DNA of 64,000 nucleotides from Tetradesmus obliquus (taxonomy: Eukaryota > Chlorophyta > Chlorophyceae > Sphaeropleales > Scenedesmaceae): contig CP126194.1 of assembly GCA_030272155.1 (NCBI GenBank), positions 6,439,501 to 6,503,500 of the forward strand, in the 5' to 3' direction. The number at the start of each line of letters is the position of its first letter. Within the stretch, counting starts at the first letter, position 1. The translations under genes and the position numbers were made by a program. Below are positions 1 to 64,000 of the stretch, one piece after another. A model generated the notes under the pieces. It searched no databases. It was not told where the DNA came from and saw nothing but the letters and a program-made list of their open reading frames with translations.

Positions 1-2577
1 AAATCCGAAGAATTTTTGCAGCACGCCACCACTCATCTCCTTAAACAGCACATGTTGTGTAACACTGTCATAACATCTTCCCGCACCTGTACAGCCAGAT
101 GCTGGAGCCACCGCACTCCACCAGCACGCCGCCGCTCACCTGCTCCAGCTCGCGGAGCAAATGTTACACAGACATGTCATAACAATGTCAGAAACCACCT
201 GTACAGCCAGATGCTGGAGCCCGCGCACCCAACCAGTACACCACCCGCTGATCTCCTCCAGCTCGCAGAGCAAATGTTACAAAGACATGTCATAAGAGTG
301 TCATAATGCACCTGTACAGCCATATGCTGGAGCCCGCGCAGTCCACCAGCACGCCGCCGCTCATCTCCTCCAGCTCCTTGAGCAGCAGGTTCATGCGTGG
401 CAGGTTCATCTTGCGGCTGCTGCGCTCGTCATGGATGGCCAGCTTGACCACCTCCTTGCCGCGCCAGGCCATTTGAATCTGCAGGTGCATTATAACAGTG
501 TTACATAACATGTGTTACAGTTGGTAGTGTTAGGGGGTTATCCTGCGGCTGCTGCGCTTGTCATGGATGGCCAGCTTGGCACCCTCCTTGCCGTGCCAGG
601 CCATCTGGATCTGCAGGTGCGATACAACAGTGTTACATAACATGTTAGGGGTGGCAATGTTCCATGTTCATCGTGCAGCTGCTGTGCTTGTCGTGGGTGG
701 CCAGCTTGGCACCCTCCTTGCCACGCCAGGCCTATTGGATCTGCAGGTGTGTTATAACAGTGTTAAATAACATGTTAAAGGTGGCAACACTCCATGTTCA
801 TCTTGCGGCTGCTGCACTCGTCGTGAATGGCCAGCTTGGCATCCTCCTTTCCACGCCACGCGTTCTGGATCCGCGGCTTTGTTGTACAACAATGATACGT
901 AGCTTACATAACAAGACCGACTGTAAGCTGGAGGCCAGCAACCACCAGGTGTGAGGGCCCACGCTGCTTTGTCACTGCAACCATTGAGACATCAGCGACT
1001 GCTTCATAGCTTGGTCCATACCTCAGCCCACGCCAGGCCCCTTGCTGCTGCACAACCCCAGACAATGCGTGCACACGCTGCATGTCACTGATGCTGGCTG
1101 CTGTAGCATGCACCCGCACCTGGTCGATGAGGGCAGGGGTGGCTCCCCTGCGGCCTATCTTAATGGGCGTCTTGATCGTCTTGTACTCAGCCTTCAGGCG
1201 CTCCCACTCCCCTGCCACAGCAGCAGCAGCAAGCACCGGACAGCAGCAGGCAGGCAGGCAGCATTGAAGCAAATACACATCAGCCCCCATTGTCATGTTC
1301 ATGCTTGATGATTTGGCAGCTGCCGCAGCCTCACAGTAAAGTCCTAGTCTGGTTCCTGACCAACGTCACACCCCAGCATTGCCGCACTGCACGCTGGCTA
1401 TTCCTGGGCTGCGTACCACACCTCCACACAGCTTCACACCAAACATCCCACGCACCCTCCCTGTGACGTTTCCAACCCCTTTTCAACCTCCGGCAGCGCC
1501 TCCAAGCGCAAACTCGCGAAAAGTCGCGCTTCACACCACACCCATCCACAGTGTCACACCATAGTTCACAGCCGACTTCACACTCCTTAGTTTGGACTTC
1601 CCACTGAACTTCCCACTCACCCTCCGGCAGCGCCTGTGCGCGCGAGAAGTCGCGCTTCACGCCAGCAGCAGCTTCAGCCAGCGCCTCCTTAGTGGGCTGG
1701 ATACTCTTCGCTGCTGCCTCCTGGATCTGCCGAGCAGCATTCGCAGCAATGCGTGCGGCCTCCTCCTCATCTTTCGCAGTAGGCAAAGCATCGGGGCTTT
1801 CTAGTGCCTTGCGCCGCACTGCCTTGAGGCTCTTGTTGCGGTCATAGATTCCGATGCGGGCGATCTTGCGCGCTGAGGCGCGCGCGCCGCGCTTCTCCTC
1901 CTGAGACGCCTTCTCGTCCCACTGGCGCGTCATGGCCTGCACAAGTGCGACGAAAGCGCAGCACGCGGGTGTGTCAGTGCGCAATGATTGGATGCAAAAG
2001 CTGCTGCAAGGCCAAGCACACGGATGTGTCGGTGCGCTTTGATTCACAATGTGGGCCGCTGCGAGGCCATAGAAGCCTTCACGGCCCCCACTGGCACGTC
2101 ATGGCCTGCAGAAACCCAGAGTAAAAAACAAGCCACAGGTGACGGGCTGCATGTGAGCTCTTCCTGCAACCACCGGCTGTGCACTCTTCCTGCAGGATGA
2201 TGTGTTCCCTGCCCTGACAGGAGGTGTTGTTGACATAGGAACTTCAAAAGTTACATGCATGCAGGCTATTGAAGCATCCAAGAGATCTCCGTAACACCGT
2301 TTGGTGACGTTAGGGTGGTACCCTTTCACTGCTAAGCAGTTGTGACAACAGGAACACCACTGCTGTCAGCAGCCACGTACACACCACTTAACCACCAACA
2401 GCCAATGCAACATACTGCCTAGCAATGGCAAGCATATGTGTGCTGCAACTGCTGCTACACCACGCCACCCCAGCCCGCCATGGTACATAACAACAATAAT
2501 AATTTTTTTTATAAATTTAACTGGCTGAAACAAATAACCCCACGCTATTACTGCCATCAACATACCCTTAACGAGCC

Positions 2578-2622
<45 letters not shown>

Positions 2623-3543
2623 CCTCACCTGGAAGATGACTTTGTCCTGCTTCGGCTTGGGCTTGGTGGGAATCCTCTCACTGCGCTCCTTGCGAAGCAG
2701 CCGCTTGCGCTCCTCCTCCTCACTCAACCTGGCCCTCTCTTCTGCTTCCCTCTCCCAGCGCCGCCTCACATTCTCATGTGAGGCCCTGCCATCTCTCGGC
2801 CACCTGTCGCCATCATCTGCTGCTGCTGCTGGCCGCTCCCCCCTGCTGCTGCGGTCTAGCCAAGGGCGGCGCTCAGATGCGGCGTCACTGTCGCTCCTGC
2901 TACTGCGGTCCTGCCAGGGCCGGCGCTCAGATGAGCCATTGCCGCTGTCGCCCCTGCTGCTGCGGTCCTGCCAGGGCCGGCGCTCAGCACCATCGCCATC
3001 ACCTCTGCTGCTGCGGTCGACCCAAGGGCGGCGCTCAGATGAGCCATCGCCGCTGTCGCCCCTGCTGCTGCGGTCTAGCCAGGGGAGCCGCTCAGATGAT
3101 GTGCTGTCCCTATCACCCCTGCTGTCGCGTTCTCGGTCCTGCCAGGGGCGCCGCTCTGCTGCACCATCACCATCACCCCTGCTGCTGCGTTCTCGGTCCT
3201 GCCAGGGCCGGCGCTCAGCAGCAGCAGCATCACCATCGCCCCTGCTGCGGTCCTGCCAGGGCCGCTGCTCAGCAGCAGCAGCAGCATCACCATCGCCCCT
3301 GCTGCCACGGTCCTGCCAGGGCCGCCGCTCGGATGCGCCAGCGCCGTCACCTCTGCTGCGGTCCTGCCACGGGCGCCGCTCGTCATCACCAAAGCGTGAC
3401 CGGCCACCCCTGCTGCTGCTGCTGCTGCTGCGTGGTCTGTCACGCCTTGACCCACCATCAGGATTATCGCCATCATTGTCATTGTCATAGCGCTGTCGCC
3501 GCTGCGGCTCTCGCCATGGCTGCTCTTCGCTGCTGCCGTTTTG

Positions 3544-3587
<44 letters not shown>

Positions 3588-4607
3588 GTGGTCTGTCACG
3601 CCCTGAGTCACCATTGCGATCCCTGTCAGCACTGTCATCATCATAGCGCTGCCGCCGCTGCGGCTGTCGCCTTTGTGGCTCTTCACTACTGCTGCTCGGC
3701 CTGCTGCTGCTGCTTTCATCGTCGGTTGCTGCTGCTTCCCTGCGTGCACGCAGAGCACCCTGCAGGCAGCAACAGATGCACCAAGATGCATGTGAGGCGC
3801 CAAAAGCAGGTGCATGCAGAATGTCAACACCACCAATGAGGGACTGCGGCCGTAGTCGACTCCGTATGCCCACCCAACACGGTGGCATGCTAACCAACAT
3901 TTGCTGAAACTCCCTGCTGCGTCAAGATGTGGCGAGATATTTGCAGTCGCACCACAGTGGTGTGTGTACCATGGCGTGCATGCTTTTAAGGGCAGCTGGT
4001 GCGCTGTCTGCGCTACATGCTTGGGCAAGCAAGCAAACGCCGCAGCAATGCCGAGCTGACGGAAGCAAGCATGATACTGACGCAATTAGTAACCAAGCTG
4101 ACAGACATATGTGTGTTGTGCGCTACACCACTTAATGCATTCTAGGCACGCCGAGCATGCAGTTGCTACATGGCATGATGCAGGCAGCAGTGCTGACGTG
4201 GCATGTCCCTGTGCTGGTCAACACTCCAAGCAGCTCACCGGGCTGAGCTTTTTTACGCCCACCGGCCGCACACCCAGCGCCGCAAAAGCCTGTTTGAACT
4301 CCTCAGAGACTGGCACAGCAGCACGCACAGCATCTGCTGACTGTTGAGCTGGCGCCTGCGCTGCAGGAGACTCAGAGCTGTCTGCTGCGTTGAATAGCTT
4401 GCTCCTGCGCATGCTGCGCTTGGGAGCGTCAAGCTGTTCGTCTGTGCTGGCGTCTGCGGAGCGACTGGCACTGCAGCGCACTGGCAGCCTGGGCACAATA
4501 CGATTGGCAGCAGAAGCAGCAGCAGTGGCAGCAGCCAGAGGACTGGCCACTGCTGCCTGCCGTGTGCTTAATGCATGCTTCCCGCATGATGACGGGTAAA
4601 GATGCAT
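1..4607 (-). CDS. CRM-domain chloroplast RNA-binding/splicing factor, 5' part (3' end off window)
   Basis: Exons, minus strand: 4239-4607, 2629-3759, 1621-1936, 1120-1211, 312-478; phases agree at every join (about 691 codons seen). The N-terminus is rich in A, S and R and ends near a VRCSAS-like site, as in algal chloroplast transit peptides. Exon 2 encodes ten imperfect R-R-P-W-Q-D-R repeats rich in S, R, G and D. Exons 4-5 rebuild a CRM domain: GRRGATPALIDQ (the GxxG RNA-binding loop), then WRGKEVVKL and the GGVLVDCAGSSIWLYR end. CRM proteins of the CRS1/CAF/CFM group bind group II introns and promote their splicing in plastids; that role here is inferred from the family. More CRM domains may lie beyond base 1. 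Start 4607 is preferred over 4721 because the transit peptide begins there. The exact subfamily is uncertain. Confidence 0.8.
60..311 (-). repeat. Tandem copies of CRM exon 5 3' end plus donor
   Basis: Downstream of the true donor at 312 (minus strand), the exon end (CTGTACAG then GTG) recurs with donors at 199 and 87, about 112 bp apart. Each copy carries the last 60-90 bp of the exon and intron start, with stops or frame changes. A further fragment lies near 20-55. They are exon-like but degenerate. Confidence 0.8.
487..890 (-). repeat. Tandem copies of CRM exon 5 5' end plus acceptor
   Basis: Upstream of the true acceptor (exon start 478, minus), three truncated copies of the exon start, encoding variants of AWRGKEVVKLAIHDERSSRK, have their boundaries near 610, 740 and 880. 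Spacing is 130-140 bp. Each carries about 80 bp of exon plus about 45 bp of shared intron sequence (AACAGTGTTACATAACATGT-like). Confidence 0.8.
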
Positions 4608-5035
4608 CTGCGAATGTGATGTGCGAATGCACCGTTGCTCCGGTAATGTTGAAGTATGGGAACTTTCGGAGTAATCGTGGCCTTCCGAGCTCAGACCCTG
4701 CACTTTCAGAAGAAGAAGCAACGTACATCAATGGAAGGTGCCGAAATATGTCCAGACAAGGCAATCAGGGGCCCCACCAGTTGTGTTACAAGACGGAACA
4801 CGGGCGGGCGTAGGGCTGCTCGGTCTTCCTAGATGGCAAGTGTATTCCCCTTCGGTGTTGCTTGCAAGGATCATTACTTGAACAAACCCTCTTTGTGATT
4901 TGCTGGCAGCAATAGCGCGTACGGCGACGCTGCTGCTGTAGCTTCACTCTCTGCCTGCACACAAGCTTCTCAGCCTGTCAGCCACTTGCATACGGACCTA
5001 CGCCAGCACATGCGCAGCTGCATGCGCTGCTGTTT
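4608..5035. promoter_or_regulatory. Divergent intergenic region between CRM and cyclin genes
   Basis: The two start codons point away from each other across 428 bp, so this stretch should hold both 5'UTRs and promoters. I see no convincing TATA box or other named element, and no conserved coding sequence. Confidence 0.5.
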
Positions 5036-7072
5036 ATGTCTAGCGTCATAGTCAGCAGCTACTCACCAGACTGCCAGCTGCTCAAGGCCTTGGCCAGGGT
5101 GCTGGATCTGCCAGCAGTGGCAACCACTACTGCCTTCACTTACCTTCATAGGATCCGCTGCAGCGAACACCCCTGCAACTTAAGCAGCCAGGTCAGGGCA
5201 CCTGTACCAAGCGAAAACATATCCAGCAGCACCAATGCCTGCAAAGGGCAAGCACGCTGCACTGACGCCTTATCTTGCTGGGTGCTGCTGCTGCGTACTG
5301 TCTGCCGCTGGGGGCCTGCCACATAATTCTTGCACGGCACAACACACAGGAGCTCGTGGCTGCGTGCATCTATGTCGCTGCAAAGGCTGAGGAGGTGCGC
5401 AGCTGCCTGGCTTGGCTGCTTGTGTTTTGATCAGATCATGCTTAAGCACTTGTACACAGCCGTACCTCCTGCAGTCCAGCCAAATCCCTGCAATGTACTT
5501 GCACATAGCCTGGAGTTGTAGTTCTGCCGCACAACATGGCATTGCTGCATCTCTGCTACTGCTGATATAGGTGAATTACCTGTGGCATGCATTGATGATG
5601 ATATGAAGCGCTTGCACTGCCCTGCCCTGTCCCTCTTGGTCTTGCCTTGCCTGCTGTCCTGCAGGTGAATGTGTCTGCCAATCACCTTGCCTTGCCTGCT
5701 GTCCTGCAGGTGAATGTGTCTGCCAATCACCTTGCCTGCCTGCTGTCCTGCAGGTGAATGTGTCTGCCAATCACCTTGCCTTGCCTGCTGTCCTGCAGGT
5801 GAATGTGTCTGCCAATCACCTTGCCTTGCCTGCTGTCCTGCAGGTGAATGTGTCTGCCAATCACCTTGCCTTGCCTGCTGTCCTGCAGGTGAATGTGTCT
5901 GCCAATCACCTTGCCTTGCCTGCTGTCCTGCAGGTGAACGTGTCTGCCAATCACCTTGCCTTGCCTGCTGTCCTGCAGGTGAATGTGTCTGCCAATCACC
6001 TTGCCTTGCCTGCTGTCCTGCAGGTGAATGTGTCTGCCAATCACCTTGCCTTGCCTGCTGTCCTGCAGGTGAACGTGTCTGCCAATCACCTTATCAACTC
6101 TGCTCGCGTGCTTAGCCAGCGCAGCCAGCAGCAGCTGCTGCAAGCACTTGCCCCGCTCGACCTGCAGCCAACGCTTCCTGCAGGGACAGACCAGCAGCAT
6201 GCAGCTACACTTGCAGGAGCTGAGCAGCAGCCGGCAGTAGCTGCCGCATCAGCTGGCGATGCAGCACAACAGCATGTTGCAGCGCCAGTGGCAGCTGCAG
6301 AGGGACAGGCTGGGGTGCAGCAGCAGCAGCAGCAGCAGCAGGAGAGCCAGCAGCTGCCGCAGCCAGAGGCTGATGCCCTATCAATTGTGACTGGCGATGA
6401 CTACTATGCTGCCAAGGACAGGTGAGCTTTGAGCCGCTGCTGCAGCCAGTTGAGGCGCATGTTTGCTTGGTGTGCAGCTGCACTTGTGATGTAGGATCAC
6501 AGCTGCATGTAGCCAGTCACAAACAACAAGATCCGACACAGATGTCTCTTGCATACAGTATGACCAGAGCCACGTGTAGCCAGTCACCTCCATTTACATT
6601 AAGCACCATGTCCCAGCGATATCTGATCAGTTATGTATCTTGATGGCCTCCACAGCTGCAGCCTTTTGGCACCCGACTGTGGCCAGCGCAATGCGAACAG
6701 CCTACCTGCTGCACGGTGTCGCATGCATGCAAGCACACAGCTGTAGCGCTCGGGGATATTGCATGTACACATCACTCTGTCAGCCTGCTTGCTGACCTCC
6801 AATGCTGCCGCTGCTGCTGCTGCTGCGTCTGTGCCCGTACGTAGGCTGTTCATAGCGGAGCAGGTGGTGCTGCGGCTGATGTCCTTCCAGCTGCGCGTGC
6901 AGCAGCCGCTGAAGCAGCTGCTCAACTTCTGCAGGCTGCTAGGAGCCAGCAGTGCCGTGGCAGCAGCAGCAGTGTGCCTGCTGAATGACGCCGTGGCGTA
7001 CACGCAGCTGCTGTTGAGCCAAGATGCTGCGGTCGTGGCTGCTGCTGCACTGCAGCTGGGCTGGCAGCTCGT

Positions 7073-7124
<52 letters not shown>

Positions 7125-7595
7125 GAGCGGGGAAGAGCGGGAGACCGGGAGGTGCACCAGTCCAGGGCAGCTTCTGGTGACACAGATGTGGCTGCTGCTG
7201 CTGCAGGCAGAACCGCATGGGAGGCTGACAGCCGCACACCGCAGCAGCAGCAGCAGCAGCAGCGTGATCGACATCACCACGGTGGCAGATCCAGCAGCAG
7301 AGATGCAAGCAGAGCCACGTCAACACGACAGCGGCACTCGGATGGCAGTCACTATAGTGAGGGGCGGCAGCGGCTGGTGGATGCTGCTGGCTTGGGGGCA
7401 GTGCGGCGAAGCAGCAGCAGCGGCAGGCGCAGTGCTGCTGGGCTGTCAGCAACAGCAGCAGGTGATGCAGCACTGAGGGATGGCAGCTGGCTGGCTGTTG
7501 TTGGCCTGCAGCAGCGCGAAGTGCTGGAGGTGCAGCAGGCTTTGCAGCAGCTGCTGGCTGTGCAGCAGCAGCAGCAGCAGCAGCGTTCACACTGA
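5036..7595 (+). CDS. Cyclin L-like (transcription/splicing-type) cyclin with RS/Q-rich tail
   Basis: Exons 5036-5191, 5350-5394, 6069-6421, 6845-7595. Exon 1 encodes the first cyclin helices (LLKALARVLDLPAVATTTAF). Exon 2, only 45 nt, gives the hallmark ELVAACIYVAAKAEE. Exon 3 starts VNVSANHLI and, after a low-complexity loop, ends DDYYAAKDR. Exon 4 continues LFIAEQVVLRLMSFQL and a second cyclin-like stretch ending in VVAAAALQLGWQL. A 16-glutamine run and an R/S/H/D-rich tail follow, as in cyclin L, which partners CDK11-type kinases in pre-mRNA processing. Roughly eight residues expected between KAEE and VNVSANHL are missing, so a small exon may have escaped me. Cyclin Q/T/K types are alternatives. 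Start 5036 is the first plausible ATG; the N-terminus is short. Confidence 0.75.
5641..6092 (+). repeat. 45-bp minisatellite carrying ten AG|GT splice-site copies
   Basis: Ten copies of GTGAA(T/C)GTGTCTGCCAATC follow a CTGTCCTGCAG acceptor at 5665, 5710, 5754, 5799, 5844, 5889, 5934, 5979, 6024 and 6069. All steps are 45 bp except one of 44. The last copy is the start of cyclin exon 3. From 5754 onward the array is open in the exon frame and encodes a 15-residue repeat (VNVSANHLALPAVLQ). Confidence 0.95.
7074..7121 (+). repeat. (CAG)16 polyglutamine tract in cyclin exon 4
   Basis: An uninterrupted CAG run encodes polyglutamine just after the cyclin fold. Comparable CAG/CTG tracts occur across the window in introns and exons on both strands. 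Confidence 0.95.
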
Positions 7596-7791
7596 GATAT
7601 GTGTGGCCACTGTTTGTGCGCAGGACACTGTCAGGGGCTAGTTAGTGTCAGGCACCTGCAGCCGTGCCAGCTGCAATGCGCCAAGTAATTGTGAGTTTCA
7701 GTCATCGTGCAGCTGCTTCCAGTTCTTAGTTGCCTCTGAGTAGCCTGCCTTATGGTCGACAGCAGCAGCATCACCGGTCACTGGTGACCGT

Positions 7792-7888
7792 CAAAGAGTA
7801 CTGGTACTGGTGGCACCCAGTGGGGCACCTGGTGACCGTCATGGTCACCAGTTGCCCCACTGGGTGCCACCAGTACTAGTACTCTTTG
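7792..7888 (+). repeat. Near-perfect 46-bp inverted repeat, 5-nt loop (hairpin)
   Basis: Arms 7792-7837 and 7843-7888 pair with only two mismatches, around loop GTCAT. It lies about 200 nt after the cyclin stop and before TGTAA signals, so it is probably in the 3'UTR. A smaller palindrome (CGGTCAC/GTGACCG) sits just upstream near 7775-7790. It could be a foldback/MITE remnant, a small-RNA precursor or an RNA stability element. Confidence 0.9.
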
Positions 7889-7934
7889 CATGTTGCCAGT
7901 GTGATCGACCGTGCTTGCACAACGCGACTTTGTG

Positions 7935-7956
7935 TGTAAGCTACTGCTTGCTGTAA
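7935..7956 (+). terminator. Polyadenylation signals (two TGTAA) for the cyclin gene
   Basis: TGTAA at 7935-7939 and 7952-7956, followed by an A-rich stretch. TGTAA is the usual green-algal poly(A) signal. This gives a 3'UTR of about 350 nt that includes the hairpin. Confidence 0.55.
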
Positions 7957-8179
7957 CAAAAAACAAAAAAAGTAACAAAAAATACATAAAACATACAGAC
8001 AACGCAGTTCAAATCAGCAACCCATCACATTTTGGAAGTTACAAGAGTATCATCACTGCAGTATCATCACTCATCACTGCAGCAGTAAACGATCAAATGA
8101 CATTCAGGCATACATGCATTCCCCCTGCCTACACCTGTACTATAACCACTGCTGCTGCTCCTGCTTCTATGCGAGGAAA

Positions 8180-8639
8180 ATGTCTACTTTAAACGCCTTC
8201 ACTGGAGGTGACAGACTGAGGATTTTCCTGACAACACAGCACCAGGACTACCTCTGACTACAAAGGAGCAGAAGACCGTCAGTGCCGTTGCCCCCCAGGC
8301 CATCGTGGCTACTGAGGGCGGCACTGACCAGGTTTTGTTTTGAATGCAGGTAATACTAGAACAAGTAGGAGGAGCAGCAGCACCACAACATTGAAGTTGA
8401 AGTAGCCATGCTGGTCCTGGGGGGCCCCTTCTTGCTATGTGAGTACGCATTATGTTGCATGCAATGATTGACCTGCAATGATTGACCTGCTTGCACGTTG
8501 TACCAATTTTATACAAATACCTCCTTTGAGTACGAGGGCAATTGCTCTTGCAGGTAGCAGGAGAAGCAGAGCAAGCTTCTTACTACGAGGGCAATTGCCG
8601 TTGCAGGTAGCAGGAGAAGCAGAGCAGAAGAACATCTGA
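8180..8639 (+). CDS. Doubtful small two-exon gene, unrecognised product
   Basis: ATG at 8180 opens MSTLNAFTGGD, but the best coding-looking stretch (8218-8331, beginning EDFPDNTAPG and ending ATEGGTDQ) is one base out of that frame. A phase-0 donor follows at 8331 (CAG|GTTTTG). An acceptor at 8606 gives VAGEAEQKNI then TGA at 8637-8639. If real, it encodes about 60 residues and needs a 1-nt correction or another first exon. I do not recognise the protein. Weak evidence. Confidence 0.2.
8531..8626 (+). repeat. 43-bp direct repeat containing an acceptor-like CAG|GTAGCAGGAG
   Basis: Two copies, 8531-8573 and 8584-8626, differ at two positions and are offset by 53 bp. Each holds TTGCAG followed by GTAGCAGGAGAAGCAGAGCA. 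A 15-bp doublet (AATGATTGACCTGC) lies nearby at about 8462-8490. Confidence 0.85.
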
Positions 8640-9256
8640 GCTTCAAGACTTACAGCCATGGTGGCGGAGGGCCTAACTTTATAAATATCTGGACATGTGA
8701 GTGCCCAATTTGTTGTATTCCGCTACTGCAAAGCGCGATTCCTGCAACTCTGCAAAAAGAGCTGCAGCGACCTTGCCTGCTGGTGGAGAAGGGCATCAGG
8801 CACATGACTGGCGCGGGCGGGGCTCCCCGACATGTACTGTCGCCACTACTGCCAGCACACTACTGACATATCAAGCACCTTGCATTTAGTTGCATATTAG
8901 TTGATCTATCAAGGCAACCTCTCGTCGAAGAGGCCGATGCAACGTTGGCACCAAGGGCAGTACCCTACCACTCGCCTGGTGCACCCCAGGTGAAGTGATA
9001 ACGGACACACAGACATATGTACTCACCAACGATTCACAGCTGTTCTGGTATTGTTTGATTATTCAGCGTCACGCTGAGGTAACTTAGAGTGGGCTTGCAC
9101 GCAGCACAGCAAGGCCTGCCGTTCACTCTTCTGGGCTCTTCCACTGAGAACGTTTGGAACCGAAGTGTTCCATTCCATTCACCAAAGTTTCGCTGCTTTA
9201 CATCTCTCACAACGACGCCCAAACATAGCAACAGACGTGTTTCAGTTTTCACAGCG

Positions 9257-11918
9257 ATGGGCACCGCCTCGCAACCCACTGGCAGGCATAATGAGGGCAA
9301 GAGAGCCCTTTTGGACGATGATTATATGATGACGACGTACAAGGTGAGTCTGACCGCTGCAAAGCTGCAACTCCCAGTCTTGGGAGTGCCGATGCGGTTG
9401 CAGGAATTGCACAGCTTGGGAACACTTTTTTGGGGCCGCTAGCACCATTTAGTTTGTTTGAGATGGAAATCAGTCGTATCATTTATGTTCCTGCCTGCTT
9501 TAGTGCTGCTGGGCGCACCTTCGGCAAGAAGTGTGTATCCCAGGCCCCCAGTCTACCTGCCTATACGATCAGCTAACAGTCAATTCCAATATCATAATAG
9601 TTGTAGGAACACTTGACTGCATTCAGTGCTGACAAAGAGTTCAAGTCGAACCATTCGTCTAGTGTGTGGCCCCATCCTTGGCCGAGCCCATGTTGCAGGG
9701 CGGTGATCATAGTCTCTGCACAGATCCAGACTACCACTGAGACCGACACGAAATCAACACACCAGTGGCGCACCTGCCGGAAGGTCCGATGTACTGTCCA
9801 GTACGTCACAGCTCCTGTCTGTCTGCCTGCCTGTGCTTCCTGCAGGTCATCCCTTGCTCCAGGGTATCCACGCACAACTGGAAGCTCTGCCATTTCTCGC
9901 ACGTTGGGGAGACTGCGGCTCGGCGCCGCCACCCAAGCTGCCACCAGGCTGACCTGTGCACCTATGTCAGCGCGGTAAGCAGCACCCGCGCCAGCTTTCC
10001 AAGAGCAGGTCCTACTGTGTACTGGCTTGGTCGATCCCACTATGAAGATGTAGCAGAAGCAGCTGTATCCAAGGCAATTGTTGGTGTTGATGTGGCAGAG
10101 CTGGCACCTGGCACCTGACCTAGTAACTTTCACGTGTGACTGTGTGAGGCACATCCTTAACACCACTGCTGCTGCTGCTGCTGGCACTGCTGTTCCCCTG
10201 CAGAACAAGGAGTGCCCAGATGGTGACAAGTGCCCATACGCGCACGTGAGTACCGCCGCAGTTACATGCCAGTACCTGTCACTGCTGGCAAAACGGTGAA
10301 CGCTAGGCGTAAGGCTGCATCAACTGCACAGCTTTGCTCACAATGATCAGCCACTCCCCACCAACACACGCGCCGCTCCCTCACCTTATAAGCTGTGAGC
10401 CAGCCTCAGCCACCTTCCTAAGACCCCTGCTATGCCAAGATTACTCATCCTGCACGCCTTCCTACACCATCCTTGCCCTCGCAGAACGCGTTTGAGTCCT
10501 GGCTGCACCCCGACCGCTACAAGACCACGCTCTGCAGCTATGCTGGAGCCTGCACGCGCAAGTTCTGCTTCTTCGCCCACAGCCCTCACGAGCTGCGCCA
10601 CCCGATCAAGCAGCACCCTGCAGCAGCAGCCAACCCCCAGCTGCGCCTGGCCAAGACAGCCTCACTTGACACCAGCCCCAGCGTAGGCACCCCCAACAGC
10701 AGCAGCAGCAACATGAGCAGCAGCAGCGCGCAGGCCATGCATGCCGCCTGGGGCGCAGGCTCCCCTATGGCCGTAACCGTGGGCAACAGTGTGGCAGCGG
10801 CGGCGGCAGCAGCCGCAGGCATGTATGTGCAGCAGCTGCAGCCTATGGCAGGTGGTACAGCAGTGGGCATCCCAGTCAGCAGCAGCCTCGCTGCAGGCAG
10901 CATGTACCTGCCGATGTATCAGGCTGCAGGTCACCAGCAGCAGCAGCAGCAGCAGCTGATGACTGCCTTCATTGACAGCAGCAACTGCCACAGCAGCCTG
11001 CTGGCACACCCGCCGGGCCTGTCAACAATCCTGGTGGCAGCACCACAGCTAACAGCCGCCGGCAATGCGGCAGCAGCAGCAGCAGCGCCAATGCAGATGC
11101 AGGCTGGCGGCTTCTCTGGTGGCGCTGCAGGCATGCAGCTAGGCTGGGAAAGCCTTGCCCTGGCTCGCTTTGCCAGTGTGGGCACGCCTATGGCAACAGA
11201 CGGCTGCCAATTTGGCTCGAGCAGCTTGCTGTTTGACCCTGCGTCGCCCTCGACGCCGCTTACAGTGGCGTCTGTGTCGCCAATGCACAGCAGCCCTATG
11301 ATGGCGCTGCATGCAAACATGCCGGCTAACAATGCCGGAGGTATTAGTGGCGGCCTGCAGCTAGGCAGCTTGCAGCACGCGCTGCAGGGCAGTAGCCAGC
11401 AGCAGCTGCAGCAGCAGCACCAGCAGCAGCTGCTGCTGCGGATGATGAACGCCCAGCAGCAGAAGCAGGCTCAACCGGCCCAGCAGGACGCTGCAATTGA
11501 TGCTGACAGTACCTGGAGCCTGTCTGCAGTGGATGCAAACGTGGCCATGATGCTGCAGCTCAACCAGCAGCAGCAGCCGACTCAGCAGTCCAACCTGAGC
11601 GCTGCAACAGCCTGGCCGCAGTTCACGCTGCAGCAGCAGCAGCAGGATGAGACCTTTTCCGGCATGGATGTGCAGGTTCTGCCAGGACCTCAGGGCTTCC
11701 TGCCTGTGGTTCAGGGCTCAGCCTGTCAACATGATCTTGGCTGCAGTTTGACCGGCGCTGCTGCTGCTGCAGCCGCAGCGCCAGCTTCTGAGGGTGCTGC
11801 AAACGACAGCAGCAGCGGCAACAGTGGCAGTGGCTTCGCCAGTGCCGGGCCGGAGGCAACGCAGCAGCTGCAGCAGCAGCTGAACCTGCTGTCGTTTGCA
11901 ATGGCACAGCCTGCTTGA
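9257..11918 (+). CDS. Arg-rich tandem CCCH zinc-finger protein (plant TZF type)
   Basis: Exons 9257-9343, 9846-9974, 10204-10245, 10485-11918, all phase 0 (about 563 aa). The joined N-terminus reads YMMTTYKV, then IPCSRVSTHNWKLCHFSHVGE followed by ARRR, the plant RR-TZF region. CCCH finger 1 is C-PDGDK-C-PYAH spread over exons 2-3. Finger 2 is C-SYAGA-C-TRKFC-FFAH within exon 4, and FESWLHPDRYKT between them matches the family. The remaining 400 residues are low-complexity A/Q/S/M-rich. Family members bind mRNA and act in cytoplasmic decay or stress granules; that role is inferred. Start 9257 was chosen for its position just before the acidic LLDDDYMM segment. None of its introns carries exon-end copies, unlike many neighbours. 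Confidence 0.88.
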
Positions 11919-14900
11919 GCTGATGAGTTGGCATCTGGTGGCAGATTTGGAAGGTGGCAGAGATGGGAGGTGCCTCTGCTGCAACTCTGCAGCTGCAGTT
12001 GGAACGATTGTGCATGTGCAACATGCGTTGCCATGCGCCGTGAGGGTGGATGGTGTGATGTGTGACTGCAGCAGCGCTGCAGCATGCCAGGGTGTGTGCT
12101 AAGGCAGGCAGCCTACAGTGTGGTATCAAAAGCACGCTCGCAAGGTGGGATTTCAGTTGGATGGGGCCAGTGTTGGAGTGCTTTGTTTGACGATTTGGAG
12201 GCAGCTGGGGTTTGTGTCATTAACTGCCTGACCGCAGCTATCATATGATGTTGTTTTGTCTGCGGGGTTTTGACTTCACAGAAGCCTGCAGAAGCATAAG
12301 GCTCTGGGCTGCATCATATTATGACAGGCAGGCTGCATTACGCAGCTTGAATGTGATCCCTCAGTGTCCTGCTTTTGTGAGTGTGTCAGTAGCGGGGGAA
12401 GGGGTCAGCATTTTATGGCAGCGGTGCAGTGGGTTAGGCGTGTGTCACCAAAAACAAATCGGCCAGCTGATTCTCCTTAGCTTGGTTGTTTCCAATTCGC
12501 AGGTGGCAGGGATCGCTGTGGTTGTTACCTTGGCACGCAACCTGCACCAAAAAACATCATCCACAATACGCCTAGATGATTAAGGCTGGTTGAGGCGAGT
12601 GTGCCTGCACGGCTGTGTGCAGGCACGCGCGGCTTTGCATAGGCATTGCAAACTGCCTACTGATTTTGCAGCGTACCTGCTGAGGCGATCAGACTGGGGC
12701 GTGCTTGTGCTGCATGTGGCGCATGTGACCCTGACACTGCACAACTATCAAGTGCAGCGGCAAGTCAGCTCAGCAGCTTATTGCGGAGTGTGTAAGGCAG
12801 CTGTCCGCTCCGACCGCATACCCCATTGTTCTATTTGTTCTATGGCATCCGGCCATGATGATTAGCCGTGACGTATTGCACGCGGCCGCCTTGCAGCCAA
12901 CACAAGGGCGGCGCCCGCTGCTTGGGCTCGGCACAACGTGTGTGTTTGTTGTGGCAGCACATAGACAGCACATGGTGCTGCTGCAGCTGCTGGCCTTCCA
13001 GCAGCTGCCGACGCAAACACATCACTGCTTATGTTTGAGAACCATGTCTGCATCGTGTTGCAGTGATGATCAGGTGGCAGCCGCTTTCGGCTGGGTGCTC
13101 CAGCGCTGCTGTTGGGTGCAGCACAGAGCGCCTGGCTGACAGCAGCCGATGCAGGCGCCTTTTGCATGCTTGAATGATGACATTGCCACTGCAGCATGCA
13201 GGGCTAGCTTCAGGTGCCTCAAATTCTGGCACGACAGTGCGGTGTGTTTGCCCCCGCCTGGCCTCGCACGCGCATATTGGACCTGCCACACCGCCGAGTG
13301 CGCGCGTGTGCCTGCGCGGATGATTTGTGACGCTTCAATTGATTGACAACGCTCTGGAAGAGGTTGCTTGTGCCGTGATCAGGCAGACCTGCAGAGGCAC
13401 CTGGCGTTTGTGGTAGAGCTTGCAAGATTGCTGACTTGTCTGTATTGTTGGGCGCGTGGTGTGCAAGCGCAGTTTGGGCGATTGTGGGGACTTCTGCTAC
13501 AGCAGGGGCGGGCCGAGTCGTCAGCAGCAGCAGCAGGAGCAGTAGCGCTTTGCCCAGGGATGATCTGGCAGTTGGTGCTCTGCAGGAACATGTAGGCATG
13601 TGGCCTCTACAACAGTACCCGTGGCGGCCGGTATGGTCCTACAACAGCAGTAGGCTGGTTGGCACTACCTGCAGCTTGTGTGCCTCTAGCGTGTGACAAT
13701 CAGGCCTCAGTGTTGTTGTTATTGTTGTTGTGGGCTGCCGGTGGGTCCAAGGCTGCCGGCGATCCAAACCTTGCAGAAGATTTTGGTCTTTTCACATGTG
13801 GCTGACATGGCATGTCTGATGCCAGAATCTGGAGCTAGTCTGGCTCAGCAGTTGCTGTTGTGTTGCTGGGTGAGGTAATGCTCAGTTGTCTGCGTGATGA
13901 TGTCAGCTTTCTGCGCTGTCTGTGTGCTGGGTGTCTTGCTTCAGAATGCTCCTCAGCAGTTCATTCCACACATCTGCACAGCAGGCTGTGACCCCCTTGC
14001 ACACTCGTCACTGACACACTGCTCATGTTGCGACTGCCTAGCTGCTCTGTCTGTTCTTGTACGAGGTCTTGCGGCGCTGGTTGTGTGCCGGAAACGTGCT
14101 GCTGCATGGTTGGCGTCTATGGTTGCTTGTGCACGCCCCTGAGACAGGGCCTTACATTCACAGGCGAAGCCTTGGCAGGATGATGGTTGGCTTGCTTTGC
14201 ACTCGCCCGAGGCTTGCTGAATGTTGGCACGGCACTGGGCACCACACAATTTGTGCTGCGGTTGGCTGCATATGAGGCAGTCACCGGCAGGCGCAACTCT
14301 TACAACACTTGTCCACACACTTGTTCAACGCGCGGCAAAGCCCCATGCCAGTTGGCTGGCTGTTATGACAGCCTATTTTAACATGCTGTTCTGCATGTTG
14401 ATGTGTCCGGTGTGGCATTGAGCCGGCAGCAGTGTTGCTGCAAGACGTGCTGCAGCGAGGCTGCTGGCTCCGCTTGTGTGCAGTGTGCCTGCCTGCGTGC
14501 ATCATGCCGCAGCAGCATATCGTACCAGCAGCGCACTGAATGATGACTGTCGCTGGTGATTTGTCCTTATGCAGCAGCGTACTATTGCTGTTGTGCTAGT
14601 AGTAGCATGGGAGGTGAGTTGAATGCATCATTTTGGCGCGACTTCGGTTGGTGAATTGCTTCAAAGCCTTCACACAGGTGGCTAGAATCTGAGGAATGGC
14701 TGCGGCTGCTGACCTCAACAGAGCAGGCTGCACTGCTGCAGCATTGCAGGCGTCAAGCCCTCCACGTCAGGGCTTCTTGCCTTTGTCGGTCTGGATGTGT
14801 CAGCCGGCTGCTGCAGCATCTGAACGATAAAGCACAGTGTGCTGACTTGGTTGTTGCAGGCAGCTTGTGTTATGGGCGCCTTCTTCTGCTACTAAATCAG

Positions 14901-15085
14901 GAGCATTTGGCGTACCACTTCAGTTTACTACTTGAGTGAGAGAACAAAAGAAAGCATGCATGCGGCTGTGAAAACGGCGGCCAACCACAGTTCCCATGCG
15001 GCAGCGCAGTTGAGATCTTGTGCCACACGTGACGGCAGGTTCTGGTGGTTCTGGTGGAGTGCGGTAACGTCGATAACGGATGTAA
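11919..15085 (+). other. Long T/G-rich 3' region of the CCCH gene
   Basis: About 3.2 kb with plus-strand T/G richness and no recognisable conserved ORF. A TGTAA lies at 15081-15085, just before composition flips. I read it as a very long 3'UTR, or 3'UTR plus non-coding RNA. One open stretch (about 14685-14937, no ATG) looks mildly protein-like but matches no family I know. Confidence 0.45.
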
Positions 15086-15153
15086 CAGTCACATATCACC
15101 CCAGCACCTCATGGGTGCTCCTCCAGGGATCATGCTCTCGTCATCAACTGTGT

Positions 15154-18065
15154 TTACAAACAGTGTTGCATTGTCAGATGAGGTGGAGTTGAGCACCAGG
15201 TACTGAGTAGACTGCATACATCAACATCATTTTGATTCGTCGTTTTACATCCACATACACCTCCACACCAAGCCACAGCAATGACTGGACACTACACAGC
15301 GGCTCACAGGACACGGTCATTGGATGTCGGCCTCTGTTATAGGCGTAGCAGCTGCAGTAGCAGCCCAAAACACAAGCTCGCCAAAACGCCTGGAGCAAAG
15401 TGCAAGCAGCCCAGGGAAGCACAAAAAACAGGGCCAACAGATCAGCAATGCAGCCCCTGTACAGCAGACTGAGCATGGCAGCAGTGCTGGTGTATGTTGT
15501 GGCATTGGCATGATCGCATGGCACTGCCTGGCTGCCTACCGCCGATCCTTGCGTGCAATCAGTGCTATGTCCTCTCACAAAACAGTGTACAAAAAAAGCT
15601 CGATGCGTCAACAATGCAGCGGTAGAAACAACAAGCATGTAGCAGTGTCAAGCCAAGCGCAGCTCCGGATGCTGCTTGCGCGCTGCAGCAGATGCTGCAG
15701 CCGCAGCAGCACCTACAAATGGTATAGATAGAGGAGAGGCATGAGGAGCAGCACACAAAAGGCATCTTTGGAACCACAATGGCATCTGCTGGCCACAGAG
15801 GCCATGCAGCAGGCAAGAGGCAGCTGCTGCGCATGTACAATGCAGCGCCTTCTGCAGGCCTATCCACCGCGAGCTAGCGTGTACAGCCAAACGTAAGCAT
15901 TCACTGTGCAGGTGACAATGTATCCGTAAGTTGTATCGCTATCCTGCTTGCAAGCATCCAAATGAGATCTCACAACTGTCGACAAGCTGCCGCATGCAGT
16001 GCATAGCCGGCAGCAGGGCCATGACTGCAAGGGCTGCCATGCCCACTAGCCGGCAAGCTGAGCTGAGCCGCACAGGGAAGTGTGGCCACAGCAGCGCGCA
16101 TACACACTGACTTGCCTCAAGCACCACAGCAGCTTAAAGCTGCCTAAGCTTAGGCCGACAAACCCTGATCAAGCCGGAAGCCAGTGTCTACAATCTGTCA
16201 GTGCTTTCAAATACCCCGGAGCTGCAATCCCGCGGCAAGTGCTAGGGTAAGACATCACAAGGTGCAAAACTGGCCGCACACACGCTAGGAGGTGCGGCGC
16301 GCGTGGCACACTGCCAACGACAGTCCATGCTGTGCAACAGTGTAACACCGGCTGCTTAGGAACACCGAAAGGAGCAGGTGCTCCGTATGTATGACAGCAG
16401 TTGCATAACCAGACCAAGATGCGCTGCCTCTAGCAAGCGCTTGATCGGATGCTATACCAGAAACCTATGGTGCTACGCACCCGGACAGCACGATAAGCAT
16501 TCCTGCAACCGCAACCTGTGTCCTGAGATAGATAGGTACACCCCATGACCAACAAGCGCAGCAACAGCGGCGGATCCACAGAGCAGCGCAAACAACAAAC
16601 ATTATGCAAGGCTTGCAGGGCCTGTGGCAGCGCCCTGCAAGCGGGTGCCACGTGTGACATGCTGCCATTCCAACAGGCAGAGCTGTCAGGCGCAGCAAGC
16701 TCAAAGACCAGCAAGCAGGCAGCACATGCGGCAGTCACTAAGCATCAGTGAAATTCTGACATTAAGTGGATATGTGGCTCACAACGGCTCGCACGGACCA
16801 CACACGCGGGCCCATATCTGCAGGCAGCTTATCCCATCCCATCATAGTAAAAGCGTGCTGCGCGCATGCCCACATCATGTCAGAATGACCAGGCACTGCA
16901 TGTGAGGTGCATTTTGTGCCATGTTGTACCCGTAACACCGATCATTATGTGGAGCATTGGCGCCGACATCGAGTCTGGCAGCCACATGTTACAAGCAACG
17001 TGGCATGTCACTGACGTTATGCATAAGCAGCAGGCCAACAGGCGCCGCAGCATCACGGAAATGGCGTATTAGGAAGTGCGTGAAATGCACATCATGTGAA
17101 GCCCACGATACACTACTCAAACACTTTTGTAGTCCAGAGCACCCTGGCTTCATCCTACTACTGCTACAACATCAAAACAGCTGCATGGAGCAGCCACAAC
17201 CTCCACACGCACCACAACCAGCACCACCAATCTTAGGGGGAGCCGCGCGGCCTTTCACTCGCCCTGCCGCAGCACCGCTGGCACCTGTATCTGTACACGC
17301 ACAAATCCCTGCCAAATGCATTGCGGTACTGGTGCCAAGTGCAGTGCCTGCATTGCCGTGCAGCCCACACACACACACACGCAACACGCCGAGACAACAT
17401 GCACCAGTTCCAACACTGGGATGCTGCCACGCCGTGTGTTGCTGCAGGAGCACAAGAGACTCCTGAGACACCCAACGCCGCCTCCCAACAAATGCTTAAC
17501 ACAACAACCAAGGGAATCAAAACAATGGCTGATACCACACAGGAATATGCTGCGGGGCGAAGCCCTGGCACCGCCACCAAACACTGACGCTGCAGTATCA
17601 GCTAGGGCTGCTGCTGGCGCTACTGCTGCCGACCACCACACCCTGGCAATCTGTCAAGGCATCAGCAGGCGGACGCGCGCCGCGTGCGTGCAACGCGCCA
17701 TCCAGCAATAAAACCAGGGCGCAGCAACAACTCTGCACAAACGGCGCGCACAAAACACACGCACACATACATGCCGCGAACAGCAACGAAATGAGACAGC
17801 AATGCATGTCCCCCACGCCCGCACAGCTGGCCCATGCATAAACACCACGCCTCTGCTTGCAGCGCTTCACCATAAATGCCAAACCTGCAAACCGCAAACA
17901 CAGCACAGCAGCAGCATGCTTGATCAATCCATACACACGCACGCTGTCTGCAGCTGCCATCCAGCTGCACACACGCCAGCTCACAGCACGGAAACACGCC
18001 CGCCGTCACACTGCGTAACGACTTGACTCACACACAAGCAGCAGGCGCGCCAACCGCCGTTGCCG
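15154..18065 (-). other. Long 3' region of the TKL kinase gene
   Basis: The mirror image of the preceding stretch: C/A-rich on plus, hence T/G-rich on minus, with no conserved ORF. Minus-strand TGTAA signals lie at 15154-15158 and 15245-15249. Read as a 2.8 kb 3'UTR converging tail-to-tail with the CCCH transcript. A minus ORF at 15174-15638 is open but has no recognisable feature. Confidence 0.45.
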
Positions 18066-21000
18066 CTAGTGCTGCTGGTGCTCCCTGTCGCTGCCGCAGC
18101 TGAGCTGGCTCATCTCATACAGCGCTGTGCCGCTGCCCCCCTCCTGCTGCATCTGCTCTTGCTGCCCGCTGCCTCCACTGAACCCAGAAGGCATCAGGTC
18201 TGCCATCATTGAGGGAGTGAGCTCATGGCCCAACTCCCCGAGCTCAGGGTGGCTGGCTGTGCCGGCCGCGCAGAGCGGCGCTGCTGCTGCTGCCATCTGC
18301 TGCGCCTGCTGCTGCTTGAGGGCATCCAGCTGGCCCGCCATGTCCTCCAGCTGCGCCACGATGGCATCGAATGACGGCCTGCGGAAGAAAATCGGTCAGA
18401 ATATAACAAGGTAAGATTCAATATGCTTACAGGACTGGCAGCCGCTACTGTTGAAAACACTTCAAAGGACAGCATCACGGCACAAGCAGCAAGGGCAGCT
18501 GGGCATTACGTTCAAACAGCGAGGGGTCCTTTCCACTGCAACTCCATTACGTTTCTCAGCTGTCGGCCGTGTCCTGCGCCCAGCACATCTCCGTCAACAA
18601 GGGCAGGTAAGGGATCTGCCCAACAGCAAGCAGCGCAACGAATTCCTTTTACATTTGACAACTTCTGCTACAAGACCCATTCGATTCTCACCTGTCGGCC
18701 GGGTCCTGCGCCCAGCACATCTCCGTCAGCGCCTGCACCGGCTCGCAGCAGCCGCCAGGCCACGCGGGCCGCCAGCCCTGCTGCGCCACCTTGTGCGCCA
18801 GCATGCCCACGGGCGTGCCGCTGTAGGGGCGGCGGCCCGTGGCCAGCTCCCACAGCAAGATGCCGTAGGCGTACACGTCGCTGGCGCGGCTGGCGTGGCC
18901 GTGCAGCAGCAGCTCGGGCGCCATGTGCGTGAGCGTGCCCTGTTGGCAGTAGCAGACAGAGACGGCAGCAAACAAAAGTGAGGTACGTTTGATTGGGTGT
19001 TAAGATCTGAAGCTCGGCTGGCGTGGCCGTGCAGTAGCAGCCCGGGCGCCATGTGCGTGAGCGTGCTCTGTTGGCAGCAGCAGACAGAGACGGCAGCAAA
19101 CAAAAGTGAGGTATGTGTTACTGGGTGTTAAGATCTGCAGCCCGGCTGGCGTGGCCGTGCAGCAGCAGCCCGGGCGCCATGTGCGTGAGCGTGCCCTGTT
19201 GACAGCAGCAGACAGAGACGGCAGCAAACAAAAGTAAGGTATGTGTTACTGGGTGTTAAGATCTGCAGCCCGGCTGGCGTGGCCGTGCAGCAGCAGCCCG
19301 GGCGCCATGTGCGTGAGCGTGCCCTGTTGACAGCAGCAGACAGAGACGGCAGCAAACAAAAGTAAGGTATGTTTTATTGGGTGTTAAGATCTGAAGCTCG
19401 GCTGGTGTGGCGGTGCAGCAGCAGCCCGGGCGCCATGTGTGTGAGCGTGCCCTGTTGAAGCCGCAATAAGAGGCGGCAGCAGCTCGGGCGCCATGTGTGT
19501 GAGTGTGCCCTGCAGAGGGGACAGACACACATTCATTCATTCGTTAAGCACGGGCCGAGCACGTATGCACGGGTCTTAACAGCCAAGGAATTCTGCGGTG
19601 CATTGCTGCTGGCCGCAGACTGCAGTGTGCAGCTGCTGCTGCCATTGCTGCATCACACAACACAAACAATCCCGTGCACAACTACACAGCGCAGGCCCAT
19701 GAGTCACGCTGGCGGCTCATGCTACCAACTCATAACTGTGCCTCACCATGTTGCATCTGCGACACAGCCAGAACCGCGCACACGCAAAAATCACAAACAA
19801 CGAAGCCTGTGCACAGAGACACAGTGCAGCCCCGTGAGTCATGCTGGCGACTCATCTGTCGACTCATGCCACAGCCAGCACAAACACCTCGCTCACCATG
19901 TGCATCTGCGACACATGCGTGTCTGCAGGCCCCAGGGTCAGGCTCAGCCCAAAGTCCGCCACCTTGGCCATCAGCCCCAGGCCCAGCGCCACCAGCTGCC
20001 CCGTGCGCTGCACCTGCTACAGCCCACATGCTCATGCAGATCTAAGCAGTCTGGTTCCATCACGCACGGTAGCGAGTCATGCTGACAACCCGTGTTTGGC
20101 GCCGAGTAACGCAAACGATCCATTGTAAACCACTCACCATGTGCATCTGCGACACATGCGTGTCTGCAGGCCCCAAGGTTAGGCTCAGCCCAAAGTCCGC
20201 CACCTTGGCCATCAGCCCCAGCCCCAGCCCCACCAGCTGCCCCGTGCGCCTGCCATGCCCGCCGGCAGCAGCAGCAGCGGCAGCAGCCTGCTCCGGCCAC
20301 ACCGGCAGCCGCGGCGCAGTGCGCTTCAGCAGCACCTGTGAGGCAGCAGGCAAGCATGTGACAGGTGCGGCAAATGGTGATATATGTTGAATCCACCATC
20401 CAGACGTGCAGATGTAAGCAGTGAGGCCTTTACTGCATGTCAGCTGGCAGCTGTGCGTGAATGCGACCGGCCAGACCGCAGCGGCTGCGCTTTGCTTCAA
20501 AGCCTGCACACGTGCTGCAAAAGCTGGCTGTAGCACCTCAGCAGACTACGCATGGGCTCACGTTGCTGAATTCGAGGTCTCCATGCAGCTGGCTGCAGTT
20601 TGCTGCAGCACCTGGCGCATGCGCTGCAACAAGCTGGCCCCTCACAACAAGCCACCTCACACTGCTGGCCTTAGAGGTCACCGTGCAGCAGGTGCTGCCA
20701 CAGACTCAAACCGCAGATCTGGCGCACTTAAAGATCTACATCAAAAGAACTAAACTCACGTTGCTGGCCATGAGGTCGCCGTGCAGCAGGTGCTGCCACA
20801 AACTCGCCCCGCAGATCTACCGCACTGAATGATCTACAACACAAGAACTAGACTCACGTTGCTGGCCTTAAGGTCCCCGTGCAGCAGGTGCTCGCTGTGC
20901 AGGTGGATCATGGCGCAGGCCACGTCGTGCGCCAGGAACAGCACACACTCCAGCGCAGGCAGGCCCGTGGTGCGGTCGATGAGCAGCTTATGGTCCAGCG

Positions 21001-24000
21001 CCGTGCGCAGCGAGCCCTGCAGCAGCAGCAGCAGCAGCAGCATGTGGCAGCACACAATCAATGTAGTGGATGCTGCCACTTGACTCTACAAGCGCTTGTG
21101 CTACGACACCTGGCCTTACACATCTCCGTGGCCCCACCCAGCGCACTTTGTACAATATACAGGCATTTAAGTAGAATCAGCAAAATCAGCATGCTGTTCC
21201 GCGCCACCCACCGCATCGCAGAACTCCATCACTAGCCGCAGCTCCCAGCCCACAAGCACAGGCTTGTGCTCAGCATCGCCAGCATCGCTGCTGCTGCTGC
21301 TGCCGCCGCCGTCAGCCCGCGCATGCTGCCTGCTGCTCGCCGTGCTATCCGCATGCACCGACCGCACTGCCGACGCGCTGGCAGCAGCAGCAGCAGCAGC
21401 AGGCAGCGCGGCAGCAGCAGCAGCTGCCACCTCGGGCGGCAGCTTTGACAGGTCGCCCCTGCCCTCATGCATGAGAGCTGTAAGCGACTGGCTGCTGTCA
21501 TTGCAGCTGGTGGCAGAATGCCTGCTGCTTGCGTGCCGCTGCGAGCCGCTGCGAGGGCTGTTCACTGACACATTACTAACATTGGACAACCGCGGCGGCC
21601 GCTGCCGCTGCTGCTGGTCGCTCTTTGGGCTGGCACCATCTGCAGCAGCTGCACCTGCAGCTGCCGCTGGCGCTTGCCCGCCTTGCACAATGTGAAGCGC
21701 GAGCCGCTGCTGCTGCTGCAGCCACTCAATCTGCGCTTGCTGCTGCTCAGGCTGCTGCTGCTGCTGTTGTTGCTGCGGCTGCTGCTGGTTGGCTGGGTTG
21801 CCGAGACCTTGGCTTTTGCTGTTGCCGCTGGTGATGCCGTCCTGACCACTCATCAGCGGCTGCAACACATACGTGTACACCTGCACACAACAAGCAGCGG
21901 CAGCAGCAGCAGCAGCACTAGTCAGAAAAGAGCATCCTGCAGCACAACAGAGTCTAGCAACAGTCGCCGCTGGCGACTTCCACTGGCGGCTGCCTGGCAA
22001 GTGCAGAAAGGACAGCTTGCATGACACACATTGCCACCAAGCACGCTAGCGCGCGCTGCGCAGCTGCAGCACAAGCGACACCAACCACCAGCAAGTACGC
22101 AACAGCACAACAAGAACACCCTGCAGACCGCACCTGCACGATGGTTGGGTGGCTCATGACGGTGCTGACCACAGTTTCAATGACAGCCAAGCCAAATCCA
22201 CACATGAGGCAGCAATCTACATTCTGGCAGCTTCATTGCTAGCATGAGTTAGTTCAAAAACCGCACCTGCACGATGTTTGGGTGGCTCATGGTGGTGCTA
22301 ACGACTGTCTCCATGACTGCCATCTTCTCTCGGTGGCTGCTCACACGCGCCACGCCAGCCCACGGCGACACGTCACTGTTGCCAGCCGTCGCTGGCAGCT
22401 GCAGCACCTTCACTGCAACACAGCGCCGCCGCCACAGAGCTTTATATACTTGCCCAAATGTGCCCTGGCCCACTAGCTGCAGCAGCTTCAACTCGCCTAG
22501 CGTATTGCTGCTTGGGTGTGACACACGAGCCATGCTGCCAGAGTTGGAGACCGGCCGTCCTTGCTGCTGCTGCTGCTGCTGGGCAGCCGCCGCTGCTGCA
22601 TCGTCTGCGTCCGCAGCATCACCTGCTGCTGCTGCTGCATCCTGAGCAGGCAAGCTCTTTTGGCTGCTGACGTCAGACGCAGCACCTACTGCGCCAATCG
22701 AGCCTGATGCTCGCCCATCCTGCGGCTGCTGCTGCTGCTGCTGCTGCTGCTGCAGGAAGTGCGCATGCGGGCTCTCCCTGGCTAGCCCCAGCGGCGACGG
22801 CCTGCTCAGCGGGCCTGCACCACCCGCTGTGCTGGCGCCGCTGCTTTGCCCCGACAGTGCGTTGACGCTGCTGACCTGTAGCCGCCGCGACAGCACGTCC
22901 TGCGACATAGTCGTGATCGCGCTGTGCAGCCGCTGCAGCGCCGCATCACTTGCAGCATTTGCAACAGCAGCCGGCGGCGGCTGCCGCAGGCCCTGCTGCT
23001 GCTGCTGCCACGAGCCTACACCGGAATCTCCATCCTCACTACCACCCTCATGCCTGCTGCGGCGGTTCCCTAGCAGCTGGCTGCGCGCCAGCTCAGCTGT
23101 CAGCAGCGCGCGGTCCTGCAAGGGATAGCTGTCGCTGCTGTCATGCACGGGCTCCTGCAGAGACAACTCCAGCCGCGCCGCGCTGCCGCTGCCGCCCTGC
23201 TCGCGCTCAGCACTTCCGCTGGATCGCTGGCTCGGCGCCTGGTCCCCATGCATGTTAGGGCCAAGTCCAGCCTTGCCCTGCTCTGCTGCTGCCATCGCTG
23301 CTGCTGCCAGCCGCGCTTCTGCCGCGCGCTTGCGCCACAGCACCACAGCTAGGCATGCCAAGACGCTGGCCACAACTGCAGTGACGAGGCAGACTGCCAG
23401 CACCACTACCACGGCGTCTGACATGCGGCCAGAATGCTGCGCTGTGGCTGTGTTCCAAAAGCCACGAGGTCCGCTGCTGTCTTGGCCCCAGCCCGCCTCA
23501 AGGCGCAGCCACAAGCTGCTGCCTTGCAGGCCCGGTCCCCTGCAGGACAATAATAACGCCAGTGTAGGGTGTGTCAGCAACACAGCAAGTGGTGTGCAGT
23601 GCAGGGCGATGGGAGATGGCCACATGGCATGGCAGCACATACACGCCGCTGCAGCCAGGCGAACAAACAACAACACAAGATGCGCATATGACAATTGCGC
23701 GGCTCTGGCAATGCACATCCTGCGCCTGCTGCTGATCCCCAGACTGCGCCTCTGCTCCGACCTGCCACATCCAACACTTCTACGGCCCTCTCTGTGCTTT
23801 ACTTGCTGCTGCCAACATCAGCTGCTGCATGCACCCTCACTGCTGCTGTGCTTGCTGTCGCCAAGCCACCTCTGCTGAGCCACCTCTGTCTTTGGTTTTT
23901 AACTGTACATATGGTTGTGTAATTAATTGTTTTTCGGACTTTTCTTCAAAGGGTTACATTTCTATAAAAATATCTTATTCTGTCGACTGTAATGAAATCA

Positions 24001-24319
24001 TGGCTGAGCCACCTCTGCGCCAAGCCACCTCTGCACCATGCACTTGATCTCTGCTGCTCTGCCTGCTGTTGCTCTCCCCTTCCTAGCCGAGTCTACCTCT
24101 GCGCCAGACAAGCACTCACTTGTAGTTCCCCACATACACGCCCTGCGCGCGCCTGTCCACCACGTTGCTGAACTGCATCTGCTGGCCACCTGCCAGGTCG
24201 ATCGTGAAGTTGGTGTCGCTGTCCCCGGTGAGTGAGCGGATGTAAGAATACTCGGCTGCAGGCACCCATAGCGTCACGTTGCTCACCCACACGGTGGCAG
24301 AGCCGCGAGGCCTGCGCAT

Positions 24320-24353
<34 letters not shown>

Positions 24354-26730
24354 CACCATGGTGATTTTAATGATGGCCGCACGTGCCGCACTAATACCGA
24401 GGCATCCAAGTGGTTACTGGTTACTTTCACCAGCGGCACTCCAAGAATATCCCACACAGGCCCAAGCAAACGTTTCTGCAAGTCACAGCAAACACACACC
24501 AGCAGTCTCTGCATACACCAGCAGCAGTGCTTCAGTTGTGGCCATCAGGACGTTTGGCAACTTGATATCACCTGCCCCGTACAGGAGCTCATTCCTATCA
24601 TTTGTTTCACCATCACCTGGCCTGAACCCAGCAACAACCCGCCTTATTTAGCCCCCTATCAAGCCAATATCCACCTCCGCCGCAGCACACCATCTCACTG
24701 TAGAGCAACTGACACGATGCCAGCGACACAACACCACTCAGGGTGCGTGCTGACGCGGAACAAACCCACCTCCCTGAGCACGTCAACACAGCAGCAGCAG
24801 CACTCCTCACACCGCCGCAGCAGCATCAATGACTCATCAATGACTCACCTAGGAATGCTCCACAGCAGATGCGTCCACACCTCCGGCGTCTGCAGGTTGG
24901 CGCTTGGCAGGAACGCGGCAGGACCCTGGCTCAGTCGCAGCATTGCCAAGTTAATGATAGACAGCTGCCCAGGCGCCGCATCAGGCCCCAGAACCACAAA
25001 GTCTGTCGAGTAGCCCATGTCCAGTGTTACTGGCGGGTCCGCGATACCCATTAGGGTGTGGCGCAGCAGCGGGTTGCTGTCGCCTGCTGCCGAGAGGTGC
25101 TGCCGCAGCTGCTGCTCGACCACAGGGCTGCTGGAAGAGCTGATGCCGAAGCTCATGTTGGTTGTCAGCAGCACCATCTCCGTCGCGCTGCTGCTGTTGC
25201 TGCTGGGCCCCACTACAGAGCCGCGCGGCAGCGGTCCCTTCACGCCACGTGCATCAACATGCGTGAGGCTGTGGTCGCTGCCGCTGGCGCTTTGCGGCTG
25301 CTGCTGCTGCGGGCTGCTCCCGTCAAAGCGCATCGGCAGCGGCAGCCGCGGCGCGATCAGCGGCGTGCTTGTGTAGTTGCAGGACAGCACACTCATCGCG
25401 CTCGACTGCTGCTGCAGCGTTTCTACGGTGGAGTGCTCGGGCAGCCAGGCCACCCACCAGCTGCTGATCACTGCATCTAGTGAGGCCAGGGCTGCAGGAA
25501 AGCCTGCTGGCTGCACCTTGAACAGTGTGGCTTTGTAGAGGTACTCCTCTAGCTCAAGCGTGGACAGCACCACGGTGCAGTTGTGCAGCGACAGGCGGTT
25601 GCTGGACCTGCGCAGGTGGCAGCATGCATAGAAGGAGTAGCAGGTGCAGGCAGTGAGTGACCCAGCGGCAAGGGGCAGTGACACAACAATCACGGCTGCC
25701 CAAATGCAGCATAACTACGCGACTGACGTGAAAGCTGTCAACACACATGCATGCACCCTCGCTGCTGTTCTGCATGCCATTGCTGCAATTGCGGCTCCCC
25801 AGTGCTGCTGCTGCTGCCACGCAAGCAGCTGCTGTGATGCACCTGCTGCATCTCCCGCAGCTGTGCTGCTGCGCACCTCGGGTACAGCATGGGCCACATG
25901 TTGTAGCCCATGGTCACGTCAACATCCGAGCCCGCAAAGTCAACGCTGCGCTCATCCCCTGGAGCCAGGTTCTCCACCACCAGCTGCGCCAGCGTCATGC
26001 GGCTTAAGCTGCCTAATAGCACCAGCTGATTCACTGCCATGCCAAAGTCAACGCTGGTAGGCATTGTCACGCGGCCGACGAGATACACCGGTCGGTTGAT
26101 CGCCAGCCCGACTGCGGTGTCCTCAGGCCGGCCGAGTGACACGTTTGTGGCGATGTACACGAGTAGAGGGATGCTGGTGCTAGTAGAGCCGGCTGCTTGC
26201 AGGAGCGGCACCAGTGTGGCGTGGTCTGCTGCTAGTACATAGTTGCGACCTGCCGCAGGCTCGGTGAGAGCCAGGACAGCAGGGTCACCCACTGCTGGCG
26301 CAAGCAGCAAGCCTACATTGTTGATGAAGGTGAGGTCGTCTGACCAGAACGGGATGTGCAGGAACGTGGCGTTGTCCTGCAAGCATGACACGGCGTGGCG
26401 TGCGGTGTGGCGCAGCACGGCATGCGGTGAGCTCTTGTAGGCCAGTTCTTGCTTGATGTGATGACACACGTGAACAGCATGCAAGGGAACAGCTGGCACA
26501 GCCGGTAATCAGCCGAGGCGTTTTGGGCGGGATGTGCAATCCTGCCCCTGCTGCTGCATAACCTGCTCCTGCTGCTGCGCCTGCTGCTGTTGCGCTGCTG
26601 CCAGTACTCATGCAGCCACTGCTTTCACCTCGATGGCCGCCTCAAGCTGCTGAATACTGCACGTCCCGCGCCTTGCCAGTCATTGCAAACAGCTGCTTAT
26701 ACTTCTGCTACAGCACTGTCATACTCAAGC

Positions 26731-26763
<33 letters not shown>

Positions 26764-27579
26764 GCAGCTGCGCTATATGCAGCCGGAAAGCTCACGCATG
26801 CTGCTGCATCTGCTGTCTGCCCGGCCAAGCTGCTGCTGACAATGGTGTCACAGCTTGAACTTGCATACTTTGCTGCTGTCGCTGCCACTGCTGCTGCTGC
26901 CTTTGCTTGCTCACCGTGTAGACCAGCGTATTATTGGGGCCTGGTGCTGTGAAGAACCTCAGGTACTGCTGCAGCGTGCCTCCATCCACTAGCAGCTGCA
27001 CGTCCTGCATGTACAGCCGCCTAGGCAGTGTGGTGCCAGGCTGCAGCCCAGGGCTGATGAGGCCTCGCGGCCACATCACCTGAGCATCCCTGGTGGGGTT
27101 TGTCAGGCTGAAGTTTGTCAGCACCACGTCGTTGAGCACCACACGGTTCGGTCCTGCAAGCACAAGAGAGGGGACAAAAGTAATTCCAAGCCCTCTGCCA
27201 TACAGTGCTGGGCATGCCTAGCCCCTACCTGCAGGCACAACATCTACTGCCCACTAGGCTGCTGCAAGCCAGCAGAGCCTCAGGCCAGGCAGCTCGCAAC
27301 ACAGCACCCACCTGAGGAGGTTTCCACAATGTCTCCAGGCGCCAACGCGATAGTGGGCACTGACAGCGGCCCTCCATCGGCTCCGTCCAGCCTGCCAGTG
27401 ATGGTGGAGACGAAGTGCACCTGGGGCTTCCACAGGCAATTGCGCGTGATCGTCACAGCACCACCGAAGCCTTGACCTGCTTGCAGCACCTCCTCGCAGA
27501 AAGGCCATGACAAGCCCAGCGAGGCCCGTATCAGCCCTGCCAGCAGCAGCAGCAGCAGGCCCAGCCCAAGCTGCCTCAT
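18066..27579 (-). CDS. Receptor-like TKL protein kinase with signal peptide and one TM helix
   Basis: Eleven exons (minus): 27312-27579, 26915-27153, 26376-25877, 25607-24849, 24311-24120, 23539-22267, 21880-21212, 21016-20858, 20335-20138, 18939-18692, 18378-18066; every phase agrees, giving 1605 aa. The N-terminus MRQLGLGLLLLLLAGLIRASLG is a signal peptide. Residues to about 660 form an extracellular region with many N-x-S/T sites. A hydrophobic helix (VVVVLAVCLVTAVVASVLAC) precedes WRKR, then a poly-Q/A linker. Kinase motifs: GQGTFGQV loop, CVAVKVL lysine, MEFCDAGSL hinge, HGDLKASN catalytic loop, VADFGLS, MAPE and DVYAYGILLWE. A 180-residue low-complexity insert splits the N-lobe before the hinge, common in algal TKLs. 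The ligand is unknown. HGD replaces HRD, which still keeps the catalytic Asp. Confidence 0.88.
18553..18605 (-). repeat. Copy of kinase exon 10 3' end
   Basis: Repeats the exon end (QDPADR region), with the boundary at about 18560 against the true 18692, a 132-bp offset. The donor GT has become CT, so this copy cannot act as a donor. Confidence 0.75.
19003..19520 (-). repeat. 128-bp tandem array of kinase exon 10 acceptor region
   Basis: The start of exon 10 (boundary 18939) recurs upstream at 19067, 19195, 19323, 19451 and 19509. The first four steps are 128 bp, the last 58. Each 128-bp unit has about 60 bp of exon (LTHMAPGLLLHGHASRASD) and intron sequence ending in a polypyrimidine-poor CAACAG or CTGTCAACAG. 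Confidence 0.92.
19735..20030 (-). repeat. Copies of kinase exon 9 3' half (DFG region)
   Basis: A copy about 130 bp long repeats the exon 9 end (AKVADFGLSLTLG to SQMHM) with its donor near 19897, 241 bp from the true donor at 20138. A shorter remnant of the last 30 bp lies near 19747. Being nearly exon-like, it could produce an aberrant product with two DFG segments. Confidence 0.85.
20560..20800 (-). repeat. 98-99 bp tandem copies of kinase exon 8 3' end plus donor
   Basis: The exon end encoding GDLKASN with its GTGAG donor (true end 20858) is copied at 20760, 20661 and 20562. Steps are 98, 99 and 99 bp. The copies diverge progressively. Confidence 0.88.
22130..22200 (-). repeat. Copy of kinase exon 6 3' end plus donor
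   Basis: Encodes a variant of METVVSTTMSHPNIVQ followed by a GTGCGG donor at about 22134, 133 bp from the true donor (22267). Confidence 0.88.
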
Positions 27580-29871
27580 AGCCAAAAGCTTGATCCAGGG
27601 ATCATTCTCTCATTCCAGCAATGCAGGGTCCAGACCCGCCCAGTAGGAAAGGCAATCCCTCAAAAGCGACTTCAATTTGCTAGACCGCGGCATGCTTTTC
27701 TTGCCAGAGAATCACCATTAGCATGAGTCTCGAGTGCCGTGGGCTCATAGCGAGCAACTCAGGGATCCGGTAAACGGCCTTGCGAACCCTCCGCTTGGTT
27801 TTTGAAGGCGCGGTCAATGAAGCCAGCAAATTAGCCTGCCTCGTGGTGTTTCAAAACTTATTTTTATCCACTTGCACACAATACAGCCCTTGCTCGCTTC
27901 TTGTGGCACACCTTCTGCACCCGCTCCACCTGCTAGCAGCGCTGCAGGACCATATCCTACATGTCTGTGTGACGCTGCCACACATGCACACTTGTTGTAA
28001 TACTTAACAGAAACACATCTGGCGAGCTGCAGTCAACACCGACATCAGTGCGCAAAGTTCCTGGGTGCAGCAGCAGTTCATCAACACAGCCTATGTCTGG
28101 CTGGCTGAGCCCATGCAAAGGCAATGGCTGGTGCGTGCTGCCTGATTGGCTCGATGCTGACTAAGAGGAAACGATCTTACAGCTGTTGACCATACCTGCT
28201 CAATACGCAAGACGATAGCAGTACATCACAGTGCTTGCAACCTTGGAAAAGAAGCCTGCTTCCACCATCATGTTCCCCATCAAGCCATAGCAGCCTGCTT
28301 CCAATGGCAACACTAAAACACTGTTACGGCAGCATAATTACTCAATGTAACAGGATGTGGCATGTACGCGAGTTTCCATGCACACCAGTCACCACCGGTT
28401 CATATCTCAGATATCCAACAGGCTGTTGGAGCAGTGCTTCAAGCAAACTGCTGAGCATCAGCCATGATGCCAAAGCAATTCTGTGTACCGTACAGATCAT
28501 ATCCGACCATATACTGTGCAAATCATACGCAAGAGTCTGCATAAGCCGATGTATACAAGTGACAGCATGCTGCGCTTTCTGCAAGCAATGCGGGCACCTG
28601 CACATCCCTCTCTGTCATCATCCGTCCCTGTCACTTGTTTCTGTTTCAATAGGCTGCACAAGGCAGCAGCTGCCTGCTCACAGGCTGTGCGGCAAATGCT
28701 CAACAGGGCATGCACACTGCAGCGCAGTACCAGCCTGAGGCAGTGCAACAACCGACATGGCAGCCCGCACTAACGACATTGTGTGTGGCGCTAAGCAGCA
28801 GGCATGATGCACCTGCACCTCTTCCGGCTCTCGCTTACACACCAATGAACAGTTGGGATGTGAAGGGACGTTCCTGAATAAGGACGCCGCACTGCACGCA
28901 GGTGAAGCATGCATGTGCACAAAATTCACACCACGCAAAAAAAAGGGAAGCAGATGGCGCCTGCTCTGTTTAAAGGCCTGCCTGTAACAGTTCAAGCCTG
29001 CAACAGTTATGGTGCCAACAGAGCCACTGTTCCATGTCATTTCAAGGAACGTGTTTGATATACAGCAGCATCATAATGATGCTGTTGGTGCAACGTACAC
29101 CAATCATGCCTTGGCCAAGGCAGGCAGCTACTGCACGATGACATCCGATATGCAGCATCCCACATGACCTTAGGGTAAGCACAGACACAACACAGACGCG
29201 TCACAGACATTCAGGCAAGCACAGACACACAGCAAACAACTGCTGTGTCTGTGACCTACTAGCCTGCTTGCATGCATATGACTGCAATATATCTGCCAAC
29301 AACACATACATTCTGCATGGCGGCTGCTTGCTCACCTCATGCAGACCACAACGGCTATGCTGCGCATAGCCTATGCAACGACTATGGTACACCACACAAC
29401 AGTTGGAATGTACAGGTCACAGCACAGCAGGCGCTTGGCGGCTGAATGCATGCGCGCAGCACGCAGTGCTGCAGGCAGTGCAGCACACAGCTTTTTTATA
29501 AAGAGCGACTGAAATCAACAAGCCAAGCTGTGCAGGACTGCGCCGCCTCAAATATACATTGTCATGCACCGCGCTGCCAGGCCCTCAAAACAGGCATGGC
29601 AGCAAGCTCGTTGCGCCATCGCCATAGCACTCCAGCCCTGCAAGCAACAGACATGTGGCAGCATCGTGTGACACCATCACGGCAAAAAGTCACAAGCTTC
29701 AAGCAGCGGACGCCTTGGCAGTCGTACATTGGCAGCAGCAGCTGCACGCATGCCAGCAGACATGCGGTGTGCAGCTCAACGCCCCGGCGTACTGCACCAG
29801 CTGCTTGGCGCTGCACTCCAGCGCCAAGCATAGCAATCTATGAAGCTATTAGAGACCGCAAGCGGGGTCAT
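27580..29871. other. Region between kinase start and RING gene end
   Basis: About 300 bp next to 27579 should be the kinase promoter and 5'UTR. From about 27.9 to 29.87 kb the plus strand is C/A-rich, as in the 3' regions of minus-strand genes here, so part may be 3'UTR, or hold a last exon, of the RING gene. No conserved ORF or RNA gene recognised. Confidence 0.35.
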
Positions 29872-29881
29872 TTACATTACA
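29872..29881 (-). terminator. Tandem TGTAA signals overlapping the putative RING-gene stop
   Basis: On the minus strand two TGTAA words are adjacent, and the in-frame TAA stop is the last three bases of the second. If used, the 3'UTR would be only about 15-20 nt, in contrast to the 3 kb UTRs inferred nearby. Confidence 0.35.
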
Positions 29882-32800
29882 TAAATATAATTTAAAATGA
29901 TAAAATTTGCCGCCTCACCTGGCGGCTGGATCTGTGCGCGGCACATGGGGCAGGTGGCGGCCTTGTCGCGCGTGAGCCACTCGCTGATGCACTCCTCGCA
30001 GAATATGTGGCTGCAGGCGGCCAGGCAGGCAGGCAGCACATTGATTGCAGCTACAGACGGTGAAGGACGTAGATGATGACACTCGACAACCAACGGCAGC
30101 TAACAAACAATGCAGCCACACAGCATGCACAGGTGCAGACAGCCAGTTTGGCTGAGTACACACACTGGGAACTCCAGCAGCGCCAGGAGCATGTCATTTG
30201 CATCATCTGACTCTGCCTGTCCGGTCATTGCAAAACACAGCAAGATGCTGTGTTCTGACTGGCGCAACTTCTGCTCTTCTTGTTTCTTTTCGGTAGGCTT
30301 TGGATGCCATGAGTCATCGTGAGTCATCTTGCGTGTCACCACAGGGCCTGCTGCTGACTCACCTGCAGTCGAGCCGCACAGCAGCATCTGCAGGCTCCTG
30401 CACACAGCAACCACAGCAGCAGCATGCAGATGCATTAGCCACACCTTCTGCCCAGATATAACTCTTGGCTAAAACCCCCGTGTCAGGCAACAGGCAGGCA
30501 ACACACACCGACTGGAAGTGCAAAGCTGTTCCTTGCACCCCTGTCCATCCAACAGAGCACTGCTGCTGTTGTTGATCCGCCCAGCACCTCAAACTGCGCC
30601 AAACGCTACACCAGTAGCTCAACCCTCCCCGGCCCCTGCGCCAACCTCACACAAGATGCCCCCTTTCCCACACACTCACCTGGCAGATGGGGCAGCACGT
30701 GCCATGCTCCTCATTGCAGCCCCCGTCAGCCTTGCCGCCGCAGTAATCCTTCAGGTATGTGCCCACCAGGGCCCCGCTGCCGCTGCGCAGCAGCAGCTTC
30801 GTGGCACTCAGCAGCAGCCGGCCCTGGCGCAGCAGCCCCCAGCCCTTGAAGGTGAGGTAGAAGCCCGCCAGCAGGCTGCTGAGCACGCCGTTCAACGTGC
30901 AGGTGACCAGGTAGGTGTACCTGCGGGCAGTTTCAAGTGAAGGTTTGATACTCAGTAGGCCCCCCGCCCTTGAAGGTGAAGGTAGAAGCCCGCCAGCAGG
31001 CTGCTCAGCACACCATTCAGCGTGCACGTGACCAGGTAGGTGTACCTGCAGCATAGTAACCATGCTTTGTTGTTTCTTAGTTGTGATCATTTAATAGATG
31101 CCACCTGTGCGATCAAGTCACAAAAACAGGCATGACAGAGCACCACGGAGGTGTGTTGCAAGTTATCATGCGGCTAGTCTGCGTCACACAGATTCAGCTG
31201 ACAGCACAGGCAGAGGCTGATAGCACTAGCATAAAAGAACCAGCAGTAGGAGGAAGATCAGTGCAGAAAAAACGCATCAAGCATGCTTTATAGCAGCTGC
31301 CTGGTGGCGCAAGTCTGCGCAGCCAACACATGCAGTAAGCACCAACAGCACTGCATATCCGTTGGCGCTGACTGATAACAACCATGCTGCTGCTACTCTT
31401 GCGCTCACCACACGGGTATCGGCACCAGCGCCCGGTACACTGCCAGCACATACTCCACCAGCGTCAGCAGCCGCGCCTGGCGCCTGCTGCTCCTGCTGCT
31501 GCCGCCGCTGCTGCTGCCGCCGCGCCACCACGACTGCACTGCTGCCACCAGCAGCAGCTTTGGGGCTAGCCCACAGAAGCGCACCAGAGAGTCCGCCACC
31601 AGCACCAGGAACGCCGCCTGCCACACCTGCGATAAAAAACAGAAAGCCACCACCAGACAGTGTTGCGACATCACCAGCAGCAGCCCCAGGCAGCAGCATA
31701 CATTAGCATCCCTTGTCAACAGCTGCGTCACATCCAGGACAGCAAGCCATTGTCCTATCCGCAACCCAGCTGCCACAGCTTCACCTGGCTCCAGCAAACC
31801 ACAGCAAGCACAAACACAGCAACGCAACATATGTTGCAAACCACGATCACCTGCCACACACGCACACGGCAGCCATGCTGTGCAACTCAACTTCAAACGC
31901 AATGGCCTGACCAACATAGGCACCACAGGCGGCACGGATTACACATACCTTCACCTGCCACACACACAGCCAGCCGCACTGCGCAGCACTACTTCAAATG
32001 CGGCTGCAATGACCAACCAGTGAACACCAACAACAGCTGGCCTCACCGAAATGGGCGCCTCTGGCGGCTGCAGCAGAAAGCGGCGGTACAGCCGCTGCCC
32101 TGATGTCAGCCAGCCCACCAGCGCCGCATTCGTGGCAATGTACAGCACGCCTGCAACCATCTCGCCCGCACTGCTGCTGCCGCCGCCGCTGCTGCTGCTG
32201 CCACTGCTGCTGCCCCCTGGGCGCGGCTGCGTTGCCAGCTTGCGCACAAACTGGTTGGCTTTCACCAGGGAGCACAGCAGCCACAGGAACAGAAAAATTC
32301 CTGCAAGCAGGCACAGTGCAGCAAACCAAGATGTGCTAGAGATCACAATGCATGCTTAGTAGAGGACATGTCTGGCCTGATGATAGCTTGCCGCAGCCCA
32401 TCTGGGCTGTTGCATACATCTCCTCCTTACAGGGTTACGATTGCAGGTGCAGCATGCTTCTGCTGCAAGCGCTAGTGCTGCCATAGATATGCAGCTGCTG
32501 CCTGAGGCATATCTATGGCAGCACTAGCTAGGCTAGCTGGTGCGTACAACAGCAGTTGGCTGGCTGGTTGGTGCGTGTAACAGCAGTTGCAGCTGCCTCG
32601 CACCTGTACAGAAGTGGTAAACAAACACTGCAGCCAGTATGAGGAAGTATGGCAGCATACTCTCCACCCATTTGGCTATTGCCTGCAGCAAGTGGCAGCA
32701 AAGGAACAAGTACAACGCAAGGAGCAGCAGCAGCAGCAGCAGCAGCAGCATGTAGTCAGCTTGCTGTTGACACGTGTGAGGATACATTCGGGGAGCTCAT

Positions 32801-33444
32801 AGTGCTGCCTGGTCCTTGCTGGGCACCTTAAGCGTTTCTATCTGTTGCATGACAGCTGCCTGCTGCTGTTGAGTGCTTGAACTTGAAAAAGGGCAGCATG
32901 GCGCAACTTGAGGACGTGACAACTGCAGGGGTGATCATCATGCCAGTGTGATGCACACTCCATGCATTATACATGCCACCGCTGCAGATGCAGGTGCTGC
33001 AACCACCAGGCATGCTGTTGTTGCCTTGGTGTCGCTTGGTAAGGCTGAGTGAGCTTGGCAACACTGCACTGCCCAGGCTCGTATGCGGAGACAGGGCGAA
33101 CCTGCACTAGCATGCCGGGCAGCACTTGCCTGCAAGTCCAATCCATTCGAGTTCGACAGTCTGTGCCGCTCTGCTTCTGCTGCTGCTGTTTCAGCTGCTC
33201 CTGCTGGTGCTGTCGCTGCCCCTGTCCCTACTTCAGCATCTGCTGCTTGTGAGGGTAGCGCTGCTGCGCTCTGCAGGACCTGCGATCCCAGCCGTCCGAT
33301 TGCTGCTGACTCCTGCGAGATGTTGATGCCTAGCTGGCTTTGAATCGCATGCTGTAGCACAGAGTTCAGCACCCCAGGCTCTTGCTGTTGCTGCCCAAGC
33401 GTTGAGCTGCTCCGGCTGCCCTGAACAAAGCTATGAGTATCCAT
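29872..33444 (-). CDS. RNFT-type multi-pass membrane RING-finger E3 ubiquitin ligase
   Basis: Exons (minus): 33130-33444, 32604-32682, 32300-32047, 31626-31409, 30920-30680, 30397-30363, 30010-29872; phases agree (426 aa if it ends here). Helical segments include SMLPYFLILAAVFVYHFCTG, IFLFLWLLCSLV and VWQAAFLVLVADSLVRF. The RING reads CPICQEPADAAVRLDCSHIFCEECISEW then CPMC, split over three exons with a 35-nt microexon. RNFT1/2 relatives act in ER-membrane ubiquitination; assignment is by family. The first intron appears to use a GC donor (CAG|GCAAGT). The end is uncertain: a good donor (CCAG|GTGAGG) follows the RING and the family usually ends in DGSTSL-like residues, which I could not find. 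The start is also tentative (33600 possible). Confidence 0.78.
30958..31050 (-). repeat. Copy of RING-gene exon 5 5' half plus acceptor
   Basis: Repeats YTYLVTCTLNGVLSSLLAGF and the preceding acceptor, with its boundary at 31045 against the true 30920: a 125-bp offset. Confidence 0.9.
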
Positions 33445-33946
33445 GAAAATATCGTTCTTTGTGTTTGCCCCTGAAGGGCCACTAGTGCTTAAAACAGCAG
33501 GAGCAGAAGCGCGGGCCTGCGCGTGCCAAGCCCAACGTGGTACAGCATACGCAGAAAAGCAAATGTTTTGCAAATGAAGTATAACCAGAGGCGTCACCAA
33601 TGTGCGTGCTCGTATGCCTGGTAGTTTGCCGGACCAAATGGCCTGTCACTCTGGCTCCTGAACTGAATACCATGTGACCTTATTTTACGCATGCACAAGC
33701 TGTTGACACGGCTGAACAAGCCAACACTGAGCAACTGTAGTAACTCGGCCGCTATCCTACCCAGTGCAATAAGACAAGCAGGACTGGCTGCAGCACCTGC
33801 AGCACCAGCAGCAGCACCAGCAGCACCAGCAGCACCGGCAGCAGCAGCAGCAACAGCAGATGCAACCTTGACCTGTGAGCAGCATTCCTGCAGCTCAAGC
33901 TGTTCTCCAACTCACACTGTCGCACCTGAAGTCTTTGGATGTTACA
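33445..33946. promoter_or_regulatory. Divergent promoter region of RING and methyltransferase genes
   Basis: About 500 bp separate two outward-facing starts. It includes an imperfect CAGCAC-type repeat (about 33790-33860). No named promoter element recognised; the small ORFs here have no family features. Confidence 0.4.
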
Positions 33947-34778
33947 ATGAGCCATGAGGAGCAGCAGCAGCAGCCATGTGGCAGCCCCAAGGCCTGGCAG
34001 CGCTTCTACATGGGCTACAGGGAGCGCTTTGTTGATGACTGCTGGTGCGTTACAAGCAGGAGTGCGCTGCCAGTATTCTGGCGTTGTGCAGCAGCAACCG
34101 TTGGGCATGTACAGCTGTGCTGCCAGCACTCCAGTGTTGCCAGGTGGTCATGCCAGCACCAAAATCTGCCCATCAGCTGCTGTATAAGAAAGAGTTTAGA
34201 CACCCGCCGAGTCCTGAGGACCACATTGGATGCGTAACTGCGCATGTCAAGCAAAGCTGGGCCCGCAGACTGCTCGCTGTTCTGACAACAGTTATGGATG
34301 ATGCGCCTCACACAGCAAGCTCACCAGCACACTGCTGCATCTGTTACTTGCCGGTGCACTCTCACTCGCAGCAGCTCATTCATTCACTCACTCATTCATT
34401 CATTCATTCATTCATTCATTCATTCATTCATTCATTCATTCATTCATTCATTCATTCATTCATTCATTCATTCATTCATTCATTCATTCATTCACTCGCA
34501 GCATTGAGCTGGCAAATGGCAAGGTAGTCAGGCTGGTGCAGGCTCCCAGCGCCAACAGCAGCAAGTCTAAGAAGCAGCAGCAGCAGCTAGACAAAAACGC
34601 AGACCCAGCCCTAACAGGATGCACCGTATGGGACGGTGCTGTGGTGCTGTCACAGTACCTGACAGCTCCTGGGAGTCCTGTGCTTGCTGCTGCAGCAGCA
34701 GCAGTCGCAGCCGCCTCCGCAGCAGCAGCAGCAGCAGGGGATTTTGCATGCTCAGAGGGTGCCTGTGTCCCCACCAAA

Positions 34779-34825
<47 letters not shown>

Positions 34826-36292
34826 AGTAAGCCTGGAGCTAGGGGCTGGTACAGGTGCAGTGTCTCTCAGCCTGCTGGCAGCTGGTGCCGTGCACCGAGC
34901 CGTCATAACAGACATTCCAGACATGACGGCTCACCTGCAGTCTAATGTTCAGCACAATGCAGCACTCTTCAACCCTGCGAGGGCAGTAGTGAAGCCTCTG
35001 CGGTGGGGAGAAGCAGCAGATGTGAAGGCCCTGGCACCGCTAGGCCCTCCATTCAAGCTGATCGTTGGGAGTGACCTTGTGTACTACTCTTACAGCGAGG
35101 CAACGCCGCACTCGCGGCTGCTGCTGCTGGCCCTGCAGCAGCTGGCGGGGCCTGAGAGCCAAATATATTTGGCGCTCAGCTTGCATCACAACCCGCAAGG
35201 TGAGTGGGGCAGCAAGAATCTCATATTTTTACTTCATTTGTAAAGGTGTTTTTTGGCACTGTAGCGGCTGGCGGGGCCTGAGAGTCAGATATATTTGGCG
35301 CTCAGCTTGCATCACAACCCGCAAGGTGAGGGGGGCAGCAAAAACTTCTTCTTTTTGCTTCGTCTATAAAGGTGTCTGTTGGCGCTGCAGCGGCTGGCAA
35401 GGCTTGACAGTCAGATGTATCTGGCGCTTGGCCTGCATCACAACTCACAAGGTGAGGGGGCTGCAGAAAGATGTTAGTTGGCGCTGCAGCAACTGGCAGG
35501 GCCTGAGAGTCAAATCTACTTGGCGCTCAGCTTGCATCACAACCCGCAAGGTGAGTGGGGCAGCAACAATTTCATCTTCCTACTTCATTTGTAAAGGTGT
35601 TTATTGGCGCTGTAGCGGCTGGCAGGGCGCGACAGTCAGATGTACCCGCTTGGCTTGCATCACAACTCACAAGGTGAGGGGGCTGCAGAAAGATGTTAGT
35701 TGGCGCTGCAGCAGCTGCCGGGGCCTGACAGCCAGATCTGCCTGGCGCTCAGCTTGCATCACAACCCGCAAGGTGAGCAGCAGCAGAGATTGTGAGGCGC
35801 GAGGTATGGTGACGGTTTACATCAGTGAACACACATGCTTGCGCAAGCGTGCTCCGGCTCATGCAGCGCGTGACTTATGCATGCTTTTGCTGCTGCTGTG
35901 GCCATTCACACTGGGCAAAACATCATGATGCAGAGGTTGAGAGCTTTCTGCGCTGGGCCCAGGAGGTGTAGAGGTGTAGCTTTACCCTTCACATGTAAAA
36001 GGACGAGTGACATGTCTGTTGCCCCAGCTGCCGCAGCACAGTAATCACGCACGCTCCTGCTGCTGCTGCTGCTGCTGCCCCCACTGCATGCCGATCCACT
36101 GCAGAGGTTGAGAACTTCCTGCGCTGGGCCGAGGAGGTGTGGGGCTTCAGCGTGCAGCGCATACAGCAGCAGATCCCTGCAGAGTACAGGGTGGCTGATG
36201 TGCTGGTGGTGCGGCTGCAGCTGCTGGATGCTGGCGCAGCAGCAGCGGCTGCTGCACAGGCACGCGCCGGCACACTGGCCCGTGGCTACTGA
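33947..36292 (+). CDS. METTL21-type (Methyltransf_16) SAM-dependent methyltransferase
   Basis: Exons 33947-34044, 34502-35199, 36105-36292 (327 aa). Exon 2 holds GCTVWDGAVVLSQYL, the SAM-binding LELGAGTGAVSLSLLAAGA (motif I), VITDIPDM and GSDLVYYS, the usual D-x-V-Y post-I/II signature. Exon 3 supplies the C-terminal EVENFLRWAEEVWGFSVQRI, followed by a short A-rich tail and TGA. Family members methylate lysines on proteins such as chaperones; the substrate here is unknown. Two low-complexity inserts (poly-A/S, poly-Q) precede motif I. Exon 1 is the weakest part; it joins in phase 2 across an intron ending in a CATT microsatellite. Confidence 0.8.
34393..34492 (+). repeat. (CATT)25 microsatellite at a 3' splice site
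   Basis: Twenty-five perfect CATT units end 9 bases before exon 2 of the methyltransferase (CACTCGCAG acceptor). An earlier CTCACTCGCAG occurs at 34361-34371, so the tract sits between two copies of the same acceptor-like sequence. Confidence 0.97.
35253..35780 (+). repeat. Five tandem copies of methyltransferase exon 2 3' end plus donor
   Basis: The exon end (LAGPESQIYLALSLHHNPQ) with its GTGAG donor at 35199 is repeated with donors after 35325, 35451, 35550, 35673 and 35772. Steps are 126, 126, 99, 123 and 99 bp, alternating between two unit lengths. An out-of-frame ORF runs through the whole array. Confidence 0.95.
35931..35975 (+). repeat. Copy of methyltransferase exon 3 5' end with premature stop
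   Basis: Repeats the exon 3 start (CAG then EVESFLRWAQEV) about 175 bp upstream of the true acceptor (exon start 36105), but reaches TAG after twelve codons. Use of this acceptor would truncate the protein. Confidence 0.8.
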
Positions 36293-37072
36293 GCAGCAGG
36301 CGGTGGAGGGCATGAGGAGAGGCGTGTGCAGCAGCTCGTGCAACGGCTACATAGTATGCTGGTATACCATTGAGCTGCGTGTGCGGCACGTGCCTCCAGT
36401 GGCGTCTTTTAGCCGGGCATGTCAGCAGTACTGCACAAGCAGCACAGCAGCAGCAGCAGCAGCAGCAGCAGGAGGAGGTGCATCCGTATTTGGAGGGGTG
36501 TATGTGTATACACAGCACAACCAGGCGCTGCACAAGTGCCATATTAGAGAGGAGCTTCATGTTGTCAAGCATTGATGTGATTGGGGGTGATGCGGAAGTT
36601 TCCTCACACAGGGCCGTTGACCCTGGTCATGTTGCACATAATGCACTTGATCTCAGCTTTTCATCACAATCTGTGCAGCATCTCACTTTGTAAGACTACT
36701 TCACGCTGCAAAACTGCGCGGCCTTTCGCTGCAGTGACGTACGGGAGTTTGACGACTCGAGAAACACAGATCGGCTTGATCATCGCCAGGAACACACCAT
36801 AGCTATTATATAACCCGCCATAATACTGTGAAATATCATATGGAGCGCCCGGTAAGGACCTCTGGTCAGAAGCACACAACCAGTCTGCCTGCACCACTGC
36901 CAACTTCCTGTGCCGTTATGCCATGCTTCTGAGGCGTGTGTATTGCTGCTGTCCGTGCATACAAATGCGAAGTTGACTCCTTCTGCGTGTAATGGCAGGT
37001 GCTGCAGCAGCATGCAAGCATGCCACTGGCAAAGTTTGCTGCAGCCTGCATCCAGTACACAGCCCCAGATGA
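36293..37072. other. Methyltransferase 3'UTR and transporter upstream region
   Basis: A TGTAA at 36689-36693 suggests a 400-nt 3'UTR for the methyltransferase. The rest should contain the promoter and 5'UTR of the next gene; no conserved ORF seen. Confidence 0.45.
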
Positions 37073-40000
37073 ATGCTGCCTGTACTGTGGTGGGGCCTGC
37101 AATTCACTGCCCTGCAGGTTAGGTCATCCCCTCAGGTGGACTTAAACCTAGCCAGCCCAACAGGCCTTCTCGGGCCAGTGTCAGCTGATGCTGCACTGAG
37201 CAAACTAGCAGCAGCGCAGCCAGCCGTGCTGCGCCACGCTGACAGCAGCAGCGGGCTGCATGAGCACGAACAGCAGCAGCACGGCCAACATGTTGCTGCA
37301 GTCAAACACGTTGCTGGGCAGCCCTTTGAGAAGCGGTCGCTGGTGCTGTCGCCGGCAGAGAGATATGCTGAGATTGTGCATCATGGTGAGCTGTGCTGGA
37401 TGGTGGCGTATCCGCCGGCGCCAATCATATGACAGAGCACACTACGTCAGTCTCACAACAGAAAAGCGCGCAGCCTGTGTCCTACTCAGGATGTGAAGCG
37501 CGCCTGGTGACCAGTTGCAGCCTACCCAGGGACACATCAATGCTGGTTTATGTTTCAGATGTTGCCGCTGTCAGCATTGATATTATTATGAGCACGTCCA
37601 AAGGTCGCCTTGTGCCTGACAGGCCTGCTGCTGCTGCTGCTGCTGCCGTTCTGGCCGGCTGGCAGGTGCGGTCAAAGCTACTTTCCCCTGGCACAAGCTG
37701 GCGCTGCTGGCCATTGCAGCCGGCTGCTACTGCGGCTTCGGTTTCACGCTGTGCCTAATCGTGGGAGGCAATGCACCAAAGTGAGCATGGTCTGCTGCCA
37801 TACCTGGCAGCGTTGTTTGCATGCACCAATGATGCAGATGCCGCAGCTTTGATGCAGACGTATGCACGCGGGGTACTTCACCCAAACGTGTAGTAATCGT
37901 TGCGTCCGTGTAGGATGCAGTCTGTCGGCGCCAGAGCCAGCTTCAGTCCTGCCTGCATGTTGTAAAATGCAAACTCTCCCTTTACAACAGGTGCTGTGTC
38001 ATGGCAGTGTCAGGCTGGTGCTCAGCTGCCTTCACAGGGCAAGCAAGCCATGATAGAGATTGAAACAAAAACCTACCAGGCCTTCACATGATGCTCAGAC
38101 GCGTTTTGAACTTGCACCCAGCCCCCTGGTGCTGCTTGCTGCTTTGACCTCCCGTGTTTAAACGTGAACATGGTGCTGGCTGCTTGTGTGTATCCCAGGC
38201 AATGGCTGGAGGACTCTCCTGGGCTGTTCAGCCTGCTGTTTGGGGCGGTGGGTGAGTGGCCGGAGCAGCAGCAGCAGCAGCAGCAGCCTGCCAGGCCATT
38301 GAAACGCCCGCTGTGCTGTTATTGTTGGCATGCATTCAGGCGCCTGAGGTCTCAGACAAAGGGTGTGCAGCTTGCGCCAGCCTGAGCAAGATATGCTGCT
38401 CGCTCAACGGGCCTGCAGAGTGCACCTCTTGAGGCAATTATATGATTCATACAGCTCCCATCAGTGGTTGCACAGTCACTCCGCTTCCATGCATAGGGAG
38501 CAGCAGCTGCACAAGGAAAGCTTGCACATTTCAGCTGAAATGTGCTTGTGGCACGATGACAATGCTGCCGCAGGCTTCCCCTTCTCCTTCACCATCATCC
38601 TGGTGTGCGGCGCCGAGCTGTGAGTGACGCACTGCAGCAGCTGCAGCAGTCGATGCGCACCCACATGGTTGTGGTTTGTTTACAGATACATGCACAGCTG
38701 CTGTAGCTGCTATGAGAGTGTGCCCGGTATCAGGCAGGACACACCACCACCTGTGCACATTTGATGCAACTCTGTTGCTGCCTTCACAGCCAGTGCTGCA
38801 CTCCCTGGTGCCAGTCATTTAAGTTTACAGAGCAGCATGCACACTCGGTGTGCACCAATAATTGGCTGTTGTCACACTCCAGAAACTCAACTTCAGAGCA
38901 AACAGACTCAATGCAGTATATGTTCCTGCGCTGCCCCTGCAGCTACACCAGCATGTGTGCCTACATGATGGCTGCCTGGTGGCTTGCTGTTGACATGCCC
39001 AAGCAGCTTCAATCTAGTAGCTGAACTCTGCATGAACTAAACAGCATGCTCCTTGTGCTGCTGCTGCTGCTGCAGCTACACCAGCATGTGCGCTTACATG
39101 ATGGCTGCCTGGTGGGAGCGCAAGGTGACCATGCGCACCTGCCTGCGCATGTGGGCGCTGTCCTGGCTGTGGAACTTTGTGGGCTGTGCAATCTTCGTGG
39201 GCCTTATGTACGCCAGCGGGCTGTACCACCATAAGGACTGGTACATCAAGCTGCTGGCAGTAAAGAAGGTGTCGTACAGCTGGGGGGCAACGCTGGTGCG
39301 AGGCATCTTTGCCAACTGGTGAGCTGCAAATCTAGCACAATTTCAAGATAGATGTAGATGGCTGTCAAACACCCCGCTGGCCATGGGCAGCAGCCCTGTA
39401 GATCAAAGCAAGGTGGATGCAATGTGAACAGTCTCAGCCACTACATGTCAGCAACTCTGTGCGCCCTCCTAGGCAGGCGCTTGAGAGGGACAGGTCTGGC
39501 AGTGAAGAAGGTGTCGTACAGCCGGGGCCCACACTGGTGCGCAACATCTTTGGAAACTGGTGAGCGGCAGCTGTTGCCAATAACTCATGTGTATGTCCTC
39601 AAATGCAGATGTGTTGCCGGCTGTCAGACAGCTTGTTGAGCAGCAGCCCTGTGCAATGACCCGAGGTAGCTGCAAACTGAACATCTCACAGCCGCCGACT
39701 TGTGAATTTGCAGTCTGTGAGGAGAGTGAGCAGCACCTGTGTAACATGAGCGCCCCCGCTGCTGACGCGTGCTGCAGGCTGGTGTGTGTCGCCACCTGGC
39801 AGGCCAATGCTGCACAAGACCTGACAGGCAAAGCTGTCGCCATATGGTGAGCGCAAATGCAACTGCATTGGTATGTCCTGTACTGCGGCAGCATGGGTAC
39901 TGTGCCATCGGTTGTGTGGAAAAGAGGCAGGTATGCTAGTCAATAGCAGGGACAGTTGGCATGGGCCATACTAGCAGCTATGTAGACAAACTCATTGCAA

Positions 40001-41045
40001 TGCTGGGCTCCTCCTGGCTGTTCTGCTGCATCCACTTGTTGGATGCAGGCCAGCGGTCTCCGTCTGCCACACAGTGTGCCCAATATCATGCGCAAGCTGT
40101 TTGTCCACAGTTGCTCTGCCCACTCTGAGGAACGTCATTTTCAGACATGGTGCAGACCGGCACAGAGCGGGTCAGACATGGTTCAGACTGCCTTGTTCAG
40201 GCGCCTTGTATAAACCCTGCAAGGCAGACTGCCCCAACTCCGCCTTTGCCATGCTGGGCTTCAAGCACTGCATCGCACACCAGTTCTTGTTTGAAGTGAA
40301 GAACCCTTGCCTTGCTGCTCTGTGTCGTTTGCTGTGTTTGAATTCCTGCAATGCAGGCTGCCCATCTCCGGCTTTGCCATGCTGGGCTTCGAGCACTGCA
40401 TTGCCACCAATTGTTGGTCTAAGCCAAGGACCCTTGCCCTGCTGCTCTGCGTTATTTGCTGCGGATGATCCCTGCAATGCAGGCTGCCAATCCCTGCCTT
40501 GGCCATGCTGGGGCCGTGACATCATGCACTGGATGTTTCACCTGACAGCTGCTCTGCTGCCTCTGGCTTGCAATGCAGGCTGCCCATCTCCACCTTTGCC
40601 ATGCTGGGCTTTGAGCATTGCATTGCCACCAATTGTTGGTCTAAGCCAAGAACCCTTGCCCTGCTGCTCTGTGTCGTTTTCTGTGTCTGAATCCCTGCAA
40701 TGCAGGCTGCCCATATCAGCCTTTGCCATGCTGGGCTTCGAGCATTGCATTGCCAACCAGTTCCTGATCCCCATGGGCATTGCGCTAGGAGCCCCAGTCA
40801 GCGCACGGCAGTTTGTGGTATCAAACCTCATCCCAGCAACCATCGGCAACTGGATCGGCGGCGCAATCTGCATGGCCACGGTGTATGCATGGGTGTATGG
40901 CAGCCCACCGCAGCAGCTGGCGGCCTGGTGGGAGCAGCGGAGGCACAGGCACGGGCTGCAGAGCGATGCTGTGGCGGTGGTGACGGAGCCAAACAACAGG
41001 GGGCAAGGGAGGGAAGCCGTAAAGGGAGGAGTGAGGGAGCTTTGA
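37073..41045 (+). CDS. Formate/nitrite transporter (FNT/NAR1 family)
   Basis: Seven exons: 37073-37385, 37666-37780, 38199-38251, 38574-38619, 39076-39318, 39778-39846, 40706-41045, in phase throughout (392 aa). After an N-terminal extension, FNT features follow: SPAERYAEIV, KLALLAIAAGCYCGFGFTL, SPGLFSLLFGAVGFPFSF, ILVCGAEL, NWLVCVATW, then FAMLGFEHCIANQFLIPMG and NLIPATIGNWIGGA. FNT proteins form pentameric channels for formate, nitrite or related anions; algal NAR1 members move nitrite or bicarbonate at plastid or plasma membranes. Substrate and membrane cannot be told from sequence. The family Pro-Gly and GFEH positions are intact. Several exons are tiny (46, 53 and 69 nt). The start is tentative; an upstream exon could add a transit peptide. 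Confidence 0.9.
38935..38988 (+). repeat. Copy of transporter exon 5 5' end plus acceptor
   Basis: Repeats CAG then YTSMCAYMMAAWW, with its boundary at 38943, 133 bp before the true exon start (39076). Confidence 0.9.
39495..39562 (+). repeat. Copy of transporter exon 5 3' end plus donor
   Basis: Repeats the AVKKVSYS to FxNW end with its GTGAGC donor at 39559, 241 bp from the true donor (39318). A one-base deletion shifts its frame. Confidence 0.88.
40225..40640 (+). repeat. Four tandem copies of transporter exon 7 5' end plus acceptor
   Basis: Copies of CAATGCAG followed by the LPISAFAMLGFEHCIA coding start have boundaries at 40228, 40357, 40483 and 40579, ahead of the true 40706. Steps are 129, 126, 96 and 127 bp. 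Confidence 0.95.
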
Positions 41046-42787
41046 GCTGTCTAGTTGAGATGGATACATTTGCGCACATCATATGTGTGTAGCAGGGGCA
41101 AGGTAGGGAAGCCTTGAAGGAGGGAGGCAGGCATACACTGGTGCAGGGCTAAGCGATGCACTAGAGCGGTATTCTGCAGCCATCGGCACCAACACCTGCA
41201 CTGATCGCAATGACGCCATCACAGCTGATCACTTGGGGGTGACTGACAGCCATTAACATATAACATCTGCATTGACCGCACTGGCGCTACTGCTGCAGCG
41301 TCATGCCATTGTTTGGGAGGGGCTGAGCGTTGTCAGCGTAACATTATTGTTGCTGTTGTTGTTGAGCATGAGTGGTGAATGATGGCATACAGCGTTTGTT
41401 TCGGGAACAGCAGTAAGGCCTATACATGTGTACACACTATTGTTGCAAGATGCACTGCACTGGCAGCCCATAAAGTTGCACGCAGCATGTCTGATTCTAG
41501 CAGCAGACAACCACACACACTGGCCCAGAAAGCAAGCACAGAAGTGACTGCCGCCAGCAAGCAGCTGCTGGAACTGCCCCCTGCACAGTTAACTGTAACG
41601 TACGATCAGCAAGCTGTGCGTGCTGCCACAACACCAAGTCAGCCTAGTGCTGAGTTGCATTGACATTATGGGTTCAGTGTTGCACTATGACCTCACTACT
41701 TCGATGTATGTGTGACACAAGGTCACGCAACTGGTTGGATGCCTTGCCTGCATGCATGTGTTTCAAGGTGGGCTTAGGGTGGGCTCATTTGGACGCAGCA
41801 GCGTGGTTCAACTTCCTCTGTTGGTAAAACTGTGTTGCAATTTGTGCAAAAAGACAGTGCTGCTAGCAGGGCTGCAGCGGTCAACAAACTGGCAGAGTAT
41901 GCTTGCCTAGGTAAACAGCATGCACGCAATTGCACCTGTCCTTGATTTCACTCTGGCCGTACCATGTTGGTGATTAGTCCTCGCGCCTAAAGTGCTCAAA
42001 GTGGCCATTTGGCGCCCATGGACGCACAACGCGTCGCCCCTCCTGCCCAAATGCTGTTATCACTACACTAGGCCGTGTTGAGGACATTCCCGCAGCGACA
42101 AGAGCCAGCGTAGCAGTACCACTTGTATCTTAGTGCAGTGGGCGAGCGTCACGCCGTCAATCTTTCTGTGCTGCGGTTGCACCATCTCCGAATTGTAGGG
42201 GTGGCACACCGCACCCAAACCCTATCGTGGCTCAAGTTACATGGGGACCCCCCTCCAGTTACAGAGCAGCCTCCCCCCGCCCCGGGACGCACGTCCCCTC
42301 TCCACAACCCCACGGCATCCCCCCCCTCCCCGAGCCTCAACCCCATTGCCCCAACCCCGACACTCCCAAAGAGGGTGTCCCTTCGGAAGTTACACAGGTA
42401 AGTCAGCCGTTTGAATAGCCAATGACAGGCTCTTTAGGCAAAGAGAAACCAAAAACCTGATCAAAGCCAGGACCATCGGTCCTTTAGCCTTTCAACAATC
42501 AACTCTCCCAGTCACAGGCGGGCACCGCTGGCAGCGGCGCACAAACAGCACAACTCTGCATCACAGCAGCGACCAGCCGCCTGCTGCTTCATACTAGCCA
42601 TGCTACAAGGTGCCAGATGAATCAGCTTACATGCGTATTAACATCCGAAATTCTTTCCGGCAGGGTGTGAGCGCCTTGGACGCATGCCAAGTCAGCAGCA
42701 GCTGTGCACTTGCATGCATGCTTGTGCCGCCTCCAACCATCTGTGGATTGAATCAAGCAAGTCAATCTTCTCAAAATGATTACAGCC
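41046..42787. other. Convergent 3' region of transporter and MYND genes
   Basis: A plus TGTAA at 41594-41598 suggests a 550-nt transporter 3'UTR. Minus-strand signals occur near 42236 and 42390. A C-rich block at about 42240-42370 (open, Pro-rich on plus) differs in composition from its surroundings. A 60-70 bp segment at about 42684-42745 is a degenerate copy of the end of the MYND coding region (about 42805-42865). Confidence 0.45.
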
Positions 42788-45562
42788 TCAGAGCAAAGGT
42801 ATGCATGTCAGACCAGCAGCCGCCATGCACTTGCAAGCAGGCTTGTGCCGCTTCCAGTCATTTGTCTGACACGCCGCACTGCAGTAGCTGCACTTGCAGC
42901 GTGCACAGCGCTTGCTGGCAGCTGCGGCCTCGCTGACACGAGCCAGGCTCGCACAGTCCGGGTTGTTGCACACCAGCGGCAGCGGCGCAGCAGCCACAAG
43001 CACCCTGCAGACCTCCAAGGCATCGCTATACTGCTGCTGGGTTTGCTGCCTGTCCTGGTTACTGCCGCTGCCATCTGCGCTCCAGCTCTGCACATCATCA
43101 CGCCAGCCAGGCCACTTGGCATCGAACGCTGCCACAGCTGCTGCACAGCGCGGGCTGCACTGATGCAGCTGCAGCAGGTAGCCCCAGCTGACCTGCTGGA
43201 TGCTGCTGCTGGGGTGCCCAGGCCTGCTACCGCCGCTGCTGCTGCTGCTGCTGAAGGCAGCTGGAGCTTCTGCCTTTGCTGCAGCTGCTGTGGCAGCCCC
43301 TGCTGCTGCTCCTGTCACTGCCTGTGGCGCTGAGCCAGCTCCACATTCAAATGCAAGCAGCACCTGCAGCATGGCCCGCAGCATGCGGGTCTGCCAGGTA
43401 TGCCACTCATCATCTGGTGCATCTGGCGTTGGGCTGCTGCTGCTGGACTCAAAATGGTGGACAAAGAATGAAGCATCTCCCTGCTCTAGCGCCCAACTGG
43501 TCTTGTACTGCGGGCGTGCCATGATGCACCTGAACAGCAGCTGGGGCCCTACTGCCTTCATGGCATCTGCTAGCTGCACCAGGCTGCGAGCAGCAACCAC
43601 AGACAGCAGGGCCATGCTTGCAGCGGCCTGGCTGCTGCCGCTGCCGCTGCCACTGCTGCTGCCGCTGCTGCTGCCGCTGCCGCTGTTGCCAGCAGTATAG
43701 CAAGCACCACCGCGCTGTGATGCACTGAGGAGGACAGCAGCTAGTCTGTTCTGCAGCACATGAGACGTCCACATGAGAGCAGACGGAAAGTTTGCTGCTG
43801 CTGCAGGCAAGGCAGCCTGCCCTGCCTGGCCCAGTGCCAGTACTGCTGCCCTCGTTAGCTGCACTGCACGCTTGGTGAAGCTTGCTATCGCTGAAGCAAG
43901 GCCTGCCGCTGCTGCTGTGTTGTGCAGCGCCCCTGCTGGCCTCTTACTGGAGCCCAGCACTGCAACTGCCGCGTGTGCAAGCACCTCAATCGCTGCCGCC
44001 ATATCTGCTGCCGTCAGCACTGGTGAGCGCACGTAACAGTCAACGAGGGCTGTGAAGGCCTCTGGGTGTGCTGCTGCCAGCCTGAACAGCGATGTTGCCT
44101 CCAGATCTGCCGCAGGCGGAGCGTGGGAAAGACAAAAGACAGGTGCACACTTTCTTTCAGAAATTCAGGTGATATGTCCAATGCTAGTGATATCACAGAA
44201 CCTCAGGTGACATGTCCGATGCTAGTCATATCGCAAAGCTGCCCATGGGCTGGCAGGCAAGCAGAGCTGCTGAGTTGCAAGCAGCATGCGCATCTTGCAG
44301 ACAAGGCATTGATGTGCTGGCGCAGACGGACACAGGCACTTGGCAAAGCTGTGACAAAATTGAAAACAAACAGAAAGTTATAAGACACAGCTAGCAGGTT
44401 GACCAGCAAGCGCACGAAGGTTATGGACCACCTGCCACCTGCCACAGAACAGTCTAAGTTGTTGAGCACCTGCTGCGTTTCATCAGCTGACGCTGGCAGC
44501 ACAGGTCCACTTCCAAGTGTAAATTTGAAACTTCATCACCTAAAGCTTGCGGGACATCTCCATCCTAGATGGCAACATCAATCTGAGTTCACTGAAAGAC
44601 AGGCAATCTCATCACCTGATGCTGGCCGCACAAGCCCTGGTCCTGTTAGGCCAGGTGCAGCAGCCCTGAGAGCCAACAACTGCTGGCCCATGAAACCATC
44701 AGATTTGATTGGCCTGCTAGGCCAGGCTGCAGCAGCATGTGCTGCAGAGGCCCTCAAAGGGTCGTCAGCTGCAGTCAGCTGCAGCTGCTGCAGTGGTGCT
44801 GCCAGCGCCTGCAGCAGCTGCTGCCCTGCCTGCTGCAGCACCTCAGGCGGCAGGCAACTGGCACCAGCCTGCAGGACTGCTTTCAGCTGCCTGTGCTGCA
44901 GCGAGGTGCTTGTCAGCAGCAAGCGCATTGAGGCGTCTGCATCTGGTGTCGCCATGCGCTGCTGCCGCTGCCGCTGCACGTCCCCTGCAGCCAGCAGCTG
45001 CAGCTCCAGCAGCAGGCGCGCAGCAGCTGCCGACAGCAGCGGGGCATAGCCATCTGCTGCCAAGCTGTCCCGCTGCATGCAAATGCCATCCATGATGGAC
45101 TCCAATGCAGCTGCCTGCTTCTGAGCCTGTCCAACAACAGCATGACGTGTGCCAGCCGCGCCACTGCAGAAAGTATCGGCCAGTACCTGGACTGATGCAT
45201 ATAGGAAAGCCTGCCCACCCGGAAGAAGCTGCAGCATGTCAGGGTGCTGGTGGAAGGCAGGGATGGGCAGCAGGTCTGCACGCAGCTGCTGCTTGCTGCT
45301 CTGCCCTAGCTGCTGCTGCTGCTGCTGCTGCTGCATCTCAGTGTGCTGCTGGTGCAGCACCGATGTGTAGGCTGTCACTGACTGCAGCACTAGCTGTGCA
45401 ACTGCAGGCTCGCGCAGCAAGCTGACAGCAGGAGCCCCTGCTGCTGCGCCTAGCCGCTTTTTGGCAACCAGATAGCTCAGCTGGTAGACAAAATCTCCAC
45501 AAGCAAGCGGCAGCTTGCTGTACTCAACCACACATCGTCACGGCTGCTGTGGTCCGCTGCTG

Positions 45563-45602
<40 letters not shown>

Positions 45603-45858
45603 GCCTGTGGCAAGCAGCCTGCTGTAGCACTGCAGCTGCCGCAGCAGCGGCAGCGCTGCTTGCACCAGGGTAGGCACCTCCGAGGGCACATCAAGCATCA
45701 CATTGGTCCAAATGTTGGGCATTATCAGCAGCACTCGAAACAACTTCAGCAGCGCCTGCAATGCACCTTGATGAGCTTGTGATTGCTGCTGCTGCTGCAG
45801 CTGCTGCAGCAGCTGCTGTGCAAGCTCAATCCAGCTGGCAAGCACACCTACAAAACAT

Positions 45859-45901
<43 letters not shown>

Positions 45902-46733
45902 GAGCAAGAGCGGCTTCTTGGTGCAAAAGTAGCTATTGGCCTGCCGTCGCTGAATATAGCCAGCTATACTATTATCAGGCAAAGCTGTTCTAAGGGCGCT
46001 TCTCGCGCCACCTCTTAGACCCTAGCACAAGCAGGAACACAGCATGCTGCAAAGCATGCTGTGTTGTTCTAGCTGCCGGGACTGGTTCATTCAGTCATGC
46101 AATCGTTCATGTGCTCGGCCCGATGATCCAAGGCACGTCGGCTCTCCTGCGGCCCTTGACCTTCCCATAACCCAACCGCTGTCCACGCACAGGCTGATCA
46201 CGGAAGGAAGCATGCCAGCCACAGCAGCTGTTGCGCTCACCTGACTGCAGCAGCTGCTGTGTCAGGTCGACACCCAGTTCAGCAAGAGCCGCTGTTGATG
46301 CGCGGCTGGTGCGCTGTTCCACATAGCATTCCAGCAGCAGGTCAGCAAGCCCAGCCACCATCAGCATGCCCACGGTCCAAACAGCTTCTAGCGTGCCAGG
46401 ATCCAAGCCCCGAGAGCTCTTCAGCGATGCAGCTAGTTGATGCGGCTGCTGCTGCAGCCATGCCAGCAGCACACCTGCACTGTGCACTGGCTGGTGGCGC
46501 AGTGTGCGTCTGAGCACCTGCACCACTGACTCTGTGCCTGATCTGCTGTATAAGCTATCTGTCAGGGCTAGCATCAGCTGCTGCAGGGTGCTGCTACAGC
46601 TGGCCAGCACTGCTTGCTGTTCTGCTGTTGGTGCAGCAGGCAGCGGCCGCTGGAGCAGCTGCACCACTTGGGGCCTGTGAACCAAATTGCGCAGCTTGCT
46701 TGCTGCATCTTCTGCTTGCTTTGCTGCTCGCAT
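42788..46733 (-). CDS. Large MYND-type zinc-finger protein (algal family), apparent frameshift
   Basis: Exons (minus): 46241-46733, 44616-45847, 42788-44106, about 1014 residues. Most of the protein is alpha-helical, A/L/Q-rich and of unknown fold. The C-terminus has a MYND finger (CNNPDC, then CARCKCSYCSAACQ and DWKRHKPACK). MYND domains mediate protein-protein contacts; many large algal proteins have this layout, with no known function. Joins at 46241/45847 and 44616/44106 agree in phase, but exon 2 is one base out of frame internally near 45515-45535, where two overlapping frames meet: genome error, pseudogene or missed mini-intron. A donor-like AA|GTGCAT directly follows the finger, so a further short exon may replace the stop at 42788. 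The N-terminus may extend to about 46845 in another frame. Confidence 0.7.
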
Positions 46734-48144
46734 CACGGCAGCGCTCTGTCGCCGTCCTGTCTGATTTCACCTGCTGGAGCATGCTGCTGTTCCTGCTGTT
46801 CGCCAGCTGCAACGCAAGATCGCTGTCGATCAGCCGCCGAAGCACAAAACTAGTTATATAGCTGTGGATACGTTATACCAATAGGCTGATCAGGTGGTTC
46901 AAGTACGGTAGTGGCAAGATGCGTGAGTCCAAGGTGGCGCGTTGCTCAAGGCCACGAGCGTTGTGCCGGATCATCTGAGATGTTGGCGAGCGCTGAAGAC
47001 TGAAAACAACCATGTTATGGTTGTCGATCACGTACGATGTTATTCTTCGCCGCCGCTGTCATGGAAGCACGACCTCTGAAAACCCTAAACCTGGGCTGTC
47101 CTGAGGAATATCAGGCAACCAGCATGTTCGGGTGTTTTTGTCAAACTGAAAGCCGGTTTTGTTCATAGAACCGGGCAGGCGTACAGATACGTATCAGTGG
47201 TCCTCCTTACCGCTGACAAAGCATTCAAGTGCCAGCTAGCTGGCCAGCTACAACAGCTGTACCTGATTACGCATGTGTATATGTGGTGCGGGGACAGCAG
47301 CCCTTCCATTACCTGGTGCACCAAATCATTGGCAAAGAAACAGCGGCATAGCACGTCGCGCTAACTGTCATCAACAGCAACAGAGGAGCATGCTGGCTGC
47401 GCAGCCAGAGTTGGGCTAGGGCTTGGGGATGTTTAGGACCGCGCGTTGTGACACGCCAACGTCCAAACGATGACTGAAATGCAACCGAACTGCTACTGTC
47501 AGCTGTTCCTGCACTGCTGTTGACGCTTGGTCTGCTCCGTTCTTTCGCCTCGCATGTCCTTCAAAGTCTTTGCATGCCCTCCCTGCTCTTTGCCATCAGC
47601 CCGCATGAGTGCTGCTTGTTAATCGCTTTGGACTTACAACTATAATATCCTGCCAAAATCATATCACTTGAGCCAGGCATAGCACTTCTTCGCTAAGGAC
47701 AGTTGGGCATTTGGGCACCCACTGCGACTGTGCCGGTCAGCCTCACAGTGTAGAAAGCTCGGTGAGTTGAAGTTGATTCGCTGTGTTTCGGCCAGAGTAG
47801 TAGGCTATTGGTAGGCGCTGGGAGCCACTGCTGCTACTGCTCCTGGCTATGCTGCTGCTGCTACTGTCCAGCAATGGATGCAGCTGCACAACACCAACTT
47901 GTTTGGTCAGGGTCCTGGGAAGCTTCATATTGGTGTGAACTCGTTGTGAACACGGTCTTGCTTTGGCGTAGCATATATGCTGGCCAGGCGGCTTTTCTCT
48001 GCAGCGCTGCGTACGCGACCCTCACACTCAGCATGTGCTGTGGCAGTGCTGATACCCACTTCGTGCTGATTGCTGCAGGAGTGTCATCTCCACAACACCC
48101 AGTTAGAAAGCAGCCATTCAAGCATCATACACGTGCAGCGCGCC
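46734..48144. promoter_or_regulatory. Divergent intergenic region, MYND and hydroxylase genes
   Basis: About 1.4 kb between outward-facing genes, so it should contain both promoters and 5'UTRs. I see no conserved ORF, RNA gene or strong repeat here. Confidence 0.4.
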
Positions 48145-49728
48145 ATGCTGTCTGCAGCAGCGCTGTCAGCTGCCTGGCTGCGCAACCCCTGGCTGCTGTG
48201 GGGAGTGGGCCCAATCCTCGCCAGTGTCACCGGCTTCTTTGCAGCAGCAGCACTACTGGAGCTGCTGCTCGCCACCAGCTGGTTTGACAGCTGCCTCATC
48301 ACCTACGCCTCCAGCAGCAACACACCCCGCAAGCAGCTTATGGCAGCCACACACAAGCGCATCCCTTACATGAAGCAGCTGTGGGGCTCTGCAAAGACAC
48401 TGCTGGGAATAAATAACGTCATTAACGGCGTTGGATTGACGCTGCTGATGCTGTGGGCGCAGCCGCATGTGGCAGCGTGGATGCCTGGCACAGTTGTTGG
48501 CTTCCTGGTGCAGTTTGTGGCGCTGAGCTTGGTGGGGGACTTTGGGCTGTACTGGGGTGAGTGAGGCCACAGAAAACAGAGCGTATGCATGCAGCAGCAT
48601 GCTGTGTGTATAGCATGAAGGGGCTGTAAGTCAGGGCGGGGTATAGATTTGATGTGTTGCACACTGCGTGAGGCATGAGGCAGCATCAACAGCAGCACCT
48701 GCAGCTTGCATATGCATACTGTTGTTAGTAGTGGCTCCTATGAAATTGATGCACAGGAAGCAGGTGCACTCCACGACATGCTCCCCATGTACGCAGCTCA
48801 TAATATTGGTGTGCTGCGGCACGCGTGGGCCCTAGCTGTTGCACTGCGGCGGCCTAAACATGCTGCCAGCAGCGAGCAACTGGCTGGCACCTCACCACGC
48901 CCCTGCCTGCCTGCTTGCCTGCGCGCCTGCCTGCGCGCCTGCCTGCCTCAACCTGGCCAGGGCACCGCGTGCAGCATGAAAGCAAGCTGCTGTGGGTGCT
49001 GCACTCCAAGCACCACGCCATAGACACGCCCAGCCCCTTCTCCACGCTGTTCATACACCCCACAGATGCAGCGCTGCAGGTGCGCTGCTGCCCTGGCTTG
49101 TATAACATATATGCATTTGCACACGTTTGTGACGCTCCAGCTGACGAGCTGGGTGTGAGCTGGGAAGCCTGACAGCAGCTGCATGTGCGGCTGGCAAGTA
49201 TTGCAGTGTACCGCCTGCTGATAACGGCGACACCTGGTCATGTACTGTGACCTTGTTACCTGACTGCAAGTTGCATAGCAGCTGCATGGTGTACGTTCCT
49301 GCAACGCCGGCTGAGTTGAAGCATGCCGCGACCACTGCTGCTGCTGCTGCCTGCCGAAATCCTGCGCAGGGTGCCATACCGTTCGCTGTAGCAGCGCTGG
49401 TGGTACGGCCGGACCCAGGCGTCCTGTACATCTACATTGCAGCGCGCATCGCAGAAATGCGCTCAACCATTCTGGCATCGACAGTCCCCTGCTGGACCTA
49501 CTAACACTCAAAACCCTGCCCTTCCGGGCACCTGCTGCCTTCCATGACGCCCACCACAAGTACTGCAACCACGCTTATAAGGCCTCAAACTGTGGCGAGA
49601 GCTTTTGGCTGTGGGATTGGGCGTTTGGCACGCTTTGCCCGCTGAGCGGCTGTGCAAACAGCAAGGCAGCAGCAGCAGGAGCAGGCGGGGAAGGGGAAGC
49701 GGAGCAGTCGGCTAGCAAGGCACGGTGA
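48145..49728 (+). CDS. Sterol desaturase / fatty acid hydroxylase family membrane di-iron enzyme, 1-nt frameshift
   Basis: Exons 48145-48556, 48961-49079, 49370-49728 (about 296 aa once read through). Hydrophobic helices occupy exon 1 (including TLLMLWAQPHV and FLVQFVALSLVGDFGLYWG). The histidine boxes of the PF04116 family are present: HRVQHE, HSKHH, and in exon 3 HDAHHKYCNH. Such enzymes hydroxylate or desaturate sterols or acyl chains at the ER; the substrate cannot be assigned. Exon 3 is one base short: IYIAARIAE and NALNHSGIDSP lie in different frames at 49455-49457, where an A-run has three As and four are needed. The conserved sequence on both sides argues for a recent indel or an assembly error rather than a different exon. 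Confidence 0.8.
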
Positions 49729-50421
49729 TGGCTTGCAGTGCCTCCAGTTGCTGAGCAGCTGCTACCGGTGGTAGCAGCTTGGACGGTGTTACTCTTGGTT
49801 CATTTGTGTAAGGTAAGACATGCAAACGGATCGTGTCAACTGCACTAAGAATGAGTTTTCGCTGTTGCACATGTTGTGCCAGCAGCTTGATGCCCAGGCT
49901 GCTTGTCCAAGGAGCTGGATGCAGCAGCAACCGGGCATTTCTGAACTAGGGATAAGTGCCTCTGGTCCATGTGCTCCTTGGAGTGCAGGGATGCACAACT
50001 GCTACGAACTCTGACAAGGAAGTGCGGCAGATCATGCCCACCGAACTGTGGGTCACCGGTGGTCACTGGACCCGAGCAGTCGTGAGCTGTCAGTATTCAA
50101 ACGGTCATGACCGTACCCCTCTGTTGCTGCCAAACCCGCTCTAGAAACGCGAAATTTGAATAAATTTGCTCCTATATTGCTCGGTCGCGGCATGTCTTTT
50201 GCCCGTTGTTGAGTTCCGCTCAGGTCCCTGGACATGTCCTCAAAGTTCCGCGACGCATCGCTCGATAAATCTATATACAGTAGTAAAACAGGTTTCGTTT
50301 GTTCATAAACAACCCCAGATGGGAGCTGCCGGTCAGAAGCACAGCAGCCTGGATTGTGCTTGAAACAGAACACTGTTCTTGCAAGTTCTCCCGGCAAAGT
50401 GTCACAGTCCCCTCGACGTAC
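49729..50421. other. Hydroxylase 3'UTR and ECO1 upstream region
   Basis: TGTAA at 49807-49811 implies a short 3'UTR of about 90 nt. The rest should hold the promoter and 5'UTR of the acetyltransferase gene. Nothing else recognised. Confidence 0.45.
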
Positions 50422-53400
50422 ATGCTGAGTGGGAAGGAGAACAAGCCTCCTGCTGAGCTCAGCATGGGCAAGAAGCAGCAGCATGGGCTCAAGACAGCAG
50501 TTGTGTCCAAGCCTGCTGCTGCCCTGGGCAGGAGCAGCAAGCAACTTTTTTTGGACCTGGGCCAGGTATGTCAACAAACACTCGTTTAATATTCGCCACG
50601 GGGACTCCTACACCCCAAGTGCTGCTTGCAGCGAGCTGCATGTGTTTCTTTTTGTTGCCAGCACGCTCAGCGTGTCCTGCAGCAGCGCAGGCATGCACAC
50701 GCTGCTGCTCAGCTGCCTTTCATTCATGGGCACTCACTGCTGCTCCCTTGCTTGCTGCAGAATGACTTCAGCGCCTCAAAGTGTGCAGTGTGTGGCATGG
50801 TGTATGCCAAGGGCCACGAAGAAGATGAGAAGCTTCACAGGAGCTTCCACAGCAGCGCAGTGCAGGGGCTCAAGTTCCAGGTGTGCAGTGCTTTTACCAC
50901 ACGCAGCAGCAGTCATGTCATATCCAACTATTATGCCTTTGTAGAGACATAACTTGATTGCCTGCCATGCCACAAGTAATGGCTTGTGCTGCACCTGCTG
51001 TGTCATGCCTCGGATGAAGCCTACTGCAGCAGCTGCTGCCTCCACACCTGTAGCAGGGTTATGTACCTGCCCCAACTGCTGCTGCTGCTGCTGCTGCTGC
51101 TGCAGGGCTGGGCGCAGGAGCGCCTGGTGCTGATGGAGCCACTGGCTGGGCGGCTGCTAATGCTGCTGCCTACTGACCCACCAGCACACGTGAAAAAGGT
51201 AGGAGGCAGCAGCAACAGCATGAGCTGCATCATCTACTTTTGCATCATCAATCGTTGCAACATCGGTGAACACCATGCAGATGGCAGGGCCCGCATGAAA
51301 GGTGCCAGCAGACTTTGTAGCCCATGTGGTGCTCACAGACAGGCACATGATTTAGTGATTGGTTCCTGCAAGTGCTGGTGTGCTGATATGCTGATATGCT
51401 GCTGCTGCTGCTGCTGCTGCAGGTGCAGGAGGTGTGCAGCTTCATTGAGAAATGGCACGGACTCAGCAGCGGCTGGCTCATGGCGGCGCCACAGTGCAAG
51501 GTGCGCAGCAGGGCGCTGCCACAGCAGCAACACAGGGCACTGCATATACACAAATGGAATAAGCTCGGCTTGCAGCCGCGGGTAGCTTGGGCAACTTGCA
51601 GCAGTTGCCCAAGGACGTGTCGCAGTCTGTCACAGGCACTGCACAGTCACAGTCTTGCCTGTGTTGTTGCCTGCTACAGGTGTTCCTGTACGTGTCGATG
51701 CAGAAGCGGGTGGTTGGGCTGGCAGTGGTTGAGCCCATCAAGCATGCATACAAGCTGGCAGCACCAGGTGAGTTGCAGCAGCAACAGCAGCAGCAGCAGC
51801 AGCAGCAGAGGCAAGCAAGAACTTAATAGCAGCTCCTGTGGCATGGGTCAGGGGTGCATCCTTTAGCAAAGGATGGTGCTCCTACTGGCTGCAAGCTCAT
51901 CACTTCATTCACTCAGGGTGTTTAGTTTACACCTGTGAACTGCAGTTGCTGGAGCATATGTCAGCCAGCAAGCTGTTGTTGAGCTTGTATCAACTGCGCG
52001 TGTTGCAACTGCTGCCCGGGTCGCTGCTTCTGTGTGCAGCTGGGCCAGTGGACCAGGAGGTCGACTCATGCCAGCTGGCTGCAAGCAAGCAGCAGCCCAC
52101 TCAGCAGCAGCAACCAACGCAGCCTGGAGCAGCAGCAACAGCAGCAGCAGCAGGTGGTGGCAGCATGGACGTGGACAGGCATCCAGCAGCTGCAGGCCGT
52201 GGCATGCAGCCTCCCCCGCAGCAGCAGCAGCAGCGCTCGCTGCTATGGGCGGGCTTGCACCGCAGCAGCAGCAAGCGCAGCCGGCTGCAAGCGCTTCTGC
52301 CGGCCAGCGCCAACACCCAGGTGCATAGCACTGGCAAGCTGCAGCAGGCAGGGGCAGCAGCTGGTGGCTGCGCCAGTGCTGCTACCACAAGTTACACAGC
52401 AGGCGGGAGCTCAGCAGTGAAGGCTGACAGCTGCCCTCCCAGCCTGCTGATGGCAGCTGAGCTGATGCAGGTAGGCTCGGCAGCAGCTGCTGTGGCAGCA
52501 GCAGCGCAGCCAGGGCAGCAGCAGCAGCAGCAGCAGCAGCCAGAGCAGCAGCAACTGAACCAGGTGCAGCAACCAGAGCAGCAGCAGCATGTGAGTCAAG
52601 TAGCAGGGCAGAGTCAGCTGCTGGAGGTGCAGGAGAGGATGCCGTTGCAGCCCCTGCATGTGCAGCAGGGTGTACAGCAGCAGCAGCAGCAGCAGGCAGG
52701 CATCGGCCCTGCAGCAGCAGGTAGCAAAGCGCCTGGTGCCGGCAGCGGCAGCAGTAAAGCAGACGGCAGCGGCACTGGCAGGGCTGGCAGCTCACAGTGC
52801 GGGGGCAGCAGCACACCTCGTGCCACTCCTGCAGCAGCAGCAGCAGCAGCAGGCGCAGGGGTGAGCCTCAGCTGGAGTGGCAGGAGTGGTGGCGGTGCTG
52901 CTGCTGGCAGCGGCGGCAGCAAGCCTCGCAGCGGCGCGGCAGGCGATGCTAGCGGCTGCATGGTGGCAGACAAGCGGCGTGCTGTGCGTGCGATGCTGGG
53001 TGTGCGCATGGTGTGGGTGTCCTCGGAGCAGCGGCGCAAGGGCATGGCCACCAAGCTGCTGGATGCTGCAAGGTGCGCTGCCGCTGCTGTTTCTCACTTT
53101 CATCACTGCTGATTTTTGTGCTGTTGCTGGCCATGCACAGCTGCTTGCCCAGCTGCAGGGTTCCTGCAGGTGCAGCTGCTGTTAGCTAATGGCCTGATAA
53201 GGCGTGATGACTGCATGTGCATGTGACGCAATGCTATTGCGGACACGTGAGGGCGCCGTTGGTGATGCTTTGGGAGCTGCCTGTTGCTCATATCTCTTTG
53301 CTGCACAGGCATTCTGTGACACGTGTGTGCTGTTGCTGGCTGCAGGTGCAACATGGTGCCTGGCTACGTGGTGCCCCGCAGCCAGCTGGCCTTCACTCAG

Positions 53401-53475
53401 CCCTCAGAGGAAGGAGCCAGGCTGGCAGCAGCGTTCACTGGCACGCAGCAGTTCATGGTTTATGGCATCGAGTGA
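50422..53475 (+). CDS. ECO1: Cohesin acetyltransferase ECO1/CTF7 (ESCO family)
   Basis: Seven exons: 50422-50565, 50761-50880, 51106-51198, 51423-51500, 51680-51767, 52040-53072, 53346-53475; phases agree (561 aa). Exons 1-2 give the family C2H2 finger: QLFLDLGQ, then CAVCGMVY and HEEDEKLHRSFH. Exons 3-5 encode GWAQERLVLMEP and VFLYVSMQKRVVGLAVVEPI. After a roughly 300-residue Q/A/S/G-rich insert, exon 6 ends with the GNAT acetyl-CoA motif GVRMVWVSSEQRRKGMATKL, and exon 7 with VPRSQLAFTQPS and FMVYGIE. ECO1 acetylates SMC3 in S phase to establish sister-chromatid cohesion in the nucleus. The insert falls between catalytic beta-strands and makes the protein much longer than plant CTF7. The exon 6 start could be earlier. 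No exon-end copies seen. Confidence 0.9.
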
Positions 53476-54226
53476 TATGGCTGATGCGGGTACAGCAGCT
53501 CGAAGTTGTCTCGTTGAGCGGCTGATGGTCAACTTGTCCAGAGTACAGTGCTACAGTCTGGTGGAACTGTTCGCAGCAGCGAGAACGCTGTCAGCAAAGC
53601 CGTGCCGAGCGCGCCATGCGGGGAGATCGCAGGAGACGTACGGCTGGCTGTCACTTTGAGTTGTAAGCAAGGGCTCAGCATGGCACACCCTTCCGTTGTA
53701 ACACTTTGGCCGGGAGTGCTTGCGGCAGCGGGTTACAGAACCATGCAACCGCCTCATCTGCTAAGAAAGGTGGAATTTGAATGGCTGTAAATCATTGCTG
53801 AACTGCGACTCGCTGCCTGAAGCCCTGAAGAGCCTGCTGCAGCAGCAGACAACAGCACACACCCGCAACACCGAGCGATCACTTGTGACTATTCCATCGA
53901 AGCCTAATAGGATAGTTCGCTGCTTTGGAGGCCGAGGTGCCGTGCTTGGGCTTGTAGCTAGCCAGCTAGTGCAGCAGCAGGACAGCAGGCTGCAGCACAG
54001 CAGCAGTGGTGGCAGCAGCAGTGACGGGCCGTCGCTAGTGTGCAATAAAAGCAGTAACAAGGACGCTTAGACAGTTTAGTAGTCGACAGAGCTTGTTGAG
54101 CAGCAGTTGTGAGCAGAGGGGCCAGCCCTGGTCCCCCAGAAGTTGCGGCGCAGCAGCTGCGGCTGCGGCCGCTAGTGCAGCTGCAGGCAGTGCTGCAGCA
54201 CTGTAGCTCCAGCTGCTACTGCAGCC
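53476..54226. other. ECO1 3'UTR and RPC2 promoter region
   Basis: TGTAA words at 53662 and 53697 suggest a 200-nt ECO1 3'UTR. The remainder precedes the RPC2 ATG. A 97-codon ORF at 53777-54070 has no recognisable feature. Confidence 0.4.
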
Positions 54227-57200
54227 ATGGGCGTGCAGGATGCCAGGCAGCAGCTGCAGCAGCAGAAGCAGAAGCTTGCAGGAATGCTGGATCCAATGGA
54301 TGTGGAGACATCACTGCCTCTGGATGCAGATGGTGTGGCAGAGCTGCTGAGTGGCGACCCCTCGCTGCTCACAGCACCCATAAAAACAGTGCAGGATAAG
54401 TTCAAGCTGCTGCCTGCTTTCCTGAAGATCCGGGGGCTTGTGAAGCAGCACATCGACAGCTTCAACTACCTGATAAACCATGACATCAAGAAGATAGTGA
54501 AGGCGAACGAGCGCGTGACGTGTGACACAGACCCCAACTTTTACCTCAAGTGAGCAGCAGGGGAAGCGTGCATGCAGGGGTTGAGGGCTGAGCGATAGTG
54601 TGCTGGGTTTAGGTTGCATGGGCATGGGTTGTAGAGATATGTGACAGCAGCAGGAGGCAGCAACTTGCAGGAGGTGGAGGTCAGGTTGGGCTAAGGAAGC
54701 TGAGGCAGCTTGGGGACTGTGCTTGGTTGATCACCATGGCAGCTGGCGGGGCGCCTACATGAACCTGGGGCAGTGCACAACAAGCATGACTTGCGGGAGA
54801 CATGAGAAAAAACGCAATATGCTAGCGCTGGCAGCACTGCAAGCACTCTTAGCAGCAGCAGTAGCGGCTGCAGCAGCAGCGCCATGCCACCATGATTTAG
54901 TATGCCTTCATGCCGGCTGGCAGCAGCAGGCGGCATAAGGCGCAGCAGCTGGGCAACAGCTTGCCGTCTGCCGCCCGATACGCGCAACAGCTGTGCATGT
55001 TGAAGATTGGTGGGTGCTGCCTGCCACAATACACGCATGCAGGCGCAGCACAAGCCTTCGCGCTGTCAGGCATTCAGCTAGGGTATCACACACCACACCA
55101 ATTCTACGCAAGCGCAACACCCTTTGCCTTTTTATCTTTATATAAATTGAACCAAATGAAACAACATCAGCACACTTCTCGACTGCGCAGGTACACCAAC
55201 ATCCACATCGGGCCGCCCTGCCTGGAGGAGGAGTACCGCCAGGAGGAGATCACCCCGCAGCAGTGCAGGCTGAGAGACATCACCTACGCGGGTGCGTGAC
55301 AGTGTGCCTGCACGTCGCGTACGGGGGTTGCTGTGTGTGTTTGCAGCGTGCAGCAGTGCAGGCTCAGAGACATCACCTACGCGGGTGCGTAAGAGTGTGT
55401 CTGCACAATGCGTACTGGTGGTTGTGATTATGCAGTGTGCAGCAGTGTAGGCTGGGGGGCAGCACGTTCGGGGGTGCAGGTGGCAGCTGCGATATGATGC
55501 GGAGTGCTTACGTATGCAGTGTATGTATTGTGTGCAGCGCTGGCGCGACCTGGCATCTGCGCAGCGTATGATTGTGGTGTTTCTTGCAATGTTTCGCAAC
55601 TGCTGCTGCTGCAGCAGCTGCTGCAGTGGCTGTGTGGCTCCATGATGCTGCTGCTTTGCTACTTTGCTGCTTTGTGTCCCTGTCAGCAACCGAATATGCC
55701 GCTCCTGTACGCGTATCTCTGCACTTCCCTGTCATTGCAGCGCCCATCTATGTGGACATTGAGTACACGCGGGGCCGCGAGATCGTCACGCGCAAGGGGC
55801 CCGGCCAGGCGGTGCGCATCGGGCGCATGCCGCTCATGCTGCGCTGCGACAGGTGGGTGACTGGCAGGAACGGCTTGCAGTACAGGCTTGCAGGAAAGGC
55901 TTGCAAGACAGGCTTGCGGGAAAGGCTTGCAGGACAGGACAGCTGCTGTGCATGTTAGGGATCTGGCGCATGCCGCGCATGCTGCGCTGCGACAGGTGGG
56001 GGTGCCTGCAGGACAGACGTGCAGTGTTGGCCGATGTGCTGTCAGCATCGTTTGCTCCGTAATGTTACCGATCAAGCCACAGCGCTGCGCTAAAGTTTTT
56101 GAAGGGGTGGCTGAGGCGTACTGACAGCAGAAGAGGTTTAAGCGCGCGCGGCTTGCACTCGCACTCTTGCCTTTCGCCTGGGGAAGGCCTGCTTGTGTCT
56201 CTCGTGACGTGTTACAAATTGTAACATTGCGCTGCTGCCAGGTGCCTGCTGCACAACAAGAGCGAGCCTGAGCTGTACAAGCTGGGGGAGTGCCCGCTGG
56301 ACCCTGGCGGCTACTTCATCGTGCGGGTGAGCAGCTTGACAAGACCATGCTTGGATGGAAGGCTGCGTCACCGTGACGCACGGCGTGCAATCTGCACAAT
56401 TCTGCCTTGGTGGCACTGCTTGAGTTTACACAACATGCTCTGTTACCCAACATGGGTTGTAACATGTTTGGAATGGTGCCGCAGGGCACGGAGAAGGTCA
56501 TCCTGATCCAGGAGCAGCTGAGCAAGAACCGCATCATCATCGACACCGACCAGCATGGCGAGGTGGTGGCCAGCGTGACCAGCTCCACGCACGAGCGCAA
56601 GTCCAAGACCAACATCGCAGCCAAGAACGGCCGAATCTACCTGAAGCACAACGCCTTCGCGTGAGTGTTGTGGTCATGTTTAGGGTGTATGCGGGCTGGG
56701 TGTTGCGGCATGTCAGCTGGTCAGGCGCATGACTGTATGTTGACCGCATCACATGCGCGTGTGTGTGTGGTGGTGGTGGTGGTGGTGGTGGGGGTTGCAT
56801 GGCGGCTAATGAAGCAGCTGCAGGGGTGTTTGATCAGGGGTGCAAGTGCATGAGCGTGCTGCACGCTGTTGCGTGAGGCATGGGCGGGCTTGCAGGATTG
56901 CTGTGCGGTGCTGCGCACAGCCATAGTGCGCTGCAATTTTTTGCACCCTCCTACCATGCTCAATTTGCGGCTGGCTGAGCTAGTGCCTGGGGCCGGTGTC
57001 ACCTTGGATAGTGTGCACACAGTGCTCACCATCGTATTGTTGAGAACTCCCGGCTGCTGCATCAACGGCATGGCAAACGCATATTTCCTTACTCTTGCCT
57101 CAAATCACTTATCACTATTTCACTACTCATGCTGTGCCCGCAGCGACGACCTGAACATCATCGCCGTGCTCAAGGCCATGGGTGCTGAGAGTGACCAGGA

Positions 57201-59062
57201 GGTGGTGGACCTCATCGGGCCGGACGAGGCGCTGGCCAGCCTGCTCATGCCCAGCCTGCAGGTGCGAACATGGTACACTTTTCTTAATCACTGCCCGGCA
57301 CATATGTATATGTATGTTTCATTTTTAGTTGCGTTCATGGTGGGGCCTGACGAGGCATTGGCCAGCCTGCTCATGCTCAGCCTGCAGGTGAGCAAATGGG
57401 AGAAGAGCAGCTGTGTGCCATTCAAAACTTTGAATATGATCAGAAAATGGTTGTGCGAGACATGCAGATCCTCAACCGAAGCGTGTGCCGTAATGAATGC
57501 AGCTTGCAGGCGCGCATAGAGCGCAGCGCAGTTTGCCAGCTGCGGTGCCTCGGCGACATAACGTGTTTTGTTGCTTTGTGCCTGCAGGAGTGCAAGGCGC
57601 TGGGCGTGTTCAGCCAGCTGCAGGCGCTGGAGTACCTGGGGGGCAAGCTCACGCAGCGTGGCAACAGGGCCTTCGAGCGGCGGCGCAAGAGCAAGGTGGG
57701 TCGGAAAACGCCTGTAGGGTCTGCTGGTTTGTCGTACATGTTAATGTTGTACGCTGTTTTGAGTCACACGCCCATGCTGATGATTTTTTGCATGTATGCC
57801 GTGCATCGCCGCAGGTTAACAAGGCGCGCAGTCTGCTGGCGCACGTGGTGCTGTGTTGCGCCTTGCGCCCCGAACGCTGACATTGCATGCACACACGCTG
57901 TTTCCACATGAAGGTTGACGAGGCGCGTGGCGTGCTGGCGCACGTGGTGCTGCGTCATGTGCACATGCTGCTGAGACTGTATGCGTGCTGTTGTCATCAT
58001 TCTGTGCAGGTGGACGAGGCGCGCGACGTGCTGGCGCACGTGGTGCTGTGCCGCACACCTGACGCAAGCTTTCTGCTGTCTGCATTCTTGCTGCGCGCTC
58101 TGCAGCTCTGCATGCAGGTTGACCAGGCGCGCGACGTGCTGGCGCACGCGGTGCTGTGCCACGCATCTGTTATCCTTGACTGTAATACCTGCCTGCTGTG
58201 TTCTGAATGCATCCTCTGCTGCAGGTTGACGAGGCGCGCGACGTGCTGGCCCACGTGGTGCTATGCCACGTGCCGGTGGTGCGCTACAACTTTGCTGCCA
58301 AGGTGCTGTATGCGGCGGTGATGGTGCGGCGGCTGATGTACGCGCAGCTGGACTCAAGCTTCATCGATGACAGGGACTACTATGGCAACAAGCGCCTGGA
58401 GCTCGCAGGTGAGAATTGTCATTTTGTGTGTTACGTTGTTTTATCTTTGTTGTTAGATCTTCATGTTGCATTGGTACTGCCATGAATTGCAGCTGGACCC
58501 AGCTTGTTTGATGGCAGGGATCACTACGACAACAAGCACCTGAAGCTGGCTGGTGCGGCGTGTGTTATTTGTCATTTTGTTATGTTTGTACTCATCCCTT
58601 GTTGTGCTCCGTTGCACAGGTCTGCATGTGTGGTGTGTGCTTGGAGTACTGCGTAGTGCTGGGTGCGGTTCTGTTGATTCCCGATGACAGCAGTCGTTGG
58701 CATTGCTGCGTGCCAGCGCCGAATGCTGTTCCTCCTGCTGTAATGTGATGCACTGCGCTGCAGGATATCGATGCTGTTAGCGTAATCATGCGATGTTGGG
58801 CAGCGGATAACAAAGTTGATGAAGGCATGAACGTGTTACGTATTGTGTCGACTGTCAGCCTGTGTTGCTGCGCACTCCTTGTGCTGCAGGCGGGCTGATG
58901 TCGCTGCTGTTTGAGGACCTGTTCAAGCGGCTGAACGGCGAGCTCAAGCGCCAGGCGGACGCCAGCCTGGCCAAGGCCAACCGCGCCAGCCAGTTCGACA
59001 TCGCCAAGTGCATACGGTGAGGCCGCTGCCGCTGCTGCTGCTGCTGCCGGTGCTGCTGCCGG

Positions 59063-59110
<48 letters not shown>

Positions 59111-62100
59111 AACAAAGCAGTAGTGAACTGTGTGCAGCTTCAAGCGCTTGGCATTGCGCAACGTGAAACACACACGATAATAATGCGCCAAGTAGCAATA
59201 CGGCCTAGCATTGTCAATGAGACTAGATTCATTACTGCTCAGTTTCACACGGTAGCTGAAGTACTGGTACTGCTTGCTTTGAATGCCTCTGCTTTCTCCC
59301 GCAGCGCTGACACCATCACGTATGGGCTTGAGAGCGCCATCAGCAGCGGCAACTGGAACATCAAGCGCTTCCGCATGGACAGGAAGGGCGTCACACAGGT
59401 GCGCACAGAGTCACGGGGTTTTGAAATTGTGATGCTAAGGTTCAGGGTTCTCAAGTTGGGATTTTTTGGTTCAGTTTCTGGTGACTGGAACATCAAGGGC
59501 TTCTGCGTGGATAGGCACGGTGTCACACAGGTGAGAAGGTTTTGTCATGCCGTGGGTTTGTAAACCGTGATGTGTTGCCTACAGTGTATTGTGGCATTTA
59601 CACCCTTGATCCAGGATGAACAGAAAGGCCCGCCGCGCAGGCATGGAAGACGCAGCACATGGGAGAGGTTGTGAGTGCATCAAAACCCGACCTGCTGGCA
59701 ATGGTCTGTGTACTTGCTGCATTGCTCAGGCATGCCGAAAACTCTGTTGCTGACACGTTTGCTGCTTTCTGCTGCTTCTGCTTCTCCTGCTGCTGCTGCT
59801 GCTGCTGCTGCCTTATAGGTGCTGAGCCGGCTGTCCTTCATTGCTGCGCTGGGCATGATGACGCGCATGAGCAGCCAGTTTGAGAAGACGCGCAAGGTGC
59901 GGGGCCGTGCCTGGCACACTGCGTCATTCCACAGAGCAGTACATGCGCGCCCTGTTCTGTCAGCACATGCTGAGTTGGAACCACTTCAAAGCAACCCTAC
60001 GCGCAAGCGCAGCTGATGTTCGACGTCGCTGTACACAGCTGCTCACGCCTAATGGATGCCTGGTTGGGATGGTGCAACGATTGTGTTCTGAAAATCACGT
60101 TATGCATTGACTGCATGTGCGCAGGTGTCTGGCCCCCGTGCGCTGCACCCCAGCCAGTGGGGCATGGTGTGCCCCGCAGACACGCCGGAGGGCGAGAGCT
60201 GCGGCCTGGTCAAGAACCTGGCGCTCATGACGCACGTGACCACGGGTGCGGCACATGACAGTTACCTAGTACATGCGCAGTTTGATGTGTAATGTCACAG
60301 CAACAATAACATAGCAGGCATCCTGGCAAACATACTTGCCTTGCAGGACAGGTCCTCCACCCCTGCATGGCGCTGCGCTACACGGTAGCAGGACGAACCC
60401 TTAACCAACACTGCATGGCTGAACCCGTTCATTTGCAGATGAGGAGGAGGGCCCCGTGGCGCGGCTGGCGTTCCTGCTCGGGGTGGAGCCTGTGGGCCTG
60501 CTGAGCGGCGCCGAGCTGCACTCCAAGTCGGCTGCGCTGGTCTTCCTCAACGGCAGCATACTGGGGCTGCACCGGCGGCCCAAGAAGTTTGTGCGCGCCA
60601 TGCGGTGAGAAGCGGCTGGTTGTTTGTATGGCAGTACGTGTAAGACACCAACGGCAGCTTCCTCAACGGCAGCATCTTGGGCCTGCACCGGCGGCCCAAG
60701 AAGTTTGTGCGCGCGATGCGGTGAGAAACGGCTGGTTGTTTGTATGGCAGTGCGTTTACAGATATCAACAGCGCAGGTGTTCCTCAATGGCAGCATCCTG
60801 GGGCTTCATAGGCGGCCCAAGATGTTTGTGCGCGCGATGCGGTGAGAAACGGCTGGTTGTTTGTATGGCAGTGCGTTTACAGATATCAACAGCGCAGGTG
60901 TTCCTCAATGGCAGCATCCTGGGGCTTCATAGGCGGCCCAAGATGTTTGTGCGCGCGATGCGGGGAGAAACGGCTGGTTGTTTGTATGGCAGTGCGTTTA
61001 CAGATATCAACAGCGCAGGTGTTCCTCAATGGCAGCATCCTGGGGCTTCATAGGCGGCCCAAGAAGTTTGTGCGCGCGATGCGGTGAGGGGGAGTGTGGT
61101 ATTGTAAGAGTGTGTATGCGAGAGTGTATGTGGATTGAGGGGTTGAGTGAGGACGGCTGAGCTGCTGTCGTTGTTTCAAATGTGCCGCGAGGTTTGCCTC
61201 GAGGCCGATGCATGACCCATGCCTTGCACTCTGGCATATTCTACAAACCCATCTCCTGCTTCTGCTGTTGTGTAACCTTGGACATTCAAAACCCATTCAA
61301 ACCCTGCAGGGACCTGCAGCGCGCCGGCCACCTGGGCGCGTTTGTGCACCTGCACCTGGCGGGCGACACCTGCCACATCAGCTGTGGCTGATGACCGTCG
61401 TGGCGCTTCATGCAAACTCTGCAGGGCAAACCCTTGCGCTCCTGCTCCTGCTGTTGTGTGTAACCTTGGACGTTGTGTTTCATGCAAACTCTGCGGGGAC
61501 CTGCGGCGCGCCGGGCACATGGGCGCCTTCGTGCACCTGCACCTCGCAGGCAACGCCTGCCACAGCAGCTGCGACTGCTGACGTCGTGCAGTGTGACTGT
61601 TCTAACAGGTTGTGCCTGCCGTAGCTGCTGCATGCGTGATCCACACCCTTCCACAACTGTCCAAATCCTCAACCTTCGCTCCTGCTCCTGCTGTTGTGTG
61701 TAACCTTGGACGTTGTGTTTCATGCAAACCCTGCAGGGACCTGCGGCGTGCTGGGCACCTGGGCGCATTCGTGCACCTGCACCTGGCGGGCGACGCCTGC
61801 CACATCAGCTGCGACTGCTGACATCACTCAGTGTGGATGATGTTCGCAAGTTCAACCCTGCGGCTGCTGCATGTGTGATCCACACCCTTCCACCTGTCCA
61901 CTTCCTCAAGGCCAGCTGCTGCTCCTGCTGTTGCGCAACCCTGCGGTTTGAAACCCATTCAAACCCTGCAGGGACCTGCGGCGCGTGGGGCACATGGGCG
62001 CCTTCGTGCACCTGCACCTGGCGGGTGACGCCTGCCACATCAGCTGCGACGGCGGGCGCGTGTGCCGCCCGCTGATCATCTGCGACCGCGGCGTGCCGCG

Positions 62101-64000
62101 CGTGACCAACGAGCACATCGGCAAGCTGAAGGCTGGCGAGTGGGGTTTTGAGGACTTCCTGAAGCGCGGTGAGTTGTGCTGCAGGGTTTTGTGTGCAGGG
62201 GGCTACGAGGTTTTGTGCTGCGCTTGCTGTGTGACAAACGCGCAAAGCTCAAGGCTGGCGGCTGGGGCTCTTAGGACTTCCTGAAGCGCGGTGCGGGTTT
62301 TGTGGCTGCGGTTAGGGTTCCGTGTGGTTTGGGAGTGAGGTGGTTTTGTGCCGTGCTTGCCGTGTGACCAACGAGCACATCGGCAAGCTCAAGGCGGGCG
62401 TGTGGGGTTTTGAGGACTTCCTGAAGCGCGGTGAGTTGTGCTGCAGGGTTTTGTGTGCGGGGGGTTACGAGGTTTTGTGCTGCGCTTGCTGTGTGACAAA
62501 CGCGCAAAGCTCAAGGCGGGCGAGTGGGGTTTTGAGGACTTCCGGTGAGTTGCGCTGCAGGGTTCTGTGTGGTTGGCAAGGAGGTGGCTTGGCCTTGCTC
62601 AAGGCAGGGAGCGCGGCTTTGAAGACCGATCAAAGCACGGTCAGGGTTTGTCCGTTTAAGCCGGTGATCCAGCACCTGGACATGAAGCACAAAGGCTTGT
62701 GGCACTGCGCCAGGCCACTGCCATTCTTGTCCATTGTTTCACCGTCACTCGTCCCTGTCACCCAAATTGCACGCCTGATTGAGTACCTGGACGTGAACGA
62801 GGAGAGTGTGTTGCTCGTCGCCATGTACGCGTTGCAGTGCCATTTCATTGCCAAACTCATTGCTTGATCACTCAATAATCTGCTGCGCAGGCCTGACAAA
62901 GTACCTTGACGTGCAGGCGGCCGCCAGGCCACCCGCGTCTTTCAATCGCTACTCTCCTAACCGCTACTCATGAACCTGCTACTTGTCTTTCTATCCCACG
63001 CACAGGCCTGATTGAGTACCTGGACGTGAACGAGAAGAGTGTGGCGCTCATCGCCATGTACGAGAGCCAGTGCCATTTCATTGCCAAACCCATTGCTTGA
63101 TCACTCAACAATCTGCTGCGCAGGCCTGACAAGGTACCCGGGTGCCCGCAGGCGGCCAGGCCACCCGCGTCTTTCAATCGCTACTCATTTAGCCGCTAGT
63201 CATGAACCTGCTACTTGTCTTTTCATCCCGCGCGCAGGGCTCATTGAGTACCTGGACGTCAACGAGGAGAGCGTGGCGCTCATCGCCATGTACGAGAGCC
63301 AGTGCCACGCGGGTATCAGCCACCTGGAGATCGAGCCCTTCACCATCATGGGCGTGGTGTCCGGGCTCATCCCCTTCCCGCACCACAACCAGTCGCCGCG
63401 CAACACATACCAGGTGGGTGCGCAACATACACCAAGTGCTGATTGTTTGGGTGCGAGTGTGCGAGCCAGCTGGTGCATAGGCTGAAGTGCGCTTTGGCTG
63501 ACCTTTGCACCATCGTGGGCGTGGTTTTTAAGCTCAGCCCCTGTACACCGCACAACCAGTCGCCGCGCAATGATCACCGATTGAGTGCGGGTCGTGCCAA
63601 CCGCCAGTGCGCCAGTGACTTTGAATGGACTTGTGCAGCTGCACCTCGTCCGAACGGATCTGCGTCTGTCCGTATCTGCTTCTGCACACCGCAAATATTT
63701 CGCATCAATTGCATCAAGCCGGCACCCGTCCCGCTTCTGTCTGCTGCGCCTCCGCTGCATGTGCTGTTGCGCCGCAATCACCCACAGTGCGCCATGGGCA
63801 AGCAGGCCATGGGCAACGTGGCCTTCAACCAGGGCAGCAGGCTGGACACGCTGCTGTACCTGCTGGTGTACCCGCAGCGCCCGCTGCTGACCACGCGCAC
63901 CATCGAGCTGGTGGGCTTCGACAGGCTGGGCGCTGGGCAGAACGCGACGGTGGCTGTCATGAGCTTCACGGGTGCGTCATGTTACATGTGTGTTATGTGA
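54227..64000 (+). CDS. RPC2: RNA polymerase III second-largest subunit RPC2, 3'-truncated by window
   Basis: Exons: 54227-54549, 55191-55291, 55741-55852, 56242-56326, 56485-56660, 57144-57261, 57588-57695, 58225-58408, 58890-59016, 59305-59398, 59819-59896, 60125-60245, 60439-60604, 61972-62168, 63238-63413, 63788-63971, in phase throughout (783 codons). Landmarks: [127 protein letters not shown] and [10 protein letters not shown]. The SSTHE/K pattern, [10 protein letters not shown] and spacing fit Pol III rather than Pol I or II. It forms part of the active-site cleft of the enzyme that makes tRNA and 5S rRNA. About 70% of a normal RPC2 is visible. At least nine exons have duplicated ends in adjacent introns. 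Confidence 0.95.
55340..55470 (+). repeat. Copies of RPC2 exon 2 3' end plus donor
   Basis: [11 protein letters not shown] with a GTGCGT donor recurs at 55384, 93 bp after the true donor (55291). A more decayed copy lies near 55440-55470. Confidence 0.88.
55865..55998 (+). repeat. GGCTTGCAG-type short tandem repeats plus copy of RPC2 exon 3 end
   Basis: Several copies of a 14-16 bp GGCTTGCAGGAAA/GACA motif are followed by a copy of RMPxMLRCDR and its donor (55995), 143 bp after the true donor at 55852. Confidence 0.82.
57335..57390 (+). repeat. Copy of RPC2 exon 6 3' end plus donor
   Basis: [15 protein letters not shown] then GTGAGC at 57387, 126 bp after the true donor (57261). Confidence 0.92.
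57812..58160 (+). repeat. Four tandem copies of RPC2 exon 8 5' end plus acceptor
   Basis: Copies of [15 protein letters not shown] preceded by AG have boundaries at 57815, 57914, 58010 and 58118 ahead of the true 58225. Steps are 99, 96, 108 and 107 bp. Confidence 0.95.
58480..58556 (+). repeat. Degenerate copy of RPC2 exon 8 3' end
   Basis: Resembles the exon stretch ending [15 protein letters not shown] with several substitutions and a short deletion; its donor is altered (GGTGCGG). Confidence 0.75.
59063..59110 (+). repeat. (CTG)16-type tract in RPC2 intron 9
   Basis: A pure TGC/CTG run, preceded by interrupted CTG/CCGG repeats, just after the exon 9 donor (59016). Confidence 0.95.
59465..59535 (+). 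repeat. Copy of RPC2 exon 10 3' end plus donor
   Basis: [18 protein letters not shown] then GTGAGA at 59530, 132 bp after the true donor (59398). Confidence 0.92.
60654..61084 (+). repeat. 121-bp tandem array of RPC2 exon 13 3' end (four copies)
   Basis: After the true donor (60604), the exon end ([21 protein letters not shown]) is repeated with ends at 60720, 60841, 60962 and 61083. The unit at 60721-60841 is identical to 60842-60962 by eye; 60963-61083 differs at a few sites. One copy lost its GT (GGGGAG). Each of the last three is also preceded by GCGCAG|G, so each looks like a 65-nt cassette exon. Confidence 0.95.
61305..61830 (+). repeat. Three upstream copies of RPC2 exon 14 5' part plus acceptor
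   Basis: [25 protein letters not shown] variants begin near 61309, 61497 and 61735 ahead of the true 61972. Each starts after CCTGCAG or TCTGCGG and ends in TGA soon after the shared part. Steps of about 187-240 bp are larger than elsewhere. Confidence 0.92.
62240..62550 (+). repeat. Three downstream copies of RPC2 exon 14 3' end plus donor
   Basis: The exon end ([18 protein letters not shown]) recurs with ends at about 62290, 62430 and 62544 after the true donor at 62168. Steps are 122, 140 and 114 bp. One copy contains a stop, one a deletion at the end. Confidence 0.9.
62765..63140 (+). repeat. Copies of RPC2 exon 15 5' end plus acceptor
   Basis: [18 protein letters not shown] copies start near 62772 and 63006, with shorter fragments near 62890 and 63122, ahead of the true exon at 63238. 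Both long copies end in the same HFIAKxIA stop context, so a composite unit of about 233 bp was duplicated. Confidence 0.9.
63508..63575 (+). repeat. Degenerate copy of RPC2 exon 15 3' end
   Basis: Carries a decayed TIMGVV and HNQSPRN stretch about 155 bp after the true donor (63413); the donor itself is not conserved. Confidence 0.8.

Follow-up and report, generated by a model that had tools for sequence, protein, structure and literature searches.

Tandem arrays at splice junctions in Tetradesmus obliquus: copied exon edges, diverging intron parts and their possible origin

Why should the edge of an exon, together with its splice site, be repeated in tandem within the adjacent intron? The question is raised by a stretch of 64,000 nucleotides from Tetradesmus obliquus (C4:6439501-6503500, hereafter the window), part of a genome of 104.66 Mb in 17 contigs. 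The accessible part of the source on this organism gives a GC content of 57% and 7.8 introns per gene (PMC5966456); the window itself has 52-62% GC in 2-kb steps, and the nearest named relative of its FNT protein comes from Raphidocelis subcapitata (57% identity over 81%).

Arrays in the window and in the wider sample

The original prediction, made from the letters of the window, put such copies at about twenty exon ends in six unrelated genes and named slippage or repair as a conceivable origin. The placement holds: 24 junction arrays are present and they fall in all six genes. Pfam recognizes a CRM gene (PF01985), a kinase gene (PF07714), a RING finger gene (the predicted RNFT, whose RNFT-like sequence our gene finder fused with the kinase gene), a Methyltransf_16 gene (PF10294, the predicted METTL21) and an FNT gene (PF01226); RPC2 matches human RPC2 (7a6h_B, E 1.4e-211). 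The arrays are the following.

83..384, minus strand: donor array of a CRM exon; lag ~112, junction ~347
401..883, minus strand: acceptor array of the CRM exon that also bears 83..384; lag ~130, junction ~479
1918..2113, minus strand: acceptor array, predicted CRM gene; lag ~169
18550..18728, minus strand: donor array, kinase gene; lag ~132, copy with CT for GT
18900..19512, minus strand: acceptor array, kinase gene; lag 128, six mapped edges, outer and inner intron parts unlike
19892..20212, minus strand: donor array, kinase gene; lag ~241
20674..20892, minus strand: donor array, kinase gene; lag 98, copy includes intron part
22127..22322, minus strand: donor array, kinase gene; lag 133
30855..31049, minus strand: acceptor array, RING-finger (RNFT-like) gene; lag ~125
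35124..35777, plus strand: donor array, METTL21-like gene; six mapped edges at a spacing of ~96-126, the outermost with a different intron part
35929..36133, plus strand: acceptor array, METTL21-like gene; lag 171
38945..39115, plus strand: acceptor array, FNT gene; lag 133
39254..39569, plus strand: donor array, FNT gene; lag ~241
40233..40766, plus strand: acceptor array, FNT gene; lag from 96, five mapped edges
55269..55418, plus strand: donor array, RPC2; lag 93
57217..57399, plus strand: donor array, RPC2; lag 126, 69 bp between copies matching the genome here only
57808..58273, plus strand: acceptor array, RPC2; spacing ~96-108, five mapped edges
58357..58555, plus strand: donor array, RPC2; lag 144, the second exon-end copy a gap against human RPC2 and thus extra sequence
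59352..59533, plus strand: donor array, RPC2; lag 132
60534..61088, plus strand: donor array, RPC2; five mapped edges at a spacing of 116-121, the outermost with an intron part unlike those of the four inner edges
61289..62053, plus strand: acceptor array, RPC2; smallest lag 187, spacing up to ~240, four mapped edges, intron parts all alike
62099..62571, plus strand: donor array, RPC2; three mapped edges, smallest lag 114, the outermost with an intron part like that of the real edge
62769..63307, plus strand: acceptor array, RPC2; three mapped edges at lag 232, the outermost with a different intron part
63341..63570, plus strand: donor array, RPC2; lag 167

A twenty-fifth entry (5641-6092) was removed from this count, being a 45-bp minisatellite counted at twice its unit. 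Its units, about ten at 98% identity, each carry CAGGTGAA; in the gene finder's reading they encode a KDSRQG protein repeat in CRM. The predicted CRM gene also contains an ordinary protein repeat (2837-3381, in-frame 57/60-bp units with a SERRPWxDRSSRGD motif). Elsewhere in the window, a TCAT tetranucleotide is repeated some 30 times at 34376-34494, and ARAGORN calls a tRNA-Ser(GCT), possibly falsely, at 58186-58279, where it overlaps an acceptor array of RPC2 and the beginning of the corresponding exon.

The main sample comprises 264 kb on six chromosomes, namely the window and five 40-kb blocks (C1, C2, C3, C5, C6). To this were added 33 stretches around kinesin genes located by PF00225, of which 135 matches were grouped by eye into 34 places, one of them (C5:1532807) within a 40-kb block, and a lone match (C1:8053200) that was left out. 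Exon calls come from a home-made gene finder that had kinesin exons as its seed, and for most arrays the junctions are ab initio calls. Six kinesin loci bear arrays, and there most of the matched edges lie no more than about 20 nt from their homology-based positions; the errors at these loci are two introns read through (L031 and the L041 array), an exon partly missed in L046 and another mostly missed in L054. More generally, the program reads through some introns, takes some copies for small exons and places some junctions a few bases off (e.g. C3b 38485). Because BLAST missed most planted units shorter than 70 bp, a minimum unit length derived from it was withdrawn and a diagonal scan adopted (lag 8-800, score of at least 40), which yields 356 segments in real sequence against none between unrelated blocks. 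Units of up to 12 bp mask 0-14% of bases in the 55 stretches; CAG/CTG triplet runs are abundant in the window (1-64000) and in the blocks.

Placement and geometry

Sixty-two arrays have a lag of 70-180 bp: 52 are coding on exactly one side, five intronic, three intergenic, one mixed and one exonic. Once the exonic one is dropped, junction arrays make up 52/61 against an expected 26.5% (p 1e-21), the expectation being that of tolerated duplications at random, in a comparison of array flanks with single-unit placement. Whole array spans agree with this single-unit test, as 72/88 are coding on one side only where random placement predicts 25. A comparison with random placement, similar to the shuffled-position check proposed with the original prediction but made on a sample of the genome, thus finds arrays at junctions more often than chance allows, and their pinning to existing junctions also goes beyond a simple model in which duplication occurs anywhere and harmful copies are purged. 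The bias is absent in 19 short-unit arrays (lag 8-70: 6 NN, 5 II, 1 IN, 5 CI, 2 CC). Among 22 kinesin arrays, ten overlap an exon match to PF00225 and, by our own reading, all ten straddle one of its ends; the other 12 lie where PF00225 has no match and hence no exon is defined by homology. Young full-unit arrays of the window, blocks and kinesin loci number 14 in a list that misses arrays broken by masked triplet runs (e.g. C1b 19320): ten are at junctions, one being the 45-bp minisatellite, three are intronic in one predicted gene, one is mixed and none is intergenic.

The layout of the repeated unit is fixed, about 45 bp of exon with 71-80 bp of intron, donors and acceptors being mirror images. 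Among arrays with a lag below 180, the exon part spans 29-66 bp in donors (5-95% range, n=34) and 26-69 bp in acceptors (n=29), the intron part 54-111 bp and 57-110 bp, respectively; the median lag is 122 in donors and 119 in acceptors. Phase is not uniform (KS 7e-10 for donors, 1.6e-7 for acceptors), whereas a planted uniform-phase control, recovered in 146 of 150 cases, was still uniform. The exon part is almost independent of exon length, with a median of 41 in exons of 90-130 bp and 51 in those of 200-400 bp. Matches within 1.5 kb are direct in 287 cases and inverted in two. Any mechanism has to account for this mirror-image layout and for the scarcity of arrays between genes.

Fate of the copies and competing accounts

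The two parts of the unit do not share the same fate. In identity profiles of 142 copies, picked by their exon side only, donor copies keep an identity of about 0.9 from the exon edge to +5 (0.77 at +4), then fall to 0.63, 0.60 and 0.51 from +6 onwards, and acceptor copies lose identity upstream of GCAG; comparison of mismatched genes indicates that the identity of the core is in part mere consensus. Ten of 89 junction arrays have no copy mappable by its exon side and were left out of pair tests. In the nearest pairs of the remaining 79, intron sides are related in 38 and unrelated in 41, where they score no better than the null. Related pairs have an identity of about 0.95 over exon and core and about 0.67 in the intron, and median lags are alike in the two classes (128 and 125), as expected if all arrays began as full units. 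In 31 multi-copy arrays, compared over at most ten listed pairs per array, inner intron parts resemble one another (median 24 of 50) and mostly differ from the outermost one (median 9, against a mismatched mean of 7.8), with an exon identity of 0.88 for inner and outermost copies alike. Exceptions, in which the intron part of the outermost copy is similar to that of an inner copy, number at least six (C1b 19320, C1b 38081, C5b 11804, window 61289, window 62099 and L043 1190, the true outermost copy of the last being hidden by the lag limit). Between two copies that are both non-coding, identity is 0.908 in the exon part and 0.753 in the intron part, the exon being higher in 16 of 19 arrays. 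The p values of the inner-outermost and copy-copy comparisons are rough because sequences within one array are kin. Palindrome-like strings (TGTTATAACA, TAACATGTTA) were spotted by eye in the intron parts of several arrays (window 84-871; 22025 and 24301 of the C3b block, L010-L013).

Copies run from young to decayed, the range from identical to badly decayed that had been announced. Simple tandem duplication with parts of equal age is disfavoured, since exon edge and core stay near 0.9 where introns diverge, copy-copy pairs included. So is the insertion of exon edges into the middle of an intron: the 21 outermost acceptor copies whose introns are unrelated have a pyrimidine tract of 0.631, against 0.641 at the real edges of the arrays and 0.462 at other intronic GCAG, and therefore seem to derive from true intron ends.

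Among copies of canonical sites, GT is found in 69/81 at donors and AG in 47/54 at acceptors, in line with the prediction that copies carry splice dinucleotides; these are retained at about the same rate as the other bases of the copy. Changes private to copies distribute over codon positions as 32:23:44 (outermost 13:9:14, inner 19:14:30), against 2:2:25 in the real exon, and by our own reckoning neutral copies would give about 34:27:38 with GC sites mutating three times faster. Strong coding constraint on copies is not supported by this spread. Their synonymous share, 45/96 against 34% expected under a milder mutation weighting, leaves room for slight constraint, and nearest pairs of real edge and copy have an excess at third positions (12:15:46 and 37:19:91). 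On these sequence comparisons copies look near neutral and the real exon constrained. Real exons have about twice the synonymous changes expected from the rate of copies (again our own reckoning), which conversion by selection-filtered copies and a diverged source allele would each be able to produce.

Location bias, geometry, direct orientation, the split fate of exon and intron and the far weaker constraint on copies than on the real exon are firm observations from which an explanation has to be built. The best account seems to us, tentatively and with somewhat less than even confidence, to be junction-centred tandem duplication tolerated at the inner site and followed by concerted evolution of exon edges. 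A recurrent process would create direct tandem duplications of about 90-165 bp across an exon-intron junction (some 45 of exon, 71-80 of intron). The splice site adjoining the exon body would be used and the farther copy ignored, as exon definition would have it, and duplications would be tolerated because the innermost site is the one spliced. Unequal exchange or gene conversion would then homogenize the exon part and the core, with the real exon, itself held by selection, as the anchor. Meanwhile the intron part would drift, so that old arrays come to have alike exon edges and unlike introns. Births themselves may favour junctions, to judge from the 14 young arrays.

Several observations sit uneasily with junction-centred duplication. 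Conversion alone would not readily set the edge of similarity at the splice core, as the core of a copy is not selected; yet copies from other genes match the core nearly as far (extent below 8 nt in 208/230 donors and 148/165 acceptors), so that much of the sharpness of this edge may be consensus. The doubled synonymous change of real exons is a further difficulty, and the third-position excess of nearest pairs exceeds what would be expected from constraint on the real exon alone. The young arrays form a small set, with a minisatellite and three intron-only arrays of one gene among them; the outermost intron resembles an inner one in the six or more arrays named above; and most junctions are ab initio calls.

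The sharp edge is what copying linked to splice sites would produce directly, whether RNA-templated or by template switching at spliceosome-bound sites: edge and core would be copied as such, with flanks unrelated from the start. Similarity between the real edge and the outermost copy indeed ends less than 8 nt into the intron in 24/46 donors and 19/33 acceptors, 14 of the 36 nearest pairs with exon identity of at least 93% have intron sides no better than mismatched ones, and the geometry is fixed. But consensus gives an equally short extent in copies of other genes, the pyrimidine tract kept in outermost acceptor copies means that these were not dropped into mid-intron, some arrays (C1b 19320) copied the whole unit, intron included, and a directional RNA process is ill-suited to mirror geometry. 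Nor do the spacers and the unit that we tested have another source: a genome search that skipped simple repeats and very common words found no second locus for three intron spacers and one array unit. This speaks against a mobile element as spacer, although of 16 spacers compared with the sample four had short, weak matches (27-41 bp) elsewhere; the other 12 had no match outside their own array. On balance we regard this kind of copying as unlikely. A bolder general proposition, that a process undescribed in the literature searched and tied to splicing or to exon-positioned chromatin copies a junction footprint of about 120 bp into the adjacent intron, edges seeding arrays genome-wide and co-evolving as introns turn over, is conceivable but rather doubtful.

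It had also been suggested that copies could serve as back-up or decoy splice sites. Selection for such a role, or a regulatory one, would explain why exon edge and core outlast the intron, even between two non-coding copies, why GT and AG are so often present and why the synonymous share is raised. The suggestion finds little in its favour in the pattern of change, which is spread over codon positions unlike that of the real exon, and preservation of the core does not exceed that of the remaining copy sequence; the number of copies varies, and 39/62 genes have no array. We consider a selected role improbable. No better placed, and already disfavoured by the location test, is duplication everywhere with purging of what harms exons. 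A duplication straddling a junction might be tolerable while the inner site works, and a working acceptor could need at least some 50 bp of intron part. Under that regime 32% of arrays should be intergenic and 41% intron-only, against the three and five found among 61; no young array is intergenic (0/14), and the geometry is not uniform. Unequal recombination with a diverged allele or a hybrid partner, the exons matching and the introns not, would fit the differences between the real exon and all copies, almost all at third positions (2:2:25), but 25 changes in 366 third positions (about 7%) should leave introns alignable, when 41/79 score no better than the null; we deem it very improbable. 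Finally, an artefact of assembly or gene prediction is hardly credible, despite labels from a home-made predictor that reads through introns and calls copies small exons, since copies that have diverged and differ in their intron parts are not what misassembly looks like, exons are located independently by homology to Pfam domains and to RPC2, and the scan control was empty (356 vs 0).

Known repeats and spread over genes

Minisatellites and intronic VNTRs are likewise tandem direct repeats of local origin and variable copy number, and the arrays share with them a unit of more than a few bases that is repeated directly, head to tail. They differ in having units of about 120 bp with fixed junction geometry and a location that depends on gene structure (52/61 at junctions), when short-unit arrays of the same sample are unbiased. 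In the birth of introns from AGGT, tandem duplication of an exon bearing this motif leaves exon on both sides and a new intron of one unit. Here too tandem duplication involves splice-site sequence, but the repeat sits at one edge of an existing intron. Tandem exon duplication copies a whole exon with both splice sites. It shares with the present arrays local direct copying of exon sequence, whereas here one exon edge is copied. The expectation that no long exon would be copied entire stands but for six of 367 predicted exons (at least 60 bp) that lie inside a copied segment; all six are within listed arrays and may thus be copies called as exons.

Introners, described in the part of the source accessible to us as sequence families present in many introns (PMC9860276), resemble these arrays as a recurrent, genome-scale change of introns. 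As had been anticipated, they and AGGT intron birth do not fit, exon being on both sides in only 2/88 arrays and the four stretches tested being single-locus. Closer in appearance are the direct repeats of 4-30 bp near splice sites that, in the accessible part of their report, pair the 5' and 3' borders of one intron (Rogers and Bendich, 2025; PMC11782384); by comparison with that account, here a single border is repeated on its own side of the intron together with some 45 bp of exon, and the array spans (coding on one side only in 72/88, median lag 122) are not those of paired borders. A literature search, outside which most subscription papers and bioRxiv preprints remained, found no equivalent arrays.

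To say that arrays occupy most intron-rich genes was too strong: they occur in 23/62 genes with at least six junctions and in 6/33 kinesin loci. Across the sampled genes, kinesin loci included, 79 arrays lie on 993 predicted junctions, so that sequence turnover is tied to about 8% of them. The spread over genes is uneven beyond chance (P 0.0005); when only the 40 genes of the blocks and the window are considered, dispersion is 77 with 38 degrees of freedom. The spread has a weak link with intron length (rho 0.28, p 0.03), and none was found in the 62 genes with codon bias, GC3 or intron GC. Junction arrays could explain intron growth in intron-rich algae, and they provide naturally duplicated splice sites with which to study how the spliceosome chooses one of several near-identical sites. 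They can also mislead gene predictors, as happened with ours: at L041 404-1295 a kinesin acceptor array was called as one open exon (259-1391) across all copies, from which the predictor would yield a falsely repeated protein.
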